Part shown: one piece after another, positions 1-64,000 of the stretch
Layout: each line of letters starts with the position of its first letter
Numbering within the stretch: the first letter of the stretch is position 1
Assembly (NCBI GenBank): GCA_025602905.1
Contig: JAHLKI010000006.1
Location: 186,001 to 250,000, forward strand
Length of the DNA: 64,000 bases
Direction: 5' to 3'
From: Phlyctochytrium arcticum
Taxonomy: Eukaryota > Chytridiomycota > Chytridiomycetes > Chytridiales > Chytridiaceae
Notes under the pieces: generated by a model
Databases searched by the model: none
Told to the model about the DNA's origin: nothing
Seen by the model: only the letters and a program-made list of their open reading frames with translations
Translations under genes and position numbers: made by a program

Positions 1-609
1 GTGTTTAGCGTAGGAACAGGATTGTGGTTTGGAATGAGGGAAAGCGTCCCGGATCAGATGATCATGTAACTCGAAACCCTCCGTCGCGAGGATGAGAGCC
101 GAGTTCGTTCGCAAACCAATCGTGTATTCAGCGAGTTGAATATGTATCACGTTTGGGTGCATCGATATCCATGCCCATGTTGTTGGCCACTACAGATGCG
201 ATTAATACACTCGTTACATTCCTTGTAAAACCTGTGCATCACCTACCCTTCACGATCTGTCTGACCATACTTCAAAATTCAAAGGAGGTGATTCGGCACT
301 AGGAATCCAAAGCACATGGGATGAATACTCTGCACGCTACAAACGCTCCTTGACGGTCTACAGCTTGAGGAAAAAGTTGTCGAGACTTGCTTGGGAACAG
401 ATCTTCGATAGATCTCAAACAAAGATCCCGGGTCTCTCCAGTCTGGCGGGTCAGCGCGTCACAACGTCGGCGAGCCTTCTCCGCTTGAAGCTCCACGATC
501 CAAGCGTGGAGTGGCCAGCAGTAAGTGCTCCAGGATGCTTAGAACAAAAGCAGTTTACACTCTACTACTTCTAGAAACTGCGATTTGAGCTTTAAGATTC
601 TTCAGAGGA
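1..609. other. Window start, no gene called
   Basis: No open frame here has splice signals or family motifs that I can support. Short frames on both strands look random. It may hold the promoter and 5' leader of the DinB-like gene starting at 610, plus the far end of a gene outside the window. Confidence 0.4.
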
Positions 610-1704
610 ATGCTGCAGTGTTGTCGCCGGGATTCTTTGCGCCGTTCTAACTTCCTCATGCGTGTGGTCATACCCGGGTTGTCGAACGTCAAACAGACTG
701 CCCGTGCTTTGCCCAGGGACATCAATGGAAGCTTCATCAGTGGCCGGAGGCATGTCTCGTCAAGACCCTCGCTCCCCCGACCGTACACCACTTCGGCCCA
801 CTTTCGCTTTCTGGAGTCGCAGGACCTCCCCGGGCAAAAAGAGCTTACAGATGATCGAATCGGAAGGGAGCTTTACAAGGCAGTGACACAGCTCTTGCAG
901 CAGTATAGCGACTTGCTTGAGACTATCCGGAATGACCCTCATTTGCGGTCTAGCTATTGCAAAACGTCAAAGTACGTGCCGCCCTCTACGATTGGCAAGG
1001 TAGGAATCAGCATACGTATGACTTCACCCCAGCCATTTCAATTCTGATGTGCGTACGTTTATAGCATGTCAGACATGTTCTGGAACATTTCAAGATTCTA
1101 CTGGTGGAGACGAAGCGGAGAACAATCATACCGCAGCACATGCCGTCAGATGAACAGGGGAACCCAGATCATGTTTTACAAATGAATTATGATGATAGAA
1201 AGCCAAAGGTAAGCCTTTCGGTGCTTTATTGGAATGCTTCCTGGGCTCTGCCTTACCTGGTCCTAGAAAGAGACCGCTCAAGACATAGATAGCGCAATAG
1301 CTATGCTGGAGGATGTACGCAAGGATTTGCTGGATCTTGCAAAATCTAGTATCCGAATGGCCGATCCTGTCATTTTGGCAGCTACAGTTCGCACGGAAAC
1401 ATTCAGCGAAGCTCCATTTGTCACTAGCCTGGGACGGGAGATTTGGTTTGTGAGTGTTGCACCTCGGTTGCGCACTATCTGAATGCCGCTTACAAGCATC
1501 CTGTTTAGCTCTGCCATCATGCCATTCATCATGCGGCGCTCATAAGAGCCATATGTCTCGAGGTATTTAAGCCCTCGTGTACACTGTTTGCAGAATTGAC
1601 CTGATGTGTTCCACCCATTTCAGCATCAAGTACCCGTGGATGAGTCGTTTGGCGTGTCCCCTGGAACAGTCAAGAACATCGAGATGCAAAAGAACAAACT
1701 GTAA
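610..1704 (+). CDS. DinB-like putative metal-binding protein
   Basis: Five exons join in phase: 610-999, 1065-1208, 1267-1449, 1509-1562 and 1624-1704, giving 283 residues. All introns are GT...AG and 45-65 nt long. The C-terminal third carries the pattern of uncharacterised DinB/YfiT-type helical-bundle proteins: a T-S-L-G-R-E segment around residue 232, the histidine cluster HHAIHH at 242-247 and an F-G-V-S-P segment at 266-270. In the family, such histidines bind a metal ion. The substrate of this subfamily is not known. The first ~60 residues are basic and Arg/Ser-rich and could be a mitochondrial presequence; that is inference. Met17 is an alternative start. Family assignment is from recalled motif similarity, so function is open. 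Confidence 0.7.
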
Positions 1705-2067
1705 ATATTATTATACCCTCCCTTGGCGCACGCTCGCTTCAACTACCTACAACCCATCATTGTACTGAGGGAGTACATCCGGGGTTTTCATAGTTTCTCC
1801 AAACGCCGGGGGCATATTGCCCGGGGGAAGACATCGTACCCGAGTCGGCGAATATCACACATTTTTATTTCACTGTGCTATACTCATACATTAGGTGCTC
1901 AAGTCTCCCTTCCGTTCTCACGCTCAACTCAATAACTCGAGACACGTGACCAGCTCGCGTCAGCTTTCGGCGCTGACGAGATGAATTGAAGTCGTTGAAC
2001 GGCGAATGCAAGTCAAAGTCATCGGACTCTACTTCCGCAGAATATCACCACAAGACTGTCCTGCGCC
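1705..2067. other. Intergenic region
   Basis: This 363-nt stretch lies between the DinB-like gene and the V-ATPase subunit gene. It contains a CACGTG-like motif near 1944 and otherwise no recognisable element. It presumably holds the terminator of one gene and the promoter of the next. Confidence 0.4.
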
Positions 2068-2527
2068 ATGGTTCGCCTTACGGTCGTTGGACCAGCGTGC
2101 TCTATGTGCTGGTAAATACCCTTTTTCAAACGCTTTATTCGCTTCATGACGAACCCTCACGCGTAACAATAGCACGATTTTGAGTGCTTTTGGCATTGTC
2201 TTTCTGGTATGCCTCAACTCAACCTCTCGTCTGAAGATTATGTGCTAATGTGTCCTATTTATTATGTCTAGCTTATGATGGGAGCCTTATTCAACACCGA
2301 AAACCCATCACTAGCCGACCACAACAACCCACCCGCTGACCTCCGCGTAGTAGCAAAAGGATGCTACTTGGCTGGATTTATCTACATGGCATTTTTCGTT
2401 TTCTGCTGGTGTCAGGTTAGTACTGCTCAAATTTTGTCTCAGCATCCCACTTTCTCACCTTGTGCCGTGACAGTCATATTTGAATCAACGGCAAGCAGCT
2501 CAAGAGCGGGGATTTTCCAACATATGA
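2068..2527 (+). CDS. V-ATPase subunit f / ribonuclease kappa-like
   Basis: Four small exons, 2068-2111, 2173-2206, 2272-2415 and 2474-2527, encode 91 residues. Each exon is too short to stand out alone, but all phases agree. The product has two hydrophobic hairpin helices with a loop between them: helix 1 contains L-S-A-F-G-I-V-F-L-L-M-M-G, helix 2 ends in F-F-V-F-C-W-C-Q. This matches the RNASEK/Ypr170W-B family, a small subunit of the vacuolar ATPase Vo sector that aids acidification and endocytosis. Family length is about 85-100 residues, so the model is complete. The short basic tail after the last intron is also typical. The gene is convergent with the CCDC34 gene, 86 nt away. Confidence 0.8.
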
Positions 2528-2613
2528 ACTCTATCACCCTTTACGATTTTGTTGCCATTCTCTATAACTGTAATATATTCCGTGTTTCGTGTCTGAAGGG
2601 GATACATGATCGC

Positions 2614-3768
2614 TTATCGGAATGCTCGTCTTGGCTGTTCAAAAACTCGCATCGGTCGCTTTTCCACTAAAAGTTTCTGCCGTCTAGATTGCTCTTTGTC
2701 GTCTTTCGCGATTTCGTAGCCGGCGGATGCTACTTGGAGTGGATACTTGCGAACAAAGTTGGGAACCTGTTTCTTGTACATTGAGTACTCGTGAAATAGG
2801 TGCGGCGGGGACAGCAGCTGGTTTGGCGATGTTTGGGGTCGCTCAATCTTGAACTCGTGTGGTATTTCATCGTCCGATGGTGACGGGCGAGGAATAATGT
2901 CAACCCAGGCACATGGATGTAGAGGTGGACGATCTAATGATGTGTCCCAAGATGACGGCGATGACGCTCTTTGATTGGATGACTCTTTTTTCCTCCTTGC
3001 GAGATCCTTCAACCATTTCATATAGGCGACGTGGGCAGTAGATTGTTGCAGCTCTAGATCTTGCATCTCCTTTTGACTGCGCAATGCTTCTTCCGCCTCT
3101 TCGCGTTCTTTTTGCAAGAGCTTCTCCCGATGCCACCGTGCCACTTCTGCGTCCGTCCGTTCCTTTTTCCGTCGCTCCAGAACCTCACGATCGGCGGCTG
3201 CTTCAGCAGCTGCCGCTATTTCCCGCTGAGCCCTTTCTTGGTCCTCAATATGTTTCTTTCTCAGCCACTCCTTGTACTTCCGCCGGCTCCGATCCTGATC
3301 TCGGTGTATTGCGGAAGTTTCAGATTTCGTGCTTTCCAGAGTAGTTCGTGATGGTGCCACACTCCTTGAAGAGTTGACACTTGCCGTGCCTTTTCGCTTT
3401 CGTGCCAACCAGTAAGAAAATGCATTCTCCCCACTCCTCAGATCTAGCTCTGCTAGCCTTTGAATAATGTCGATAGGATCTTGTGATTCACGCGGTTTTC
3501 GGTTTATGGGAGACTGGATTTCTTCCGATGGGTTTTTACGCTGCTCTGGGGGACTAGGTTCGAGTTCACTAGGATGGAGTGGTTCATCTTTGCAACTTGC
3601 GTTGTGACTGTGCTCAGAGTGCTCATCCCAGACTTGTTCCGTAAGGTGCTGCTTATTATCGCCCTTCTTATTTTTCCTGGAATGCGTTGCCGTAACATTT
3701 GAGTCTAGCGACAACCGGAATGTCACCGTCTCCACTGTTTCGGTATGAATTTTTGTGATGGTGGCCAT
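2614..3768 (-). CDS. CCDC34-like ciliary coiled-coil protein
   Basis: A single exon encodes 384 residues. The first ~110 residues are acidic and disordered. The middle is a long charged coiled coil punctuated by short Y/F-x-x-W-L motifs (SYWLARKRK, YKEWLRKK, YMKWLKDL), which are the signature of the CCDC34/DUF4207 family. The C-terminal part has the family's P-x-x-W-x-x-I-x-P-x-P pattern (HPCAWVDIIPRPSP). In animals CCDC34 is needed for sperm flagellum assembly. Finding it in a fungus implies a lineage that keeps flagellated zoospores. It is transcribed divergently from the phosphatase gene at 4011, and the two starts are 242 nt apart. Assignment rests on motif spacing recalled from the human protein. 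Confidence 0.72.
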   Translation of the reverse strand: MATITKIHTETVETVTFRLSLDSNVTATHSRKNKKGDNKQHLTEQVWDEHSEHSHNASCKDEPLHPSELEPSPPEQRKNPSEEIQSPINRKPRESQDPIDIIQRLAELDLRSGENAFSYWLARKRKGTASVNSSRSVAPSRTTLESTKSETSAIHRDQDRSRRKYKEWLRKKHIEDQERAQREIAAAAEAAADREVLERRKKERTDAEVARWHREKLLQKEREEAEEALRSQKEMQDLELQQSTAHVAYMKWLKDLARRKKESSNQRASSPSSWDTSLDRPPLHPCAWVDIIPRPSPSDDEIPHEFKIERPQTSPNQLLSPPHLFHEYSMYKKQVPNFVRKYPLQVASAGYEIAKDDKEQSRRQKLLVEKRPMRVFEQPRRAFR

Positions 3769-4010
3769 TGATATAACTCAAATCGATTTTTGACGCGTCC
3801 GTGAATTGTGATGCACACGCGTTGAATTCTCACTGCAGTTTGTTTATATTCCAAACATTCCATCACAAACTATTTTTAGTGGGTTTAGGTTGGCGTAATG
3901 TGCGTAAGCCCATTGAACCTCTACGCTAAATATAAAGGGAGCGAGATCGCTATAAAATACCAGATTTGACATTGCCGCTCTCTTTGTCATTTGGAGCATT
4001 TGGACCAATC
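3769..4010. promoter_or_regulatory. Divergent promoter region
   Basis: These 242 nt separate the start codons of the CCDC34-like gene (minus) and the histidine phosphatase gene (plus). They must contain both promoters. An AT-rich TATAAA sequence at about 3950-3957 is ~60 nt upstream of the phosphatase start and may be its TATA box. No other motif was recognised. Confidence 0.5.
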
Positions 4011-5245
4011 ATGAGAGGAAAAAACATTTGTCTTGTCGTGACTGTCATTCGCCAGTGAGTGGATGTCCAAGTGACCTTCGAGGCAATGCCGATTTTCTAA
4101 TATGACGGTGATGCAGTGCAGAAACGGACCAAAACGCCCAGGTGCCGCGAGTTTTGCAGGGTCAATCAGGTTTGAGCGTTTTATCAAGACTTTGTACCAA
4201 GAGCTTTCAACTGAGCTTTTGCATAACAGACAATCCAATCAATGCACTGGGATTTAAGCAAGTAGAGTCCCTAGCATGGCGACTGAAGAAGGAAACGTTT
4301 GATCATATATACACCAGCGATCTGATGCGAGCAAAACAGGTACTGCTTGTAAGAGTCTAATGTGTATAGGCTCGAAGCTAAATCAGAGTCTAGACTGCGC
4401 ATGAGGTAGCAAAGCATCAGAAGGCCCCTCTGACAAAGGATCATCGGTTGCGCGAACAGAATTTGGGGGATTTGACCGGTTTACCATGGCCTCAGGCCAA
4501 GGCAATACTGAAGGAGGAGGACAGATCGTTTGATGATCACGTTGCGGATAAAGGAGAAGGGAACAAGGCGTTCAAGGACCGGGTGGTTGACTTTTATACT
4601 GATCTTATCGACTATCATCTGGTGCAGCCACATCAACAGTTGCTGCGCGCGGTATCGTCAGATGGGTTGGGACCAGAGTCAGCAGCAGATTCGTCTCCCT
4701 CACGGACAAAAGAGAGCAGTGATGCTCCATCCACAACGACAACGACCGGGTCGGCCACTGTCAGTCAAAAGGGGCCACGTCCACCAAAAGTACCCAAAAT
4801 GCGTCAAATCAATGTCTTGCTCATAACACACGGTGGATGGATCCAGCGACTCATGGAGCACGTACTGGAGGATCTTAATTTTCAAATGGACTGCGACCTG
4901 CTCAACGGCTTCCCAAAGAATACGGCCGTTTACAGATTCGAAATAAACAAAGTGTTCAAGCCCGATGAGGACTATGAGTGGGAGGGAAGAATCAAGCTCA
5001 TGAATTGCGTTGCACATCTCGCAGGCATGGCCAAGCGTGAGACACCCACACCTAGCCCAGCGCTCTCTCGAACCCAAAGTCCTGCGCAAAGCCCAGTGAT
5101 GTTGCGACGCTCCAAATTGAACGCGTCGAATGCCTCTGGGCTGGCAGCGAACAAGAAGGCATTCGGACACATTTATAAACCAACCGGGTACATTCCTGGG
5201 GGTGGTCTTGCACCGGCAGAAAGGACAAAATCGCTTGGGTGGTGA
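4011..5245 (+). CDS. Histidine phosphatase, phosphoglycerate mutase-like (TIGAR type)
   Basis: Four exons, 4011-4054, 4117-4169, 4230-4339 and 4394-5245, encode 352 residues in consistent phase. The first intron splits the catalytic histidine codon, giving the motif I-R-H-A-E-T-D at about residues 13-19, with Ala in place of the usual Gly of R-H-G. Further family landmarks are Q-G-Q-S-D-N-P-I-N, Y-T-S-D-L-x-R-A, the acid residue in R-E-Q-N-L-G-D-L (Glu90) and the second catalytic histidine in L-I-T-H-G-G. These place it in the TIGAR/fructose-2,6-bisphosphatase branch of histidine phosphatases. A Ser/Thr-rich insert of ~60 residues lies before the second histidine, and the tail is proline- and serine-rich. 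The true substrate cannot be read from the sequence. Confidence 0.85.
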
Positions 5246-5511
5246 TTTGGATAATTTATCTTTGTATATGATGAATTCAAAACATCAAGTGTGTAGAGTT
5301 CATACAAACTTTTTCCCATACATACTATTTTCCAGTGTTTTCCCAAGCTTTATTTAATACGTCCAAATGTTCTCAAGGATACTATGCTACTCAGCTACTC
5401 CGGTGTCTGTCTGGCTGTCTGTCTCATCACGCGTATGGAACCTGGCTTGCCGACGCGCTCAAGACTCAAGTCCAGCATTTCGATTTTTGAGAAACTCATT
5501 TCAAACACGGC

Positions 5512-6728
5512 ATGTACAACAATATACATATACCCATCCCGCGCGTCGTCTTTACTACTCCTCGAGGATTGGTCGTTGAATGGCTCGGGGATGTCAAACT
5601 CTCGGGCATCAAATTCCAACTCTCGCGCGCTGAAGCCGACGAAATAGACTTTATGGTGGTTTACGAGGGAGCAGAGACTTCCTATGAAATCAATGACTTG
5701 AAGCCAAAAACTGGATACCGGCTCAAGCTCCGTGTTCGGGGCTCAGATGACTATGAAGACGACTGGAGCAAAGAGTTTACAGAAGCGACAGGCACCACTA
5801 CCGGTATGACATTTGTCTATTAAATGTGGGGATGCTCACTCATTTGTATTGAATATTAGATGAGACAATCTCTACCAGGCTAGTTACTCAGCTTTTCCGG
5901 GCAATCTCGAATAATGATGCCAAGGTCATGGACGACATTATCAAGAAACATCCAAAAGAGTTGCATCTGGAAGCCCGCGATAGGTATGGTAAAACCATGC
6001 TCATGGTAGGTTTCTGGCGTTTTACGGCGTACTGCATTTCGACCTGAGACAACTGATGCGACCCAGAACAGAATGCATGCCAGGCCGCATCGGGTAGTAT
6101 CGTGAAGCTGCTCCTACAGGCTGGGGCATTACCAACAGCTATAACGCGAGTGGGCAAGACGCCGCTAAGCTTAGCGGCCAGTTTTGCCAACCTGGAGGCC
6201 GTCGAGGAGTTACTCAACTTTGACAAGGAATCGTTGGATATGCCCGATCAAGGTGGTTCTACCCCCCTCATGTGGGCCGCCGAAAATGCCGGGGCCAAGA
6301 ACAAGAATGGTCCTGCGGTTGTTGAGCGGCTTTTGCAGGCCGGAGCTGACGTGAACGCAAAGGACGCTCGTGGCCACACTGCCCTTGATCGCCTCTGCTC
6401 AAGTTCGGGCAATGTAGCCGCCGCCCAAATCCTGCTCAAGGCCGGGGCGCGAGTGCTGAATACGGTGGACAAGTCGCGCGATGTCAAGACAACGAGTTTG
6501 ATGATGGCCGCTATGAATGGACACCGAGATTTGTGTGTTGAGCTAATGACAAATTGGAAATGCGATCCAGACGTCCAAACGGATTCAGGGGGGACCGCTC
6601 GGGCGTTTGCCAAACAAGCTGGGTACAACTCGGTGGTCAAGGCTATCGACGAAGAAATGGATCGCCGCCGGAAAAAGTTGGCAGAATTTCATCCTGTTGG
6701 CGGCGATGCTATCAATGTGGGAGCATAG
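5512..6728 (+). CDS. FANK1-like fibronectin III + ankyrin protein
   Basis: Exons 5512-5803, 5860-6005 and 6072-6728 encode 364 residues; human FANK1 has about 345. Residues ~5-97 form a fibronectin type III domain (V-V-E-W near the start, Y-R-L-K-L-R-V-R-G near the end). From residue ~100 to 345 there are about six ankyrin repeats with recognisable T-P-L-x-x-A and L-L-x-x-G-A-D-V-N motifs. The domain order FN3 then ankyrins, and the overall length, match FANK1, a protein of ciliated and spermatogenic cells. An ancestral role in flagellated cells would fit the nearby CCDC34 gene; that link is inference. The third exon must use the acceptor ending at 6071 to stay in frame. An upstream non-coding exon cannot be excluded. 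Confidence 0.8.
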
Positions 6729-7245
6729 GACACAGGTGGTCATACACAAGACATATATACATTTTCATATCCTACCTTACCCATTTCCTTGAATTTGCAC
6801 GAAATCATCAAATTTCGAAAGAAAGATAGACTTTTACAAAAGATCCTTTCGAACATTCTTCTGTCTCCCTGCTTGAATAACAAAGTGTTTTTTTGCAGCG
6901 TTTCCTCGGATACATGTTGGTCGAATCTCTCCAGGGGCAATTGCGTTCGGTGTTGATTGGCAACATTATTCCAGCCTCAATAAGCGTATACGTTCCCGGC
7001 GCCATAACGGCCAGACAACCAAGGTTCATCTACAGAATGTCTACAGAATGAATTCTTGGAAAAGAAAGCGGAGTTTCATCGTCGAATTCAATCATTGATC
7101 TTCCACGTGACACACATTTGACAACTGCCAAATTCCGCTCCATTTGCCCGTCCCACTATTTTACGTTTTTCTTTTCCATTCAACTTCTTTTTGGCCCCCT
7201 ATACCCAAGACTAACCTCACATTTCGCTCATGAAGACGAGCAACA
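6729..7245. other. Intergenic region
   Basis: No coding signal is seen in these 517 nt. The last ~100 nt before the transporter start are C/T-rich, as expected of a fungal promoter and 5' leader. Confidence 0.4.
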
Positions 7246-9474
7246 ATGCCTTCTCCCCCTACCGGAACGACTCCGCCATCAACAGCGCCGGCCGATCGCG
7301 ATCAGCAAGCTGCTAGTCGGCACCTGCGACCTTCCATTTCCTCTCCACCCGCAAATACATCTTCCCATCATACTAAAGCAACCCTGCGTAGACCATCCCA
7401 CTTCAATTACTCCGATCCCGATGCTGCCGCTGCAGCCTCCTTTTGTGCCGACAAGGACTACATATCTGCCGCACCATCATCTGTCATCAATGCCGGACCT
7501 CAATCACCAGATGGACGCCCTCGACGAAAATCGTCGGCGACTCTCCCCATCATGGATCTCCCTTCTCTTACTACCGGATACGAAGACTCGGACCGTGCCC
7601 ATGCAGCTCCATTCCGATTCGATGATGATGAATCGCAAGTCGGTGGATCGATTGAGTCGCTAGGCGGCGATATCAATAGACCCCTCCTTTACTCCCAGGA
7701 TAACCAACATGAGCCAATCAGGCGCAAATCGACTAAAGCCAAAATCCAATTCAAGTCTCGAAGGGTCCCATCATCAGGTTCCGATAAAAACGAGGGCAAA
7801 GTCCGACCTGCCCCTGTCCCTTTGCAAAGTGGAGATGTCAGCCACCGATGGGTATCACAAGAGCGAATCGATTCATCACAATCCGGGCGGAGTGGCAATG
7901 AAAAAGATGACAGGGACGATATCTATGAAGAAGGATCTGACGACGATGAGGAAGATGACACGTCGGCATCCAGTGATTTTGGACCAGACTACGAAGCCAT
8001 CGGGGACTTGCTGGGCTCAAAGCCAGATGATGGCGGGGATAAGCTGACAAAAGGGTTGGATCGCAAGAAGGTATGTCAGACATCTTCGGATGAATTTAGG
8101 CACCAACCTAATCCTCCTTAGTATCAAGATCCTCCCCCTCCACCACGGGTGGTATTTTATTCGCAACAGGTGGGCACTGCGCGTGGAGAATCGCTAGAAA
8201 CGATTTCGCTGCCGCCAAATACCGGAAACACGGCAGATATGTTACGAACTGGACCCTTTTGGATAGACGTGACGGATCCTACCCATTCAGAAATGATGAT
8301 GTTTAGTCGCGTAAGTAGTTTCACGGGTACAATTACTGGTTGTTTATTAGATTACTGATTGTCACTGCAGCTCTTTGGAATCCATCCGCTCACGACAGAA
8401 GATATCCAAACCGACGAGACACGTGAAAAATGTGAAATGTTCATCAACTACTACTTCATTTGCATTCGAACTTTCGATCAAAATCAGTACAGCGTTACGT
8501 ACATGCAACCCATCAATGTATATATCGTGGTTTTCAAGGATTGCGTTCTATCAGTAAGTCATTGGGAAAATCCAATTTGAAATCGATTATTGACCATCTC
8601 GCCTGTGTCTAGTTTCATTGCAAGCCAATCGATCATGTCAATAATGTTCTGAAACGTATTGGTCAGCTCAAATCATACGGACTCAACATCACACCTGGTA
8701 AGTTCATGCTTCCCGAACATGTTAAAGCTAGCCGGTGCTAATCAACTTAACTTCATTACAGATTGGATCAACTATGCATTGATTGACGACGTAACAGATA
8801 CCTTCATGCCCTTACTTCGGTTCATCGAGCTGGAAGTTGACTCTATTGACGACCTCGTTTTGATCCTTAAGGAGTCTGAGCAGAGTGATATGCTTCGGCG
8901 GATTGGCCATGCCCGTAAAAAGGTCATGCAGCTGTTACGGTTGCTCAGTTCAAAAGCAGAGGTTCTTCGGATAATCATCAAACGGTGCGGAGAGCGACTT
9001 CCAGCGGACTCGGAGACATCCCTATACTTGGGAGACATTCAAGGTTTGCATCCTGATCAGCAATAGCGCTTAGCATCCTCTCTGACCAGGGTCCCATTTT
9101 CTTAGATCATGTCATTACGATGGTACAAAATCTGTCACATTACGAAAAGACTCTGGCCCGGTCACATTCCAACTATCTTGCACAAATATCCATCGAAATC
9201 ACCCAGGCCTCCAATCGGACCAACGATGTGGTGATGAAAATGACTGCCATGGCCAGTATCCTCTTGCCATTGAATGTTGTCACAGGTTGGTTTGTCGCTT
9301 TGAAACTGGCAGTGGTTCAAAATACTAAAGAGTGTTCCAGGTCTTTTTGGAATGAACGTGCAAGTCCCCGGTCAGTATATTGAGAACTACTGGTGGTTTG
9401 TGGGAATCGTCGTTTGTATGATTGGCATTGCCACCGCCGTGTACGTATGGGCTCGGCGCTACAAATTAGTCTAG
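7246..9474 (+). CDS. CorA-type Mg2+ transporter, Alr1/Mnr2 family
   Basis: Seven exons, 7246-8070, 8122-8310, 8371-8553, 8613-8697, 8762-9043, 9106-9285 and 9341-9474, encode 625 residues. The first ~280 residues are disordered and rich in Ser, Pro and Asp/Glu. The rest is a CorA domain: an alpha/beta cytosolic part (W-I-D-V-T-D, then F-G-I-H-P-L-T-T-E-D-I), a long helix, and two C-terminal membrane helices. The first membrane helix ends in the ion-selectivity motif G-M-N at residues 585-587. The long disordered N terminus is typical of fungal Alr (plasma membrane) and Mnr2 (vacuole) proteins, and I cannot tell these apart. The start was chosen as the first ATG of the long open frame. The gene converges on the questin-oxidase-like gene. 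Confidence 0.88.
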
Positions 9475-9586
9475 GGCGCCGTGGCAGACAGAACTATGGT
9501 TTGTAAATTATTTATGAATCGTTATCACGCAAATTTTAGTCTTTTTTCGACTTTTCAAATGTACAAGTGGCAGCCAAACCGTGAAC

Positions 9587-10962
9587 CTAAACATTCTCCT
9601 TCTCCCACGCCTCAGAATACCCACAACCTGCATACGACCAACTTCCATGGCGTGTCTGCATTTTCTCCACCGTGAGACGAGCTGCTTGCAACCAGAAACC
9701 ATCTCTAGACCCGAATCTCTCCTCGGCGATTTTGAGTGTACGCACTGCCTTTGGCACGTGAATGTCTTCATTCGCGTGGGTTAACTGAAACACTTTTTCC
9801 CAAGAATCATATGCTGGATCAGCCTGAATAGGCAGGGCCTTGAGAGCTGATGGCTGTAGGGCAGGACATCCGCGCGTAATAAAGTACATTATGGAAATCG
9901 CAAGATGTGATTTGAGTAGCCTTTCCGTCAGTTCCGGCACCAAGTGGGGCGCAATATGGAGAATAGATAGACCTGATGTCAACATGTGTAAAAGGAAGAA
10001 ATCCAGTTTTGGTGAGCTGGGATATTCAGGACGCAGACCAGTGGTAGCATAAAGCAAAGCTGCAGTGTAGAGGGTGACATCTAGTGCCTTATTAAGAGAC
10101 GCTGGATCGTCCACTGTACACTTGCGTGTTAGATTCTTCCTGCTGTACACATCAGCGTGTTGAATGACAACTCACCTTTGACTTCCCAGAGTCGAGCGTA
10201 TTCAGCAATGACGGACGAAAACTTGGACATAACAGTGTTTGATTTGTTGTTGTCACTATAGGGCACCGCACCCTTCAGCCGTGGATCATTCCGTATCAGG
10301 TCGAAAAAAGGCACCACAGAGTCTGCATTGTATTCGAATGAAGACGGGATTGAACTGGATGTGTGATTCTCGACGGATTGCAATGCATCCAGCAGAGGTT
10401 TGACAGTTGGCCCCGTTGTTGCAGTTTGTGCAAGCCCTTCGGCGGTCACTAGGAGTGATTCAAATTCCACTCCAAATCCCAGATGGATAAGCGGATGCAG
10501 GATCCCGCTGAGTGTGGAATTGAACAGTTGCTCATCAAACGCGTACTTGACGACAGAAGGAACTATGCCATGTTTGGCGACTTGTTCATCAAAAAATCGC
10601 AAGTAGTTTGGGTAATGACTGTTTGCATTCGGACCGTTAGAATCATACATAATGATTACTCTGCAGAGATGCAGGACTTACGAGCGCTTGCCGAGGTGGT
10701 CTTTCCAGTTTTGTTCCGTGATGATGACATCCGGGTGAGGATCTTTGAGCTTTTCCAAGTACGCTTCCAAATCCCATTCACGCGAGAGCCGTTTGTCGTT
10801 GGCGTGAAGAGCAAACTGAGACAGAAGGGCATGCGGGAAATGGTTGTGAAAACCATTGTTGAAGTACATATGATGTTCATCGTGATTGCGCTGCAGGAGC
10901 TCGCTGACCAGGGGTGTTAGCGGACGAGCGTCCACGGTTGATGACAATGCTGGAGACGACAT
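9587..10962 (-). CDS. Questin oxidase-like protein
   Basis: Three exons on the minus strand, 10962-10682, 10618-10176 and 10113-9587, encode 416 residues. Residues ~18-45 hold the family's histidine-rich start (N-H-D-E-H-H-M-Y-F-N-N-G-F-H-N-H). Y-P-N-Y-L-R-F-F follows just after the first intron, then P-L-I-H-L-G-F-G and, in the last exon, D-F-F-L-L-H-M-L-T-S. These are landmarks of the questin oxidase family (AflY/GedK-like Baeyer-Villiger type enzymes). Members often lie in secondary-metabolite clusters, but no other such gene is here. An in-frame upstream Met at 11148 would add 62 residues; the shorter start is preferred because it directly precedes the conserved part. Its 5' end has been copied to about 16170. 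Confidence 0.8.
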
Positions 10963-11428
10963 GGTTGAACTAGTAAGATATCGCAACGATCGGGGTAAAA
11001 GCAAGTGCTGCTCCTTCACAAGTGTAGGTAGACGGCGATAGGAAAAGCAGGATGAGCGACGCATGTACAAGATGGAAATGAGGGTGCACTTGAGCCCCCA
11101 AAGCGGCCCTTGTCTCAAGCCCTCTCCATTATTGTCCTTCGTTCGCACAGTTGTATATATATACCGAGAGATTAGAAATGGCTATTAGAAATGCTTGTAG
11201 GAATGGGTTGTGACACTGGCAAATATTTACGATGACCAACTCAAAACCGAGGGACCTGAAAGATCCATAGAACGGATGAGCTATTATATTTGTTTGGGTT
11301 AAGCTACACACAAAAGAATACAAACAACTAACTATTATACAAGGGCTAGACTAATAGATAGAAAATTCCAGGAAAAGAATGAATCTTAACGGGCGACATC
11401 AATGTACTGTACAAGTAGAATGAGGAGG
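10963..11428. other. Upstream region of the questin oxidase gene, duplicated downstream
   Basis: This holds the leader and promoter of the minus-strand questin-oxidase-like gene and the 3' flank of the next minus-strand gene. From about 10933 onward the sequence is repeated, with divergence, from about 16170. An in-frame extension of the questin oxidase reading frame runs up to 11148, so part may be coding. Confidence 0.5.
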
Positions 11429-12004
11429 CTAATGATGAGGTTCGATGGCAGTGATGGACCACTGTATCGTACTAGTGCCATTCACGAGGTCCCGCCGTAT
11501 GATTGTGATGCAAGTGTCGTTTGGAACTCGCCCAATGGCTATTGATCGTGCTAATGTGGAGGTATTGAGTGCCAGTGCCTTCTGCGCTCGTGCCGAGGTA
11601 AGCTGATCCTCGGAAGGAGGTAGAGACATGGTGTTTGTGATATAATTGCTTTGCAGTGAAAATATTTCAGCATCGCAAGCATCGTAGTGCTGGATAAAGG
11701 AGTCTGCCTGCGTCGCAAAGAACCGCTGGATATTGGATGGAACAGGCATGGTCGGTGTCAAGACTGTCACTCCAAGTTCGGGGAGAGACGCTTCGTAGCG
11801 AAAAGGTCCTGCTGCCCCATCCGCCCAGTTGATCCCCATAGGTCCCTCAAGGCTGCCATGTGATGCTTGAAGATGAATATGTCTTGATGGTTGAATATTA
11901 CGACTGGTAATCAGTTTGCGAATGAGTTTGCCAAACATTCTGGAAGTGGAGTAATGTTTGATCCGGTGTGTCTGGGCCATTCTTGAAAGCTTCATTTTTG
12001 GCAA
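11429..12004 (-). CDS. Hypothetical protein, 191 residues
   Basis: A single open frame on the minus strand. I recognise no domain. The first ~35 residues are basic with Ser/Thr and resemble a mitochondrial targeting sequence. The rest is mixed, with no membrane helix. Met9 (at 11980) is an alternative start, and the decayed copy at 16590-17126 begins at the equivalent of Met9. Having a recognisable, frame-shifted relative supports this being, or having been, a real gene. It lies inside the block that was duplicated together with the receptor genes. Confidence 0.5.
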   Translation of the reverse strand: MPKMKLSRMAQTHRIKHYSTSRMFGKLIRKLITSRNIQPSRHIHLQASHGSLEGPMGINWADGAAGPFRYEASLPELGVTVLTPTMPVPSNIQRFFATQADSFIQHYDACDAEIFSLQSNYITNTMSLPPSEDQLTSARAQKALALNTSTLARSIAIGRVPNDTCITIIRRDLVNGTSTIQWSITAIEPHH

Positions 12005-12334
12005 GATTCACTACTGTCTTGCCTTCCCCGATGGGAGAAAGGTACTCTTTCGTGTTTCACTTTTACAACCCGAGCTATGACGAAGAACATGCAAACCAGC
12101 GGTTCTTCTGGAGCTATAAATACCCTTTAATAATGTGGCAATTTCCAACTCCATTAATGCTGTTATTAATAACCAGCTTGCAGGAAACTCATAAGGTTTG
12201 AGCTTATGCCTACTTGAGGGACAGCAAAATCTTGAATCAAATTGCCTTGGTCTTGAGTGGAATCCCGTAAACTTAGAATAAAATTGATGCCATGGAGCAC
12301 TCACTATTAACAAGACTGCAAATATTCCACGAAG

Positions 12335-12510
12335 CACTGAATGGAGCAAGATAGTAAGTGGTATGGATGCGTTCGACCTGCATGTATTTTGTGCACGAAG
12401 CACTGAATGCAGCAGGTACTTAGAAAGTGGTACGGAGGCTTTTGACCTGCAGGTATTTTAAAAAGTGGTACGGGGGCTTTTGACCTGCAGCATTTTATAA
12501 AAGGGCGCAA
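12335..12510 (+). promoter_or_regulatory. Promoter repeats and TATA box of receptor gene A
   Basis: A short unit (aagtggtacgg-ggcttttgacctgcag) occurs three times, diverged, at about 12355-12395, 12423-12460 and 12460-12490. The last copy runs into TTTTATAAAAGGGCG at about 12493-12507, a strong TATA box some 50 nt before the ATG at 12549. Receptor gene B keeps one copy of the unit and the same TATA box at about 17495-17540. Confidence 0.6.
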
Positions 12511-12548
12511 ATCACGTTCCCCCAGACCTATCCAAACTTTCTCTGACC

Positions 12549-13998
12549 ATGGATCCAATCGACGCGAACGGAAATTGGATAGGAGTGCCAGTTGAGCGGC
12601 CGTTGACGGAGCAACAGCAATGGCATACTGTGCTGGGAATTATTCTGCACATGTCAGCTGTGCTGCTGTCCATTCTCGGGGTTGCGGTATTCACATCTAC
12701 ACCAGACCTGCGGACAGGATCAACGCGATGGCATAATTGGATTATTTTTTACGTCTCATTTGGAGATTTTTGCTTGTGAGTTGTAAAACCCGATGGGCGA
12801 ATAACAAAGAGCAAAGTGACTGACTTCCTTTTTTCCGTATTCTAGAAATGTCTTACAAGCTGGGACTCTCATAGATATGAACGTCATGCAGAAATGGTAA
12901 GTTTACGTTTACGCAAAGCCAGATCGCGACACTGCGCAATCTTACATCCAATGTCATTTTAGGCGACATACTGAGGCCTGGTGCCAGTTCCAAGGCTACT
13001 TGTCCGTTACGGGAGGTTTCACCTCTATTTTGGGCTTGAGTCTGCTGACGCAGGAACGTGCTCATACCATCTTGATGAAGAAGACCTGGACCGGTCTCCA
13101 CACCGCCGTCGGGTTTGCGCTGTGTTGCACAATCGCTTTCGCCAATGTTGGGTTGTACTGGTGGGGCGGTAACATGATGGCAATACAGGAGTCGGGAGTC
13201 TACTGTGCTCCAGATTGTAAGTCAACGACAAACTATATTATTATGTTTTGCTGGACAAGGTTAATTGATCGACCAACAGGGGGCGGCGTTCTACGACCGC
13301 AACCATACCCGAAATTCAACAAGGCTCTGACCATCTTGAACGGCACGATAGTGACCATGTCTATTTTCCAACTCACGGGCATACATATTGCCATCTGGCT
13401 TACTGTGCTTGCTACGACGCGTCGCTTTACAACCAGAGACCCCAATGCAGGTACTCTGCACAACCTCAATAATGCACCCAAGAGTGGCAAATCCACCAAG
13501 AAGCCGCATGATACCCCAGTAAACGCAAAAAACTCTGTGGACTTCGGGGCTTCTGACCATCTTCCGGCAGTTATCTTTTCCAAGCTAGAGCAAGGTTGGT
13601 GTGGAACAAATCCTCAAACTTTGCTCAAGGGACGCTGACTTTTCTCGTTTTCCAGATGTCGCGCGGAAATGCGCAAAAATGGTGACAAGTTTTTTGATCC
13701 ACTGGGCACCCCATACCGCCAAAATGCTTCTGGTCAGCTTCACGCAGCGACCGACGACTGCGCAATTTGACTTGATTTCGTCCCTACTGGCTGTCGGCCC
13801 AGGTAACTTTTCTTGTGTCAGGCTACCTCATTGAGCGTAGCTATGTCCACTTTGACAACAGGAATTTCAAACCCGCTCATCAACTATGCGTTCGATGTCA
13901 AATGGCGAAATGGTGCTAAATGGCTCTTCACCCGAATTGGCTCGCAATGCAGCAAGGTATTTGCAACCATTTCAGGTGCCTTGAAATCAAGCGATTAG
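12549..13998 (+). CDS. Rhodopsin-like GPCR, array 1 copy A (intact)
   Basis: Six exons, 12549-12775, 12846-12896, 12963-13216, 13280-13594, 13656-13802 and 13862-13998, encode 376 residues with seven hydrophobic helices. Class A landmarks fall at the expected spacing. Asp73 in TM2 (S-F-G-D) matches 2.50. Cys100 opens TM3 (3.25), and exactly 25 residues later Arg125 sits at 3.50 in Q-E-R-A-H. Cys174 (V-Y-C) is the loop-2 disulfide partner. TM6 has H-W-A-P-H with Trp299 and Pro301. TM7 has N-P-L-I-N-Y from Asn335. Position 7.43 is Val, so it cannot bind retinal by a Schiff base. The third intracellular loop is ~75 residues and Lys/Ser-rich. Ligand and G protein partner are unknown. Confidence 0.8.
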
Positions 13999-14435
13999 TT
14001 TTTGAGGCTGTACAAAGTATATACCCAGCCGACAGTCCTAAACAATTTCTAAGCTGAGTAACAAATCTCGATATATTTCTTCATGTACAGTACTCGGAAA
14101 GCCTTCATTGTACTTCCTAAATGTATCCAGTCGATCTTCCCAAAGGTAGCTCAAGCCAAATACTATATTTCTTGTGTTTCTTCTGAGTCGCTTGCCAACA
14201 CAAGTGCTTGCAGGCATTCGAATGAAATATTTTCCCACGCATGTACGGCGCATTCATAGCAGCCCTATCTTGGTATAGCGAGATCAAATATATTACGTAT
14301 GCGGTGCGGCATTTTATACATCTTGACAAGATCCTTTACTCGAAAAATGGGAAGATATTACATCTGAAGAAACAGCTTGCCCTATCTCTAATGCATGGTT
14401 CGGTTATGCCTCCAGCCACCTGCGAGCAGATCGCA
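13999..14435. other. 3' flank of receptor A
   Basis: The first ~290 nt match the 3' flank of copy B (from 19047) clearly, including a shared TTTTCCCACGC element and the stretch after it. Similarity ends near 14285, which marks the edge of the duplicated unit or of the ankyrin-gene insertion. Confidence 0.6.
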
Positions 14436-15662
14436 TCAAATTGGGCACCTTGACTGTCGCAGACCCAGCGAATACTGGACGTCTGCAATGCCGCCGGCAA
14501 TAAGCACCTGCGCCGGCTCAGCAATATCCACATCACAGCGCGAAACAAGCAAATCCAACACAGACCACCGGGTGTCCGTCATGACATTGACATTTGCGCC
14601 GCGGTCAAGCAGCAGCTGCATGGCCTCTGCAATCGCGGCTGCGTCGCGCGGCTGCAGCGCAAGGAGATGCAGCGGCGCCAATCTCGGCCGGATGGTTCGC
14701 AACGCGACAGACATGGCAGCGGCGGTCTGGTTCGCCAGGTTGTGGAGGATGTCGTCTTGGGGCGCCCAGGCGTCTAGGGTTCTTGCGAGTGATGGGTCCA
14801 TGTCGAGCACGCGGCGGAGTAGCCGCAGCTGCGCGGGGAGGTTGGGCGTCCATCCCGTTCCAGCAGCGATGGCCGACAAAAGCGAGTCGCGCTCGTCCTT
14901 GCCCAGCCGTTGTTGCAAGCCTAGGGGTTGGTAATTCAGCATGAGGTCCGCAAGGTCTGCGCGGCCTTCCTTGCAGGCAAAGCGGAATGCGCTGGGAGGG
15001 GCATACGGGTCCGCGCCGGCCTTTAGTAGCAGCTCGGTAGCGGCGATGCCGTTGGTGTACAGCACCGCGTAGTGCAGCGTGGACAGCAGGCCCGGTCCGA
15101 ACGGGTATACGGTAGTCGCGCGACGGTCCGGCTGGGCACGGGACGCCAGGAGCAGGCGGATAGTGTCCAGCTGTGAGTACTTAACGGCGACGTGGAGAGG
15201 GGTTTCCCAATTAATGCCCTTTTGGTTCGGCTCTGTTTTTTCGAGACTCAGCAGCTTGGCCAAACGCTCAGTGTCGCCATGATACGCGGCAACGTGCAGC
15301 GGAAACGCGTCCGCGCGCTTGACGTAGAGCTTCACCATGTCATCAAAAGTTTCGTCACCGACCGATTCGAGATGCACCACTCGGACGCCGTCTTCAGGCC
15401 GGATATCATCGGACAAGACTTTCTTGCCGCCCACATCGGCATACGTGAAGCCAGTTTCGTCACCCGTGAAGCCAGTTGACGGGCCCCCGGCTTGCTTGCT
15501 GCTTGCGAAAGGGTCCAGGAGAAGCAACAGAATGAGCAGAAGGACGCTGGGAACGACGGGGTGGTTGTGCGTGAACTGCCTGACGTTTCGAAACAACTGA
15601 GCGAGTTGCTGTCCCAACGTCAGCCCCCGGGGCGTTTCCGGCGCTCCATCAGGGACGTCCAT
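14436..15662 (-). CDS. Ankyrin-repeat protein with one membrane helix
   Basis: An intronless minus-strand frame of 408 residues. Residues ~35-50 (P-S-V-L-L-L-I-L-L-L-L-L-D) form one membrane anchor. From ~115 on there are ankyrin repeats (F-P-L-H-V-A-A-Y-H-G, T-P-L-H-V-A-V-K-Y, L-L-L-K-A-G-A-D-P, L-L-L-D-R-G-A-N-V-N). The gene is visibly richer in G+C than the receptor genes on either side and has no introns, unlike most neighbours. It sits between receptor copies A and B in the opposite orientation, where the other copies have only spacer, so it looks inserted. The function is unknown; ankyrins bind proteins. Confidence 0.75.
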   Translation of the reverse strand: MDVPDGAPETPRGLTLGQQLAQLFRNVRQFTHNHPVVPSVLLLILLLLLDPFASSKQAGGPSTGFTGDETGFTYADVGGKKVLSDDIRPEDGVRVVHLESVGDETFDDMVKLYVKRADAFPLHVAAYHGDTERLAKLLSLEKTEPNQKGINWETPLHVAVKYSQLDTIRLLLASRAQPDRRATTVYPFGPGLLSTLHYAVLYTNGIAATELLLKAGADPYAPPSAFRFACKEGRADLADLMLNYQPLGLQQRLGKDERDSLLSAIAAGTGWTPNLPAQLRLLRRVLDMDPSLARTLDAWAPQDDILHNLANQTAAAMSVALRTIRPRLAPLHLLALQPRDAAAIAEAMQLLLDRGANVNVMTDTRWSVLDLLVSRCDVDIAEPAQVLIAGGIADVQYSLGLRQSRCPI

Positions 15663-15839
15663 GTAGGTAGACTTTGTAGTGGTGCGGTTTTGCTAGTACA
15701 GTACAGTAGTTGTTCAAGTGCTAGGTGCTAAATGAGTGCTGCACTCACCGTATGAACGGCATCAAATGGTGCACATGCGCCGCTTTGTTATGCTGAGGGT
15801 TTACTTCGAAGGGTGCTGAGGGTTTTACCCCGAAGTGTT

Positions 15840-16125
15840 GTCCCACATTTTTGCAGTGAATAGCATAATCGGAATTGACCGGAGGTGCATAGGGGATCCC
15901 AGGAATACCCGAAAGTATTTTTGGCTAGGCAACTTTTGCCAGCAGGGAATACCCTCAGAATATAAGTACCAATTCCGGTAACGGAAGGATTTATGACAAA
16001 GTGCCCTCAGAACATGGAGCCCCGACGGGGGGACTATAAATAGCTTGCTTAGTGCTGAAAGTTCAGCTCTATAAAGGCGTGTTGATAATAACCAGGTTGC
16101 TAGAGTTTGCGCTTAGGTCTAATTT
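15840..16125 (+). repeat. Receptor upstream module, copy 1
   Basis: This module contains a conserved CGGAATTGACCGGAGGTGCA segment, a stretch with 'cccgaa-tatttttggcta', 'accctca' motifs, and then TATAAATAGC at 16035-16044 followed by 'gtgctgaaagttcagctc'. Two more copies stand directly before receptor genes C and D (about 19630-20060 and 22320-22515). Here it precedes the duplicated questin-oxidase block rather than a receptor start, so it has been separated from its gene. Confidence 0.7.
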
Positions 16126-16169
16126 GGGGACGGCAAAATCTTGAATCCAATGGAGTGTCAAATTACAAA

Positions 16170-16510
16170 GACGGTTGATGACAATGCTCGAGGCAACATG
16201 GTAGAACTGGTAAGGTATTGACGATGGCAAGTGCTGCTCCTCGAAAGGCAAAGCAGGATGAACGACGCTGGGGTAGGATGGAAATGAGGGTGCACTTGAG
16301 CGGCTCTTGCTTCAAGCCCTCTCCATTATTGTCCTTCTTTTATACAGCTATGTATGGCAAGAGATTAGAAATGCTATTGGAAATGCCTGTAGGAAATGGC
16401 GTTGGGTCACTGGCAAATATATTTACGATGTTCAACTCACAAATCGAGGAATCAAAGAATCAAGATTAGACTTTATACAAATGAATACAAACAACTAATT
16501 ATACAAGAGC
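16170..16510 (-). pseudogene. Copied 5' end of the questin oxidase gene
   Basis: The sequence from 16170 follows 10933-11320 with many substitutions and small indels: start-codon region, upstream in-frame part and 5' flank. The body of the gene is missing. It is the left edge of the block that was duplicated with the small unknown gene and a receptor gene. It has no capacity to make the enzyme. Confidence 0.75.
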
Positions 16511-16589
16511 TAGACTAGATAGATTAAATATCAGAGGAAAAAGAACGAAACTACGGGCGACATATATGTCCAAGTGGAATAACGAGGAG

Positions 16590-17126
16590 GCTAATGATGA
16601 GATTCGATGGGAGTGATAGACCACTGCATGTATCGTACTAGTGCCATTCACGAGGTTCCGCCGTATTACTGTGATGCAAGTGTCGTTTGGAACTCGCCCA
16701 ACGGCTACTGTTCGTGCTAATGTGGAGGTACTGAGCACCAATGCCTTCTGCGCTCGTGCCGTGGCAAGCTGATCCTCGGAAGGAGGTGAAGACATGGTGT
16801 TTGTGATATAATTGTTTTGCAGTGAAAAAATTTCAGCATCGCATGCATTGTAGTGCTGAAGTCTTCCTGCGTAGCAAAAAACCGCTGGATACTGGATAAA
16901 ACAGGCATGGCCGGCGTTAAGACTGTCACTCCAAGTTGAGAGAGCGACGCTTCATAACGAAAAGGCCCTGCTGCCTCATCCGCCCAGTTGATCCCCAGAG
17001 GTCCCTCATAGCATGCTTGAAGGTGAATATGTCTTGATGTTTGTTGCGACTACTAATCAGCCTGCGAATGAGCTTGTCAAACATTCTGGACGTGGGGTCA
17101 GGCTTGACCCGGCATGCCTGGGCCAT
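16590..17126 (-). pseudogene. Decayed copy of the 191-residue unknown gene
   Basis: Co-linear with 11429-11980. The start and the first ~30 codons are recognisable, then indels shift the frame (one near 17025-17040, another near 16860), so the similarity is split over several short frames. It is therefore a pseudogene. Its presence dates the block duplication as old enough for decay, while DNA similarity is still easily seen by eye. Confidence 0.75.
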
Positions 17127-17494
17127 TCCTATTTTTTACGAGATGTGAACGGTGCAAAAACTTCATCTTTTGCCTTCCCCCATGGGAAAAAGGAGCTTTT
17201 TCCATGTTTCACTTAGTTCACCAAAGTTCCAAATGACGGAAGGCTGATTACAGAACTTTGGATACAATTCTTCCGGGGCTAAAAATACCGTTTAAGATGT
17301 TGTAATTTCCGGCTCAATGAATGCATGTTTATAATAACCAGCTTGCGGGAAATAAGGTTTGAGCTTATGCACGGCAAAATTTTGGATCAAATTGCCTTGA
17401 GTCGAATTCCCTAAATTTAGATAAGAACGGAGCAGTCATTATTAACATGAATGCAAATATTCCACGAAGCACTGAATAGAACAGGCAATGGAAA

Positions 17495-17560
17495 AGTGGT
17501 ACGGAGGCTTTTGACCTGCAGGTATTTTATAAAAGGGCGCAAACCACGTTCCCCCAGACC
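17495..17560 (+). promoter_or_regulatory. TATA box and promoter unit of receptor copy B
   Basis: One copy of the 'agtggtacggaggcttttga' unit is followed by TTTTATAAAAGGGCGCAA at about 17525-17542, ~45 nt before the start codon at 17581. It is nearly identical to the promoter of copy A. Confidence 0.6.
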
Positions 17561-17580
17561 TATCCAAAAAAAATCTGATA

Positions 17581-19046
17581 ATGAATCCAATCGATGCGAA
17601 CGGAAATTGGATAGGAGTGCCAGTTGAGAGGCCGCTAACCGAGCGCTAACCGAGCAACAGCAATGGCATATCGTGCTGGGAGTTATCCTGCACGCGCCAG
17701 CTATACTTTTGTCCATTCTTGGGGTTGCTGTCTTCGCGTCTACACCAGACCTGCGGACAGGATCAACGCGATGGCATAATTGGATCATTTTTTACGTCTC
17801 ATTTGGAGATTTTTGCTTGTGAGTAGTAAAACCCGGTCGGCGATTACAAAAGAGCAGAGTGACTGACTTCCTTTTTTGCGTGTTCCAGAAATGCCTTTCA
17901 AGACGGGACTTTGATAGATATGAATGTCATGCAAAAATGGTAAGTTCACGTTGAAACAAAACGCAGATCGCAAGACTATGCAGTCTTACATCCAATGTCA
18001 TTTTAGGCGACTTCCTGAGGCTTGGTGCCAGTTCCAAGGCTACTTGTCCGTTACGGGAGGGTTCAACTCTATCTTGGGCTTGAGTCTGCTGACTCAGGAA
18101 CGTGCTCACACCATCTTGATGAAAAAGACCTGGACCGGTCTCCATACCGCTGTCGGCTTTGCGCTGTGTTGCACAATCGCATTTTCGAACGTTGGGTTGT
18201 ACTGGTGGGGCGGTAACATGATGGCAGTACAAGAGTCGGGAGTCTACTGTGCTCCAGATTGTGGGTCAACGAAAAGCTACATCTTTACGTTTTCTGGAAA
18301 AGTTAATTGATCAACCAACAGGGGGCGGCGTTCTGCGACCGCAACCATACCCGAAATTCAACCAAGCTCTAACCATCTTGAACGGTATCATAGTGACCAT
18401 CTCTATTTTCCAACTTACGGGTATACATATTGCCATCTGGCTTACTGTGTGGGCTACGACGCGTCGCTTTACTACCAAAGACCCCAATGCAGGTACCCTG
18501 CACAAGCTCAATAATGCACCCAAGAGTGGCAAATCCATAAAGACGCCGCATGATACCCCAATAAACACAAATAACTCTGTGGAGTCCGCGGCTTGTGACC
18601 ATCTTCCGGCAGTTATCTTTTCCAAACTAGAGCAAGGTTGCTAGAACCAAATCTTCAAACTTTGCTCAAGGGAGGCTAACTTTCCTCGTTTTTCAGATGT
18701 CGCGCGCAAATGCGCAATAATGGTGACAAGCTTTTTGATCCACTGGGCACCCCATACCGCCAAAATGCTTATGGTTAGCTTCACGCAGCGACCGACGACT
18801 GCACAATTTGAATTGATTTCGTCCCTACTGGCTATCTTGCCAGGTAACTTTTCCCGTGTCACGCGACCGCATTGAGTACAGCTAATGTCCACCTTGAAAA
18901 CAGGAATTTCGAACCCACTTATTAACTACGCGTTCGATGTCAAATGGCGAAATGGTGCCAAACGGCTCTTCACCCGCATCGGCTCACAGTTCACCAAGGC
19001 ATTTTCAACCATTTCAGGTGCCTTTAAGTCAAAGTCAAGCGATTAG
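17581..19046 (+). pseudogene. Rhodopsin-like GPCR, array 1 copy B (frameshifted)
   Basis: Same six-exon layout as copy A: 17581-17818, 17889-17939, 18007-18260, 18322-18636, 18697-18843 and 18904-19046. Exon 1 is 238 nt against 227 in A, C and D because 'gagcgctaacc' is duplicated in tandem at about 17638-17660. Reading from the start codon hits TAA within the duplication, before TM1. No in-frame ATG upstream of TM2 rescues it. All later exons are open and retain the class A landmarks (E-R-A-H, H-W-A-P-H, N-P-L-I-N-Y). Intron 3 starts GTGGGT instead of GTAAGT. The lesion looks recent. A sequencing error is possible but would have to be an exact 11-nt tandem duplication. Confidence 0.78.
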
Positions 19047-19630
19047 TTTTTCAGGCTGTACAAACTATATACCCCGTCTACTGTCCCAAACAATTTCTTT
19101 GTTTAGTAACAAATTTTGATATTTTTCCTCACTCGGAAAGCCGTCTCTTGGTGAATGTGTCGAGCCAATTTTCCCACGCGCGCTCGGCGCATTCCTAGCA
19201 GCCCTGACTTGGTGTAGCGAGAATCAAGGATTTTACACCCCCCGATAGCTGATCATTGAAGACTTGGAATGAATTGGACACTGTCTGTACTTGGCATCCT
19301 GCCACTCCCTGTCAGTCGGGTATGGGTAGCACGCCTGAGCGTCATCCGTTGTCAGGGCTTGTTCATTCGGCAGGTGAGTTATTACACACTCCTTAGCAGA
19401 TTCCGACTTCCATGGCCATCGTCCTGCTGTTCAGATGAACTGACAACTTTTGTGGGGTGTCTGAAGAAGCGAGCAGGATCAGAGTATCTCTTGTCGGAGT
19501 GGATTTCCTTCCACCCAGGAAATCGAGCGACTCTCCCTCATGAGTCCACATGCTGAGCCCGAGGTCATTTTCATCGTATCCGAATAAACATCCGAGTACC
19601 TAATCTTCTGCCTGCCGTTTTACGCATTTC
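19047..19630. other. 3' flank of receptor B
   Basis: Spacer shared with the flanks of A (13999-14285), C (21860-22300) and D (24290-24800). Common segments include 'gcagtgtctgtacttagca'-like sequence, a block ending in 'tcgcatccgaataa' and 'ctgcccg'. No gene is seen. Confidence 0.55.
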
Positions 19631-20060
19631 ACAATCGGAATTCACCGGAGGTGCATAAGTAGAATTGAGTGATGTTTCCCGGGAACACCCGAAAAAATTC
19701 TGGCCACCTACCATTGGGATGGCGCCTGTGGATAGTACTTCGGTATATGTAGCACCCTCAATCAACAGCAATTCCTATAATGGAAGGCCCCCTTCGGATA
19801 GTACTCGGTACAACACCCTCAACATACAAATAACAACTCTCTTAACTGAAGGGGCCTGCGGGCAGTACTTCTATGACACCCTCAGTATGTAAATAACAAT
19901 TCTGATAACGCCTGCGGACCGTACTTTCGGGAAAAAACCCATAACACATAAGTAGAAATCTCTATAAACAAAGAATACATCACGCGATGGCTAGGCCCGA
20001 CGGAGGGGCTATAAATAGCTGTTTGGTGCTGCCGGTTCAGCCCAATAACGCTAAACGAGT
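19630..20060 (+). promoter_or_regulatory. Receptor upstream module, copy 2, with minisatellite
   Basis: Second copy of the module seen at 15840. It starts with CGGAATTCACCGGAGGTGCA and ends with TATAAATAGC at 20010-20019, about 305 nt before the start codon of copy C. Between them, 19730-19935 holds about 3.5 tandem units of ~60 nt, each with 'gtactt', 'caccctca' and 'taacaa-tct' elements, which are not expanded in the other copies. Confidence 0.65.
19730..19935 (+). repeat. Minisatellite, ~60-nt unit
   Basis: Units begin near 19730, 19797, 19861 and 19916, each with GG-x-x-x-GTACTT followed by CACCCTCA and an AT-rich stretch. The units differ by substitutions and small indels. They lie in the upstream module of receptor C. 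Confidence 0.6.
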
Positions 20061-20314
20061 TGCGAAAAAGGCATAGAGGGTGAGCTTACGTCCACTTGGA
20101 GAAGGCAAAACCTGGAATCCCATGGAAGTGCCAAATTACAATACCCTAAATTTAGATAAGAAAACGTGGTATGAACGTCAATATGAATGCAAACAGTTTA
20201 ACTGAGAATTGAATATAGGGAGCCAGTGAAAAAGTGAACCTATAACTATTAAGCTATACGTATGCTGCACCCGTCTCCGACAACCTGGGCAATTTTTTTC
20301 ACATGCGGCTGACA

Positions 20315-21856
20315 ATGAATCCAATCGATGAGAATGGACATTGGATAGGAGAGCCCATGGAGAGGCCGCTAACCGAGCAACAGCAATGGCATATTGTGCT
20401 GGGCATTCTCTTGCACACCTCAGCTTTGCTGCTGTCCGTTCTTGGGGTTGCTGTATTCGCATCGACACCAGCCTTGCGGACCGGGTCAACGCAATGGCAT
20501 AATTGGATCATATGTTACATCTCCTGGGGGGATTTTTGCTTGTGAGTACCGAAATCCAATCGGAGGATACAAAAGAGCAGGTCAACCGAGTTCCTATTTT
20601 GCGTATTCCAGAAATTTCTTTCAAGCTGGGACTGTAATAGATATGGCATTCATGCAGAAATGGTGAGTTTACGTTCACGAAAACCCAAGATCGCAAGACT
20701 GCGCAATCTTACATTCAAATTCTTTCAACGTCATTTTAGGCGACATACTGAAGCCTGGTGCCAGTTCCAAGGCTACATGTCCATCATGGGAGGCTTGACG
20801 TCTATCTTGGGCTTGAGTCTGCTGACACAGGAACGTGCTCATACCATCTTGATGAGAAAGACCTGGACCGGTCTCTACACCGGTATCGGCATTGCGTTAT
20901 GTGCCACAATCGCACTCTAACGTTGCGCTGTATTGGTGGGGTGGGAACAAAATGGCAGTACAAGAGTCGGGGGTGTACTGTGGTCCAGATTGTAAGTCAA
21001 CGACGCGCCAAATTCTTTATTTTTGCTGGACGAAATTAACTGATCGACAAACAGGGGGCGGCATTCTGCGACCGCAGCCGTACCCGAAAGTCAACCAAGC
21101 TCTGACCATCTTAAACGGCATCATAGTGTTCACCTCTACTTTCCATCTTACGGGTATACATATTGCCATTTGGCTTTCCGTGCGGAATGCGGCGCGTCGC
21201 TTTGCCATTAAAGACACTTCTGGGAGTCTGACCCTCCACAAGCTTAATAATACACCTAAGAGTGTCAGCAAATCGAAGAGCAAGGTGTTTCTCGAGAGTT
21301 TAAGGAAATTGCCAAGCAAGGTGTTGCCCGAGAGTGTCAACAAATCGACAAGCAGGGAGGTTCTCGAGACTCCTCCAGTAGCCATAATTCACACCGTGGA
21401 GTCCGCGTCTCCTGACCATCTTCCGGCAGTTATCTTCTCCAAACTAGAGCAAGGTTGGTGTGAACCAAACCTTCATTTTTGTACAAAGGATGCTAACATT
21501 TCTCTTTTTCCAGATGTCGCACGGAAATGCGCAATTATGGTGACAAGCTTTTTGATCATCTGGGCACCCCATACCTATAAAGCACTTCTGGTAGGCTTCA
21601 CGCAACGACCGACGACTGCACAATTTGAAATGATCGGGTCCCTACTCGCTATCTGCCCAGGTACTTTTCTCGTGTCACGCTAGCGCATTGAGTACAGCTA
21701 ACGTGCGTGTTGACAACATGTATATCAAATCCACTTATCAACTATTTATTCGATCACCGTTGGCGAAATGGTGCCAAATCCCTCTTTACACGGATTGCGT
21801 CGCAATTTACCACCGAATTTGCAACCATTTCAGGCGCCTTCAAATCAAGCGATTAG
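20315..21856 (+). pseudogene. Rhodopsin-like GPCR, array 1 copy C (two lesions)
   Basis: Exons at 20315-20541, 20612-20662, 20740-20991, 21055-21453, 21514-21660 and a relic of exon 6 up to 21856. Exon 3 is 252 nt instead of 254: near 20917 two bases are missing relative to copy D, giving an immediate TAA at 20918-20920 in the TM4 region. The exon 6 acceptor is also destroyed: where A, B and D have ACAG, this copy has ACAT near 21716, and exon 6 contains further changes. Exon 4 is longer than in A by 84 nt through Lys/Ser-rich repeats in the third loop, as in D. Two independent lesions make this a pseudogene. Confidence 0.82.
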
Positions 21857-22320
21857 TTTTATATATATACACCCAGTCAACTGTCTCAAATAAGTTTTTT
21901 GTTGAGTGACAATTTTCGATAGATTTCATGACGTGCTCAGAAAGCTATACGACACATGGCTGAATGTACTTACCCGATCTCCGAACGGAACGTAGCGTAC
22001 GCTGAAAATGATACTCAAGTTCTTCTGTTTCGGATCACCTTATAAGCACAAGTGCATCAATGAGTGTTTTGGTAAAGTGAGAATCAAGTATTCTAGACCA
22101 ACACGTTGAAGACTTCGAGTAAATTGGGCAGTGTCTGTACTTAGCACACTGGTCAAAGTCTCTCTTACCGGCCTGGACCTACATTCCACCTAGGAAATCG
22201 AGCGAATCTCCCACATGAAGTCACATGCTGTGCCCGAGGGCATTTCCATCGCATCCGAATAATCTCCTGCCCGCCTGTTCGCCGAACCTACCTACCGTAG
22301 GGGTAATGTGTAAAGAATCC
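21857..22320. other. 3' flank of receptor C
   Basis: Spacer homologous to the flanks of B and D, with the shared block ending 'catcgcatccgaataa' at about 22245-22265. No coding signal. Confidence 0.55.
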
Positions 22321-22615
22321 CATAATCGGAATTGACCGGATGTGCATAAGTGGAAATCCCGGGAATACCCGAAGATATTTTTGGCTAAGGCAGCTTTTGC
22401 CGGCAGACGGTACTCCGGTTATAACACCCTCAACATGACGACGTGGCTCAGAAACATGGAGCCCCGGGTGGAGACTATAAATGGCATGCCAGGTGCTGCA
22501 AGTTCAGCTCCATGAACATGTTGATAATAACCAGGTTGCGGGAAAATCATAACGGCAAAATCTTGAATCCAATGGGAGTATCAAATTACAAATACCCTAA
22601 ATTTAGATAAACATT
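22320..22615 (+). promoter_or_regulatory. Receptor upstream module, copy 3
   Basis: Third copy of the module, directly before receptor D. It has CGGAATTGACCGGATGTGCA at 22327, the 'tatttttggctaaggcagc' stretch and TATAAATGGC at 22476-22485, about 301 nt before the start codon. A second conserved block, 'ataaccaggttgcggg' plus 'ggcaaaatcttgaatccaa', follows at about 22515-22575. The second block also occurs at about 12170, 16085, 17335 and 20105. Confidence 0.65.
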
Positions 22616-22776
22616 TGGATGTGAATATTAACATGAATGCAAAAAATTCCATAGATAACTGAATGCTTAAATGCAGGGGGCGGTGTAAAAGAGCCTTTGA
22701 GCTACAATATCCCTCAAAGGTGCTCGGACCGTCCCCGACAACCTGGGCAACTTTTCTTACTGTTATACTATTAACA

Positions 22777-24282
22777 ATGAATTCAATAGATGAGAATGGA
22801 GATTGGATAGGAGAGCCCGTTGAGAGGCCGTTAACCGAGCAACAGCAATGGCATATTGTGCTGGGCATTCTCTTGCACACCTCAGCTTTGCTGTTGTCCG
22901 TTCTTGGGGTTGCTGTATTCGCATCTACATCAGACCTGCGGACGGGAACAACGCGATGGCATAACTGGATCATATTTTACGTCTCATTTGGAGATTTTTG
23001 CTTGTGAGTACCGAACCCCGATCGGCGAACAACGGAATACAAAAAAAGGAAATTGACTGACTTCCTTTGTTGCCCTAATCCAGAAATTCCTTTCAAGCTG
23101 GGACTGTAATAGATATGCAACTCATGCAGAAATGGTGAGTTCACGTTTGAACCAAGTGAAGATCGCGAGACTGCACAATCTTACTTTTAAAGTCATTTTT
23201 AGGCGACATACTGAGGCTTGGTGTCAGTTCCAAGGCTACATGTCCATTATGGGAGGCTACACGTCTATCTTGGGCTTGAGTCTGCTTACGCAGGAACGTG
23301 CTCACACCATCTTGATGAAGAAGACCTGGACCGCTCTCCACACCGGTGTTGGCATTGCTTTATGTGCCACAGTCGCGACCGTGAACGTTGCGCTATTCTG
23401 GTGGGGTGGGAACAAAATGGCAGTACAAGAGTCGGGGGTCTACTGTGGTCCAGATTGTAAGTTAACGACAAGCCATTTTTCTTTTTTTTTCTGGGCAAAG
23501 TTAATTGATCGACCAACAGGGGGCGGCATTCTGCGACCGCAACCATACCCAAAATTCAACCAAGCTCTGACCATCTTGAATGGTATCATAGTGGTAATCT
23601 CTACTTTCCATCTCACGGGTATACATATTGCCATCTGGCTTTCCGTGCGGAATACGGCGCGTCGCTTTACAACCAAAGACCCTTCTGGAAGTCTGACCCT
23701 GCACAAGCTTAATAATGCACCGAAGAGTGTTAGCAAATCGACAAGCAAGGTGTTTCTCGCGAGTCTCAGCAAATCGACAAGCAAGGTGTTGCCCGAGACT
23801 TCACAGATCACAAATCAGTCTATGGAGTCCGTGGCTCCCGACCATCTTCCGTCGGTTATCTTCTCCAAACTAGAGCAAGGTTGGTAGAAACGAATATTCA
23901 GACTTTGCTCAAGTGACTCTAACTTTTCTCGTTTTCCAGATGTCGCACGGAAATGCGCAATAATGGTGATAAGCTTTTTGATCATTTGGGCACCCCATAC
24001 CTCCAAAATGCTTCTGGTAAGCTTCACGCAACGACCGACGACGGCACAATTTGAAATGATCGGATCCCTACTCGCTATCTGCCCAGGTACTTTTCTCGTG
24101 TCACGCTACCGCATTGAGTATAGCTAACATGCGCGTCGACAACAGGAATATCAAATCCACTCATCAACTATGCGTTCGATCAGCGATGGCGCAATGGTGC
24201 TAAACGGCTCTTCACCCGAATCGCCTTTGCATTCACCAAGGCATCTGTAACCATTTCAGGAGCATTTAAATCAAGAAATTAG
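22777..24282 (+). CDS. Rhodopsin-like GPCR, array 1 copy D (intact)
   Basis: Six exons, 22777-23003, 23084-23134, 23203-23456, 23520-23879, 23940-24086 and 24146-24282, encode 391 residues. Exons 1, 2, 3, 5 and 6 have exactly the lengths seen in copy A; exon 4 is 45 nt longer because of Lys/Ser-rich repeats (S-K-S-T-S-K-V) in the third intracellular loop. All class A landmarks of A are kept: Asp in TM2, TM3 Cys, E-R-A-H, loop-2 Cys, W-A-P in TM6 and N-P-L-I-N-Y in TM7. Position 7.43 is Ile. Loop-2 and TM4-TM5 residues differ from A, so ligand preference may have diverged. This is one of only two intact genes in the array. Confidence 0.8.
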
Positions 24283-25708
24283 TTGCTGTATAAAATATAT
24301 ACTCAGTTGATTGTCCTAAGCAATTCTTGTTGTGTGAAACCTGACGATAGATTTCTTGACGTACTCAGAAAGCCATATATGGCTGAATCCCAACCCCCCA
24401 ATATTCGACAGGGACGTAGCTTTCGCTGGAGAATAAAGTTCTTACGTTTCAGATCACTCTAAAAGTACAAGGGCATGCAGCCGCTTGATTGAAGAGTTTT
24501 CCCATGCGCGTACTGCGCATTCAAAGCAGCCGTGTCTTGGTATCGTGGGGGAAAAAGACTATAATCAATAGCTTGGTGAATATTGGAGACTTGAGTACAC
24601 TAGGCAGTTTCAAGGGTGTGGCACACCCGTTATTTTAATGTACAGTATCTGTATCTAGCGTACTGGTGTGATCAGAGTCTTTGTGGTCGATCTGAACCTA
24701 ATTCCACCCTGCAAATTGACCTTCTCTCCCTCAGAAGTCTACTTATGTGCTTGAGGTCATAAATGTCATCGCATCCGAATAATATTCTGCCCGCCGAAAC
24801 TAACATGTCTTTCATTGAATGATGACCTTTAGCACTTTTGTACAACTGCGCAAGTGGTCATAGGTAGACATCTACAAAGCGTTTTTCTTGTACCTTTTTG
24901 TTTTCGGACTTCCCTGCATTGACAAATCCACACATGCAGATAGATCCGCAATTTTTTCTCATAAGAACCATCTTCAATGTTTTCAAGTAGGTGATTTCTA
25001 TCGTGGCAACTCCGCAGTGTCATCTTGATGCAAGACGAAGTATGCCCCGGAAATGAAAAAATTGAAATGTTACAACGACGCCCAACCAAAAAACTCTCAA
25101 GTCTGCTCTCAAGTCCCATGAAGTTTCATCTGCGGATGTTCCTTTGTTTTGTTGGTGTACTTGTTTGCCACGATTTTTCACGAGTTCGAAAGTGGGACGT
25201 GAAATTACGATCTGGTGGCCTGGGATGTAAATTTCCGCTGCGCTTTCCTTCGAATACTTCCAGCAGCCTTGGGAAAACATCTTTATTGTCAATCCTTTAT
25301 TCAAGATTTTGGCATGATACAGCACAAAGTTCACTTATCATTAGTCATTTCTACCCAACCTCCGGTCAAGTGCCGCTGGCCCACAGCCGCTGCACCAGCA
25401 TTTACCTTCACAGATCATCCTCCCTGAATCATACTCATAACATACATCGGAGATATCAACCAGAATCCTCAGTACCTCTTTACAATCTACTACTCTCTAC
25501 TACTAGGAGGGCGAATTCGTGCAGCACATTTTTTCCGAGATCTCGAGGATCCGAGTGTTGACGTGCAACCTGAATTTACTTACGCAAGGCACAAATTCAA
25601 GTCTACTCGAGTACGGGCGCCCGTTGGCAACTGCACAAACTGGTCTTCTGGCTGTTTCCTGCTCCAACTTTGCGTTAGTCAGTGTAGCTGGTATCTTAGA
25701 GCATTGCA
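24283..25708. other. 3' flank of receptor D and leader of the NIPA gene
   Basis: 24290-24800 is homologous to the flanks of the other array 1 copies and marks the end of the array. 24800-25708 shows no supported gene. The last ~350 nt, C/T-rich then with 'ctactactctctactac', are probably the promoter and leader of the transporter. Confidence 0.5.
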
Positions 25709-27081
25709 ATGGCTGGTGGCAATGGCAGGTCGGGAGACGTTACTGCTCCAGGTTGGCATAAGGCAGTGGGCATATCTCTCGCATTATCATCAGCAACCCT
25801 CATCGGGGTGTCCTTTGTCATAAAGAAGAAGGGGCTCATCAACTCCAATACACTTTCCGGAAAGCCAGGACAGGGACATGCGTATCTCAAGAACGCCATG
25901 TGGTGGACCGGGATGGTTCTTAGTAGGTTTCCTCTCAGTGGATGAGATCTAGCAAATCAGCTTACAAGCAAATCTGCTCTTTTAGTGCTCATAGGAGAAG
26001 TCTGCAATATGGCCGCCTATGCGTTTTCGCCAGCTACCCTCGTCACCCCTCTCGGCGCGCTCGCCGTAGTCATCAGCGCAGGCCTATCATCGCTGATATT
26101 AAAGGAACATCTATCCTTTAGTGCAAAAGTTGGATGCGCGCAATGTGTTTTGGGTGCTACAGTTTTGGTTCTTCATGCGCCAGTGGGCAGTTCCACTACG
26201 ACCGTGACCAGTTTCTACAAAAATGTAGTATCAATAGGTGAGTTGTTATACCGTTGGCCTAGATTGTCTGCTCGCCACTCATAATGATTGCAGCGTTCTT
26301 GGTTTGGTCTGGCATATCAGTGGTCGCTGTTGCAACCATAGTGTTCTACGCTTCCCCCCGTTGGGGAAGCAAACAACCCATTGTCCCTATCGCGATTTGT
26401 TCGCTAGTGGGCTCCTTCGTAGTGATTGCCACTCAGGTATGACAACTGAGACAAAGGACTTTTTCCACCCAACGCTGACTTTTCCGCTAGGGATTTGGCT
26501 CGGCCATTGTTTACTATGTCTCAAATCCTGGATCAGAATCCCCCTTCAGGGACTGGAGGTTTTATCCGTTAATGATCTTCATCCTTCTTTCGGGAATTAT
26601 GCAAATCCATTATCTCAACATGGCACTGAATGTCTTTTCAACTGCTGTCGTGACTCCCATCTACTATGTGTGCTTTACGGCGGCTACACTAGTAGGTAGC
26701 GCCATTCTTTTTGGACAGTTTGCCGTTGGCAGCGCGGTACAGGCTGCTACTGTGGTCCTAGGATTTCTTGTCATCGTAAGTTTTCACTTATGCCATTCAT
26801 TTCCTCTCCATTGGTTTAACGAATTTTGGATAATGCAGGTCGGCGGTGTTTGCCTGCTCTTTGCATTCTCAAGCAAAGTTCGGAGACTAGAAAAGCTGGT
26901 CGAGCACCCGTTCACTACAGATGTAGGCCTAGTGGATACTGAGGCAGACGTGTATGATTCCGATCAAACTGCGGTACAGTCAAGTAGTGAGACGTTGAGA
27001 CACGGAAAGTCTCGAGTGGCAAATCATCCTCCACAACTCGGATACAGTCCAGCGGGATCCCTGGATGCTACTTGGAATTAG
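25709..27081 (+). CDS. NIPA-type magnesium transporter
   Basis: Five exons, 25709-25922, 25986-26237, 26294-26436, 26491-26775 and 26839-27081, encode 378 residues with eight or nine membrane helices. NIPA/DUF803 landmarks are S-F-V-I-K-K-K-G-L at the end of helix 1, [32 protein letters not shown] and Q-I-H-Y-L-N-M-A-L with T-P-I-Y-Y-V. Family members move Mg2+ across plasma or endosomal membranes. The C-terminal ~75 residues are cytosolic and Ser/acid-rich. Family length is 330-420, so the model is complete. Confidence 0.9.
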
Positions 27082-27323
27082 TATGGGCTTCTTTAGAGTT
27101 TACTCATACATTACATAGACTTTCACGACAGTACAATTATTAGTTTCGATTTTAGTTAGCTTTTTAGTTGGTTTTATTAAGACTAAATCATTCTCCATGT
27201 CTAAAGTTCCATCCGATATCCATTCTGATGACGGGTCAAGATTCGGCGCAAACATCGCAGGCCAAACCGAGATCAACCGCTGATCTCTAGCGTGTATCGA
27301 TCGCAATTTAGCTTCTGACACTT

Positions 27324-30033
27324 ATGGCCGACGTGCAGCCAGCAAACGCTGCCCCAAATGGGCCGCAGGCCAACCAGCAACCAGCAGCAGGGGGAGGAGG
27401 GGTCGTTACTCTTATTCAGTCAATAGGTCGCATGTTCTTTATTTATTGGGTTGTGAAATGGGCAACTGGTAAGAAGTTCGGTCGAGATATGCCTGTTGTT
27501 CTCAAGTCCTTGAGCTGAATTGTCATCAAGGAATGTTTGCCGGATCAAAACAACCACAACCTGTACTGGATAGGAACGTCACCAACGTTGGAAACAATCC
27601 GATTGCAGCAAACGCATATCTGCCTCTGTGGGACTTTGGACGACGATCGGTGGGATTTGACTGAATTCATGGGATTTCAGATGGCGAAGCTCACGATATA
27701 CTAGGATCTACTTGTGTATTTATCCGAGAAGGAGTATGATCCGGAATTGACATCAAAGAACCTCATATGGGAGGAGAAAGGTCTTGTGTATGGGGAGTGG
27801 GAGGAAAAACACAAAGAGATGCAAATTGACGTGCCAACAGTGAGTAACGAACACCACGCCATCCTTCAAGGAACAGATTTTAATTTGCAGTATAGACGGT
27901 CCAGCATAATGGTACCCTGTACGCACATATCTTTTTGACGGAAAGTGGTCGACCTGTGAAGGCCGGTGCGGATAGGTTCTCAAGTAATGACACATTATAC
28001 TACCGCAAGGGTTAGTATCGCATGAGTACAATAGGTAGTTGATGGATATTCATATTTTCTTTGGCAGCATTGACGCGGTTCATGCCCAAAAGAAAGTTGA
28101 AAAAGACAAAGAGCTTGGTGCGCAAAACGGAGGAAGAGCTCAAAAAGGTAGTCATAGTGACCTTGCTTGCTTCAAAATCTTTATACTAATTGTTTTCCAG
28201 GAAGTGGAGGAAGAAGTTCCTGAGAAGGACGTACCCATTATATCCTATTGGTGGCCGAATGTCACCATCGCTCTCGTTACAAGCAAAGATGCCATTCCCA
28301 GCGCTACACCTCCCGCGATCATGAAAAGTGCGTATGGCGTGCATACCATAACGCTAACTAGTGGCACCCTTTGACCTTTTCTCTTCTCTAGATGTCCGAA
28401 TTGCCCCCGACTATTTGCATTATTATCCATTGTTCTACGTGAACGACTTTTGGCTATTGCAAGATCAGCTGATGCCTATCAACGAGACAGTCAAGTATGA
28501 TCTGAAGAGGTTGTCACTTTTCAAATCGTCTTGGCTAACTGTGTGCTCTAAAGGTCTCTCAACATCTCGCTCGCTTTGGTTCCGACAGCCTGGTGGAAAT
28601 ATCAGATGTACACACAATTCGACGAATCCTTCAAACTGCAGCACTCTATGATGGGAGTTGCTTCAACAGAAACCGATGAGATGAAGGTTGATACTCTAAC
28701 AGTCCAGAAACAATTATGTTGGATACTCATTTTGAACTTATTTAGCGAATGTTCATGGAAACGAACCCCATCTTGCTGGGAATCACCATGGTAGTTTCCA
28801 TGCTGCACAGTTTCTTCGATTTCCTAGCATTCAAAAACGGTTTGCATTAACTCTGACGCTTGCCCGAACACGGTCCCTCCTAACAGAAAGCAATAGACAT
28901 TCAATTCTGGCAAAAGCGCAAAAACATGGAAGGCCTGTCATTCCGAACTATTGTCATCAACGTCTTCTTTCAAGCAGTCATCCTGTTGTACTTGGCTGAT
29001 AACGATACCTCATGGATGGTTTTGATATCTTCCGGTGTGGGCCTGGTGATCGAGATTTGGAAGATCCAAAAGACGGTGATCGTCAAGGTTTGTAGTCAGT
29101 CTGTTAATCCCGCTATTCGATACAGTGTATCTCTAAAATCGGGTGCGCAGCAAAAGGAAACGTTTCCTTTCGTCGAGTTTGTGGATCGCGTCAAGCCTTC
29201 AAAACTGGTGTCCAGGACTAAGAAATATGACGAGGTGCGTTACTAGCTGTCGGCAACAACAACATGTGAGAATGGATTTTGACCGACATTATCAAGATTG
29301 CTTTCCGTTACGTCTCATATCTACTTTACCCTTGCCTGGCCGGCTACGCCATCTACTCCCTTGTGTATGAACAGCATAAGAGCTGGTATTCCTACGTTCT
29401 GAGTACCCTAGTTGGATTTGTTTACGCTTTTGGTAAGAGTCACCACGGTACCGTTTCTTTCGGTTTATGTTGACTCGGGCTACATTGCAGGTTTTGTCAC
29501 CATGACCCCTCAATTGTTCATCAACTACAAACTCAAGTCGGTTGCTCATATGCCATGGAAGACGTTCATGTACAAAGGTAGGCTTACAACGACAATGTGC
29601 GTCACTTATAGGGACCTTGACCTTTCTTGACGTAGCACTCAACACATTTGTGGATGATCTCTTTGCATTTGTTATCAAGGTATGCCTGTGCTTTACATCC
29701 CATGTGGGCTTGCATCTAATTGTTCTTGGTTTTCCAGATGCCTTTGCTCCACCGAATCGCCTGCCTCCGTGACGATGTCATCTTCTTTGTTTATCTTTAC
29801 CAGCGCTGGATATATCCCGAGGACAAGCGTCGCCGGAACGAGTTTGTAAGTGCATTCGTACGCCATATAAGGCGATAATCTTGTGCTAACGTCGCTGGCA
29901 GGGTCAAGTCGGCGAAGAAGGCGCTGACTCTGATGCGGAATCAGAGGACGAGAGCACTAAAGTTCCAAAGTCTGTTACAGGCGTCGCTACAGGCTCAGAT
30001 GTCAAAGTCAAAGAAACGAAAAAGGATAAGTAG
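27324..30033 (+). CDS. CLPTM1 family membrane protein
   Basis: Sixteen exons give 612 residues in consistent phase: 27324-27468, 27531-27649, 27705-27839, 27896-28010, 28068-28147, 28201-28327, 28392-28494, 28554-28686, 28746-28839, 28891-29087, 29151-29234, 29297-29432, 29491-29577, 29636-29679, 29738-29845 and 29902-30033. Landmarks match animal and plant CLPTM1: L-W-V/D-L-L-V-Y-L-S-E, N-G-T-L-Y-A-H-I-F, Y-Y-P-L-F-Y-V-N-D-F-W, L-L-E/M-E-T-N-P, F-L-A-F-K-N, D-I-Q-F-W, M-T-P-Q-L-F-I-N-Y-K-L-K-S-V-A-H, D-D-L-F-A-F-V-I-K-M-P and Y-L-Y-Q-R-W-I-Y. In animals the ER-membrane family retains GABA-A receptors and scrambles lipids. The intron at 29088-29150 is the least certain: it is open in frame and could be coding. 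The tail is acidic, then lysine-rich. Confidence 0.88.
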
Positions 30034-30530
30034 ATCCGATTCTTTCTCACACGCATCCATTGCATATCAAAATCAATGCTTCCCATGTGCACTGCTTCAC
30101 CTTGTACTTAAGATACAGTTCATAAAATTGCCAGACTCTTTGCATATGTGGACTTTATGATAGTGTACATATGGTACATAGGGGTTGTTGAGAACTTGAG
30201 ATGAGATTTTGACCAGATTTTGACACACCCTGCCTCATTAATCCTCAACAGGTTATATTGGATTTGGAAGTGGAAGAATCAAAATCCGCTGTGAAATTCG
30301 CGCGACGACTTCGAAGTCTCGGACAAGTGCTAAAGGAGGCCTATGTTCTTCCACTTTGTGCATTAAGCTCAGGCCCCCAAGGAGCAGGAAGAATCAAAAC
30401 CAGTGGAAATCCTTGTTATCGACCTCCCAGCTTGGTTTCCGTCGTATTTCAAACTCGAAATTCGATAGCAGAGAACGTCGATTGGGTCCGGAGAATACCA
30501 AAGGCCCCAGGGTGCAATTAGCGGCGAGGA
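30034..30530. other. Intergenic region / possible leader of the SUMO ligase
   Basis: No strong coding signal. An open frame at 30258-30521 could be an upstream exon, but I see no family motif. The start of the next gene is therefore uncertain. Confidence 0.35.
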
Positions 30531-33500
30531 ATGCAAGCAAGTGTCACTACTACGACGGAAGAGTCAGTTACCAAAGTCCCACCTGTAGAGGACATCAAGA
30601 ACGTCTTTACCCTGTCCAGCTTGCAAAAGTTTGAATCAGGTCTTTTCCCGTCAAACGATAGCAGGTTGGAAAGCACCGAGGTTCCCGATACTGCAACTTC
30701 GGCTGCCCGTCAAAGCCCTCTACCGCCATCAGTGCAGATATCAGTATCGGTCTCGCAGTTAATAGCACAGCTGGGAATAGCAGCAGTTCGGCAGGCCGAC
30801 CTTCTGAGGACAAAGCAGGTCACGCATCTACAAAGTAGGCAACAAGAACAGCGAAAGCACCGCAAGCAAGCGGAACAAGCAGGCGCTTTGGAAAAACCAC
30901 CGCCGAATCCTACCCCAACCGCATTGGAGATCTTTGAACGTTTACTACGCCGAGCGCAGACTTCTGGTATCTTGCCAATGGACATCTCGGCCAATCTGCC
31001 TCCCCCCGCTCTCACCACATTGCAACCACCAGCAGCCGCGACGAATATCACAAATGCATCCCTTCCCACCCCGACCGCTGCGGCCGCTGCAACTCCAGCA
31101 GCAGCTGTAAGTTCTTCTATCCCCCCAACTGCTACTACGTCCGCTGAACGTACCGCGATCCCGGCTGGCACCAATGCGACATCCAATAGCACAAGCGGAT
31201 CATTCAAAGACACTAATGACGGTCTCAATGCCCTCAACTCCCCCAATGCAACGGTGTCTTCCATGAGTGGAGGCTCTCTTAGTGCAGCTACCGCTGGGAC
31301 ATCCAATAGCCCAAATGTATCATCCACATCCGATGAGGATATCTTCAATGCCCTCAAAGCCCTCACCGGAACTTTTCCTGTCGTGATTGGCAGCTCTGTC
31401 GGTGCAACCTCTGGTGCAATTGCCCCTGGGACATCCGCTACATCCGATCAGGATATTGACAATGCACTCAAGGCTTTCAATGCGACATTCCCTTCCGCAA
31501 ATGGCATCGCAACCACCCACACCACTCCCCCGGCTGTGTTATCCAGTACATTAAATGCAACCTCCAATGCCCCACATGCAACAACCCCTCCTGGTCTCCA
31601 TGCTACTGTACCTCTTGGTATAGGGGGGCCTTCGCCCAATGGAACGCACCTAGCGGCACCAGGTGGGACACATGCAACTCTAACACCCGGTACAAGCGCA
31701 TCACTACCCAACGGTACTGCTCCAGCAACACCCTTCTCGTCCAGTGCAAGTGCGCCTTTGCCTAATGGTTCAGCTTCAGCAGCTACAATTCCGGCTTTGG
31801 CTGCCAGTGCAAGTATGCATTTGCTAACTAATACCGCTCCTGGAACGCCCATGGGAGCACATGCAACCCTGCCTGCCAGTACAAATACACCATCCCTCAC
31901 TGATATAGCTTTGGCAATCCCTCCGGGTGTCCCTGCAACCCTGCCTGTCAGTGCGAGTGCACCTTTTCCCACTGGTACTGGTCCAGCAACGCCTTTGGTT
32001 GCACGTCCAACTACGCCTACCCTTGGAACCACGCTCTTTCACAATGCTAGGCCTCCAGTACCGCCATTTGTTGGACGTGCTACCACGCCTATACATGCAC
32101 CTGAGCTCGTTCCCACCGGTACAGCTCCAGTAACGCCTTCGGGTGGACCTGCTACCACGCCTATCCTTGCACCTGCGCTGTTTCCCACCGGTACAGCGCC
32201 AGTACCGCCTCTGGTTGCACGTGCTACCACTCCTATCGGTGCACCTGCGCTCGTCCCCACCAGTACAGCTCCAATAACGCCTTCTGGTGCAGGTGCTACC
32301 ACGCCTCTCCTTGCACCTGCGCTCCTTCCCACTGGTACAGCTCCAGTAGCCCCTTTGGGTGCACATGCTACCCCTCTAATCGGTGCACCTTCGCTTTTCC
32401 CCAAAGCTACAGCTCCAGTAACGCCTTCGGGTGGAGGTGCTACCGCGCCTACCCTTCCACCTGCGCTCGTTCCCACTGGTACAGGTCCAGTAACGCCATC
32501 GGGTGCTGCAAATACAGCCCCTCCTGCTGGTGCAAGTACATCGTTGCCAACAGGCATGGCTTCAGCAACGCCTACCGGAGCACATGCGAACCTCGCTGCC
32601 GGGGCAACAGCAGCCACTCCTGCTCCTGCCGCCAAACCGGCGGTGAATCCCAGCAGAAGTCTCATCTTAACGGACGAGGACATGTTAAGATTAACTCCGA
32701 CTCTGAACTGGCATAGGCGGTACAGTGGTGGGGATTTAAGGGTACGTGTTTGACCGTAATGTTTATGAGGGCATGTGATATTAACGATCATCTTTGGTCA
32801 CTCTAGGATGGTCACATTTTATCCTCGATGAACAAGGACGATGTAAGAAAGAAAATGACGTTTTGAGTGGATGTCATTTATAACGAACTTTTGCACACAT
32901 AGCTTCAGACAATCATTCGCTATCTGAACGCCAACAAACGCTTGTGCATCAAGGTTTCGGGCAATAAGGAGGAAGTTAGGCAGCGATTGCAGTCTGTTTT
33001 ATTTCCCAACTCCTCCGGATATGGAACACCCAAGTAGGCCGCGATTATATGTTCACTTGTGCCAGTTTTCTGACTCTTACACTCTGATAGGCACTCTCCC
33101 TCACCAACAATACCTCCAGCTTCGGCACTGACCATAATAGAGAAGGAAACGACAGAGAATCAGGAGCGAGCGTGGTATGTCTAAAGTTGAATCCGAAGAG
33201 CACAACAAAATGTCAAATATTGAACTCGCTTGTAGGAAAACGCTTTTCGCCACATTTCACTCTGAATTCGAATTTGTGGAGGAAGTTTGGTCTAAACGCT
33301 TTCTGCACCCGAACAGTACCAGGAAACAGTCAACACTTATCACCAATCTGGATCCGACGTCTATCACGAGATTACATGAGCTAACGACCACTCCCGAGCA
33401 TCGATTTTTGATATTTTTGTATTCCGATCAACATCGATCCTTCCTCTCCGAGGGAACGATACGCAGAGCATTTCAAATCAAAATAAACCATGCTAGGGTC

Positions 33501-34591
33501 GCACATAGCCTTGTAAGTTGATATATATTCTGGCTCTATGAGGATATTGACTGACTCATTTTGCACAGTACCCATTGGTGAACACTCAATATGTGGATAT
33601 CACAACATACATTCGCATCCATAATCCATTGACAAAGTATCCTTTGGACGTTGCTGGCCCGACTTGCTGGTGGCCTTCTGGCATGATTTCCATTATCTGT
33701 GTCCGGCCGTTGACGGCCGAAAAGGTTTGGCAGAAAAATGTTTTTAATTTGCACACATGTGCTTAAGCCCTTTGATTAGGCGGTTGTATCCAATTGTTAC
33801 CAGACTCTCAAGGAACTGGGTTGCGACGCACCGTACACTGTCCCGCCAGCGGGGTTCTCAGCATTTGCGCAACCTACACTGTCATTGGGCGAGGTCACGA
33901 CTGTTTTGGCGGATAAACTTTGCTCCATGACCACTCCAACGACAGCCGCCCAGGATCCGACGCAGAACGATGACATAGAAATTGGGGAGCAGATTATGTC
34001 TTTCAAATGCCCATTGACCTTACTGCGGATCCAAGTTCCAGTCAAGGGATCGCAGTGTCTACACAGACAGTGCTTTGATGCATTGGTAAATTCATTTCAG
34101 AATTTCCGATGGTCTTCCCAAGAGCTAATTTCATTTCACATCAGTCGTTCTTTACCATGACGACGGGGCCAATGAAGACACGAAAGTGTCCCATCTGCGC
34201 CAAAACGCTGAATTCAAATGTAAGGCTATTGGTTCAAGGAAAACTGCTACACATCAATTAACGTAAAACTGGTTTTCAGGACATCAAGATGGATTTGACA
34301 TGCGCCCGGTTACTGGCCAAGTATCCCGATGCAGACAAATGTATGATTCTGCCAAACGGTGACGATAAGCCGTATGACGAGAACGCGAAACCGGTCAGGA
34401 CGGTCCTTGCGGATGCGGATCTGAACGTGTCGGTGGAAACCTCCAAGCGAAAGCGATCCGAGGGCGGCGACCCGGTTCGCGTCATTGATTTGGATTCAGA
34501 CAACGATATGCCCTTTGAGAAACGACTACGACTGTCATCGCCTCGGTCGGGGATGCCCTCTTGGAATGGGGCAGTCATTGATTTGGATTAG
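30531..34591 (+). CDS. SP-RING SUMO E3 ligase (Siz/PIAS-like) with long repeat-rich N terminus
   Basis: Nine exons: 30531-32741, 32807-32842, 32903-33033, 33091-33174, 33236-33512, 33569-33724, 33780-34085, 34145-34219 and 34280-34591, giving 1195 residues. Residues 1-735 are disordered, dominated by Ala, Pro and Thr with a degenerate 23-residue repeat. A SAP-like DNA-binding segment follows (about 738-785, V-S-G-N-K-E-E-V-R-Q-R-L). A PINIT-like region spans about 815-960. The SP-RING begins near 1035: F-K-C-P-L, C-L-H-R-Q-C (Cys1058, His1060, Cys1063) and K-C-P-I-C (1082, 1085). Two SUMO-interacting motifs, V-I-D-L-D, lie at 1160-1164 and at the very C terminus (1191-1195). In Siz/PIAS proteins the SAP is at the N terminus, so the preceding 735 residues are unusual. 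The start Met could lie elsewhere. Confidence 0.82.
32000..32515 (+). repeat. Degenerate 69-nt coding repeat in the SUMO ligase
   Basis: About seven units of 23 residues with the consensus A-T-T-P-x-x-A-P-A-L-x-P-T-G-T-A-P-V-T-P inside exon 1. Weaker units extend upstream to about 31560. The DNA units differ by many substitutions, so the repeat is old. Confidence 0.75.
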
Positions 34592-35264
34592 TTTCCCAGA
34601 TCACGTATCCTCCTGCTCAATGTTGCTGGAACCACAACTCTCTCTCATTGTATATACACATCCACCACGTTACATAGACCATCTTCCCTCACTTCTGTTT
34701 GTCGTGCTTTGCCCACTATTTATATAGTTCATCATATAGCTCCTCGGCGTTTTGATGTCGCGCAGTGTCTGGAAAATCCGAAAAGTTCGGACCAAAGCGC
34801 TGCGCAACTGACCGCTTGCTTCGATGACTGTGCCGCTGCATTGCTCGTCACGTGTCCGAGATAGGCCATCGTCTTTTGTTTGCCTTTCGTGTTTCGCCAA
34901 GAACCGGCACCACCCCAGGATCACTGCCTTACTGCACCCGCTAGATCTGCCAGCGACCGCGGCTGAAAAGTACACGGACGTCTAGATAGGACCGATCATT
35001 TTGAGTGGCGCGTAAGAGTTTTTTCGAGACTGGTTTGGCCGTTTGGCGAAGAATAGCAGTCGGCCCATCTGGACCCGTGTGTTTTGCAACTCTCTCCAGT
35101 CTATTGGTTTCGTCTTGGAACGGTGCTGGAGGTCGAGGGTAAAGTGTAGAAGGAGACACGGTGCTGTCGAAGACTGTGGCCAGAAATTGGTGCGCTCGCA
35201 TCCATTCACTCACTGTTGGCGAAACCGGACACTTGACAGGAATATCGACTAAGCTTCCATCAAC
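34592..35264. other. Intergenic region
   Basis: These 673 nt hold the 3' end of the SUMO ligase gene and the promoter of the Not4 gene. No supported coding frame or repeat was found. Confidence 0.4.
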
Positions 35265-38098
35265 ATGTCGGTCACATCGGATGAGGAGAACTTGGATTGT
35301 CCTCTGTGCATGGAAGAGATTGATATCACGGATCGATACTTCAAGCCATGCCCATGCGGCTACCAGGTATGTTCCATATAGCAAAAAGTCTGTAATGTGC
35401 TTTCTTCTAAAATCACTTCGCTATTTTCCCTTCAGATATGTCGGTTTTGCTGGAATCATATCAAGGAAAATTTGAATGGACTGTGCCCAGCATGTCGCAG
35501 AACATACTCGGATGATACTGTTGAATACAGAACCGTTCCTCCAGAAGAGATTTCCCGGATCAAAGCAGCCAAAAAGAAGAAGGAACGCGAACGAAAAGAG
35601 CAGGATCAATTATCGAGGAGACATTTGGCAAATGTCCGCATTGTGCAGAAAAATCTTGTTTACGTGCTTGGTTTGCCTCCAAAGGTTGCTACAGATGAAA
35701 TGTTGCGAACGCAGGATTATTTTGGACAATATGGCAAAATCACTCGCGTGGTAGTCAATCGACGGGCGCACAGTCATACTCCTGTCCTGGCTCAAGTACC
35801 AAATACCGGCGTGTACATTACCTTCACGCGAAAAGAGGAAGCTGCGCGAGCGATTGAGGCCGTGGACGGGAGCATATACGACGGCAAAATTATTCGCGCC
35901 ACGTATGGGACAACCAAGTACTGTGCTTCATTCTTGAAAAATCAACCTTGTCAGAACCCTGTCTGTCAATTTCTGCACGAACCCGGTGAAGAGGCTGATT
36001 CGTTTGCAAAGGATGAGCTGAGCAGGATGCAGCTGCGTGAGCGCAATCCAAAGCCGCCACCATTTCCTTCCATGAGTGGAAAAAAGGAGGAAAAAGAGGA
36101 GAGTGCATTACCCGCCACAGCGAGCTGGGCCAAGCCAGTTGCGCGTCCGCAAAATACCCATTACTCGGCTGCCAGTGTATCATCCGTTTCGTCTACAGCG
36201 TCCGGAATGTCTGGAAGCCCAGAGGCAGAGGAGGAGCCGTATGACTCAAACATGTCCATGCTTCGTCCCAAAGATCTTACCCGGCCTGCACAGATCTCTA
36301 CCACCGTCGCGGATAGGAAAAAAGGAAAAGCACGGGTTACCTCTGCTGAGTTGCCACCCGGCTTATCAACACCGAATCCATTTGATGTGTCGGAGATTGG
36401 AGATACTGAGGTTGAACAAGTAATGGGCTCGAGCGCTCTGGATGAAAGTAATGAGCAAGCGGAGATAAACGTGGCCAAGGGTTCGTCCCCTCCGTCTCTT
36501 CGTGGCTCAAGTGAAGAAAGTGTCGTGCCTGCTGCCGTGAACGATGATTCGGATCACTCGCTGTCTCCTAGCTCACTTGGCTTCATTCTACATCCCAGAT
36601 ATATCGGACCATTTGATCCTTTCCGTGCCGATCCCATCCCACCGCCAGCGGCGTTGTTGAGTGCTGACATTGACAGTCAGACCCGCTCGACGTCACGGGC
36701 CAGTGATGGAGGGCAACGCAGTCGCTTTGAACGGTTCTTTGGTAATGGACAAGCGTTAGAATCCGAGTCAGCCTTTGACAGTGCTGGATTGCAAGAGAAG
36801 GGCAAAGAGGATGTCAAGAGTGTCCAGGTATTTCAGCGGGCGGAGTTTAATTCTAAAATGCACATCGTTCTAATTTCTTGAGTAGGAATCTTTCCGTGCA
36901 ATGTTTCCCAATGTCAACGTCTCTTTCGCTAGTGGTAGCCTCACCGACGCAGAAGCACGGTGGGGTGAGAGTTTCAGTCCCAGCAAGTTAGCATTGCAAG
37001 GCGCACAGGGTGGCGACTCATGGGGCCAAAGTCAAGGATTCCCGCTGAGATCGCAACAGCTTCAGCAACAACAGCCACAACTTGCATTCCAGAGCGGCGC
37101 TCGGGGATTGGGCAACCAATTTAGCAATGCGAATACCTTGGCACTTCAACAGCAGCGCGAACAGCAACTGTTACAGCAACAGCAGCAGTATCTTTCTTCG
37201 CTACCCCACAACCAGCAGGTCCAGCCTCACATCATGAACCAGCTGCAACAGTTGCGTCTGGCCCAAATGCAGCAACAACAACAGCAACAGCAGCAACAGC
37301 ACTTTTCTGGTCTTCCTCACAACATGCACCCGCCACAACAACAAGATGAACTTCTCACTCAACTATTACGTGATGCCCAGCTTCGCGAGTCACATCTTCG
37401 ACAGGATCAGATACGTGAGCTGCAGCTCCGCGCAAACGCAAATGCCGCTCAGGGCAGAGCTGGTAAGCATAACGGTGCTCCGTCATTGGGAGCTCATTCA
37501 GTGAAGGATAGAACTCACAAAAGCGCTAAAGGGTTTGAAGGACGAGGTCGACCGCGAAATTACGATTCTGCTCCATCACAGGCACATGGTCTTGATTACC
37601 AGCAAGACTGGCCATCATCGACATCTGCGACCAGCCTCGGACCTGGGTACGGTGCTAATGGTGAGTATCTTTCCGGAATATTATTTTCAGTGGCTTGGAT
37701 TGCCTTTTTTTTCTTTGCGTTTGAAGTATGCGGGACTCGTACTAACCTGGTTTTCTTCCATTCTTCTTTCTCCTTTCCTTTTCGGTTGAATTACAATGTC
37801 TTCCCTGATGCGCGTACGATCTTATTTTGACTGCTCTTTCCATATTTTCATTTGGATGTGGTATAAGTAAGGTTTGGAGAGTGGGGCGGCAGCGTCTCTG
37901 CGAGCAAAGGACATGATGCGGGAGGATCTGATTCGCCAATACCTTCGGGAACGCGAAGCCCGGCAGGAGCATCTACGCGAGCGCCAACGAGAACAGGATC
38001 GTCGGGATCTAGTAGCCGAGCGAGTAGCCGCAATGATGGCGAGGGGAGGCGAACCTCCGGGAATGACCCCCGCAGGAATACGCCGGAACTACACATAG
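35265..38098 (+). CDS. NOT4: CCR4-NOT E3 ubiquitin ligase Not4/CNOT4-like
   Basis: Exons 35265-35366, 35436-36827, 36886-37660 and 37872-38098 encode 831 residues. Residues 12-60 form the C4C4 RING typical of Not4 (C-P-L-C-M-E, C-P-C-G-Y-Q, C-R-F-C-W, C-P-A-C-R). A basic helix follows, then an RRM at about 110-200 (L-V-Y-V-L-G-L, G-K-I-T-R-V, G-V-Y-I-T-F) and a C3H1 finger (Y-C-x5-N-Q-P-C-x4-C-x3-H). Not4 attaches ubiquitin during translational quality control as part of CCR4-NOT. The C-terminal half is disordered, with a polyglutamine tract at 37270-37310 and a charged helix (L-R-E-R-E-A-R-Q-E-H-L-R-E-R). The last intron is long (211 nt). A second acceptor 4 nt earlier leads into the long frame described next. 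Confidence 0.85.
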
Positions 38099-41000
38099 GA
38101 GAATCGGCACTTGGGATGTTGAGCGGGGAGGGAAGGGAAAGTTATGAGGGAGATGCATTGAAGGGAGGGCAACAAAAGGCTACCGGGGAGCGTGGTCGAA
38201 AAAAGACATTGATCCCTTTGGAATTAGTTGGAGACACTGAATCTGTAGATACCAAGTCTGGTGCCGATGGAGATATGAAGATTATTTGGCCAAAGCGCGA
38301 CACTTCAGGAACGGTTGTGGAATCCAGTCATAGTAGTAAGAGTTTGGGAATTTTGGCAGAGCAGGTCGCTAGCTTGGGCAGTGATGCAAAGACAATCTCG
38401 AGTAGACCACAAACGCCCACTGTATCTGCTACAACATCAAATATTGGAAGTCCAACACCGCGGCGTGTCCTTTCCATAACGCCGGCAAAAAAACCTGTCA
38501 TGCCTATAGTACAAACTCCCGAGCCAGATGTTCCGTCGATCCTAGCAACCGTTGTGGAGACACCTACAAGCAAAAGGCGAGGCAAAGGATCAATGGTCAA
38601 TGCTCCCGTAGTTTTACCTAAAGAGAAAAAGGGTCGTTCGTCAATGAAGGGTTCGGAGCAGGAAACAAATAGTAGTGCGACGGAACAAGAGCCAGTGGGC
38701 AGTGTAGCTGGTAGAGTCTCAAAGGCCAAGGCGCGCAAGGCCGCGAAAGTTACGGAGGAAATAGTGAGCACAACTCCTGTTTCGCAGGAAATTGCCAGTT
38801 CTGAAGTCAAACCTGCTTCGGCAGAGGTGGAGGTGGAAGCCATTCTGAGCCAGAAGCCTAAGAAACGGAAAGTCAAGAAAATCCCAGTCAAGAAGCCGAT
38901 CGTTTCTCAGGTCACGGATGCGGAAGTTGTAGTCACAATGGATGAGAAGGAGAACAAGCCAAATGTGGACGGTACGAGTATGGGGCTCAAGAATGTCGAG
39001 AGAAACACTCAGCCCATCACGCACGCGGAGTCAACTAGTGTTACCATCCCCAAGCCTACCAAGCCCGCCCGCCAGGTTGAACGTAACAGACAAGCCCACG
39101 TTCCAATACCTCCACCGCGCACCGATTCCAATAGAGGGAAACGGAATTACCGCGGTACAGACCCTGAAATCGATCTCACTCCATTTATCACAGTTCAAAA
39201 CTCGGACAACGGCGGCTTTGATGTACAAATTGATCCCGGCGCTATGGCAAGTGCGATGAGCCAGTTTCGAGAGCATTATCGCGGGGGAAAGCATCAGGGA
39301 CAAAAGCCTGTGATTCAGCAAACCTCTGGACCGGATGGATCTACTGAAACGACTGCTACATTCGACTTGAGCACGTTGGGCTTTGACGTAGGTCAGCTTG
39401 ATCAGCTCACGGGCAAATTGGGCAACTTCGGGGGTATCATCACGCCAGCCGAGGCGTCGTCATCGGAAGCTGACTCCCACGACCATATGACCTTTAAAAT
39501 CAATGGCATGCCTGTGAAGATCGCAAAGAGTGTTTTCATTGACCAGGTCCTGGAAAATTTGGCAACGACCGCTGCGCGACTTTATGAAGGGCTCGAAGCT
39601 CAAGTCGAAAAAGTCCGGCAGAACGAAGAGTCCAAAAACAAGGGCAAAGCCACGTCGGTTGACGAAATGGAACCCAGTGATGAAGGAATACAGCGTGTTG
39701 CAGAACAAGTGACGAGACTGGAGCAGTATGCAGCTCGCTTGCAAGAGCGTGTCGTGCGGGAAGGGACACCCACTGCTCTAGAAGACATGGATAGTGATTT
39801 GGACATGGCGCCTCCGGTCAGGAAAGCTAGAAAAACGCTGTCCTCTGCGGAGCCACTCACATCCCCTATCTCGGAAATGTTTGGTGTTGGGCTTAATCCT
39901 GCGACTGCTGACTGGACTATGGATGACTGGCGGGCCAAATGCCGCAGCGTTGAGGTTGTTATGAAGCGAGTTCGGGAAGCCCGAGATCTTCGCCGTAAAC
40001 AACGAGGCGAGCCGGAGCTGGATATTGATGATGGCTTATCAGATGTCACTGCTTCACGTTCAACTGACCAGGCGGCACTTACCATGTTTGAGGCTCTTAC
40101 CCGAGTTGCCGCACAATACGGACAGGATCAACCCGATTCATGTGGTCAAGGCGGCGTCGAATTTGAATCTGGAAATGCGGGTGACGATGAACAGAGCATG
40201 TCTTCTTCTGGTTTTGTCACGCCAAACGCCATGGACAGCATGGCCGCGTCTTCTAGCCCATGTGACAACACCTTATCGCACATTGTTGAGAACAACGATA
40301 TTCAACACCTACTGGAGACGGTGCGTTTACTCGTCTCTAATGGGGAATCGCTAGCGAATGCGCCCAGCTCTTCGGCTAGTCCACACATGGACTTGACATC
40401 GAATGGCACCGCAGCCGGTGGCGCTTCGAGCAGCGGGAACGGCAAAAAGAAGAAGAAGAAGAATGCAAATAGCAGTACTGCCGCGTCCCCAGCCGTCGCT
40501 CAACTAGCCCAGCCTGAGGCACTTCCACCGTACTATCATTCCGACGACTTTAACTTGGGCATGCTGTTTGACGAACAGGGTCGGCCAACGCTTGGGCGTG
40601 ATCTTGTCGCCGGTGGCCAAATGCAGCCCCTATCCGCCGAGTTTGCCAATGTGATTTCTGGAGCATGTACGGCTGACATTGATAGCATGATGGCATACGA
40701 GAATTCGGATGATTTAGCGCCCATCGTATTTGATCCCGCGCCCCTATTGGCTGCGGTGGCGAATGGCAGTATTATTGCTGATTTGCCTATTCCCTGGGAG
40801 ATTTTCGGGTTGCGAGGCCCTCCCCCCTCGTGGCAGCAGCCGCCGCCGGCACCGCCTTTGGTCGAAGAAGTAGGCGCTGTCCATCATTCCAGCTGCCACC
40901 ACGCTCACTCTCCATATCCACCACCGCCCTCTGCACATTCCGCTCCACCAACCTCTTTCCCCAGCCCGCCTTCAAGAAACACATCTCTACTCGATATACC

Positions 41001-41346
41001 CGTCTCCATGGATGTACAAATTCTCGAACGCGAGCTCGAAGCTTCTCGCTCTGAAGAACTAGAGCTAGAGAAGCAACTCGTGCAAGTCGTTCGCCGCAAC
41101 CGAGTCTGGCAACGCCAAGTGGCTGATGCACTAGATTGGGAAATCCACATGGTCGATGCCGGTCAACCCTATGACGATCATTTGGAGGCTCATCCTGAGG
41201 ATGACGATGATGATGATCTTTACGTCGAACATGCTACTGGAGAGTCAACTGTGGACCATGAACAGGAACAGTATGAGGATGCGGTCGAGTACGAAGGCAG
41301 CGATCGAGAAGAGGATGATGATCTTTCGTCTCACGCCTCCCGCTGA
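37868..41346 (+). CDS. Long frame downstream of, or alternative C terminus of, Not4
   Basis: A frame open from about 37868 to 41346 overlaps the last Not4 exon in another frame. If splicing uses the acceptor AAG at 37865-37867 instead of the one at 37869-37871, Not4 reads into it and becomes 1915 residues long. Alternatively it is a separate gene starting at the ATG at 38116, 18 nt past the Not4 stop, with 1076 residues. The product is mostly disordered, with basic and Ser/Thr patches (K-K-R-K-V-K-K-I-P-V-K-K), a coiled-coil stretch near 39540-39750, a proline-rich region near 40830-40970 and a very acidic tail. I recognise no domain. Codon use and frame openness over 3.4 kb make it surely coding; its relation to Not4 is the open question. 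Confidence 0.65.
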
Positions 41347-41859
41347 TCTACCATTCCATCCAGTTCACCCCATTTCCATCCACACAATACCAGCCAATTT
41401 TTGATTTGCTACCGTTACGCCAAGCTTTAATGATACCCCCGCACTCCAATAATGTGCTTCCCACCCTCTTTTTACTTCCCTCCCTCCCGCCAACTCCCCA
41501 ACCTATCGCCCAATCTTCTTTTTTCCCCGTTTTCTTTCTAATTTGTACAGTGCTTTCGTTAATCTTTTCTGTTTTTTTTTGTGCTCCCTCGCTTTCTTGC
41601 TTTTTCTTTGCCCTGTTCTTTTTGTTCTTGTTTTTGTTTTAGTATAATGTTTGTAAATTTGATTTCGTTTTCTACCGATTGCTTCTTTTTACTATACGAT
41701 GACGTTTCTGATGTACATTTGACATTATTTTCGTGACGTCAAAAGTCCGTGACAACACCTCCAAAAAGTCGCTACTCCATATACAAACAAGTCACAGAAC
41801 TAACAACCATCAACTTTACGATCAAAGAAAAGACAAACGGCGAATATATAGCAAGAATC
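41347..41859. other. Intergenic region with T-rich tract
   Basis: 41460-41645 is a strongly C/T- then T-rich tract, likely the 3' UTR and terminator of the long gene upstream. 41749-41859 is open in frame with the next small gene but has no ATG, so coding there would need an upstream exon. Confidence 0.45.
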
Positions 41860-42329
41860 ATGAACGACACTTCAAACTCGACCAAAAACGGAGCAGGCGA
41901 ACCAGACCCTTTTACAGAGGGTGAACCTCTGGCCGAGGAAGAGCGGGACGCTCAAGCGGCCGATCAACACAACTGGTACATTTTACCATCCTAAACATCG
42001 GCGCATGCCCCCGTCCTCTTGCTTAAAAAAACTTTGATTACATTATAGGAATTGGGTATCTGGCTCATCCACTCTCCATCACGTGGCCGAAGCCGACGCT
42101 GTCCCCGATTTGGGGCCCGGGAATACAACTCCCGGTACGCATGCATGTTGCTATATTCAAAAATTATATGTTTCCAATGGTATTTTGTGTATTTGATGTA
42201 GCGAATGTAGAGGGGAATATCCGGGACCGACATCCGCATGGAGGACCGAAACTACCTGCGGTTGAGACGGGGACGTGGGGTGAGGCTACGGGGGCTACCG
42301 AGTTGGGCGCTGAAGGATTGGGAAAATGA
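41860..42329 (+). CDS. Small disordered protein, unknown
   Basis: Three exons, 41860-41975, 42049-42134 and 42202-42329, encode 109 residues. The phases agree and the splice sites are good (GTACAT...TATAG, GTACGC...TGTAG). The product is hydrophilic and acidic in the first half and Gly/Thr-rich in the second, with no membrane helix or known motif. It is transcribed convergently with the Ser-rich repeat protein, whose stop lies 165 nt away. I do not recognise the family. Confidence 0.5.
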
Positions 42330-42493
42330 GCAATTTCTTTTTTTCTTGTTGAGAAGAGAGAGAGAGAGAAGTCTATTTTTGTTATACGTATGTTGCAAAG
42401 AGATTTGGGATGTGTGTGATCTTTGAGCGAATTTTTGTTTTAGTTTGTAAAATTACATCACAATCAGGCCCAGTGTTGGAAGTAAAGCAAACT

Positions 42494-44695
42494 CTAGTCA
42501 TCAACACTGGTCCAATCGCCCCATTCTCCTCCGGACGCGCTCAATAGCCCCAAATGAGCGCTCATCCCCGTACACCTCCGTTTGACTAGAGGGTTGACTC
42601 CCCCACCGTCCCACATAGGGGGTACGATGTCCGCATTGCCGGCTCCTACCGCATATACGACTCTCAAAGCGTTGCGGAGCTGGTCGCCGGCTAGGGCGCG
42701 GTCAAAGAGTGGGCGGGGTATTTCGGTGGGTGCTGGGGTAGGATTAGTTGGTGGAGCAGGCACGGGGGACGGATGAGTGTTTTTGAAAATGTTGGGGGTG
42801 ACTGTGAACAGGGGTGGCTCGAGTTTGAGGGCGGCGAGAATGTCATTTGAGGAGTGGTGATCCTGCCGTGAAGAGGAAGTGGAGCGGTCAGGGGATGACC
42901 GCCGTGAAGGAGGGCGGTCAAAGGGAGATAATGCTCTTGATGAGGCAACGGATGATTGAGAGGTGGAGGATTCGGATATCCCGGATGGGGTGCGGAGCCG
43001 GGATACTGCAGGTGAAAGTGCGGGTTTGACGGTATGCGGGGGAAGGGATGATGGGGATGATTGGCGTGATAAGGGATGAGGTACGTCTCGTTTTGTCGAT
43101 GATGGCGGGGGTGGTGACCGGCCCCTGCTGTGCGTTGACGATGACCGGGAATCTCGGGAAATATGGGCGGCGCCATCGAGGGATTGGGTTCGAACGCGTG
43201 GTGAAGGGCGTCGTCTGGAGGAGGAGGACGAGGAAGTTGTTGGTTGGGGAGTCTGACTTCTCTGATGAGGAGTGTCTGGTTTACGCTCGGACGAGGATGT
43301 GTGATCTTTCGGCCTTGGAGGATGGTCTGATCTACGCTCGGTCGAAGATGTATGATCTTTCAAACTCTGAGGGTGGTCTGACCTGCGCTCGGTCGAAGTT
43401 GGGCGATCATTAAAGCTCCGAGAACTGTCTGCTCTGCGCTCGGTAGAAGATGTATGATCTTTCAAACTCTGAGGATGGTCTGACCTGCGCTCGACGGACG
43501 AAGTAAGTTCTTTAAAGCTTTGAGAACGGTCGGTTCTACGGTCGGTCGAAGATCGGCGCTCTGTAAAGCTTTTAGAATAGTCTGATCTGCGCTCGGTAGA
43601 CGATGTGCGATCTTTAGAGCTTCGAAAATGGTCTGATTTATGCTCGGCAGACGACGGGCGGTCTTTATAGCTCTCAGGATAGTCTGATCTACGCTCAGTC
43701 GAAGATGGGCGATCTTTAAAGCTTTGAGAACGGTCTGTTCTACGGTCGGTCGAAGATGGTCGATCGTTAAAGCTATGATGATGGTCTGATGTATGCTCGG
43801 TTGACGATAGCCGACGTTTATGACTGTGAGGGTCGTCTGATCTACGCTCGGTTGTAGATGTGGGATCTCTAACGCTCTGAGGATGGTCTGATATACGCTC
43901 GCTTGACGATGGGCGAGGTTTATAGCGATGGGGTAGCGCTTGATTCATTGCCGGTGGAGGACCGGGCGGGGGTGGAGGTGGGGGAGGTGAAAGTGGGGGT
44001 GCATCCAAGGAAATGCGACGCTCCTTTACTGAAAGATCAATGGGCCTATCTCGTTCCTTGACTGGAGAATCATAGAGTCGATCATGCTCTTTGACCAAAA
44101 GGTCATTGAGCATATCACGCTCCTTGACATTCAGGCTCGGGATATCCCGCTCCTTGGCCGAAAGATAACCGCGGGCCGGGGGAAAAGTCTCAATCGGGCT
44201 CGGTGTCGAAGATGCCAATGGCGACGGTTTAAGATCCATGGGCAGCCGTTTCCTCTTGCCGGAATAGATGGGCGATGAGCTACCCCCTGGGCTTAGATTT
44301 AAGATGATGGGTTTTATGGGCGGTTTTATGGGTGCGAGTGTCGGAGCTTTGGATGGGGGAGGTGGGCTTGGGGAGTCTACTAGAATAGGTTCTATGATCT
44401 TCTTGGGAGTAATTGGCGGAGACTTTGCTCTTGGTGGTCTGGATGTACTCTGCGGAGACTTTGCTCTTGGCGGTTTGGATGTACTCGGAGATTTTGGCCT
44501 GGGTGGTTTAGACGTGCTCCCAGACGACGTGCTCGTAGACTCTGCTCCAAGCGGCGGTTTCGATCCCAGTTTGGTACTCGGCCGCACCGGCAGCGCATGT
44601 TTATGTGAAGCACTACCCGCCGCCGTTGACCATATGATAGGAGAGGGTGGGAGTCTCTTGTCGCCATTATTCCGAGCATCGTTCCGATTCGACAT
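42494..44695 (-). CDS. Ser/Pro-rich disordered protein with 17-residue repeats
   Basis: A single exon on the minus strand encodes 733 residues. The first ~110 residues carry four S-K-P-P-R-x-K-S-P units. Residues 180-230 hold five V-K-E-R-D-x units. A polyproline stretch follows at 236-248, and then 13 tandem 17-residue units occupy 257-477. After more Ser/Pro-rich sequence, the last ~120 residues are less biased (D-I-L-A-A-L-K-L-E-P-P-L-F, L-R-N-A-L-R-V-V-Y-A-V-G-A) and may be the conserved part. The repeats are full of S-S-T-E-R-R-S-D, likely kinase targets, which resemble RS-type splicing or nuclear scaffold proteins. The family is not recognised. Confidence 0.7.
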   Translation of the reverse strand: MSNRNDARNNGDKRLPPSPIIWSTAAGSASHKHALPVRPSTKLGSKPPLGAESTSTSSGSTSKPPRPKSPSTSKPPRAKSPQSTSRPPRAKSPPITPKKIIEPILVDSPSPPPPSKAPTLAPIKPPIKPIILNLSPGGSSSPIYSGKRKRLPMDLKPSPLASSTPSPIETFPPARGYLSAKERDIPSLNVKERDMLNDLLVKEHDRLYDSPVKERDRPIDLSVKERRISLDAPPLSPPPPPPPPGPPPAMNQALPHRYKPRPSSSERISDHPQSVRDPTSTTERRSDDPHSHKRRLSSTEHTSDHHHSFNDRPSSTDRRTDRSQSFKDRPSSTERRSDYPESYKDRPSSAEHKSDHFRSSKDRTSSTERRSDYSKSFTERRSSTDRRTDRSQSFKELTSSVERRSDHPQSLKDHTSSTERRADSSRSFNDRPTSTERRSDHPQSLKDHTSSTERRSDHPPRPKDHTSSSERKPDTPHQRSQTPQPTTSSSSSSRRRPSPRVRTQSLDGAAHISRDSRSSSTHSRGRSPPPPSSTKRDVPHPLSRQSSPSSLPPHTVKPALSPAVSRLRTPSGISESSTSQSSVASSRALSPFDRPPSRRSSPDRSTSSSRQDHHSSNDILAALKLEPPLFTVTPNIFKNTHPSPVPAPPTNPTPAPTEIPRPLFDRALAGDQLRNALRVVYAVGAGNADIVPPMWDGGGVNPLVKRRCTGMSAHLGLLSASGGEWGDWTSVDD
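43265..43927 (-). repeat. Thirteen 51-nt coding repeats
   Basis: Units of 17 codons with the consensus D-R-P-S-S-T-E-R-R-S-D-H-P-Q-S-F-K. The length is exactly kept in all 13 units while the bases vary, which points to selection on the protein repeat. Confidence 0.85.
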
Positions 44696-45070
44696 GTGAA
44701 ACTCTAAAAGCTTGATCAGATTCGGGATTTGTATGAGGAGATGAGGTTGTGAGACGCTTGGATACCTGTTCAGCTTGCGTTCCTCCTATGCCTTCCTTCC
44801 CGAGTTGGCGGTTATTTGTGTAGTTAGATCGCTTGTTTGATTCCGACGAAGATGTCAGTCTGGCAGAACTTGCATTCGGTGTCGGTCGGATTGCTGCGCT
44901 ATGCTGACCCAAGAATGGCGCAGCCGTAGGTCAACGAGCTCATCAACGAAATCGCAAAGAAATTTACGGGGATACAACAAAGCAAGATATTTTTGTTACT
45001 TTGACCATGAAAAAACAGCGAGCCAAATGGTTATTGTACAAGGTATCATATGTCTATTGGAACATCGCCC
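44696..45070. other. Intergenic region
   Basis: 375 nt between two minus-strand genes, holding the promoter of the Ser/Pro-rich gene and the 3' end of the ATP-grasp gene. A short open frame on the minus strand (44667-44912) is not in phase with the Ser/Pro-rich gene and is not supported. Confidence 0.4.
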
Positions 45071-46823
45071 CTAATTTTCCCCAACGACGCTGCCAACCAA
45101 GACATCAAACGAATCATCCGGCACTTGCCCCCGTACTCGAGTCCATTTCCTTGCCTCCCTCTCCAAAACCTCCCCAAAATCCAGCTTCATCTGCTCACAC
45201 CCCTCGCGCGAATAATCAACAAACATGGCCCCAAAGCGGCCGGATTCAGCTACCCCGCACAACATATACAGCAAAACGCCCGTTTGTCGTTTTGGCGTCC
45301 AGGCGAGATGGGAGCAGTGGGTATGCAGGATGTGGGGTATGTCACCTGGAGTAAAGACTTGGAAGGCGTCAGAGCCAAAGTGGTCCGACGTTTGATAGTA
45401 TTTTCCATGGAGGAGGTGGAGGGGAGGCATGGGGGATGGCACAGTGTGGATCGAGGTCAAGAGAAGGAGAGACATGAGAGGAATGGTCGTGCCCGTGACC
45501 CGGAGATTGATTTCCAGTGCGTAAAGGTCGTAAGCTGTTGCGTTAAGTTTATCACTGTCTCTGGGATTTGCGACAAAATCCACGCCAAAATGACCCACCA
45601 CCCCCTTTGCCGCCAAGACTGCTCCTATCCGCTGAATCGCCTGGTTGATCTCGGCTGCATATCCTTCATGAGCTGGAAGCCCACAGCCTGTATAATGCTG
45701 TCCGTCCATAATCTGCTCGTGAGTGGATAACACTGTCACGCGTCCTGTATCGGATATATGCACTTGCGCTGACGGAGTTGTCTGGCCTTTGTGAGTGGGT
45801 ATAAACGTCTCAAAGATGGCACCGATGGACGCGAGGGCGGCAGTGAATTGTGTGAATGGGTCTCTTTCATCCTCTGCATCTGATGAGGACGGTGACGCGT
45901 CAAATTCCATATTTTCCAGTGCTGTCCGGATGGATTGCTCCAGTGATGATCGACCCTCCCCCCGTGCTTCCAAAATCTCAGCTGCGCTACCTAAATCTAC
46001 TATCACGTTGCCCATTCCCGCAAATGATTCATCCAGTTTAATCATCCCTCGACAAGAAATTCCCTGTCCCGTTCTTTGTTGTTCCCGCATTACTTCCGCA
46101 ATTTTACTCACAAGGTCATCAATAGTTCGGACTGACTTGTAGGTGCCCACACAATGCCGGACCCCCGCCGAACGAAAACACTCTCTCGACCCCGATTTCG
46201 TGCCCCATCGCATACTTTCTGCCGACGCAGCGGGTAGAGTCAATCCCAAGACTCGAGCCACGCGATATTCAAACATGGTCCGACGATATACTTGCAACCG
46301 AGCCCGATTCGGCCTCACTAACGCTTTTATCCGGTTTAGCAGGCGGGGTCGACAGAGTAATTTCTGAGCAAGACAATACGGGGAAGAATCGTGCACCGAG
46401 AATAAAAACAGCCGGTTCCGTGCCGTTGATTGACTCGCGTCGGGGAGGAGGGAAAGTACATAATCGACAATCTCCGGATCGAGGGGCATGGAGGTAATGT
46501 AGATTATTCGAGTGGTGGGATGCGCGAGATGGAGAAGATGGAATAGGAGCCGCTCTTCATAATTGAGAACATGGTCAATCTTGCTCAGTTCAATGTTGTC
46601 AAATGTCAGCGAGGGAAGCACAATCAAATCTATAAAATGAATTCAGTTTTTCGCGTATAATGAAAGCTGATATGAATTTATAGGCCCAACCTTGATCTTC
46701 TTCCTCCCAATACTCTTTTAATGCATTCGTTGTTAATGTCGTCTGATGCTCCGTCCGGCCTTCATTTTCTCCAAAATTTTCCTGCAGTGATGCTTCCCCA
46801 TCGTGGTAGTCCCCGCGCATCAT
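45071..46823 (-). CDS. ATP-grasp protein related to PGM1-type peptide ligases
   Basis: Two exons on the minus strand, 46823-46691 and 46629-45071, encode 563 residues. The order of motifs matches bacterial 'peptide ligase PGM1-related' proteins: V-L-P-S-L-T near residue 50, N-Y-E-E-R-L-L-F, I-Y-I-T-S-M-P-L-D-P-E-I-V-D-Y, C-R-P-R-L-L-x-R-I, W-G-T-K-S-G-S-R-E-C-F, G-M-I-K-L-D-E-S-F-A-G-M-G-N and, in the ATP-grasp core, G-H-F-G-V-D-F-V with Y-A-L-E-I-N-L-R. The Mg2+/ATP-binding E-x-N pair is kept. Most relatives I know are bacterial, one of which ligates a peptide in pheganomycin synthesis; substrates elsewhere are unknown. The loop after E-I-N-L-R reads V-T-G-T-T-I-P, where bacterial proteins usually have G-G-T-T-H-P. 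Confidence 0.78.
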
Positions 46824-48373
46824 GATCAGAGTTTTCCTTCACTTGTAAAACTGGTTCCCTGGGATGAGCGTATATAGGCAAGACCTCTCGTTCATGGCCA
46901 AGGAACGTCCTTCCTTTTACGCGTATGCGAGAAATGGTGGAAACACGGGGGAACGTTGTGATGTCATGTCGGAGCTTCATATTCTGAACATTCTCAACAT
47001 ACATCAGAACCAATTGTACGAGGTTCCAAAGTTATGCACCAAATCCGTAATCGAGTTTCGGGTTCAGCAATACCATTAGATCTGAAAAATGCCATTAGCG
47101 GCGGGGTTTACTGTGATGAACCAGGAAAAACAAGCCGATGAAAAGTTGTCTAATCTTTCCTCATGTACTTGCAAATTATAGTGGCATTCACTTCTGGCCT
47201 TGTCCAGCAAATTGATCACTTACCGTGATGAGTGTGACGGGAATGCACATTATAAGTCCTGCCCCGATTTGCCGGGGGCCAAAAAGTGCTGCATTTTTTC
47301 GCTCGTGTGAATTGTTGCGCAAGATACACAAGATCTGTGAACACTGCCACGGTTCTCCTCCATGGGCCGATCCGACGCTCCGTGCATGCATCATGTTTGT
47401 GCCTTGGCTGCCTTGCCTTGGTATTCATACAAGTGCTGCACTGGTGCACTGGGGGAGGTGCAGGGGGCCAACTTGTTCAAGCAGCGACCGTGGATGCCAG
47501 ACCTCCCTGGCGAATTCATTCAGAGCGTAAAAGAAGGCCACACAAGGATGTGTATATATGCAATCAACTGACAGACGTCATCTTCTTTTTCTTTCCGTGG
47601 GTGCATATTGTCTTGACGGCTCTTACAAAAGAAAGAGAATGGGGTCAAGTTCCTACTCCGTTTGCCCAGCGAGGACATCCGAGGACTTGACGGTTTCATT
47701 CGGGGGAAACATCTCGAATTTATACATGTGCCGCCGGTAAACTCTGCAGATGCGTGGCTGAGATTGGCATACCTACACCACACCTCATAGCCCACCACTG
47801 AGCCCATCATCACAGCCAGCAGCAGCAGTCATTCAAGAACCCAAGAACGAACTCTTTACGAAAAACTCATCTGAAATCCTCCCCAGACATCCGGTTTTGG
47901 GCAACGTCGTCGTCGTCAAATTCATCGTCGCCGCCATCATAGCATAAAGATACTCGATACTTGTCGGGAACATCCGCTGTGGCCAACACATTTCCGCGCA
48001 ACTTACGTCGTGTTGACCTGCATTCGGGCACTTGACCGCATTTTCCCCACTTTGTCCTTGAAATTCACAACACTTTTCTGCTACTTCGCAGCAGGATTTT
48101 TGTCTATTGGCCTTGGAGGTTTCCTCTACATAGGTCTTGGCTGAAATTAATTGTTGAAGGAGCGCGCCCCTTTTGCCTTTCCGCCGCCGCAGCAGCAGCA
48201 GTCAAGTCTTTCCGAAAAGGAACACTTGCCAAATCCTTTTCCTTGCAGCAGATCAATCGGCAGTCTCGCCAGGAACAGCGACCTTTGGCAACAGAGGCGG
48301 AACCGAGGTCTACACTCTACAGGCGACAACCCGTCCGCCAACTATCCACAACACAAAACTACAAAAACTAGTC
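46824..48373. other. Long intergenic region, no gene called
   Basis: About 1.5 kb between divergent genes. Several open frames of 60-134 codons overlap on both strands at 47190-47810, but none has splice partners or motifs. The last ~250 nt before 48374 are C/A-rich with a run of CAG triplets and look like the 5' leader of the SH3 protein gene. Confidence 0.4.
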
Positions 48374-49459
48374 ATGGCAGGTCGTCGGAGCTTGCCAATG
48401 CTGTTCCTGCTCGCAGCGGGACTGCTTCCTGCCTACGTTGCCGGGCAAGGTCCAACGACCCTAGGCGGCAGTTGTGTTCCAAGCGTCGATGTCTTTGGCT
48501 GCCAGGGTGTCAACTACATGAGCTGTGACCCGCAATCAAGTATGTCCAACCCCCCCCCCGTTTTCCTCTCCTGCGCGAGCGACGTATATATCTTAACTTT
48601 TTGTCAATTCGAATAGATCGATGGATATTACAGAATCTTTGTCCAGCGGATTGTTTGACGATTCCCAGTTTTGCCGCCAACTGTGGGCGGAATTCCAATG
48701 GCATTACACCGGTAGGGATCTAGTATATTGTAGTTGGAAAAGGGACAAACTTCTAATCTGAAATGACACATAGTCTCCAACGCCGGGAGCATCACCAACA
48801 GCAACAGTAGTCCCTCCAGGTCCCACACCTACCAGCAGCACCGGAACCGGAACTCCATCACCCTCCACTAATCCCAGCAACTCCCTCCCCTCCATCTTTC
48901 CCTCCAACAGTAGTGACGCCAGCTCCTCCCCTTCCTCCTCCTCTTCCAAAATCCTCGCTGCCATCATTGTTCCTATTGTCGTAGCGGTTGCTTTAATGGT
49001 AGCCGTTTTCGCCTTTTGTCTTTACCGCCGTCGCAAACACAGCGAACTGCACGGCCCAAATTATTCCGCCGCTGGGAAGCACCGGGACGAGGGCCTCAAC
49101 AGGATGGAAGCGGGAGGAAGCGCAGTGACATTAGGAGGCGCAGCGCTGAACAGTGGGAAACCAGCTGGAGGGTTGCCAGCACACCTCAATGTTGCTTCGG
49201 TGCTTGAGAAACGATATGTCGTGGCGCACGATTATCAGCCAGCTGCAGATGATGAAGTTAACTTGCGGGTCGGGGACATTATTCATCTCAGTCTTTTATT
49301 CAATGACGGATGGGCCAAGGTAAGCTTTAGCGTACCCTTTTCCTATACTTGAATGCTAACGTTCCTCGTTCCTTTTCCCAGGGCACAAATGAATCAACTG
49401 GTGAACACGGTCTGCTGCCCTGTGCATGTATTCACGAAATGCCGGCCACTCCAACATAA
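48374..49459 (+). CDS. Single-pass membrane protein with cytosolic SH3 domain
   Basis: Four exons, 48374-48539, 48617-48711, 48774-49319 and 49382-49459, encode 294 residues. Residues 1-24 are a signal peptide ending A-Y-V-A-G-Q. A small Cys-rich ectodomain (six cysteines, about 33-78) and a Ser/Thr/Pro-rich stalk follow. Residues 147-171 are a membrane helix followed by Y-R-R-R-K-H. The C terminus, about 235-287, is an SH3 domain: Y-V-V-A-H-D-Y-Q-P, D-E-V-N-L-R-V-G-D, D-G-W-A-K, G-L-L-P-C. This architecture suits a cell-surface sensor that recruits proline-rich partners, comparable in layout to fungal Fus1/Sho1-type proteins but not clearly orthologous to them. The last intron splits the SH3 domain. 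Confidence 0.78.
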
Positions 49460-49999
49460 AGAACAAATCACCCATTACCTCTTAATCCAACTTCTCCTCC
49501 TTCGACAGCCTCTAATGACTCCTCTGTCCCCCCCCATCGACACCAACATAGACCTTTTCTTCAACAACCTCAGACATTTACCCGTAGCGCCTGCGCTTTT
49601 GAACGCGTGCTTGCTACTTAGTCCTCAACGCTTTTTGAACATATGTTGTTTTGTACTTTTACCACTTAGCCATTTATATATCAGATTTTGTTGGCTCTCT
49701 CTTGGCTTTGTTTCTTTCTTTCACGGAACAAAATGACAGTCGGAGCCGGAGCCCATCTCCTGAATCATATGTGGCGCAGCCCGGAATCACTCCGAATCTT
49801 GATATAAATCTGGACCAAGGATTCAGACTTCCATTCGCCAGGAAACTTGCTTATAAGAAAAGCACTCGAGGAACACCCTACCTTGCATAGTGTAGATCCT
49901 GCTCAGGGATTTCCGCGGTGAGTTGAGAAAACAATGTTTCGAAATGCTTCATAAACTGATTCCTTATCGTTTGCTTTCGCAGAATAAACCCTGGCCGGA
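49460..49999. other. Intergenic region
   Basis: 540 nt with the T-rich 3' UTR of the SH3 gene and the promoter of argJ. The fragment around 49740-49890 is open but has no motif. Confidence 0.4.
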
Positions 50000-51593
50000 A
50001 TGCCGTTCCCACCTACACTTTCGATAGCAGCTGCAGCAAGGCGTGTTCCTGCTGTCCGTGCTCTCCGACCCAGTCTCTGTATTACTGCGCTGCATAAACG
50101 TCCATTTTCCCAATCCCACGCGTCCATGACTGCCGCCAGCGACGCTATTCACGGCTCGCGTAGCAAGTGGCCGCGTCAGCAACTTATTCCCACGGAAGGC
50201 ACGTATCCCAAAGGCTTCCTTGCGGGCGGACATGCATCAGGCGTCAAAAGGAAGCCAACGGGCGCCAAGGATCTCACAATGATTGTTTGCCCGAAAGGAA
50301 CTGTCGCTGCATCGGCCGTCTTTACCCAAAATTCCTTTGCGGCTGCCCCCGTTCAAGTCTCAAAAGCGGCTATTAAGGAGTCAGCGGGTGGAGTGGGTGT
50401 ACAAGCACTGATTGTCAACTCGGGATGCGCCAATGCATGTACGGGGGATAAAGGATTGGAAGATGCCTGGAAAATGGTCAAAACGGTGGATGCTGCCATG
50501 GCTAATGAAGGCCAAACTAACCCCGACTCACATCCACACACACTCGTCATGTCTACGGGTGTGATTGGACAGCCGCTCAATATGTCAAAGATTACCAAGG
50601 GTGTAGCTGAAATGCTGCCATTACTGGAAAGCTCGCATGAGGCATGGCTCGGGGCTGCTGAGGGTATCATGACAACCGACACGTTCCCCAAGTTGCGAAG
50701 TAAAGAGTTTAAAACGCGGGAAGGAAAGACTTACCGAATGGCTGGATGGTCAAAGGGGGCTGGCATGAGTAAGTCACACTCATCGAATGAGGAAAATCAG
50801 TCTTTTCTTACGAGTGTGTATTACAGTTCACCCAAATATGGCCACGATGCTGTCTTCTGTCTTTACCGATTATCCCATCTCACCCGATACCCTGGCCACA
50901 GCCACTCGCCATGCTGCCGACCGCTCTTTCAACGCTATATCGATTGACGGTGACACGTCGACCAATGACACGTTTGCAGTTTTGAGCAGTGGACAAGCTG
51001 ACAATGTGCCAAAACTATCGGATACGAATAGTACAGAATACCAAGATTTTGTGCAGAATCTTACCAGCTTTGCGGCAGAGCTGGCGCAGTTGATTGTGCG
51101 GGATGGGGAGGGCGCGACCAAGTTTGTCGAAGTCCATGTGAACGTAAGCAATCCGTTTCTTTGTAAAATCCCTGTTTGACACTCACTCCTTTTCAATTAC
51201 ATACAGGGCGCCGATTCCTTTTCTGCTGCCCGCCAAATCGCTTCCACAATAGCCACCTCCCCCCTGGTCAAGACAGCCCTGTTTGGTAAAGATGCCAACT
51301 GGGGCCGAATTGTCTGCGCCGTAGGATATTCCGGAATCCCTGTGGACCCCAAAAAGGTCAACCTCTACGTCGGCCAACTGACGCTCACCTCCGCCTCTGA
51401 CAAATCCACCTTGCTCCATCTCTTTAAAAACGGTGAGCCGTTTGATGTGGACGAGACCCGGGCTGCGCAGATTTTGGAGCAGGAAAACATTTATGTGCGG
51501 GTCGAACTTGGGGCAGGGGATGCGGAAGCTACCATGTGGACATGTGATTTTAGTCATGAGTATATTTCCATCAATGCGGATTATCGGAGTTGA
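50000..51593 (+). CDS. ARGJ: Arginine biosynthesis bifunctional protein ArgJ, mitochondrial
   Basis: Three exons, 50000-50768, 50827-51143 and 51207-51593, encode 490 residues. The enzyme is both ornithine N-acetyltransferase and glutamate N-acetyltransferase in the cyclic arginine pathway. The first ~40 residues are basic and Arg/Ser/Ala-rich, a clear mitochondrial presequence. Landmarks are G-F-L-A-G-G, N-S-G-C-A-N-A-C-T-G, M-S-T-G-V-I-G, the self-cleavage site with nucleophile Thr263 in N-M-A-T-M-L, S-I-D-G-D-T-S-T-N-D, and the C-terminal S-H-E-Y-I-S-I-N-A-D-Y-R. The first intron falls just before the cleavage site. Length is normal for the fungal enzyme. The 3' end of this gene has been copied twice inside receptor array 2. 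Confidence 0.95.
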
Positions 51594-51924
51594 AATTTTC
51601 GCGTGAAGCTCTTATTTTGTATTTACCACCCAAAATCCTGTAGGCATCTGTAGGCATCTGTTACATTTGACGCTGTATATCCTAATCTCTCAAGTCTATT
51701 GGTTCAATCATTTCCATTTGATCTTTCCCATCTACAGAAGGCGGCAGTAGTTGCGTATGCATACAGAACATTTCCGAGGAGATGGAGATGGCGTGTTGTT
51801 TAGGGTATAAGATGTTTTGTAAGTACTGTACAGATGGAGGGAGAAGTCGTATATGCATACAGAAGTTGAGTACAGCTGAAATGACGCTTCTCCGTTTTTA
51901 TTTTCTTGACTCAAGGAGGCTAAA
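51594..51924. other. Shared 3' region of argJ and receptor E
   Basis: 331 nt between the convergent argJ and receptor E genes. Parts of this sequence ('tatatcctaatctct', 'acagaaggc-gca-g-ttgc-tatgcata') recur after each of the other receptor copies in array 2, so it belongs to the duplicated unit. Confidence 0.6.
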
Positions 51925-53429
51925 TCAGAACTCCAGGTCCTCTGGAGGGAGCATGGGTGGAGCGCCATGGTGCTGTCGTGGTAAGCTCTCGGGCACCCCC
52001 AGTTTTCGAGTCTGCTCGGGACCCATGGAATGCGACCCGCCAACAGCATGCAACGCTCTTGTTGAGTTGGCAGAAGATCGCGTAAATGACCCAGAAACCA
52101 GCGACTGGCTGTCCTTGGGTACTCTTCGGAAATATCTGCCAAGTCCCACAACCTCCACCCACACCTCCATCTCATCAAGCGCAGCAGCTCGCCAGTGTTG
52201 GTTCAGCGTCATGATAAGAATTGGGTTCATGAACGAAAACCCGTACATGTCGATGTACGCAGCATAGTCCACCCACACTGGAGGCGGCATTTGCAAAAAC
52301 ATGTGATACCCGATAGTGATATACATCGGAATCATGCAAAAGTAGGCGCAGGCAATGTATACCACAGCTTGCCGTGCCAGACGGAACGCGAGCTGACTGG
52401 TATCCTTGCGAATTCCCGTGTTGGCCGCTTTACGCACATTGGCAATGGACGCTGTGGGCTCAAAGGTGTGACTGGGAGACGGACCAGTCGCTGGCCCTTT
52501 AGATGATTTTGCGTTACGATCCAATGTGCCGTCTATCGCCATTTCGACCTTGTTACGCACGCCCATGAATGTGACATAGGTTCGCCAGTACATGAAGATG
52601 ATTCCAGTCACGTTTAGCGACAAGAAACTGAACCCGAGAACTCCTATTAGAGCACCGACCCAATCGCCACCGTTGGACCCTACACATGTAGCAATGTGTC
52701 AAATGACATTCTTAATGCCTTAAAAAAATACTTACATATTGGTTGGCAATACAAGCCTGAGGATGACATGCTCGCCATACGTCCAAAAACAAACTGTACG
52801 GACGCAATACTCAACGCCATCCCCCAAGTCCCCACTACCACAGTTCGGGCTTGGTGGTTCGTGGCTCGAAAGCGATGCACAATGGCGAGATACTGGTCAA
52901 ACATGAAGAGAAACAGGAATGATTGTCCGGCAACTCCCCATGCTCCAGCCGCGAATGCAATGAGTTGGCATGTATATTTCCCTATAGACAAACGTTTAGA
53001 AATTGTTTAGTGGTCGGCAATATGTAAAATGCGAACCTTGCCAGAAGTGGCCATAAAACAGCGAGGGTACGTGCCAGAACAGGAATGTTATAACTTGTTT
53101 GAACCGATCAACCATCACCAAACTGATAACAATGTATTTTGATGCCGTCCACTGCAATTTAGCAAACAGACTATCAAAAAACCATCCTGTACCAAGATGA
53201 AAAGCAACAAACGTACTGGCAAATGTCTGAGGAAAAATACACCGAGGGCAAAGGACACAATGGTGATAGATGTATACACTGCGGTCCATCGATATTGCAG
53301 CTCGGTCATCTTCCATGGCAAATAGTAGAATCCCTGCTGCATCCCGAGCGGTGGGTATTGGAAGTCATAGTACCCTTCTGCATCTGGTGGACCAACGGAT
53401 GTCGGTGGTTCATGTTCTTGGTAAATCAT
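51925..53429 (-). CDS. Rhodopsin-like GPCR, array 2 copy E
   Basis: Four exons on the minus strand, 53429-53217, 53151-53037, 52981-52736 and 52679-51925, encode 442 residues. It has seven membrane helices with class A landmarks: Asp in TM2 (V-M-V-D-R), Cys in Y-T-C-Q at 3.25, then D-Q-Y-L-A-I-V-H-R-F at 3.49-3.58 with Gln in place of the usual Arg, Trp in TM4 (G-T-W-G), loop-2 Cys (L-Y-C-Q-P), C-M-I-P in TM6 and N-P-I-L-I in TM7. There is no lysine at 7.43. The third loop (~75 residues) and the ~100-residue tail are Ser/Pro-rich. Exon 1 is 9 nt shorter than in the other copies. It is the most diverged copy and lies next to argJ, probably the founder position. Confidence 0.82.
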
Positions 53430-54301
53430 CGGAAGCTCTTTGCCTCCCAACCTTAATCAAGTAGAAAAAAAGTCTTGAGGCCCCTCGAATGGTTATTCCT
53501 AGTTGGAAAAAACCCAATTAGCAGGCAAAATAATATACGTTTGGAATTCAAATGTTGACGCAAAACGGATGGGCGATGGTGAATGCCTGACCTGTTTAAG
53601 TAATGGGAGTCTGCATGAAATCTAACTATTATGCACCTCCGGCCGCGGAAACATCCTATTGACGTTCATTGATACACCATTTCCCCAGCAAGAATAAAAA
53701 CAAATAAGGAACATGGTAATTTGTCAGGCGTGGAAACAAAAATGAATAGGGAGCATTTATACTTTTTGTTGGATGTGCTGCCCTTTCTGATGAAACAAAC
53801 TCTTGCCGGAGTTTACAGACGGGGATACCAACTAGAGGAAAATTACACTAATGAGACTAGCGAAAAGTGCAGCGCTCTCCATGTCATAACAGCTGCCTAG
53901 CTACAAATTTACTGCTCCCTCCAGGACCTGTATAAGATCCATTCATCGGAGTATCGGAGTTATTATTCGCTGAACTCTTCCGATACTATCCGAATTCCGA
54001 TATCTTCCGACGTAACGTCCTTTTTCACCTTTTTCAGCGCCAAATTTATTAACAAAATGGTGAACTATCTCTCGGATTATGCAAAATGCTGCCTATTCTT
54101 GGGAATATGTTGATTTCCCAAGTACAGAAGGAGTCGATTGCATACATATCTATATAAAGAAGAGGAGATGGTATGGCGTTTCGGGGTATATACCGTTTTG
54201 CAGTAAAGAAGGATAGAGGCTATTCATGCAAACAGAAGTGGCAGGAGCTGGAAATGAGCCTCTCAGTTTGATTGAATTTCGACCCGAAAAATGAGGTTAG
54301 A
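53430..54301. other. Upstream region of receptor E / 3' flank of receptor F
   Basis: Contains the conserved element 'tttaagtaatgggagtctgc' at about 53602-53622, also found before F and G, and a TATA-like sequence on the minus strand at 53752-53761, about 325 nt before the start codon. A cluster of 'cttccgata' repeats lies at 53975-54010 and recurs near 56265-56310. No gene is seen. Confidence 0.55.
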
Positions 54302-55836
54302 TCAGTTCTCCAAGTCCTGGTCCACTGGTGGGAGCATGGGTGGGGCGCCAGTGTGCTGTCGTGGTAAGCTCAGGTGCGGGAACCCCAGCTGTCGAGTTTG
54401 CTCCGGACCGACGGCATGCGATGCGCCGACCGCATGCGATGCTTTGGATGGATTGGCTGTCGATCGAGGCAACGACCCAGAAACCAAGAACTGGCTTTCC
54501 TTGGGTGTTCTTCGGAAAAACCGCCCAAGTCCCACAGCATCCGCCCACACCTCCATCTCATCAAGCGCAGCAGCTCGCCAGTGTTGGTTTAGCGTCATGA
54601 TAAGAATCGGGTTCATGAACGAAAACCCGTAGGTGCCAATGTACGAACCGTAGTCCACCCAAGGTGGAGGCGGCATTTGCATAAACATATGGTAGCCGAT
54701 CGAGACCCACATGGGAAGCATGCAAAAGTAAGCACAGCCAATGTATACCAGAGCTTGTCGTGCCAGACGGAACGCGAGCTGATCCGTATCCTTGCGCATT
54801 CCTGTGTTGGCCGCTTTACGCACACTGGTAATGGACGCTGTGGGCTCAAAGGTGTTATTGGAAGACGGACCAATCCCTCCACCCCGAGAAGATTTTCCGC
54901 CACGGTGCATTGACTCGCCCATCGCCGTTTCGACCTTGTTACGCACGGCCATGAATGTAGCATAGATTCGCCAGTACATGAAGATGATTCCGTTCACGTT
55001 CAGCCCCAAGAAACCAAACCCGAGAACTCCGACTAGAGCGCCCACCCAATCACCACCGTTGGACCCTACAGAAGTAGCAATTGGTCAATTTTTGGTGTGA
55101 TGGTATATTTAATGCCGTAAGAAATACTTACATAGCGGATGGCAATACAGGCCTGAAGGTGATAGCCCCGCCATACGCCCGAATATAAACTGTACGGTCG
55201 GTATACTCAACGCCATTCCCCAGGTCCCCAGTACCACAGTTCGGGCTTGGTGGTTGGTCGCTCGAAAGCGATGCACAATGGCAAGATACTGCTCCAACAT
55301 AAACAGAAACAGGAATGACTGGCCCGCAACTCCCCATGCTCCACCCGCGTATCCAATGAGTTGACAAGTGTATTGCCCTGTCGAAGATGTTAAAATGTCT
55401 TGTCAAGCAGTTGAAAAATAAAAATATATGCAAACCTTGCCAGAAGTGGCCAGTAAAAAGCGATGGCACATGCCAGAACACGAATGTTATAACTTGTTTG
55501 CACCGATCAACTACTACCAAACTGACGATAACGTATTTTGATGCCGTCCACTGCAAGTAAGAACACAGTTAGAAAAAAACACTCGCACCAACATGCAATA
55601 AAACAAAAACTTACTGGCATACGTCTGGCGGCGAAGACGAAAAAGACACCAAGGCAGAAGGAAACGATGGTGATTGCAGCGTAGACTGCGTTCCATCGAT
55701 ATTGTATATCGGTCAGCTTCCATGGCAAATAATACCATCCCTGCTGCATCCCCAACGGTGGATATTCGAAGTGATAGTACCCTTCTGCATCAGGTAGGCC
55801 AACGGACGCTGGTGGTTCACGCTCTTGGTAAATCAT
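54302..55836 (-). CDS. Rhodopsin-like GPCR, array 2 copy F
   Basis: Four exons, 55836-55615, 55550-55436, 55377-55132 and 55065-54302, encode 448 residues. Asp89 is at 2.50, Cys117 at 3.25 and, 25 residues on, Gln142 at 3.50 within E-Q-Y-L-A-I-V-H-R-F. The loop-2 cysteine (L-Y-C), TM6 C-M-L-P and TM7 N-P-I-L-I are present; 7.43 is Tyr. The tail has an extra H-A-V-G-A-S repeat. Exon 1 and the 3' ~300 nt are almost identical to copy G, while the middle differs more, which suggests a recent duplication or gene conversion between F and G. No lesion was found. Confidence 0.84.
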
Positions 55837-57259
55837 CGGAAAATCTTGCCTCTCAAAGTTAATTAAGTGGAGATAAGTTGTGATACCCCCAACCAGAAGG
55901 TAAATTAGGTGAAATACAAGGTTGACGCAAAACGGAAGGGCGACGATGAATGCCTTACCGCTTTAAGTAGTGGCAGTCTGCATGATGTCTAATTATTAGT
56001 CCGCCTAGGTTTTACGATTTGGCCGCTTCCCAACAAGAATAACAACAACCCAGGAAACCTTAATCGCCAGGCGTGTAAACATAACTTTACCCGACGCCCC
56101 CTTTAAATTTTAGAACAAACCCTGGAACATGCATAATGTCCACCTCAAAAATAATTAGGGAGCTATTTAAATCCCGACGCATTTACTTTTATTTGGATGT
56201 GCTAATCGGAGACACCAACTATAAACATTGATGTGACCGAGGGATCCCTTCGGAGAATCGGCAATGAAACTGAGTTCTTCCGATAGCTTCCGATTTCCGA
56301 TGTTTTCCGACTAAGAAGACTTGGGGCCACGAGTACTCACCGCGTAATAGCATCTATTCTGTTTTGGGGTTTTTGGCATCTTGATTAGGATGTATCCTTT
56401 CCAAAAGCAGAATAAAACCTTGTCGCGCTGGGGTAACGCCTTTTCCGGGGAACGCGTTCGCTGAGCGCCAAAATTAGCGACTGCAGGCATGTCGTGCATT
56501 TGGGCGGCCAGGGACATGTACTTACACTACTGACACCAAAGATGCCCAGAAGCAGATTTCTTGGACGATTCTGGTATAGCCGTGGGTATAGCCGTTTCTT
56601 TTCTTGATAATTTTTGAATTATTGTGGGCTGCCAGTGAATAGTTTTTAACCTCTTCTGAGCTAGACCGAATGGGAGAAACGTATATTGTAATCGCCAGGG
56701 ACATGCACATATCCTTTGGACACCCGACGTAGTCAGAAGCGGATTCCTTGCATGATTTTGGTGCAGTGCTTTCTTTCCGTTAACATTTTTAAATTTTGAT
56801 AGGGTGCCAGTCAACACTTTTAGCTCTCCATGGTGGGAGAAACAGTCTCGGACGTGGTTTATTTAAATTATGCATTGTCATATCCCACACGCGATGCCAG
56901 TGTGTCCCGTACGGCCCAAGCACACATCACACACCCAGTTTTTCCAACAAGCAAACACATCATGAGTCTCGAGAGGCGGTGGTGGATGGTTGGCGAGGGG
57001 GGGCCTTGACACACGGACGACTTACTACCTTACACCCACCTTGCGCCATAAGCAAAGAAAACCTGGAAGTGAGTGAAGACTCCCAAATCAATTGATCAAA
57101 CAACTTTCAGTTGATACGATGAGTACGTTACGATGCGCCGCAGTGTCTGGACGCTTCTTTGTATCTATTACATTTGGCTCACTCGCTGAGTCTCGCTCAA
57201 GTCTAGTCATTATGATTTCCTGCTAATACGATCAGCTCGTTAAGACATGCAGCATTGAA
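55837..57259. other. Upstream region of receptor F with diverged repeats
   Basis: Holds the conserved element 'tttaagtagtggcagtctgc' at about 55961-55981 and an AT-rich TATA-like sequence on the minus strand at 56162-56171. 'Cttccgat' repeats lie at 56268-56310. A diverged direct repeat lies at 56507-56850. 56850-57259 shows no gene. Confidence 0.5.
56507..56850 (+). repeat. Diverged direct repeat, ~175-nt unit
   Basis: Copy 1 spans about 56507-56680 and copy 2 about 56690-56850. Both start with 'gccagggacatg', share 'agaagc-gatt-cttg' and end in 'ggtgggagaaac'/'aatgggagaaac'. Many substitutions separate them. Confidence 0.55.
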
Positions 57260-57435
57260 TGTGCGCGGAACTTGTGATTTTAGTCATGAGCATAGTTCCT
57301 TCAATGCGGATGATCGAAGCTGAGTTCCAACAATAACGAGAAAGCTATCTAAATTACTACCAAGACCAACAATCTTGTACGCATCTATTGCAGTTGACGG
57401 TATATACCCTAATCGCAAGTCTATTGATACATTAA
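57260..57435 (+). pseudogene. argJ 3' end relic, copy 1
   Basis: 57271-57324 follows the last ~50 nt of argJ (the segment encoding C-D-F-S-H-E-Y-I-S-I-N-A-D) with substitutions, and 57325-57435 follows the argJ 3' flank up to 'ctaatc-caagtctattg'. It lies at the 3' side of receptor G, just as argJ itself lies at the 3' side of receptor E. It is a carry-over of the duplicated unit. Confidence 0.72.
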
Positions 57436-57679
57436 AACCTCTCAGAAGCTTTGTGAAAATTGCTGCGTATCTTGGAAATACGTCGCTTTCCATTTACAGG
57501 GGAGTCAGCGATTGCATATCTATAAAGAAGGTCTTTGGGAAGATGGTATGGCGTTTCGAGGTATATGCCGTTTTGCAGTAAAGGAGGATTGAGAGGCTGT
57601 TCATGCAAACAGAAGTAGCAGCTAGCTGGAAATGAGCTTCCCGATTCGATTGGTTTTTGACCCGAGAAATGAGGTTAGA

Positions 57680-59219
57680 TCAGTTCTCCAGGTCCGGGTC
57701 CACTGGAGGGAGCATGGGTGGGGCGCCAGTGTGCTGTCGTGGTAAGCTCAGGTGCGGGAACCCCAGCTGTCGAGTTTGCTCCGGACCGACGGCATGCGAT
57801 GCGCCGACCGCATGCGATGCTTTGGATGGATTGGCTGTCGATCGAGGCAACGACCCAGAAACCAAGAACTGGCTTTCCTTGGGTGCTCTTCGAAAATATC
57901 TGCCCAGTCCAACAACATCCGCCCACACCTCTATCTCATCAAGCGCAGCAGCTCGCCAGTGTTGGTTTAGTGTCATGATAAGAATTGGGTTCATGAACGA
58001 AAACCCGTAGGTGCCGATATACGAAATGTAGTCCATCCAAGCTGGAGGCGGCATTTGCATAAACATATGGTAGCCGATAGAGACCCACATGGGAAGCATG
58101 CAAAAGTAAGCACAGCCAATGTATACCAGAGCTTGTCGTGCCAGACGGAACGCAAGCTGATCCGTATCCTTGCGAATTCCCGTGTTAGCCGTTTTACGTG
58201 CATTGGAAATGGACGCTGTGGGCTCAAAGGTGTTACTAGGAGATGGACCAGTCGCCGCCCCACCCCGAGAAGATTTCCCGCCACGGTTCATTGAGTCATC
58301 CATCGCCATTTCGACCTTGTTACGCACGGCCATGAATGTAGCATAGATTCGCCAGTACATGAAGATGATTCCGTTCACGTTCAGTCCCAAGAACCCAAAC
58401 CCGAGAACTCCTACTAGAGCACCGACCCAATCACCACCGTTGGACCCTACACAAGTAGCAATTTGTCAGTCTTTTGGGTGATGGCATAGTTAGTGGTGCG
58501 AATACTTACATAGCGGTTGGCAATACAAGCCTGAGGGTGATAGCCCCGCCATACGCCCAAATATAAACTGTACCGCCGGTATACCCAATGCCATTCCCCA
58601 GGTCCCCAGTACCACAGTTCGGGCTTGGTGGTTGGTCGCTCGAAAGCGATGCACAATGGCAAGATACTGCTCCAACATAAACAGAAACAGGAATGACTGG
58701 CCCGCAACTCCCCATGCTCCACCCGCGTATCCGAGGATTTGGCACACCACCCTCCCTATCGACGATGTTTAGAAGTTTGGTCAAGTGGTTCAGAAATAAA
58801 GATAATGCAAACCTTGCCAAAAGTGGCCAGAAAACAGCGATGGCATATGCCAAAACAAAAATGTCACAACTTGTTTGCACCGATCAACTAACACCAAACT
58901 AACGATAACGTATTTTGATGCTGTCCACTGCAATTCAGTAAGAACAGAATTAGAAAAAAACACTCCTGTACCAACATGCAATGAAACAAGAACTTACTGG
59001 CATACGTCTGGCGGCGAAGACGAAAAAGACACCGAGGCAGAAGGAAACGATGGTGATTGCAGCGTAGACTGCGTTCCATCGATATTGTATATCGGTCAGC
59101 TTCCATGGCAAATAATACCATCCCTGCTGCATCCCCAACGGTGGATATTCGAAGTGATAGTACCCTTCTGCATCTGGCAGGCCAACGGACGCCGGTGGTT
59201 CCCGCTCTTGGTAAATCAT
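57680..59219 (-). CDS. Rhodopsin-like GPCR, array 2 copy G
   Basis: Four exons, 59219-58998, 58927-58813, 58755-58510 and 58446-57680, encode 449 residues. It has the same layout and landmarks as copy F (E-Q-Y-L-A-I, C-M-L-P, N-P-I-L-I). Exon 3 starts differently from the other copies: G-R-V-V-C-Q instead of G-Q/K-Y-T-C-Q, so the extracellular edge of TM3, often part of a ligand pocket, has changed while the 3.25 cysteine is kept. Its ends are almost identical to F. No lesion was found. Confidence 0.84.
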
Positions 59220-60744
59220 CAGAAAATCTTGCGTTCGAAAGTTATCCGCAGTTGGAGGGACCCAATTGGAAGGAAAAAAAGTTTATTTGGAAAAATAAAT
59301 TGTGGACACATAACGGAAGGGAGGCGGAGCATGCCTGACCCCTTTAAGTAGTGGCAATTTGCATGAAGTCTAACTATTACGCACCGGCAGACCGGAAAAC
59401 TTCCCATTTGTCGGATTTACTTTGTACCTGATCATATGTTTTCCGAACTGTAATAGCAACAAAATAGCGAGTAATTTTTTGTTTAACGCAGGGGTTTATT
59501 ATGAAATGCCAAGGTATAAATAGTTTTTATCGTACTCTAATCCGCATAAGGTTTCTGCCGGATTCGAAATAAAGGGATAGACTTTTGGAACGTCGTACTT
59601 TCTCCAACTGGATGTTGCCCTTGCTATCTCCCTGGACTTTCTTTTATCAGGCGAAGTACGTTCGTCAACTATCAATGAGGTGTTGCGACTCACTGATCGG
59701 TCCATCCATCATCCAAATAACATAATTGCCTCAGACATCCCAATTTTCATCAAAGAACCTGAAAGAGGGGATCTTTGATTGGTTTTTGGGGGCGGTCCAC
59801 TAACTAGGACTTGAAAGAGGGTTTTGATTGGTTTTTGGGGGCGGTCGGTACCCCCTTACTGGGACTTACACCACCCTGAAAACCAAATAAACGCCGCCTT
59901 GATTGACGATTTCGAAAGTTTTAACTTTGTTTGATCTGTCCGTAGAACTTTAGTGGCAAAATTTGAGTTCCAAAATATTGACGTTCTCAAAGGACAAATT
60001 ATAATTGAAATAATGGATAATGGTAGCATCTGTAATGGCTTTCTTGGTCCGGCTGTGGGGGGTGGGGAAGATGGATGATCAGATCTGGAAGACTGAAGAT
60101 GAGAATGGTGAACACTATAACCGGCCCGTCCACTCACCCCGACAGCCAAAACCATCGCCACTACCCTCACCGGTTTGACCACTACCATATTATCACCCAG
60201 GTGGTCACTCATAGTACCAGCCAGGTGGATGGACAGCAAAAGTGTTAACCGGCTTTATATAAGTTTCATTTCGTTCAAAATGAAGGTTTGCTCTGCTCAG
60301 GTTTGTAACCCCCCAATGCCAATCAAGAGGTTACTATGATCAAATTTAGACAACAGCTCCAAGACGACAGTTTTTTTGTTCCCATGAGACATTTCCAACC
60401 TCTTAAAAGAGGAAGCAACCTGTAGTTTGGGCTTGTCACTCCCTCCTGCGTATCCCATGCCCTTTTAGATTTAATGTAGATTGAATGGAGCTCCCGCTAC
60501 GGAAGGATGTCGTGCCTCTTGACTCCTTTGCTATTAAAAGTCTCCTCTTCTTCGTTCAGCCTTCTTGTCTATTAGGTCGTTCATCTACATAAATTTGCCT
60601 TTCGCACCATACCGTGCTGCGTTGTGACGGACGGACAGAAGATGGACAGGCATCGCAGGCAACGTCTCCCACACTACCCCACAGCGGCTACACTTTTCGA
60701 TGAATTACGAAATTGGGGGCAGTAGCAAACAACATTCTGGACGA
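59220..60744. other. Upstream region of receptor G and spacer
   Basis: Has the element 'tttaagtagtggcaatttgc' at about 59342-59362 and TATAAATAG at 59515-59523, in plus orientation, some 300 nt from the receptor start. 59757-59850 holds two copies of a ~47-nt direct repeat. 59880-60740 contains no supported gene; a frame at 59856-60239 (minus) has no motif. Confidence 0.5.
59757..59850 (+). repeat. Direct repeat, two ~45-nt copies
   Basis: 'Cctgaaagaggg-attttgattggtttttgggggcggtc' occurs at about 59758-59799 and again at 59809-59850, with one short indel. It is nearly identical, so recent. Confidence 0.75.
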
Positions 60745-61030
60745 GCAGCTTTGTCCGCGCAGCGGGATATCCCTATTGACCGCAAAAATGGCAAGCTCTA
60801 TATCGGCCAACGACCTGCGCAGATTTAGGAGCAGGACAATATGAAGCTGAATATGAAGCGACCATGTGATTTTAGCCGTGAATATATCTCTATCAATGCG
60901 GACTATCGGAGTTTAAGTTCGCGTGTGAAACTTTTTTTTCATTTACCACCAAGTACCAAGTTCTCAACAATCGTTTTACATTTGACATTTGTATATTCTA
61001 TTATCTCTCAATTCTATTCATTCAATAATA
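60745..61030 (+). pseudogene. argJ 3' end relic, copy 2
   Basis: Scattered pieces of argJ exon 3 are in order: a remnant of the G-Y-S-G-I-P-V-D region near 60765-60815, 'cgcagattt-ggagcag' near 60820-60838, and the terminal segment at 60860-60915 encoding C-D-F-S-R-E-Y-I-S-I-N-A-D-Y-R-S with only a few changes. The 3' flank follows to about 61030. Large internal deletions make it non-functional. It lies 3' of receptor H, matching the argJ-receptor E arrangement. Confidence 0.78.
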
Positions 61031-61435
61031 TCCAGCTAAAGCGATTAGCTTGTAGTTATTGAAGTCCATGGATTTAATACTTTCCAGCTAATGCGATTAA
61101 CTCGTTACGACATCAATTCCACGGTTTTCCTCGTTACGACATTAAATCCACGGATTTAATAATGTCCAGCTATTTTCATCAGCGAACCTCTGGGAAGCTT
61201 GTGGCTTGATACAAAATGCTGCATTATTCTAAAGAATATGTTGGTTTCCCAAGTACAGAAGGAGTCAGCGGGAGACAACGGTTGCATATGTACACAGAAG
61301 GGCGGGAAGTTGGAAGGGCGTGGGGGATATGTATCGTTTTACAAGTACAGAAGGAGTGAGGCTTTGTTGATGCATAAAGAGCTAGCGTCAAGCTGGACTT
61401 GTCCACTCGACTAATTTTTGACGCTTGAAATGAGG

Positions 61436-62960
61436 TCAAGCCAGTGCTACCAGGTCCACCGGAGGGAGCATGGGTGGGGCGCCATGGTGCTGTCGTGGTA
61501 AGCTCTCGGGCGGGAATGCCAGTTTCCGATTCTGCTCGAGACCGACGGCATGCGACACTTTTGCTGAACTGGTTGTAGATTGAGGCAATGACCCAGAAAC
61601 CGAGAACTGGCTTTCCTTGGGTGCTCTTCGGAAATATCTGCCCAGTCCAACAACATCCGCCCATACCTCTATCTCATCAAGCGCAGCAGCTCGCCAGTGT
61701 TGGTTCAGCGTCATTATCAGAATTGGGTTCATAAACGAAAACCCGTAGGTGCCAATGTACGAAGCGTAGTCCATCCAAGCTGGAGGCGGCATTTGCATAA
61801 ACATATGATACCCGATAGAGATCCACATGGGGAACATGCAAAAGTAGGCGCTGCCAATGTATACCACAGCTTGTCGTGCCAGACGGAACGCGAGCTGATT
61901 CGTATCCTTGCGAATTCCCGTGTTGACCGTTTTACGTGCATTGATAATGGACGCTGTCGGTTCAAAGGAGTTACTAAGAGACTGGCCAGACGCCGCACCC
62001 TTGCCGGCTTTTGCGTTACGGTCCAATGTGCCCTCTATCGCCTCTTCGACCTTGTTACGCACGGCTATGAATGTGACATAGATTCGCCAGTACATGAAGA
62101 TGATTCCTTTCACGTTCAGCCCCAAGAACCCAAACCCGAGAACTCCGATTAGAGCACCCACCCAATCACCACCGTTGGACCCTACACAAATAGCAATTGG
62201 TCAATTTTTGGTGTGATGGCGTATTCAATGCCTTAAAAATATACTTACATAGCGGTTGGCAATACAAGCCAGAGGGGGATAGCCCTGCCATGCGCCCGAA
62301 TATAAACTGTACGGACGCCATACTCAATGACATTCCCCAGGTCCCCAGTACCACAGTTCGGGCTTGGTGGTTGGTAGCTCGAAAGCGATGCACAATGGCG
62401 AGATACTGCTCCATCATGAAGAGAAACAGGAAAGACTGGCCCGCAACTCCCCACGCTCCAGCTGCGAATCCGATGAGTTGGCACGTATATTGCCCTGCAG
62501 ACAAGAACGTTCAGAAAAAATGGTCTAATGGCTGGAAAATACATAAAATCCGAACCATGCCAGAAGTGGCCATAAAACAGCGATGGCATATGCCAGAAAA
62601 AGAATGTCACAACTTGTTTGAACCGATCAACCATCACCAAACTGATAACAATGTATTTTGATGCGGTCCACTGTAACCCAGCAAGAACATAATCAATAAA
62701 CCATCTTGTGCCAACATGAAATGAACAAGATAAACTACTGGCAAACGTCTGGCGGTGAAGAGGAAAAATATACCGAGGAAAAAGGAAACAATGGTGATTG
62801 CAGCGTAGACTGCGTTCCATCGATATTGTCGCTCGGTCAACTTCCATGGCAAATAATACCATCCCTGCTGCATCCCCAACGTTGGATATTCGAAGTGATA
62901 GTACCCTTCTGCATCTGGCAGGCCAACGGACGCCGGTGGTGCGTGCTCTTGGTATATCAT
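61436..62960 (-). CDS. Rhodopsin-like GPCR, array 2 copy H
   Basis: Four exons, 62960-62739, 62670-62556, 62494-62249 and 62181-61436, encode 442 residues. Landmarks are as in F and G: E-Q-Y-L-A-I-V-H-R-F with Gln at 3.50, loop-2 Cys, C-M-F-P in TM6 and N-P-I-L-I in TM7. The first intron begins GTAGTT rather than GTAAGT, a weaker donor. An in-frame upstream Met at 63032 exists, but the start at 62960 (M-I-Y-Q-E) is conserved in all four copies. The third loop resembles copy E (L-D-R-N-A-K) more than F and G, so H may descend from an E-like gene. No lesion was found. Confidence 0.83.
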
Positions 62961-63416
62961 TGGAAAATTTTGCCTCCCAAAGTAATCAAAAGTGGAAATA
63001 AGTAGGAGAGACCCTCGAATGGTTATGCGCAATTGAAAGAACCCAAATAGTGGCAGAAATTATGGAGGTTGAAAACAAACGGTTGACGCAAAGCGAAAAT
63101 GAGAGGGTGAATTCATTACCTTTGAGGGGCAGACTGCGAAGACTGGAAACTTTCTTTGGCGGAGTAACTTGCTAGATGGCCATAAGTTTTTCGAACTTTA
63201 TTAGCCACAAACAAACGAGTAAACTCTCTGGCAGCGCCAGTGAGTATCCTTTTTGTTTTGTTTACTTTTGTTGGGCGGCCACATGCACGGGGCCGGGAGA
63301 GGTCAAGATATAAATAGCTTCATCGTTCTGGCCAATTGGCACTAGGTTTGTACTCCTCGAAATAGTTTTGACGAAAAACAAACAGAAGACGGTGTCCTAT
63401 GTCCTTGTTGTGAGCA
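62961..63416. promoter_or_regulatory. Upstream region of receptor H, with TATAAATAG
   Basis: TATAAATAG lies at 63309-63317 in plus orientation, in the same relative place as the one before receptor G. It is 100 nt upstream of an ATG at 63417 on the plus strand, so it may serve a rightward gene rather than, or as well as, receptor H. Confidence 0.4.
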
Positions 63417-63569
63417 ATGGTCGAATCAAGCTATCCTCAGTCTTTTGCGTTGACAAATGTGGCCGCCCTTGGTCGATCGGGTACTAGGAGAGAAAGACCC
63501 AGAAATCTGGCACTTGATGATACGCCTGGCTCGGAAGCTTTCGAAGCTGTTGCCCATGGCCGTCCATAG
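63417..63569 (+). CDS. Possible first exon of a gene leaving the window
   Basis: An ATG at 63417 opens a 50-codon frame (M-V-E-S-S-Y-P-Q-S-F, later R-E-R-P-R-N-L-A-L-D-D) that stops at 63567-63569 unless an intron intervenes. It has a TATA-like box 100 nt upstream. Two similar 65-nt segments with consistent reading frames follow at 63725-63888. I recognise no family. This is a tentative call. Confidence 0.3.
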   Translation: MVESSYPQSFALTNVAALGRSGTRRERPRNLALDDTPGSEAFEAVAHGRP

Positions 63570-63724
63570 TTCTCCACAGTATCCTAATGTCAGCAGTGTC
63601 TGTAGTGTCCGACATCAAGAGTACCCATCTGTGTGGTCAAGATACTCTTAAAACCCTTTTTGTTTACAGCCAACGGAATCAGCACGTTTGATGACAGCAC
63701 CTTCCCCCCTTCCCGCGTAGTTTC

Positions 63725-63888
63725 CTAGATCTAGAAGCTGCTACGCTGATGGCTGAATTTCAAAGTTTGCGAAGCCAGTCTTCTGAACATAACCCTTGTT
63801 TTACAGCTAACGTAGGCACCTAGTAGATCTCGAATCTTTTACGCGGATGGCAGAATTTCAAAGTTTACAAAGCCAGTCCTCTGAACAT
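63725..63888 (+). repeat. Two similar exon-like segments
   Basis: 63725-63790 and 63821-63888 are about 80% alike. Both can be read as (L/V)-D-L-E-x-x-T-x-M-A-E-F-Q-S-L-x-S-Q-S-S-E-H, with most differences at synonymous or mild positions. The second runs on to a TGA at 63922-63924. They may be duplicated exons of the putative gene starting at 63417. Confidence 0.5.
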
Positions 63889-64000
63889 GAGGAGAGGGGG
63901 GAAACTTTCAAGAGTGGGAACTGAATGCAAATTTGGCAATGGAGAAATAATCTTATTGGAGATTCATTTTAGATTGCAAAAGATATGTTTCTATTAGGTC

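Follow-up and report, generated by a model that had tools for sequence, protein, structure and literature searches.

Class A (rhodopsin-family) receptors are used by animals to sense hormones, odours and light, and to our knowledge no receptor guiding chytrid zoospores to food or hosts has been identified. Two tandem arrays of seven-helix genes in the soil chytrid Phlyctochytrium arcticum raise the question of whether a fungus carries class A receptors in expanded clusters and what such receptors would sense. The arrays lie within a window of 64,000 nucleotides (the whole stretch of DNA that was analysed) on contig C6 (1,280,568 bases). P. arcticum is assigned to Chytridiales in the NCBI taxonomy; an ITS2 tree from 2025 is reported to place it in Spizellomycetales, near Powellomyces, under the current name Triparticalcar arcticum (PMC11762872).

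Gene models and class A identity

Gene models were obtained by aligning the four copies of each array and splicing them at conserved GT-AG borders, the broken copies c2 and c3 being left out of the spliced models; GT-AG was found at all introns of the intact models. A preliminary description of the locus had claimed four plus-strand and four minus-strand copies, and both arrays were recovered with exactly the outer coordinates given there (c1 ATG at 12549, d1 ATG at 62960). Its further claim of eight encoded seven-helix proteins holds for the six intact copies (c1, c4, d1, d2, d3 and d4) and fails for c2 and c3.

Array 1 (plus strand, family I) consists of four copies of six exons apiece, with introns of 59-80 bases in the intact c1 and c4. 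The c1 gene (12549..13998, 376 aa) has exons 12549-12775, 12846-12896, 12963-13216, 13280-13594, 13656-13802 and 13862-13998 and matches Pfam 7tm_1 with an E-value of 1.8e-10; c4 (22777..24282, 391 aa; 7tm_1 E 3e-11) has exons 22777-23003, 23084-23134, 23203-23456, 23520-23879, 23940-24086 and 24146-24282. Exon 1 of c2 (17581..19043) is thrown out of frame by an 11-base direct duplication (17633-17654); this copy otherwise keeps the six-exon structure, and its public annotation is only a 294-aa piece from TM3 onward (P0009). In c3 (20315..21853), exon 3 carries a 2-base deletion and the AG of the last acceptor is lost, and only a 222-aa piece is annotated (P0011).

Array 2 (minus strand, family II) consists of four intact copies of four exons apiece, with introns of 55-70 bases. 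Exons were placed at 62739-62960, 62556-62670, 62249-62494 and 61436-62181 in d1 (61436..62960, 442 aa; 7tm_1 E 3.1e-18), at 58998-59219, 58813-58927, 58510-58755 and 57680-58446 in d2 (57680..59219, 449 aa; 7tm_1 E 5.6e-21), at 55615-55836, 55436-55550, 55132-55377 and 54302-55065 in d3 (54302..55836, 448 aa; 92% identical to d2), and at 53217-53429, 53037-53151, 52736-52981 and 51925-52679 in d4 (51925..53429, 442 aa; 7tm_1 E 4.2e-17). The d4 model equals the public protein P0001 letter for letter, and the d1 model differs from P0002 by a single Gly at a splice border. Among the 14 proteins returned by homology searches, none was a full-length public model of c1, c4, d2 or d3.

The models were supported by a purpose-written spliced aligner, which reproduced c1 exactly when c4 was the query. 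Family I has five introns (phases 2,2,1,1,1) and family II three (phases 0,1,1). Same-family spliced alignment gave the full family I pattern in five of seven further loci, including c2, the exceptions being C32c, where the fifth intron is missing, and c3, where the last part is disturbed. The full family II pattern was obtained in all five more-than-remnant loci outside the window with P0003 as query, while d2 as query produced spurious terminal introns at three such loci.

As the preliminary description had proposed, the spliced proteins were scanned against Pfam and compared in fold with class A receptors. All five proteins scanned (every intact copy except d3) matched 7tm_1 at 41.2-75.6 bits, above the curated cut-off of 30.5, with E-values from 1.8e-10 to 5.6e-21, well outside chance expectation. 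An AlphaFold2 model of P0002 (d1) has seven helices plus helix 8 in a class A bundle, and its best fold matches are class A receptors, with 10-19% identity to animal members in the listed structural alignments; microbial rhodopsins were absent among the matches listed. Best matches in both sequence and fold were thus to class A, and neither outcome named in advance as contrary (a structure without the bundle, or best hits to unrelated seven-helix families) occurred. A NCBIfam scan of four array-2 members returned nothing. Separately, a search of the Foldseek viral structure library listed class A-like receptors of soil giant viruses, poxviruses and herpesviruses (best E 5.7e-8), a likeness of fold only.

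Membership outside class A, among cAMP-receptor-like or Git3-like fungal seven-helix proteins, is exceedingly unlikely. Weak Git3 matches do exist for d1 (E 0.003) and d2 (E 0.0014), and the cAMP receptor family is placed beside class A by Krishnan et al. (PMC3251606). However, the Git3 matches, at 17.9 and 19.0 bits, fall short of the cut-off (24.2), and Git3 is not listed up to E 1 for the other three proteins; Dicty_CAR is not listed up to E 1 for any of the five, all of which exceed the 7tm_1 cut-off, these absences being read in the knowledge that HMMER filters drop most matches above about E 0.1. The sole Dicty_CAR match of the genome lies on contig C1, far from the arrays.

Landmark residues were located by profile alignments to rhodopsin with relatives included, and position numbers were read off these alignments. 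Most of the landmarks listed in the preliminary description were confirmed: Asp 2.50, the ECL2 Cys and N7.49-P7.50 in both arrays, C3.25 in all six intact copies with an acidic residue 3.49 exactly 24 residues on, W4.50 in array 2 only, and a TM6 motif reading I/H-W-A-P in array 1 and C-M-x-P in array 2. The charged motif at 3.49-3.51 was confirmed in array 1 (E-R-A), but reads E/D-Q-Y in array 2, without the arginine. Arg 3.50 and Trp 6.48 are kept in family I, and all four array-2 copies carry Gln 3.50 and Met 6.48. Tyr 7.53 of NPxxY, another class A hallmark, is missing in both arrays (Asn 7.53 in NPLINY of array 1, Ile 7.53 in NPILI of array 2). Among the family II paralogues elsewhere in the genome, three (C24, C6:84k and C6:87k) have lost the TM7 Pro. 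Arg 3.50 of the D/ERY motif is a class A hallmark with known exceptions and the strict definition does not require it. Domain matches, fold and landmarks together show the window genes to be class A (rhodopsin-family) G-protein-coupled receptors in a fungus.

The same alignments bear on whether these are light receptors of the 'type II opsin-like' kind proposed for chytrids. Opsins are the best PDB sequence matches of the broader profiles, and chytrid members of this receptor class have been named type II rhodopsins (PMC5410147, PMC9616733). Against this, Lys 7.43, the retinal Schiff-base residue, is missing in all 21 of 23 rows in which the position was read, including all six intact window genes, and is replaced by Tyr, Phe, His, Val, Ile, Leu or Ser; it is this lysine that, according to PMC5410147 itself, singles out the one S. 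punctatus candidate. A light-receptor role is strongly disfavoured and very improbable.

Two sister families and their expansion in P. arcticum

The preliminary description regarded the arrays as separate families on the grounds of exon structure and sequence. The difference in exon structure is real, but the families are related. Their profiles match over 330 columns (E 5e-14), although the four family I rows compared are only 14-17% identical to P0001, and both carry the loop-2 motif YC-x-P-x-W, whose Trp codon is split (T|GG) by intron 3 in all six intact window copies. Intron 3 of c1 (13217..13279, plus strand) and intron 3 of d1 (62182..62248, minus strand) interrupt this codon at the same place and in the same phase, 13 bases past the start of the Cys codon. 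With the sole exception of the C16 remnant, every other locus of the two families was given a phase-1 intron by the spliced aligner at the corresponding residue; at C24 the aligner dropped four residues beside this intron. The probability of sharing an intron position by chance is estimated from intron counts at about 0.013 (3 x 5 over about 1170 positions), a figure which ignores splice-site bias. These observations show the arrays to be two sister families.

Both families extend beyond the window, with locus counts that are lower bounds, as only the best candidates were scored. At least nine loci belong to family I: besides the four window copies, a tandem run of four lies on C32 (26.0-35.2 kb) and a single locus at C6:865 kb. 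Four of the nine have no frameshift or stop in the aligned span and five are broken. Family II numbers at least 10 loci, the four window copies being joined by a tandem pair at C6:84-89 kb, single loci on C3, C24 and C42, and a remnant on C16; six are free of lesions and four carry them. The eight-gene local expansion of the preliminary description therefore stands as tandem arrays, but with six intact and two broken genes that form part of these larger sets. Matches to 7tm_1 were found at eight further places in the genome, three of them above the cut-off; the genome also yielded 35 class C (7tm_3) exon matches.

A tree was calculated from 23 rows, namely nine per family and five proteins from Spizellomyces and Powellomyces; it omits the C16 remnant, and also P0001-P0003 and P0006-P0011 because they represent the same loci as existing rows. 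The P. arcticum rows of each family form one group (support 100/99 and 98/95), and the window arrays form clades with support of 93/90 for array 1, which is under the program's starred level, and 100/100 for array 2. Family I also has members in Spizellomyces and Powellomyces, and family II in Spizellomyces, the families themselves being older than the P. arcticum expansions. Arg 3.50 is present in all seven other family II rows reaching the position (five P. arcticum loci and two Spizellomyces proteins) and Gln 3.50 in all four array-2 copies, which places a single change on the branch to array 2. The duplicated unit of c1 and c2 includes 1.4-1.5 kb of upstream sequence. Overall, the data show that tandem duplication enlarged both families in P. 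arcticum while copies were often lost, and the window clusters are recent local expansions.

When the two families were merged into one profile for a homology search, just three proteins were retrieved, all known already; since scoring in each of the three homology searches was limited to the 8000 candidates with the most shared words, absence from other species is weak evidence. Scans with one or two short seed patterns gave no relatives confirmed by tblastn in viral contigs (0 of 49 pattern matches for query A3 and 0 of 29 for query A4) or in bacterial and archaeal genomes (0 of 5 for query A3), and gave no indication within these collections that the genes came from viruses or bacteria.

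Regional constraint and proposed function

All 12 within-group pairs for which a ratio was calculated gave dN/dS values (NG86) of 0.22-0.41, dS being saturated for three pairs among d2, C3 and C6:87k, and no site class with pN/pS above 1 was found. In a first test by region, with borders set by hand, the loops proved conserved and the intracellular parts variable. The extracellular parts (outer loops and N-terminus) were among the most conserved, with pN/pS of 0.27 and 0.28 in the two families (array 2, 0.27), and ICL3 and the C-tail were among the most variable (0.43-0.73; array 2, 0.73 and 0.43, respectively). None of the 10 residues of ICL2 varies across the four array-2 copies, even though synonymous sites have changed (pS 0.167). 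Such a conserved outer face with divergent inner tails and an unchanged ICL2 would fit receptors for a self-made signal, such as a peptide or metabolite for mating, aggregation or sporulation; the copies would then have one ligand in common and differ in dose, in timing or in their regulation inside the cell. A conserved self-signal receptor would not usually show a lineage-specific copy number and so many broken copies, and family I diverges on the ligand side; this explanation is rather unlikely.

The ligand-side divergence emerged from a split of the transmembrane helices into outer and inner halves, which was devised after the first region test, with hand-set borders for family I and uncorrected p values. 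In family I, pN/pS was 0.54 in the outer and 0.23 in the inner halves, with 55/92 versus 31/98 variable sites (p 0.00015, uncorrected), and c1 and c4 alone gave 27/96 versus 13/98 (p 0.013, uncorrected). Raw counts in array 2 were 36/109 versus 20/105 (p 0.03, uncorrected), or 52/181 versus 26/138 with loops and helix 8 added (p 0.051, uncorrected), but once synonymous change was corrected for, the two halves hardly differed (pN/pS 0.31 versus 0.26). A raised pN/pS in the ligand-side helix halves is thus confined to family I. A conserved inner half is expected in any class A receptor, chemosensory or not.

In other class A receptors Arg 3.50 makes contact with G-alpha, and its replacement by Gln in array 2 could mean weak or absent G-protein coupling. 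Array 2 might on these grounds consist of decoys or co-receptors that have lost the ability to activate G proteins: Gln is present in all four copies, as opposed to Arg in all seven other family II rows, and Trp 6.48 and Tyr 7.53 have become Met and Ile. However, the invariant ICL2 and the constrained inner helix halves look as if the signalling face is in use, and NPXXX without Tyr 7.53 has been reported for fungal class A members (PMC3251606), making loss of signalling improbable.

The favoured reading, which is considered reasonably probable, is that the intact genes encode plasma-membrane class A receptors for external small ligands that signal through G proteins, with family I diverged and array 2 keeping a common outer face. 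The proteins would have a short outer N-terminus and would bind a small soluble ligand other than retinal between the outer helix halves, beneath an ECL2 lid; judging from the receptor class, the signal would pass to the fungus's own heterotrimeric G proteins, and four strong G-alpha loci were found in the genome. Their most likely job would be the sensing of external chemicals, for example by the zoospore or young germling, the tie to the zoospore being wholly an inference. Family I copies would most likely have drifted apart in the ligand bound, and the four array-2 copies would keep a near-common outer face and all carry a modified signalling end (Gln 3.50). The signs pointing to a chemoreceptor role are indirect, namely lineage-specific tandem expansion with loss and outer-helix divergence in family I only.

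A bolder version is offered tentatively, as more doubtful than the favoured reading: P. arcticum may possess a fungal counterpart of an animal chemoreceptor family, with about two dozen class A receptor loci that arose mostly through tandem birth and death, a family I whose ligand side is diversifying, and a young array-2 clade in which the near-universal Arg 3.50 has become Gln and which would still signal, either by an altered contact with the G protein or by way of a different transducer.

Comparison with known receptor systems

The arrays provide intact, exactly delimited genes for deorphanisation and knock-out, in a taxonomic order that includes the laboratory chytrid Spizellomyces, and a handle on how swimming fungal spores sense their surroundings. 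With seven relatives keeping Arg 3.50 and one young four-gene clade carrying Gln, they also form a natural test of the need for this residue. Because the retinal lysine is missing in every row read, they also caution that a fungal 7tm_1 gene need not encode a light receptor.

Class A genes were already known in some fungi, and the window genes are a known kind of gene. As far as literature searches show, what is new is the scale and arrangement in P. arcticum, the intron common to both families and the clade with Gln 3.50; no title or abstract describing these arrays was found, most subscription papers lying outside the scope of the searches, and no mention of GPCRs was found in PMC8887899. 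The statement in the preliminary description that a few rhodopsin-like genes have been reported in chytrids proved an understatement. Krishnan et al. (2012) reported 12 fungal rhodopsin-family genes in three species, eight of them in Spizellomyces punctatus (PMC3251606), 'Class 15', the name of this group in a 2025 fungal scheme, is reported to hold 984 sequences, concentrated in Entomophthoromycotina (PMC12842992), and a type II rhodopsin-like GPCR has been described in a range of zoosporic fungi (PMC9616733).

Compared by published description, the set of Krishnan et al., with motifs written ERY and NPXXX (PMC3251606), shares with the window genes the 7tm_1 domain, the TM2 Asp, an acidic 3.49, the loop cysteines, a TM7 NP without Tyr, and chytrid hosts; P. 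arcticum differs in its many copies in one species (at least 19 loci in two families), its tandem arrays and the array-2 Gln 3.50. The 'type 2 opsin' SPPG_00350 of S. punctatus (PMC5410147) resembles the window genes in its order, Spizellomycetales, and its disulphide pair; it has ERY and a TM7 NPVLF, the latter also found in the family II relative P0005, but, by its published description, it carries the retinal lysine, unlike the window genes and their relatives as read. Entomophthora muscae, with 99 7tm_1 genes, likewise shows a large fungal expansion, but belongs to a distant fungal group and has these genes listed under light-sensitive domains (PMC10515909). Animal class A receptors (for example opsins, orexin and glycoprotein-hormone receptors) share with the window genes the seven-helix fold, D2.50, the C3.25-ECL2 Cys pair, the TM6 Pro and the TM7 NP, whereas the window genes lack the NPxxY Tyr and have an altered E/DRY and the fungal ECL2 motif YC-x-P-x-W.

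Neighbouring genes and the extent of the c1/c2 duplication

A questin-oxidase-like gene (window 9587-11178, minus strand) is located upstream of c1, an intact gene of array 1, the plus-strand array of family I class A receptor genes. Because the stretch at 10934-12390 is repeated at 16171-17528 with 75% identity, the duplication that relates c1 to the broken copy c2 took along the end of the questin-oxidase-like gene together with the stretch preceding c1. An ankyrin-repeat protein gene (14436-15689, minus strand; Ank_2, E 3.3e-20) lies between c1 and c2, within the array and in the opposite orientation.

Elsewhere in the window, two long open reading frames of 742 and 762 aa contain internal repeats, at 31862-32534 and 43266-43930; neither frame had a Pfam match at E 0.001. 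The minus strand also encodes an IQCH-like ATP-grasp protein (45071-46639) and a CCDC34-like protein (2614-3774); animal IQCH-like and CCDC34-like proteins have ties to cilia or sperm tails.

Receptor genes elsewhere in the genome

A second family I tandem array of four genes (L060, L056, L041 and L051), two lesion-free and two broken, was identified on contig C32 (26001-35221), and P0008, a public protein, appears to be an annotation artefact that fuses two members of this array. In L004, a further class A-like gene (C24:381114-384767), the loop-2 motif YC-x-P-P-W is not interrupted by an intron, and the intron that splits the loop-2 Trp codon (T|GG) in families I and II may therefore mark only these two families. 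Class C (7tm_3) receptors are abundant in the P. arcticum genome (35 exon matches), with three consecutive matches at C12:403199-411624.

Viral structures resembling d1

Scans of viral contigs, seeded on one or two short patterns, found zero sequence relatives. When the AlphaFold2 model of P0002 (identical to the family II receptor d1 but for one Gly) was compared with a viral structure library, the top matches included class A-like proteins from the annotations of three giant viruses of soil, Edafosvirus, Solumvirus and Harvfovirus.
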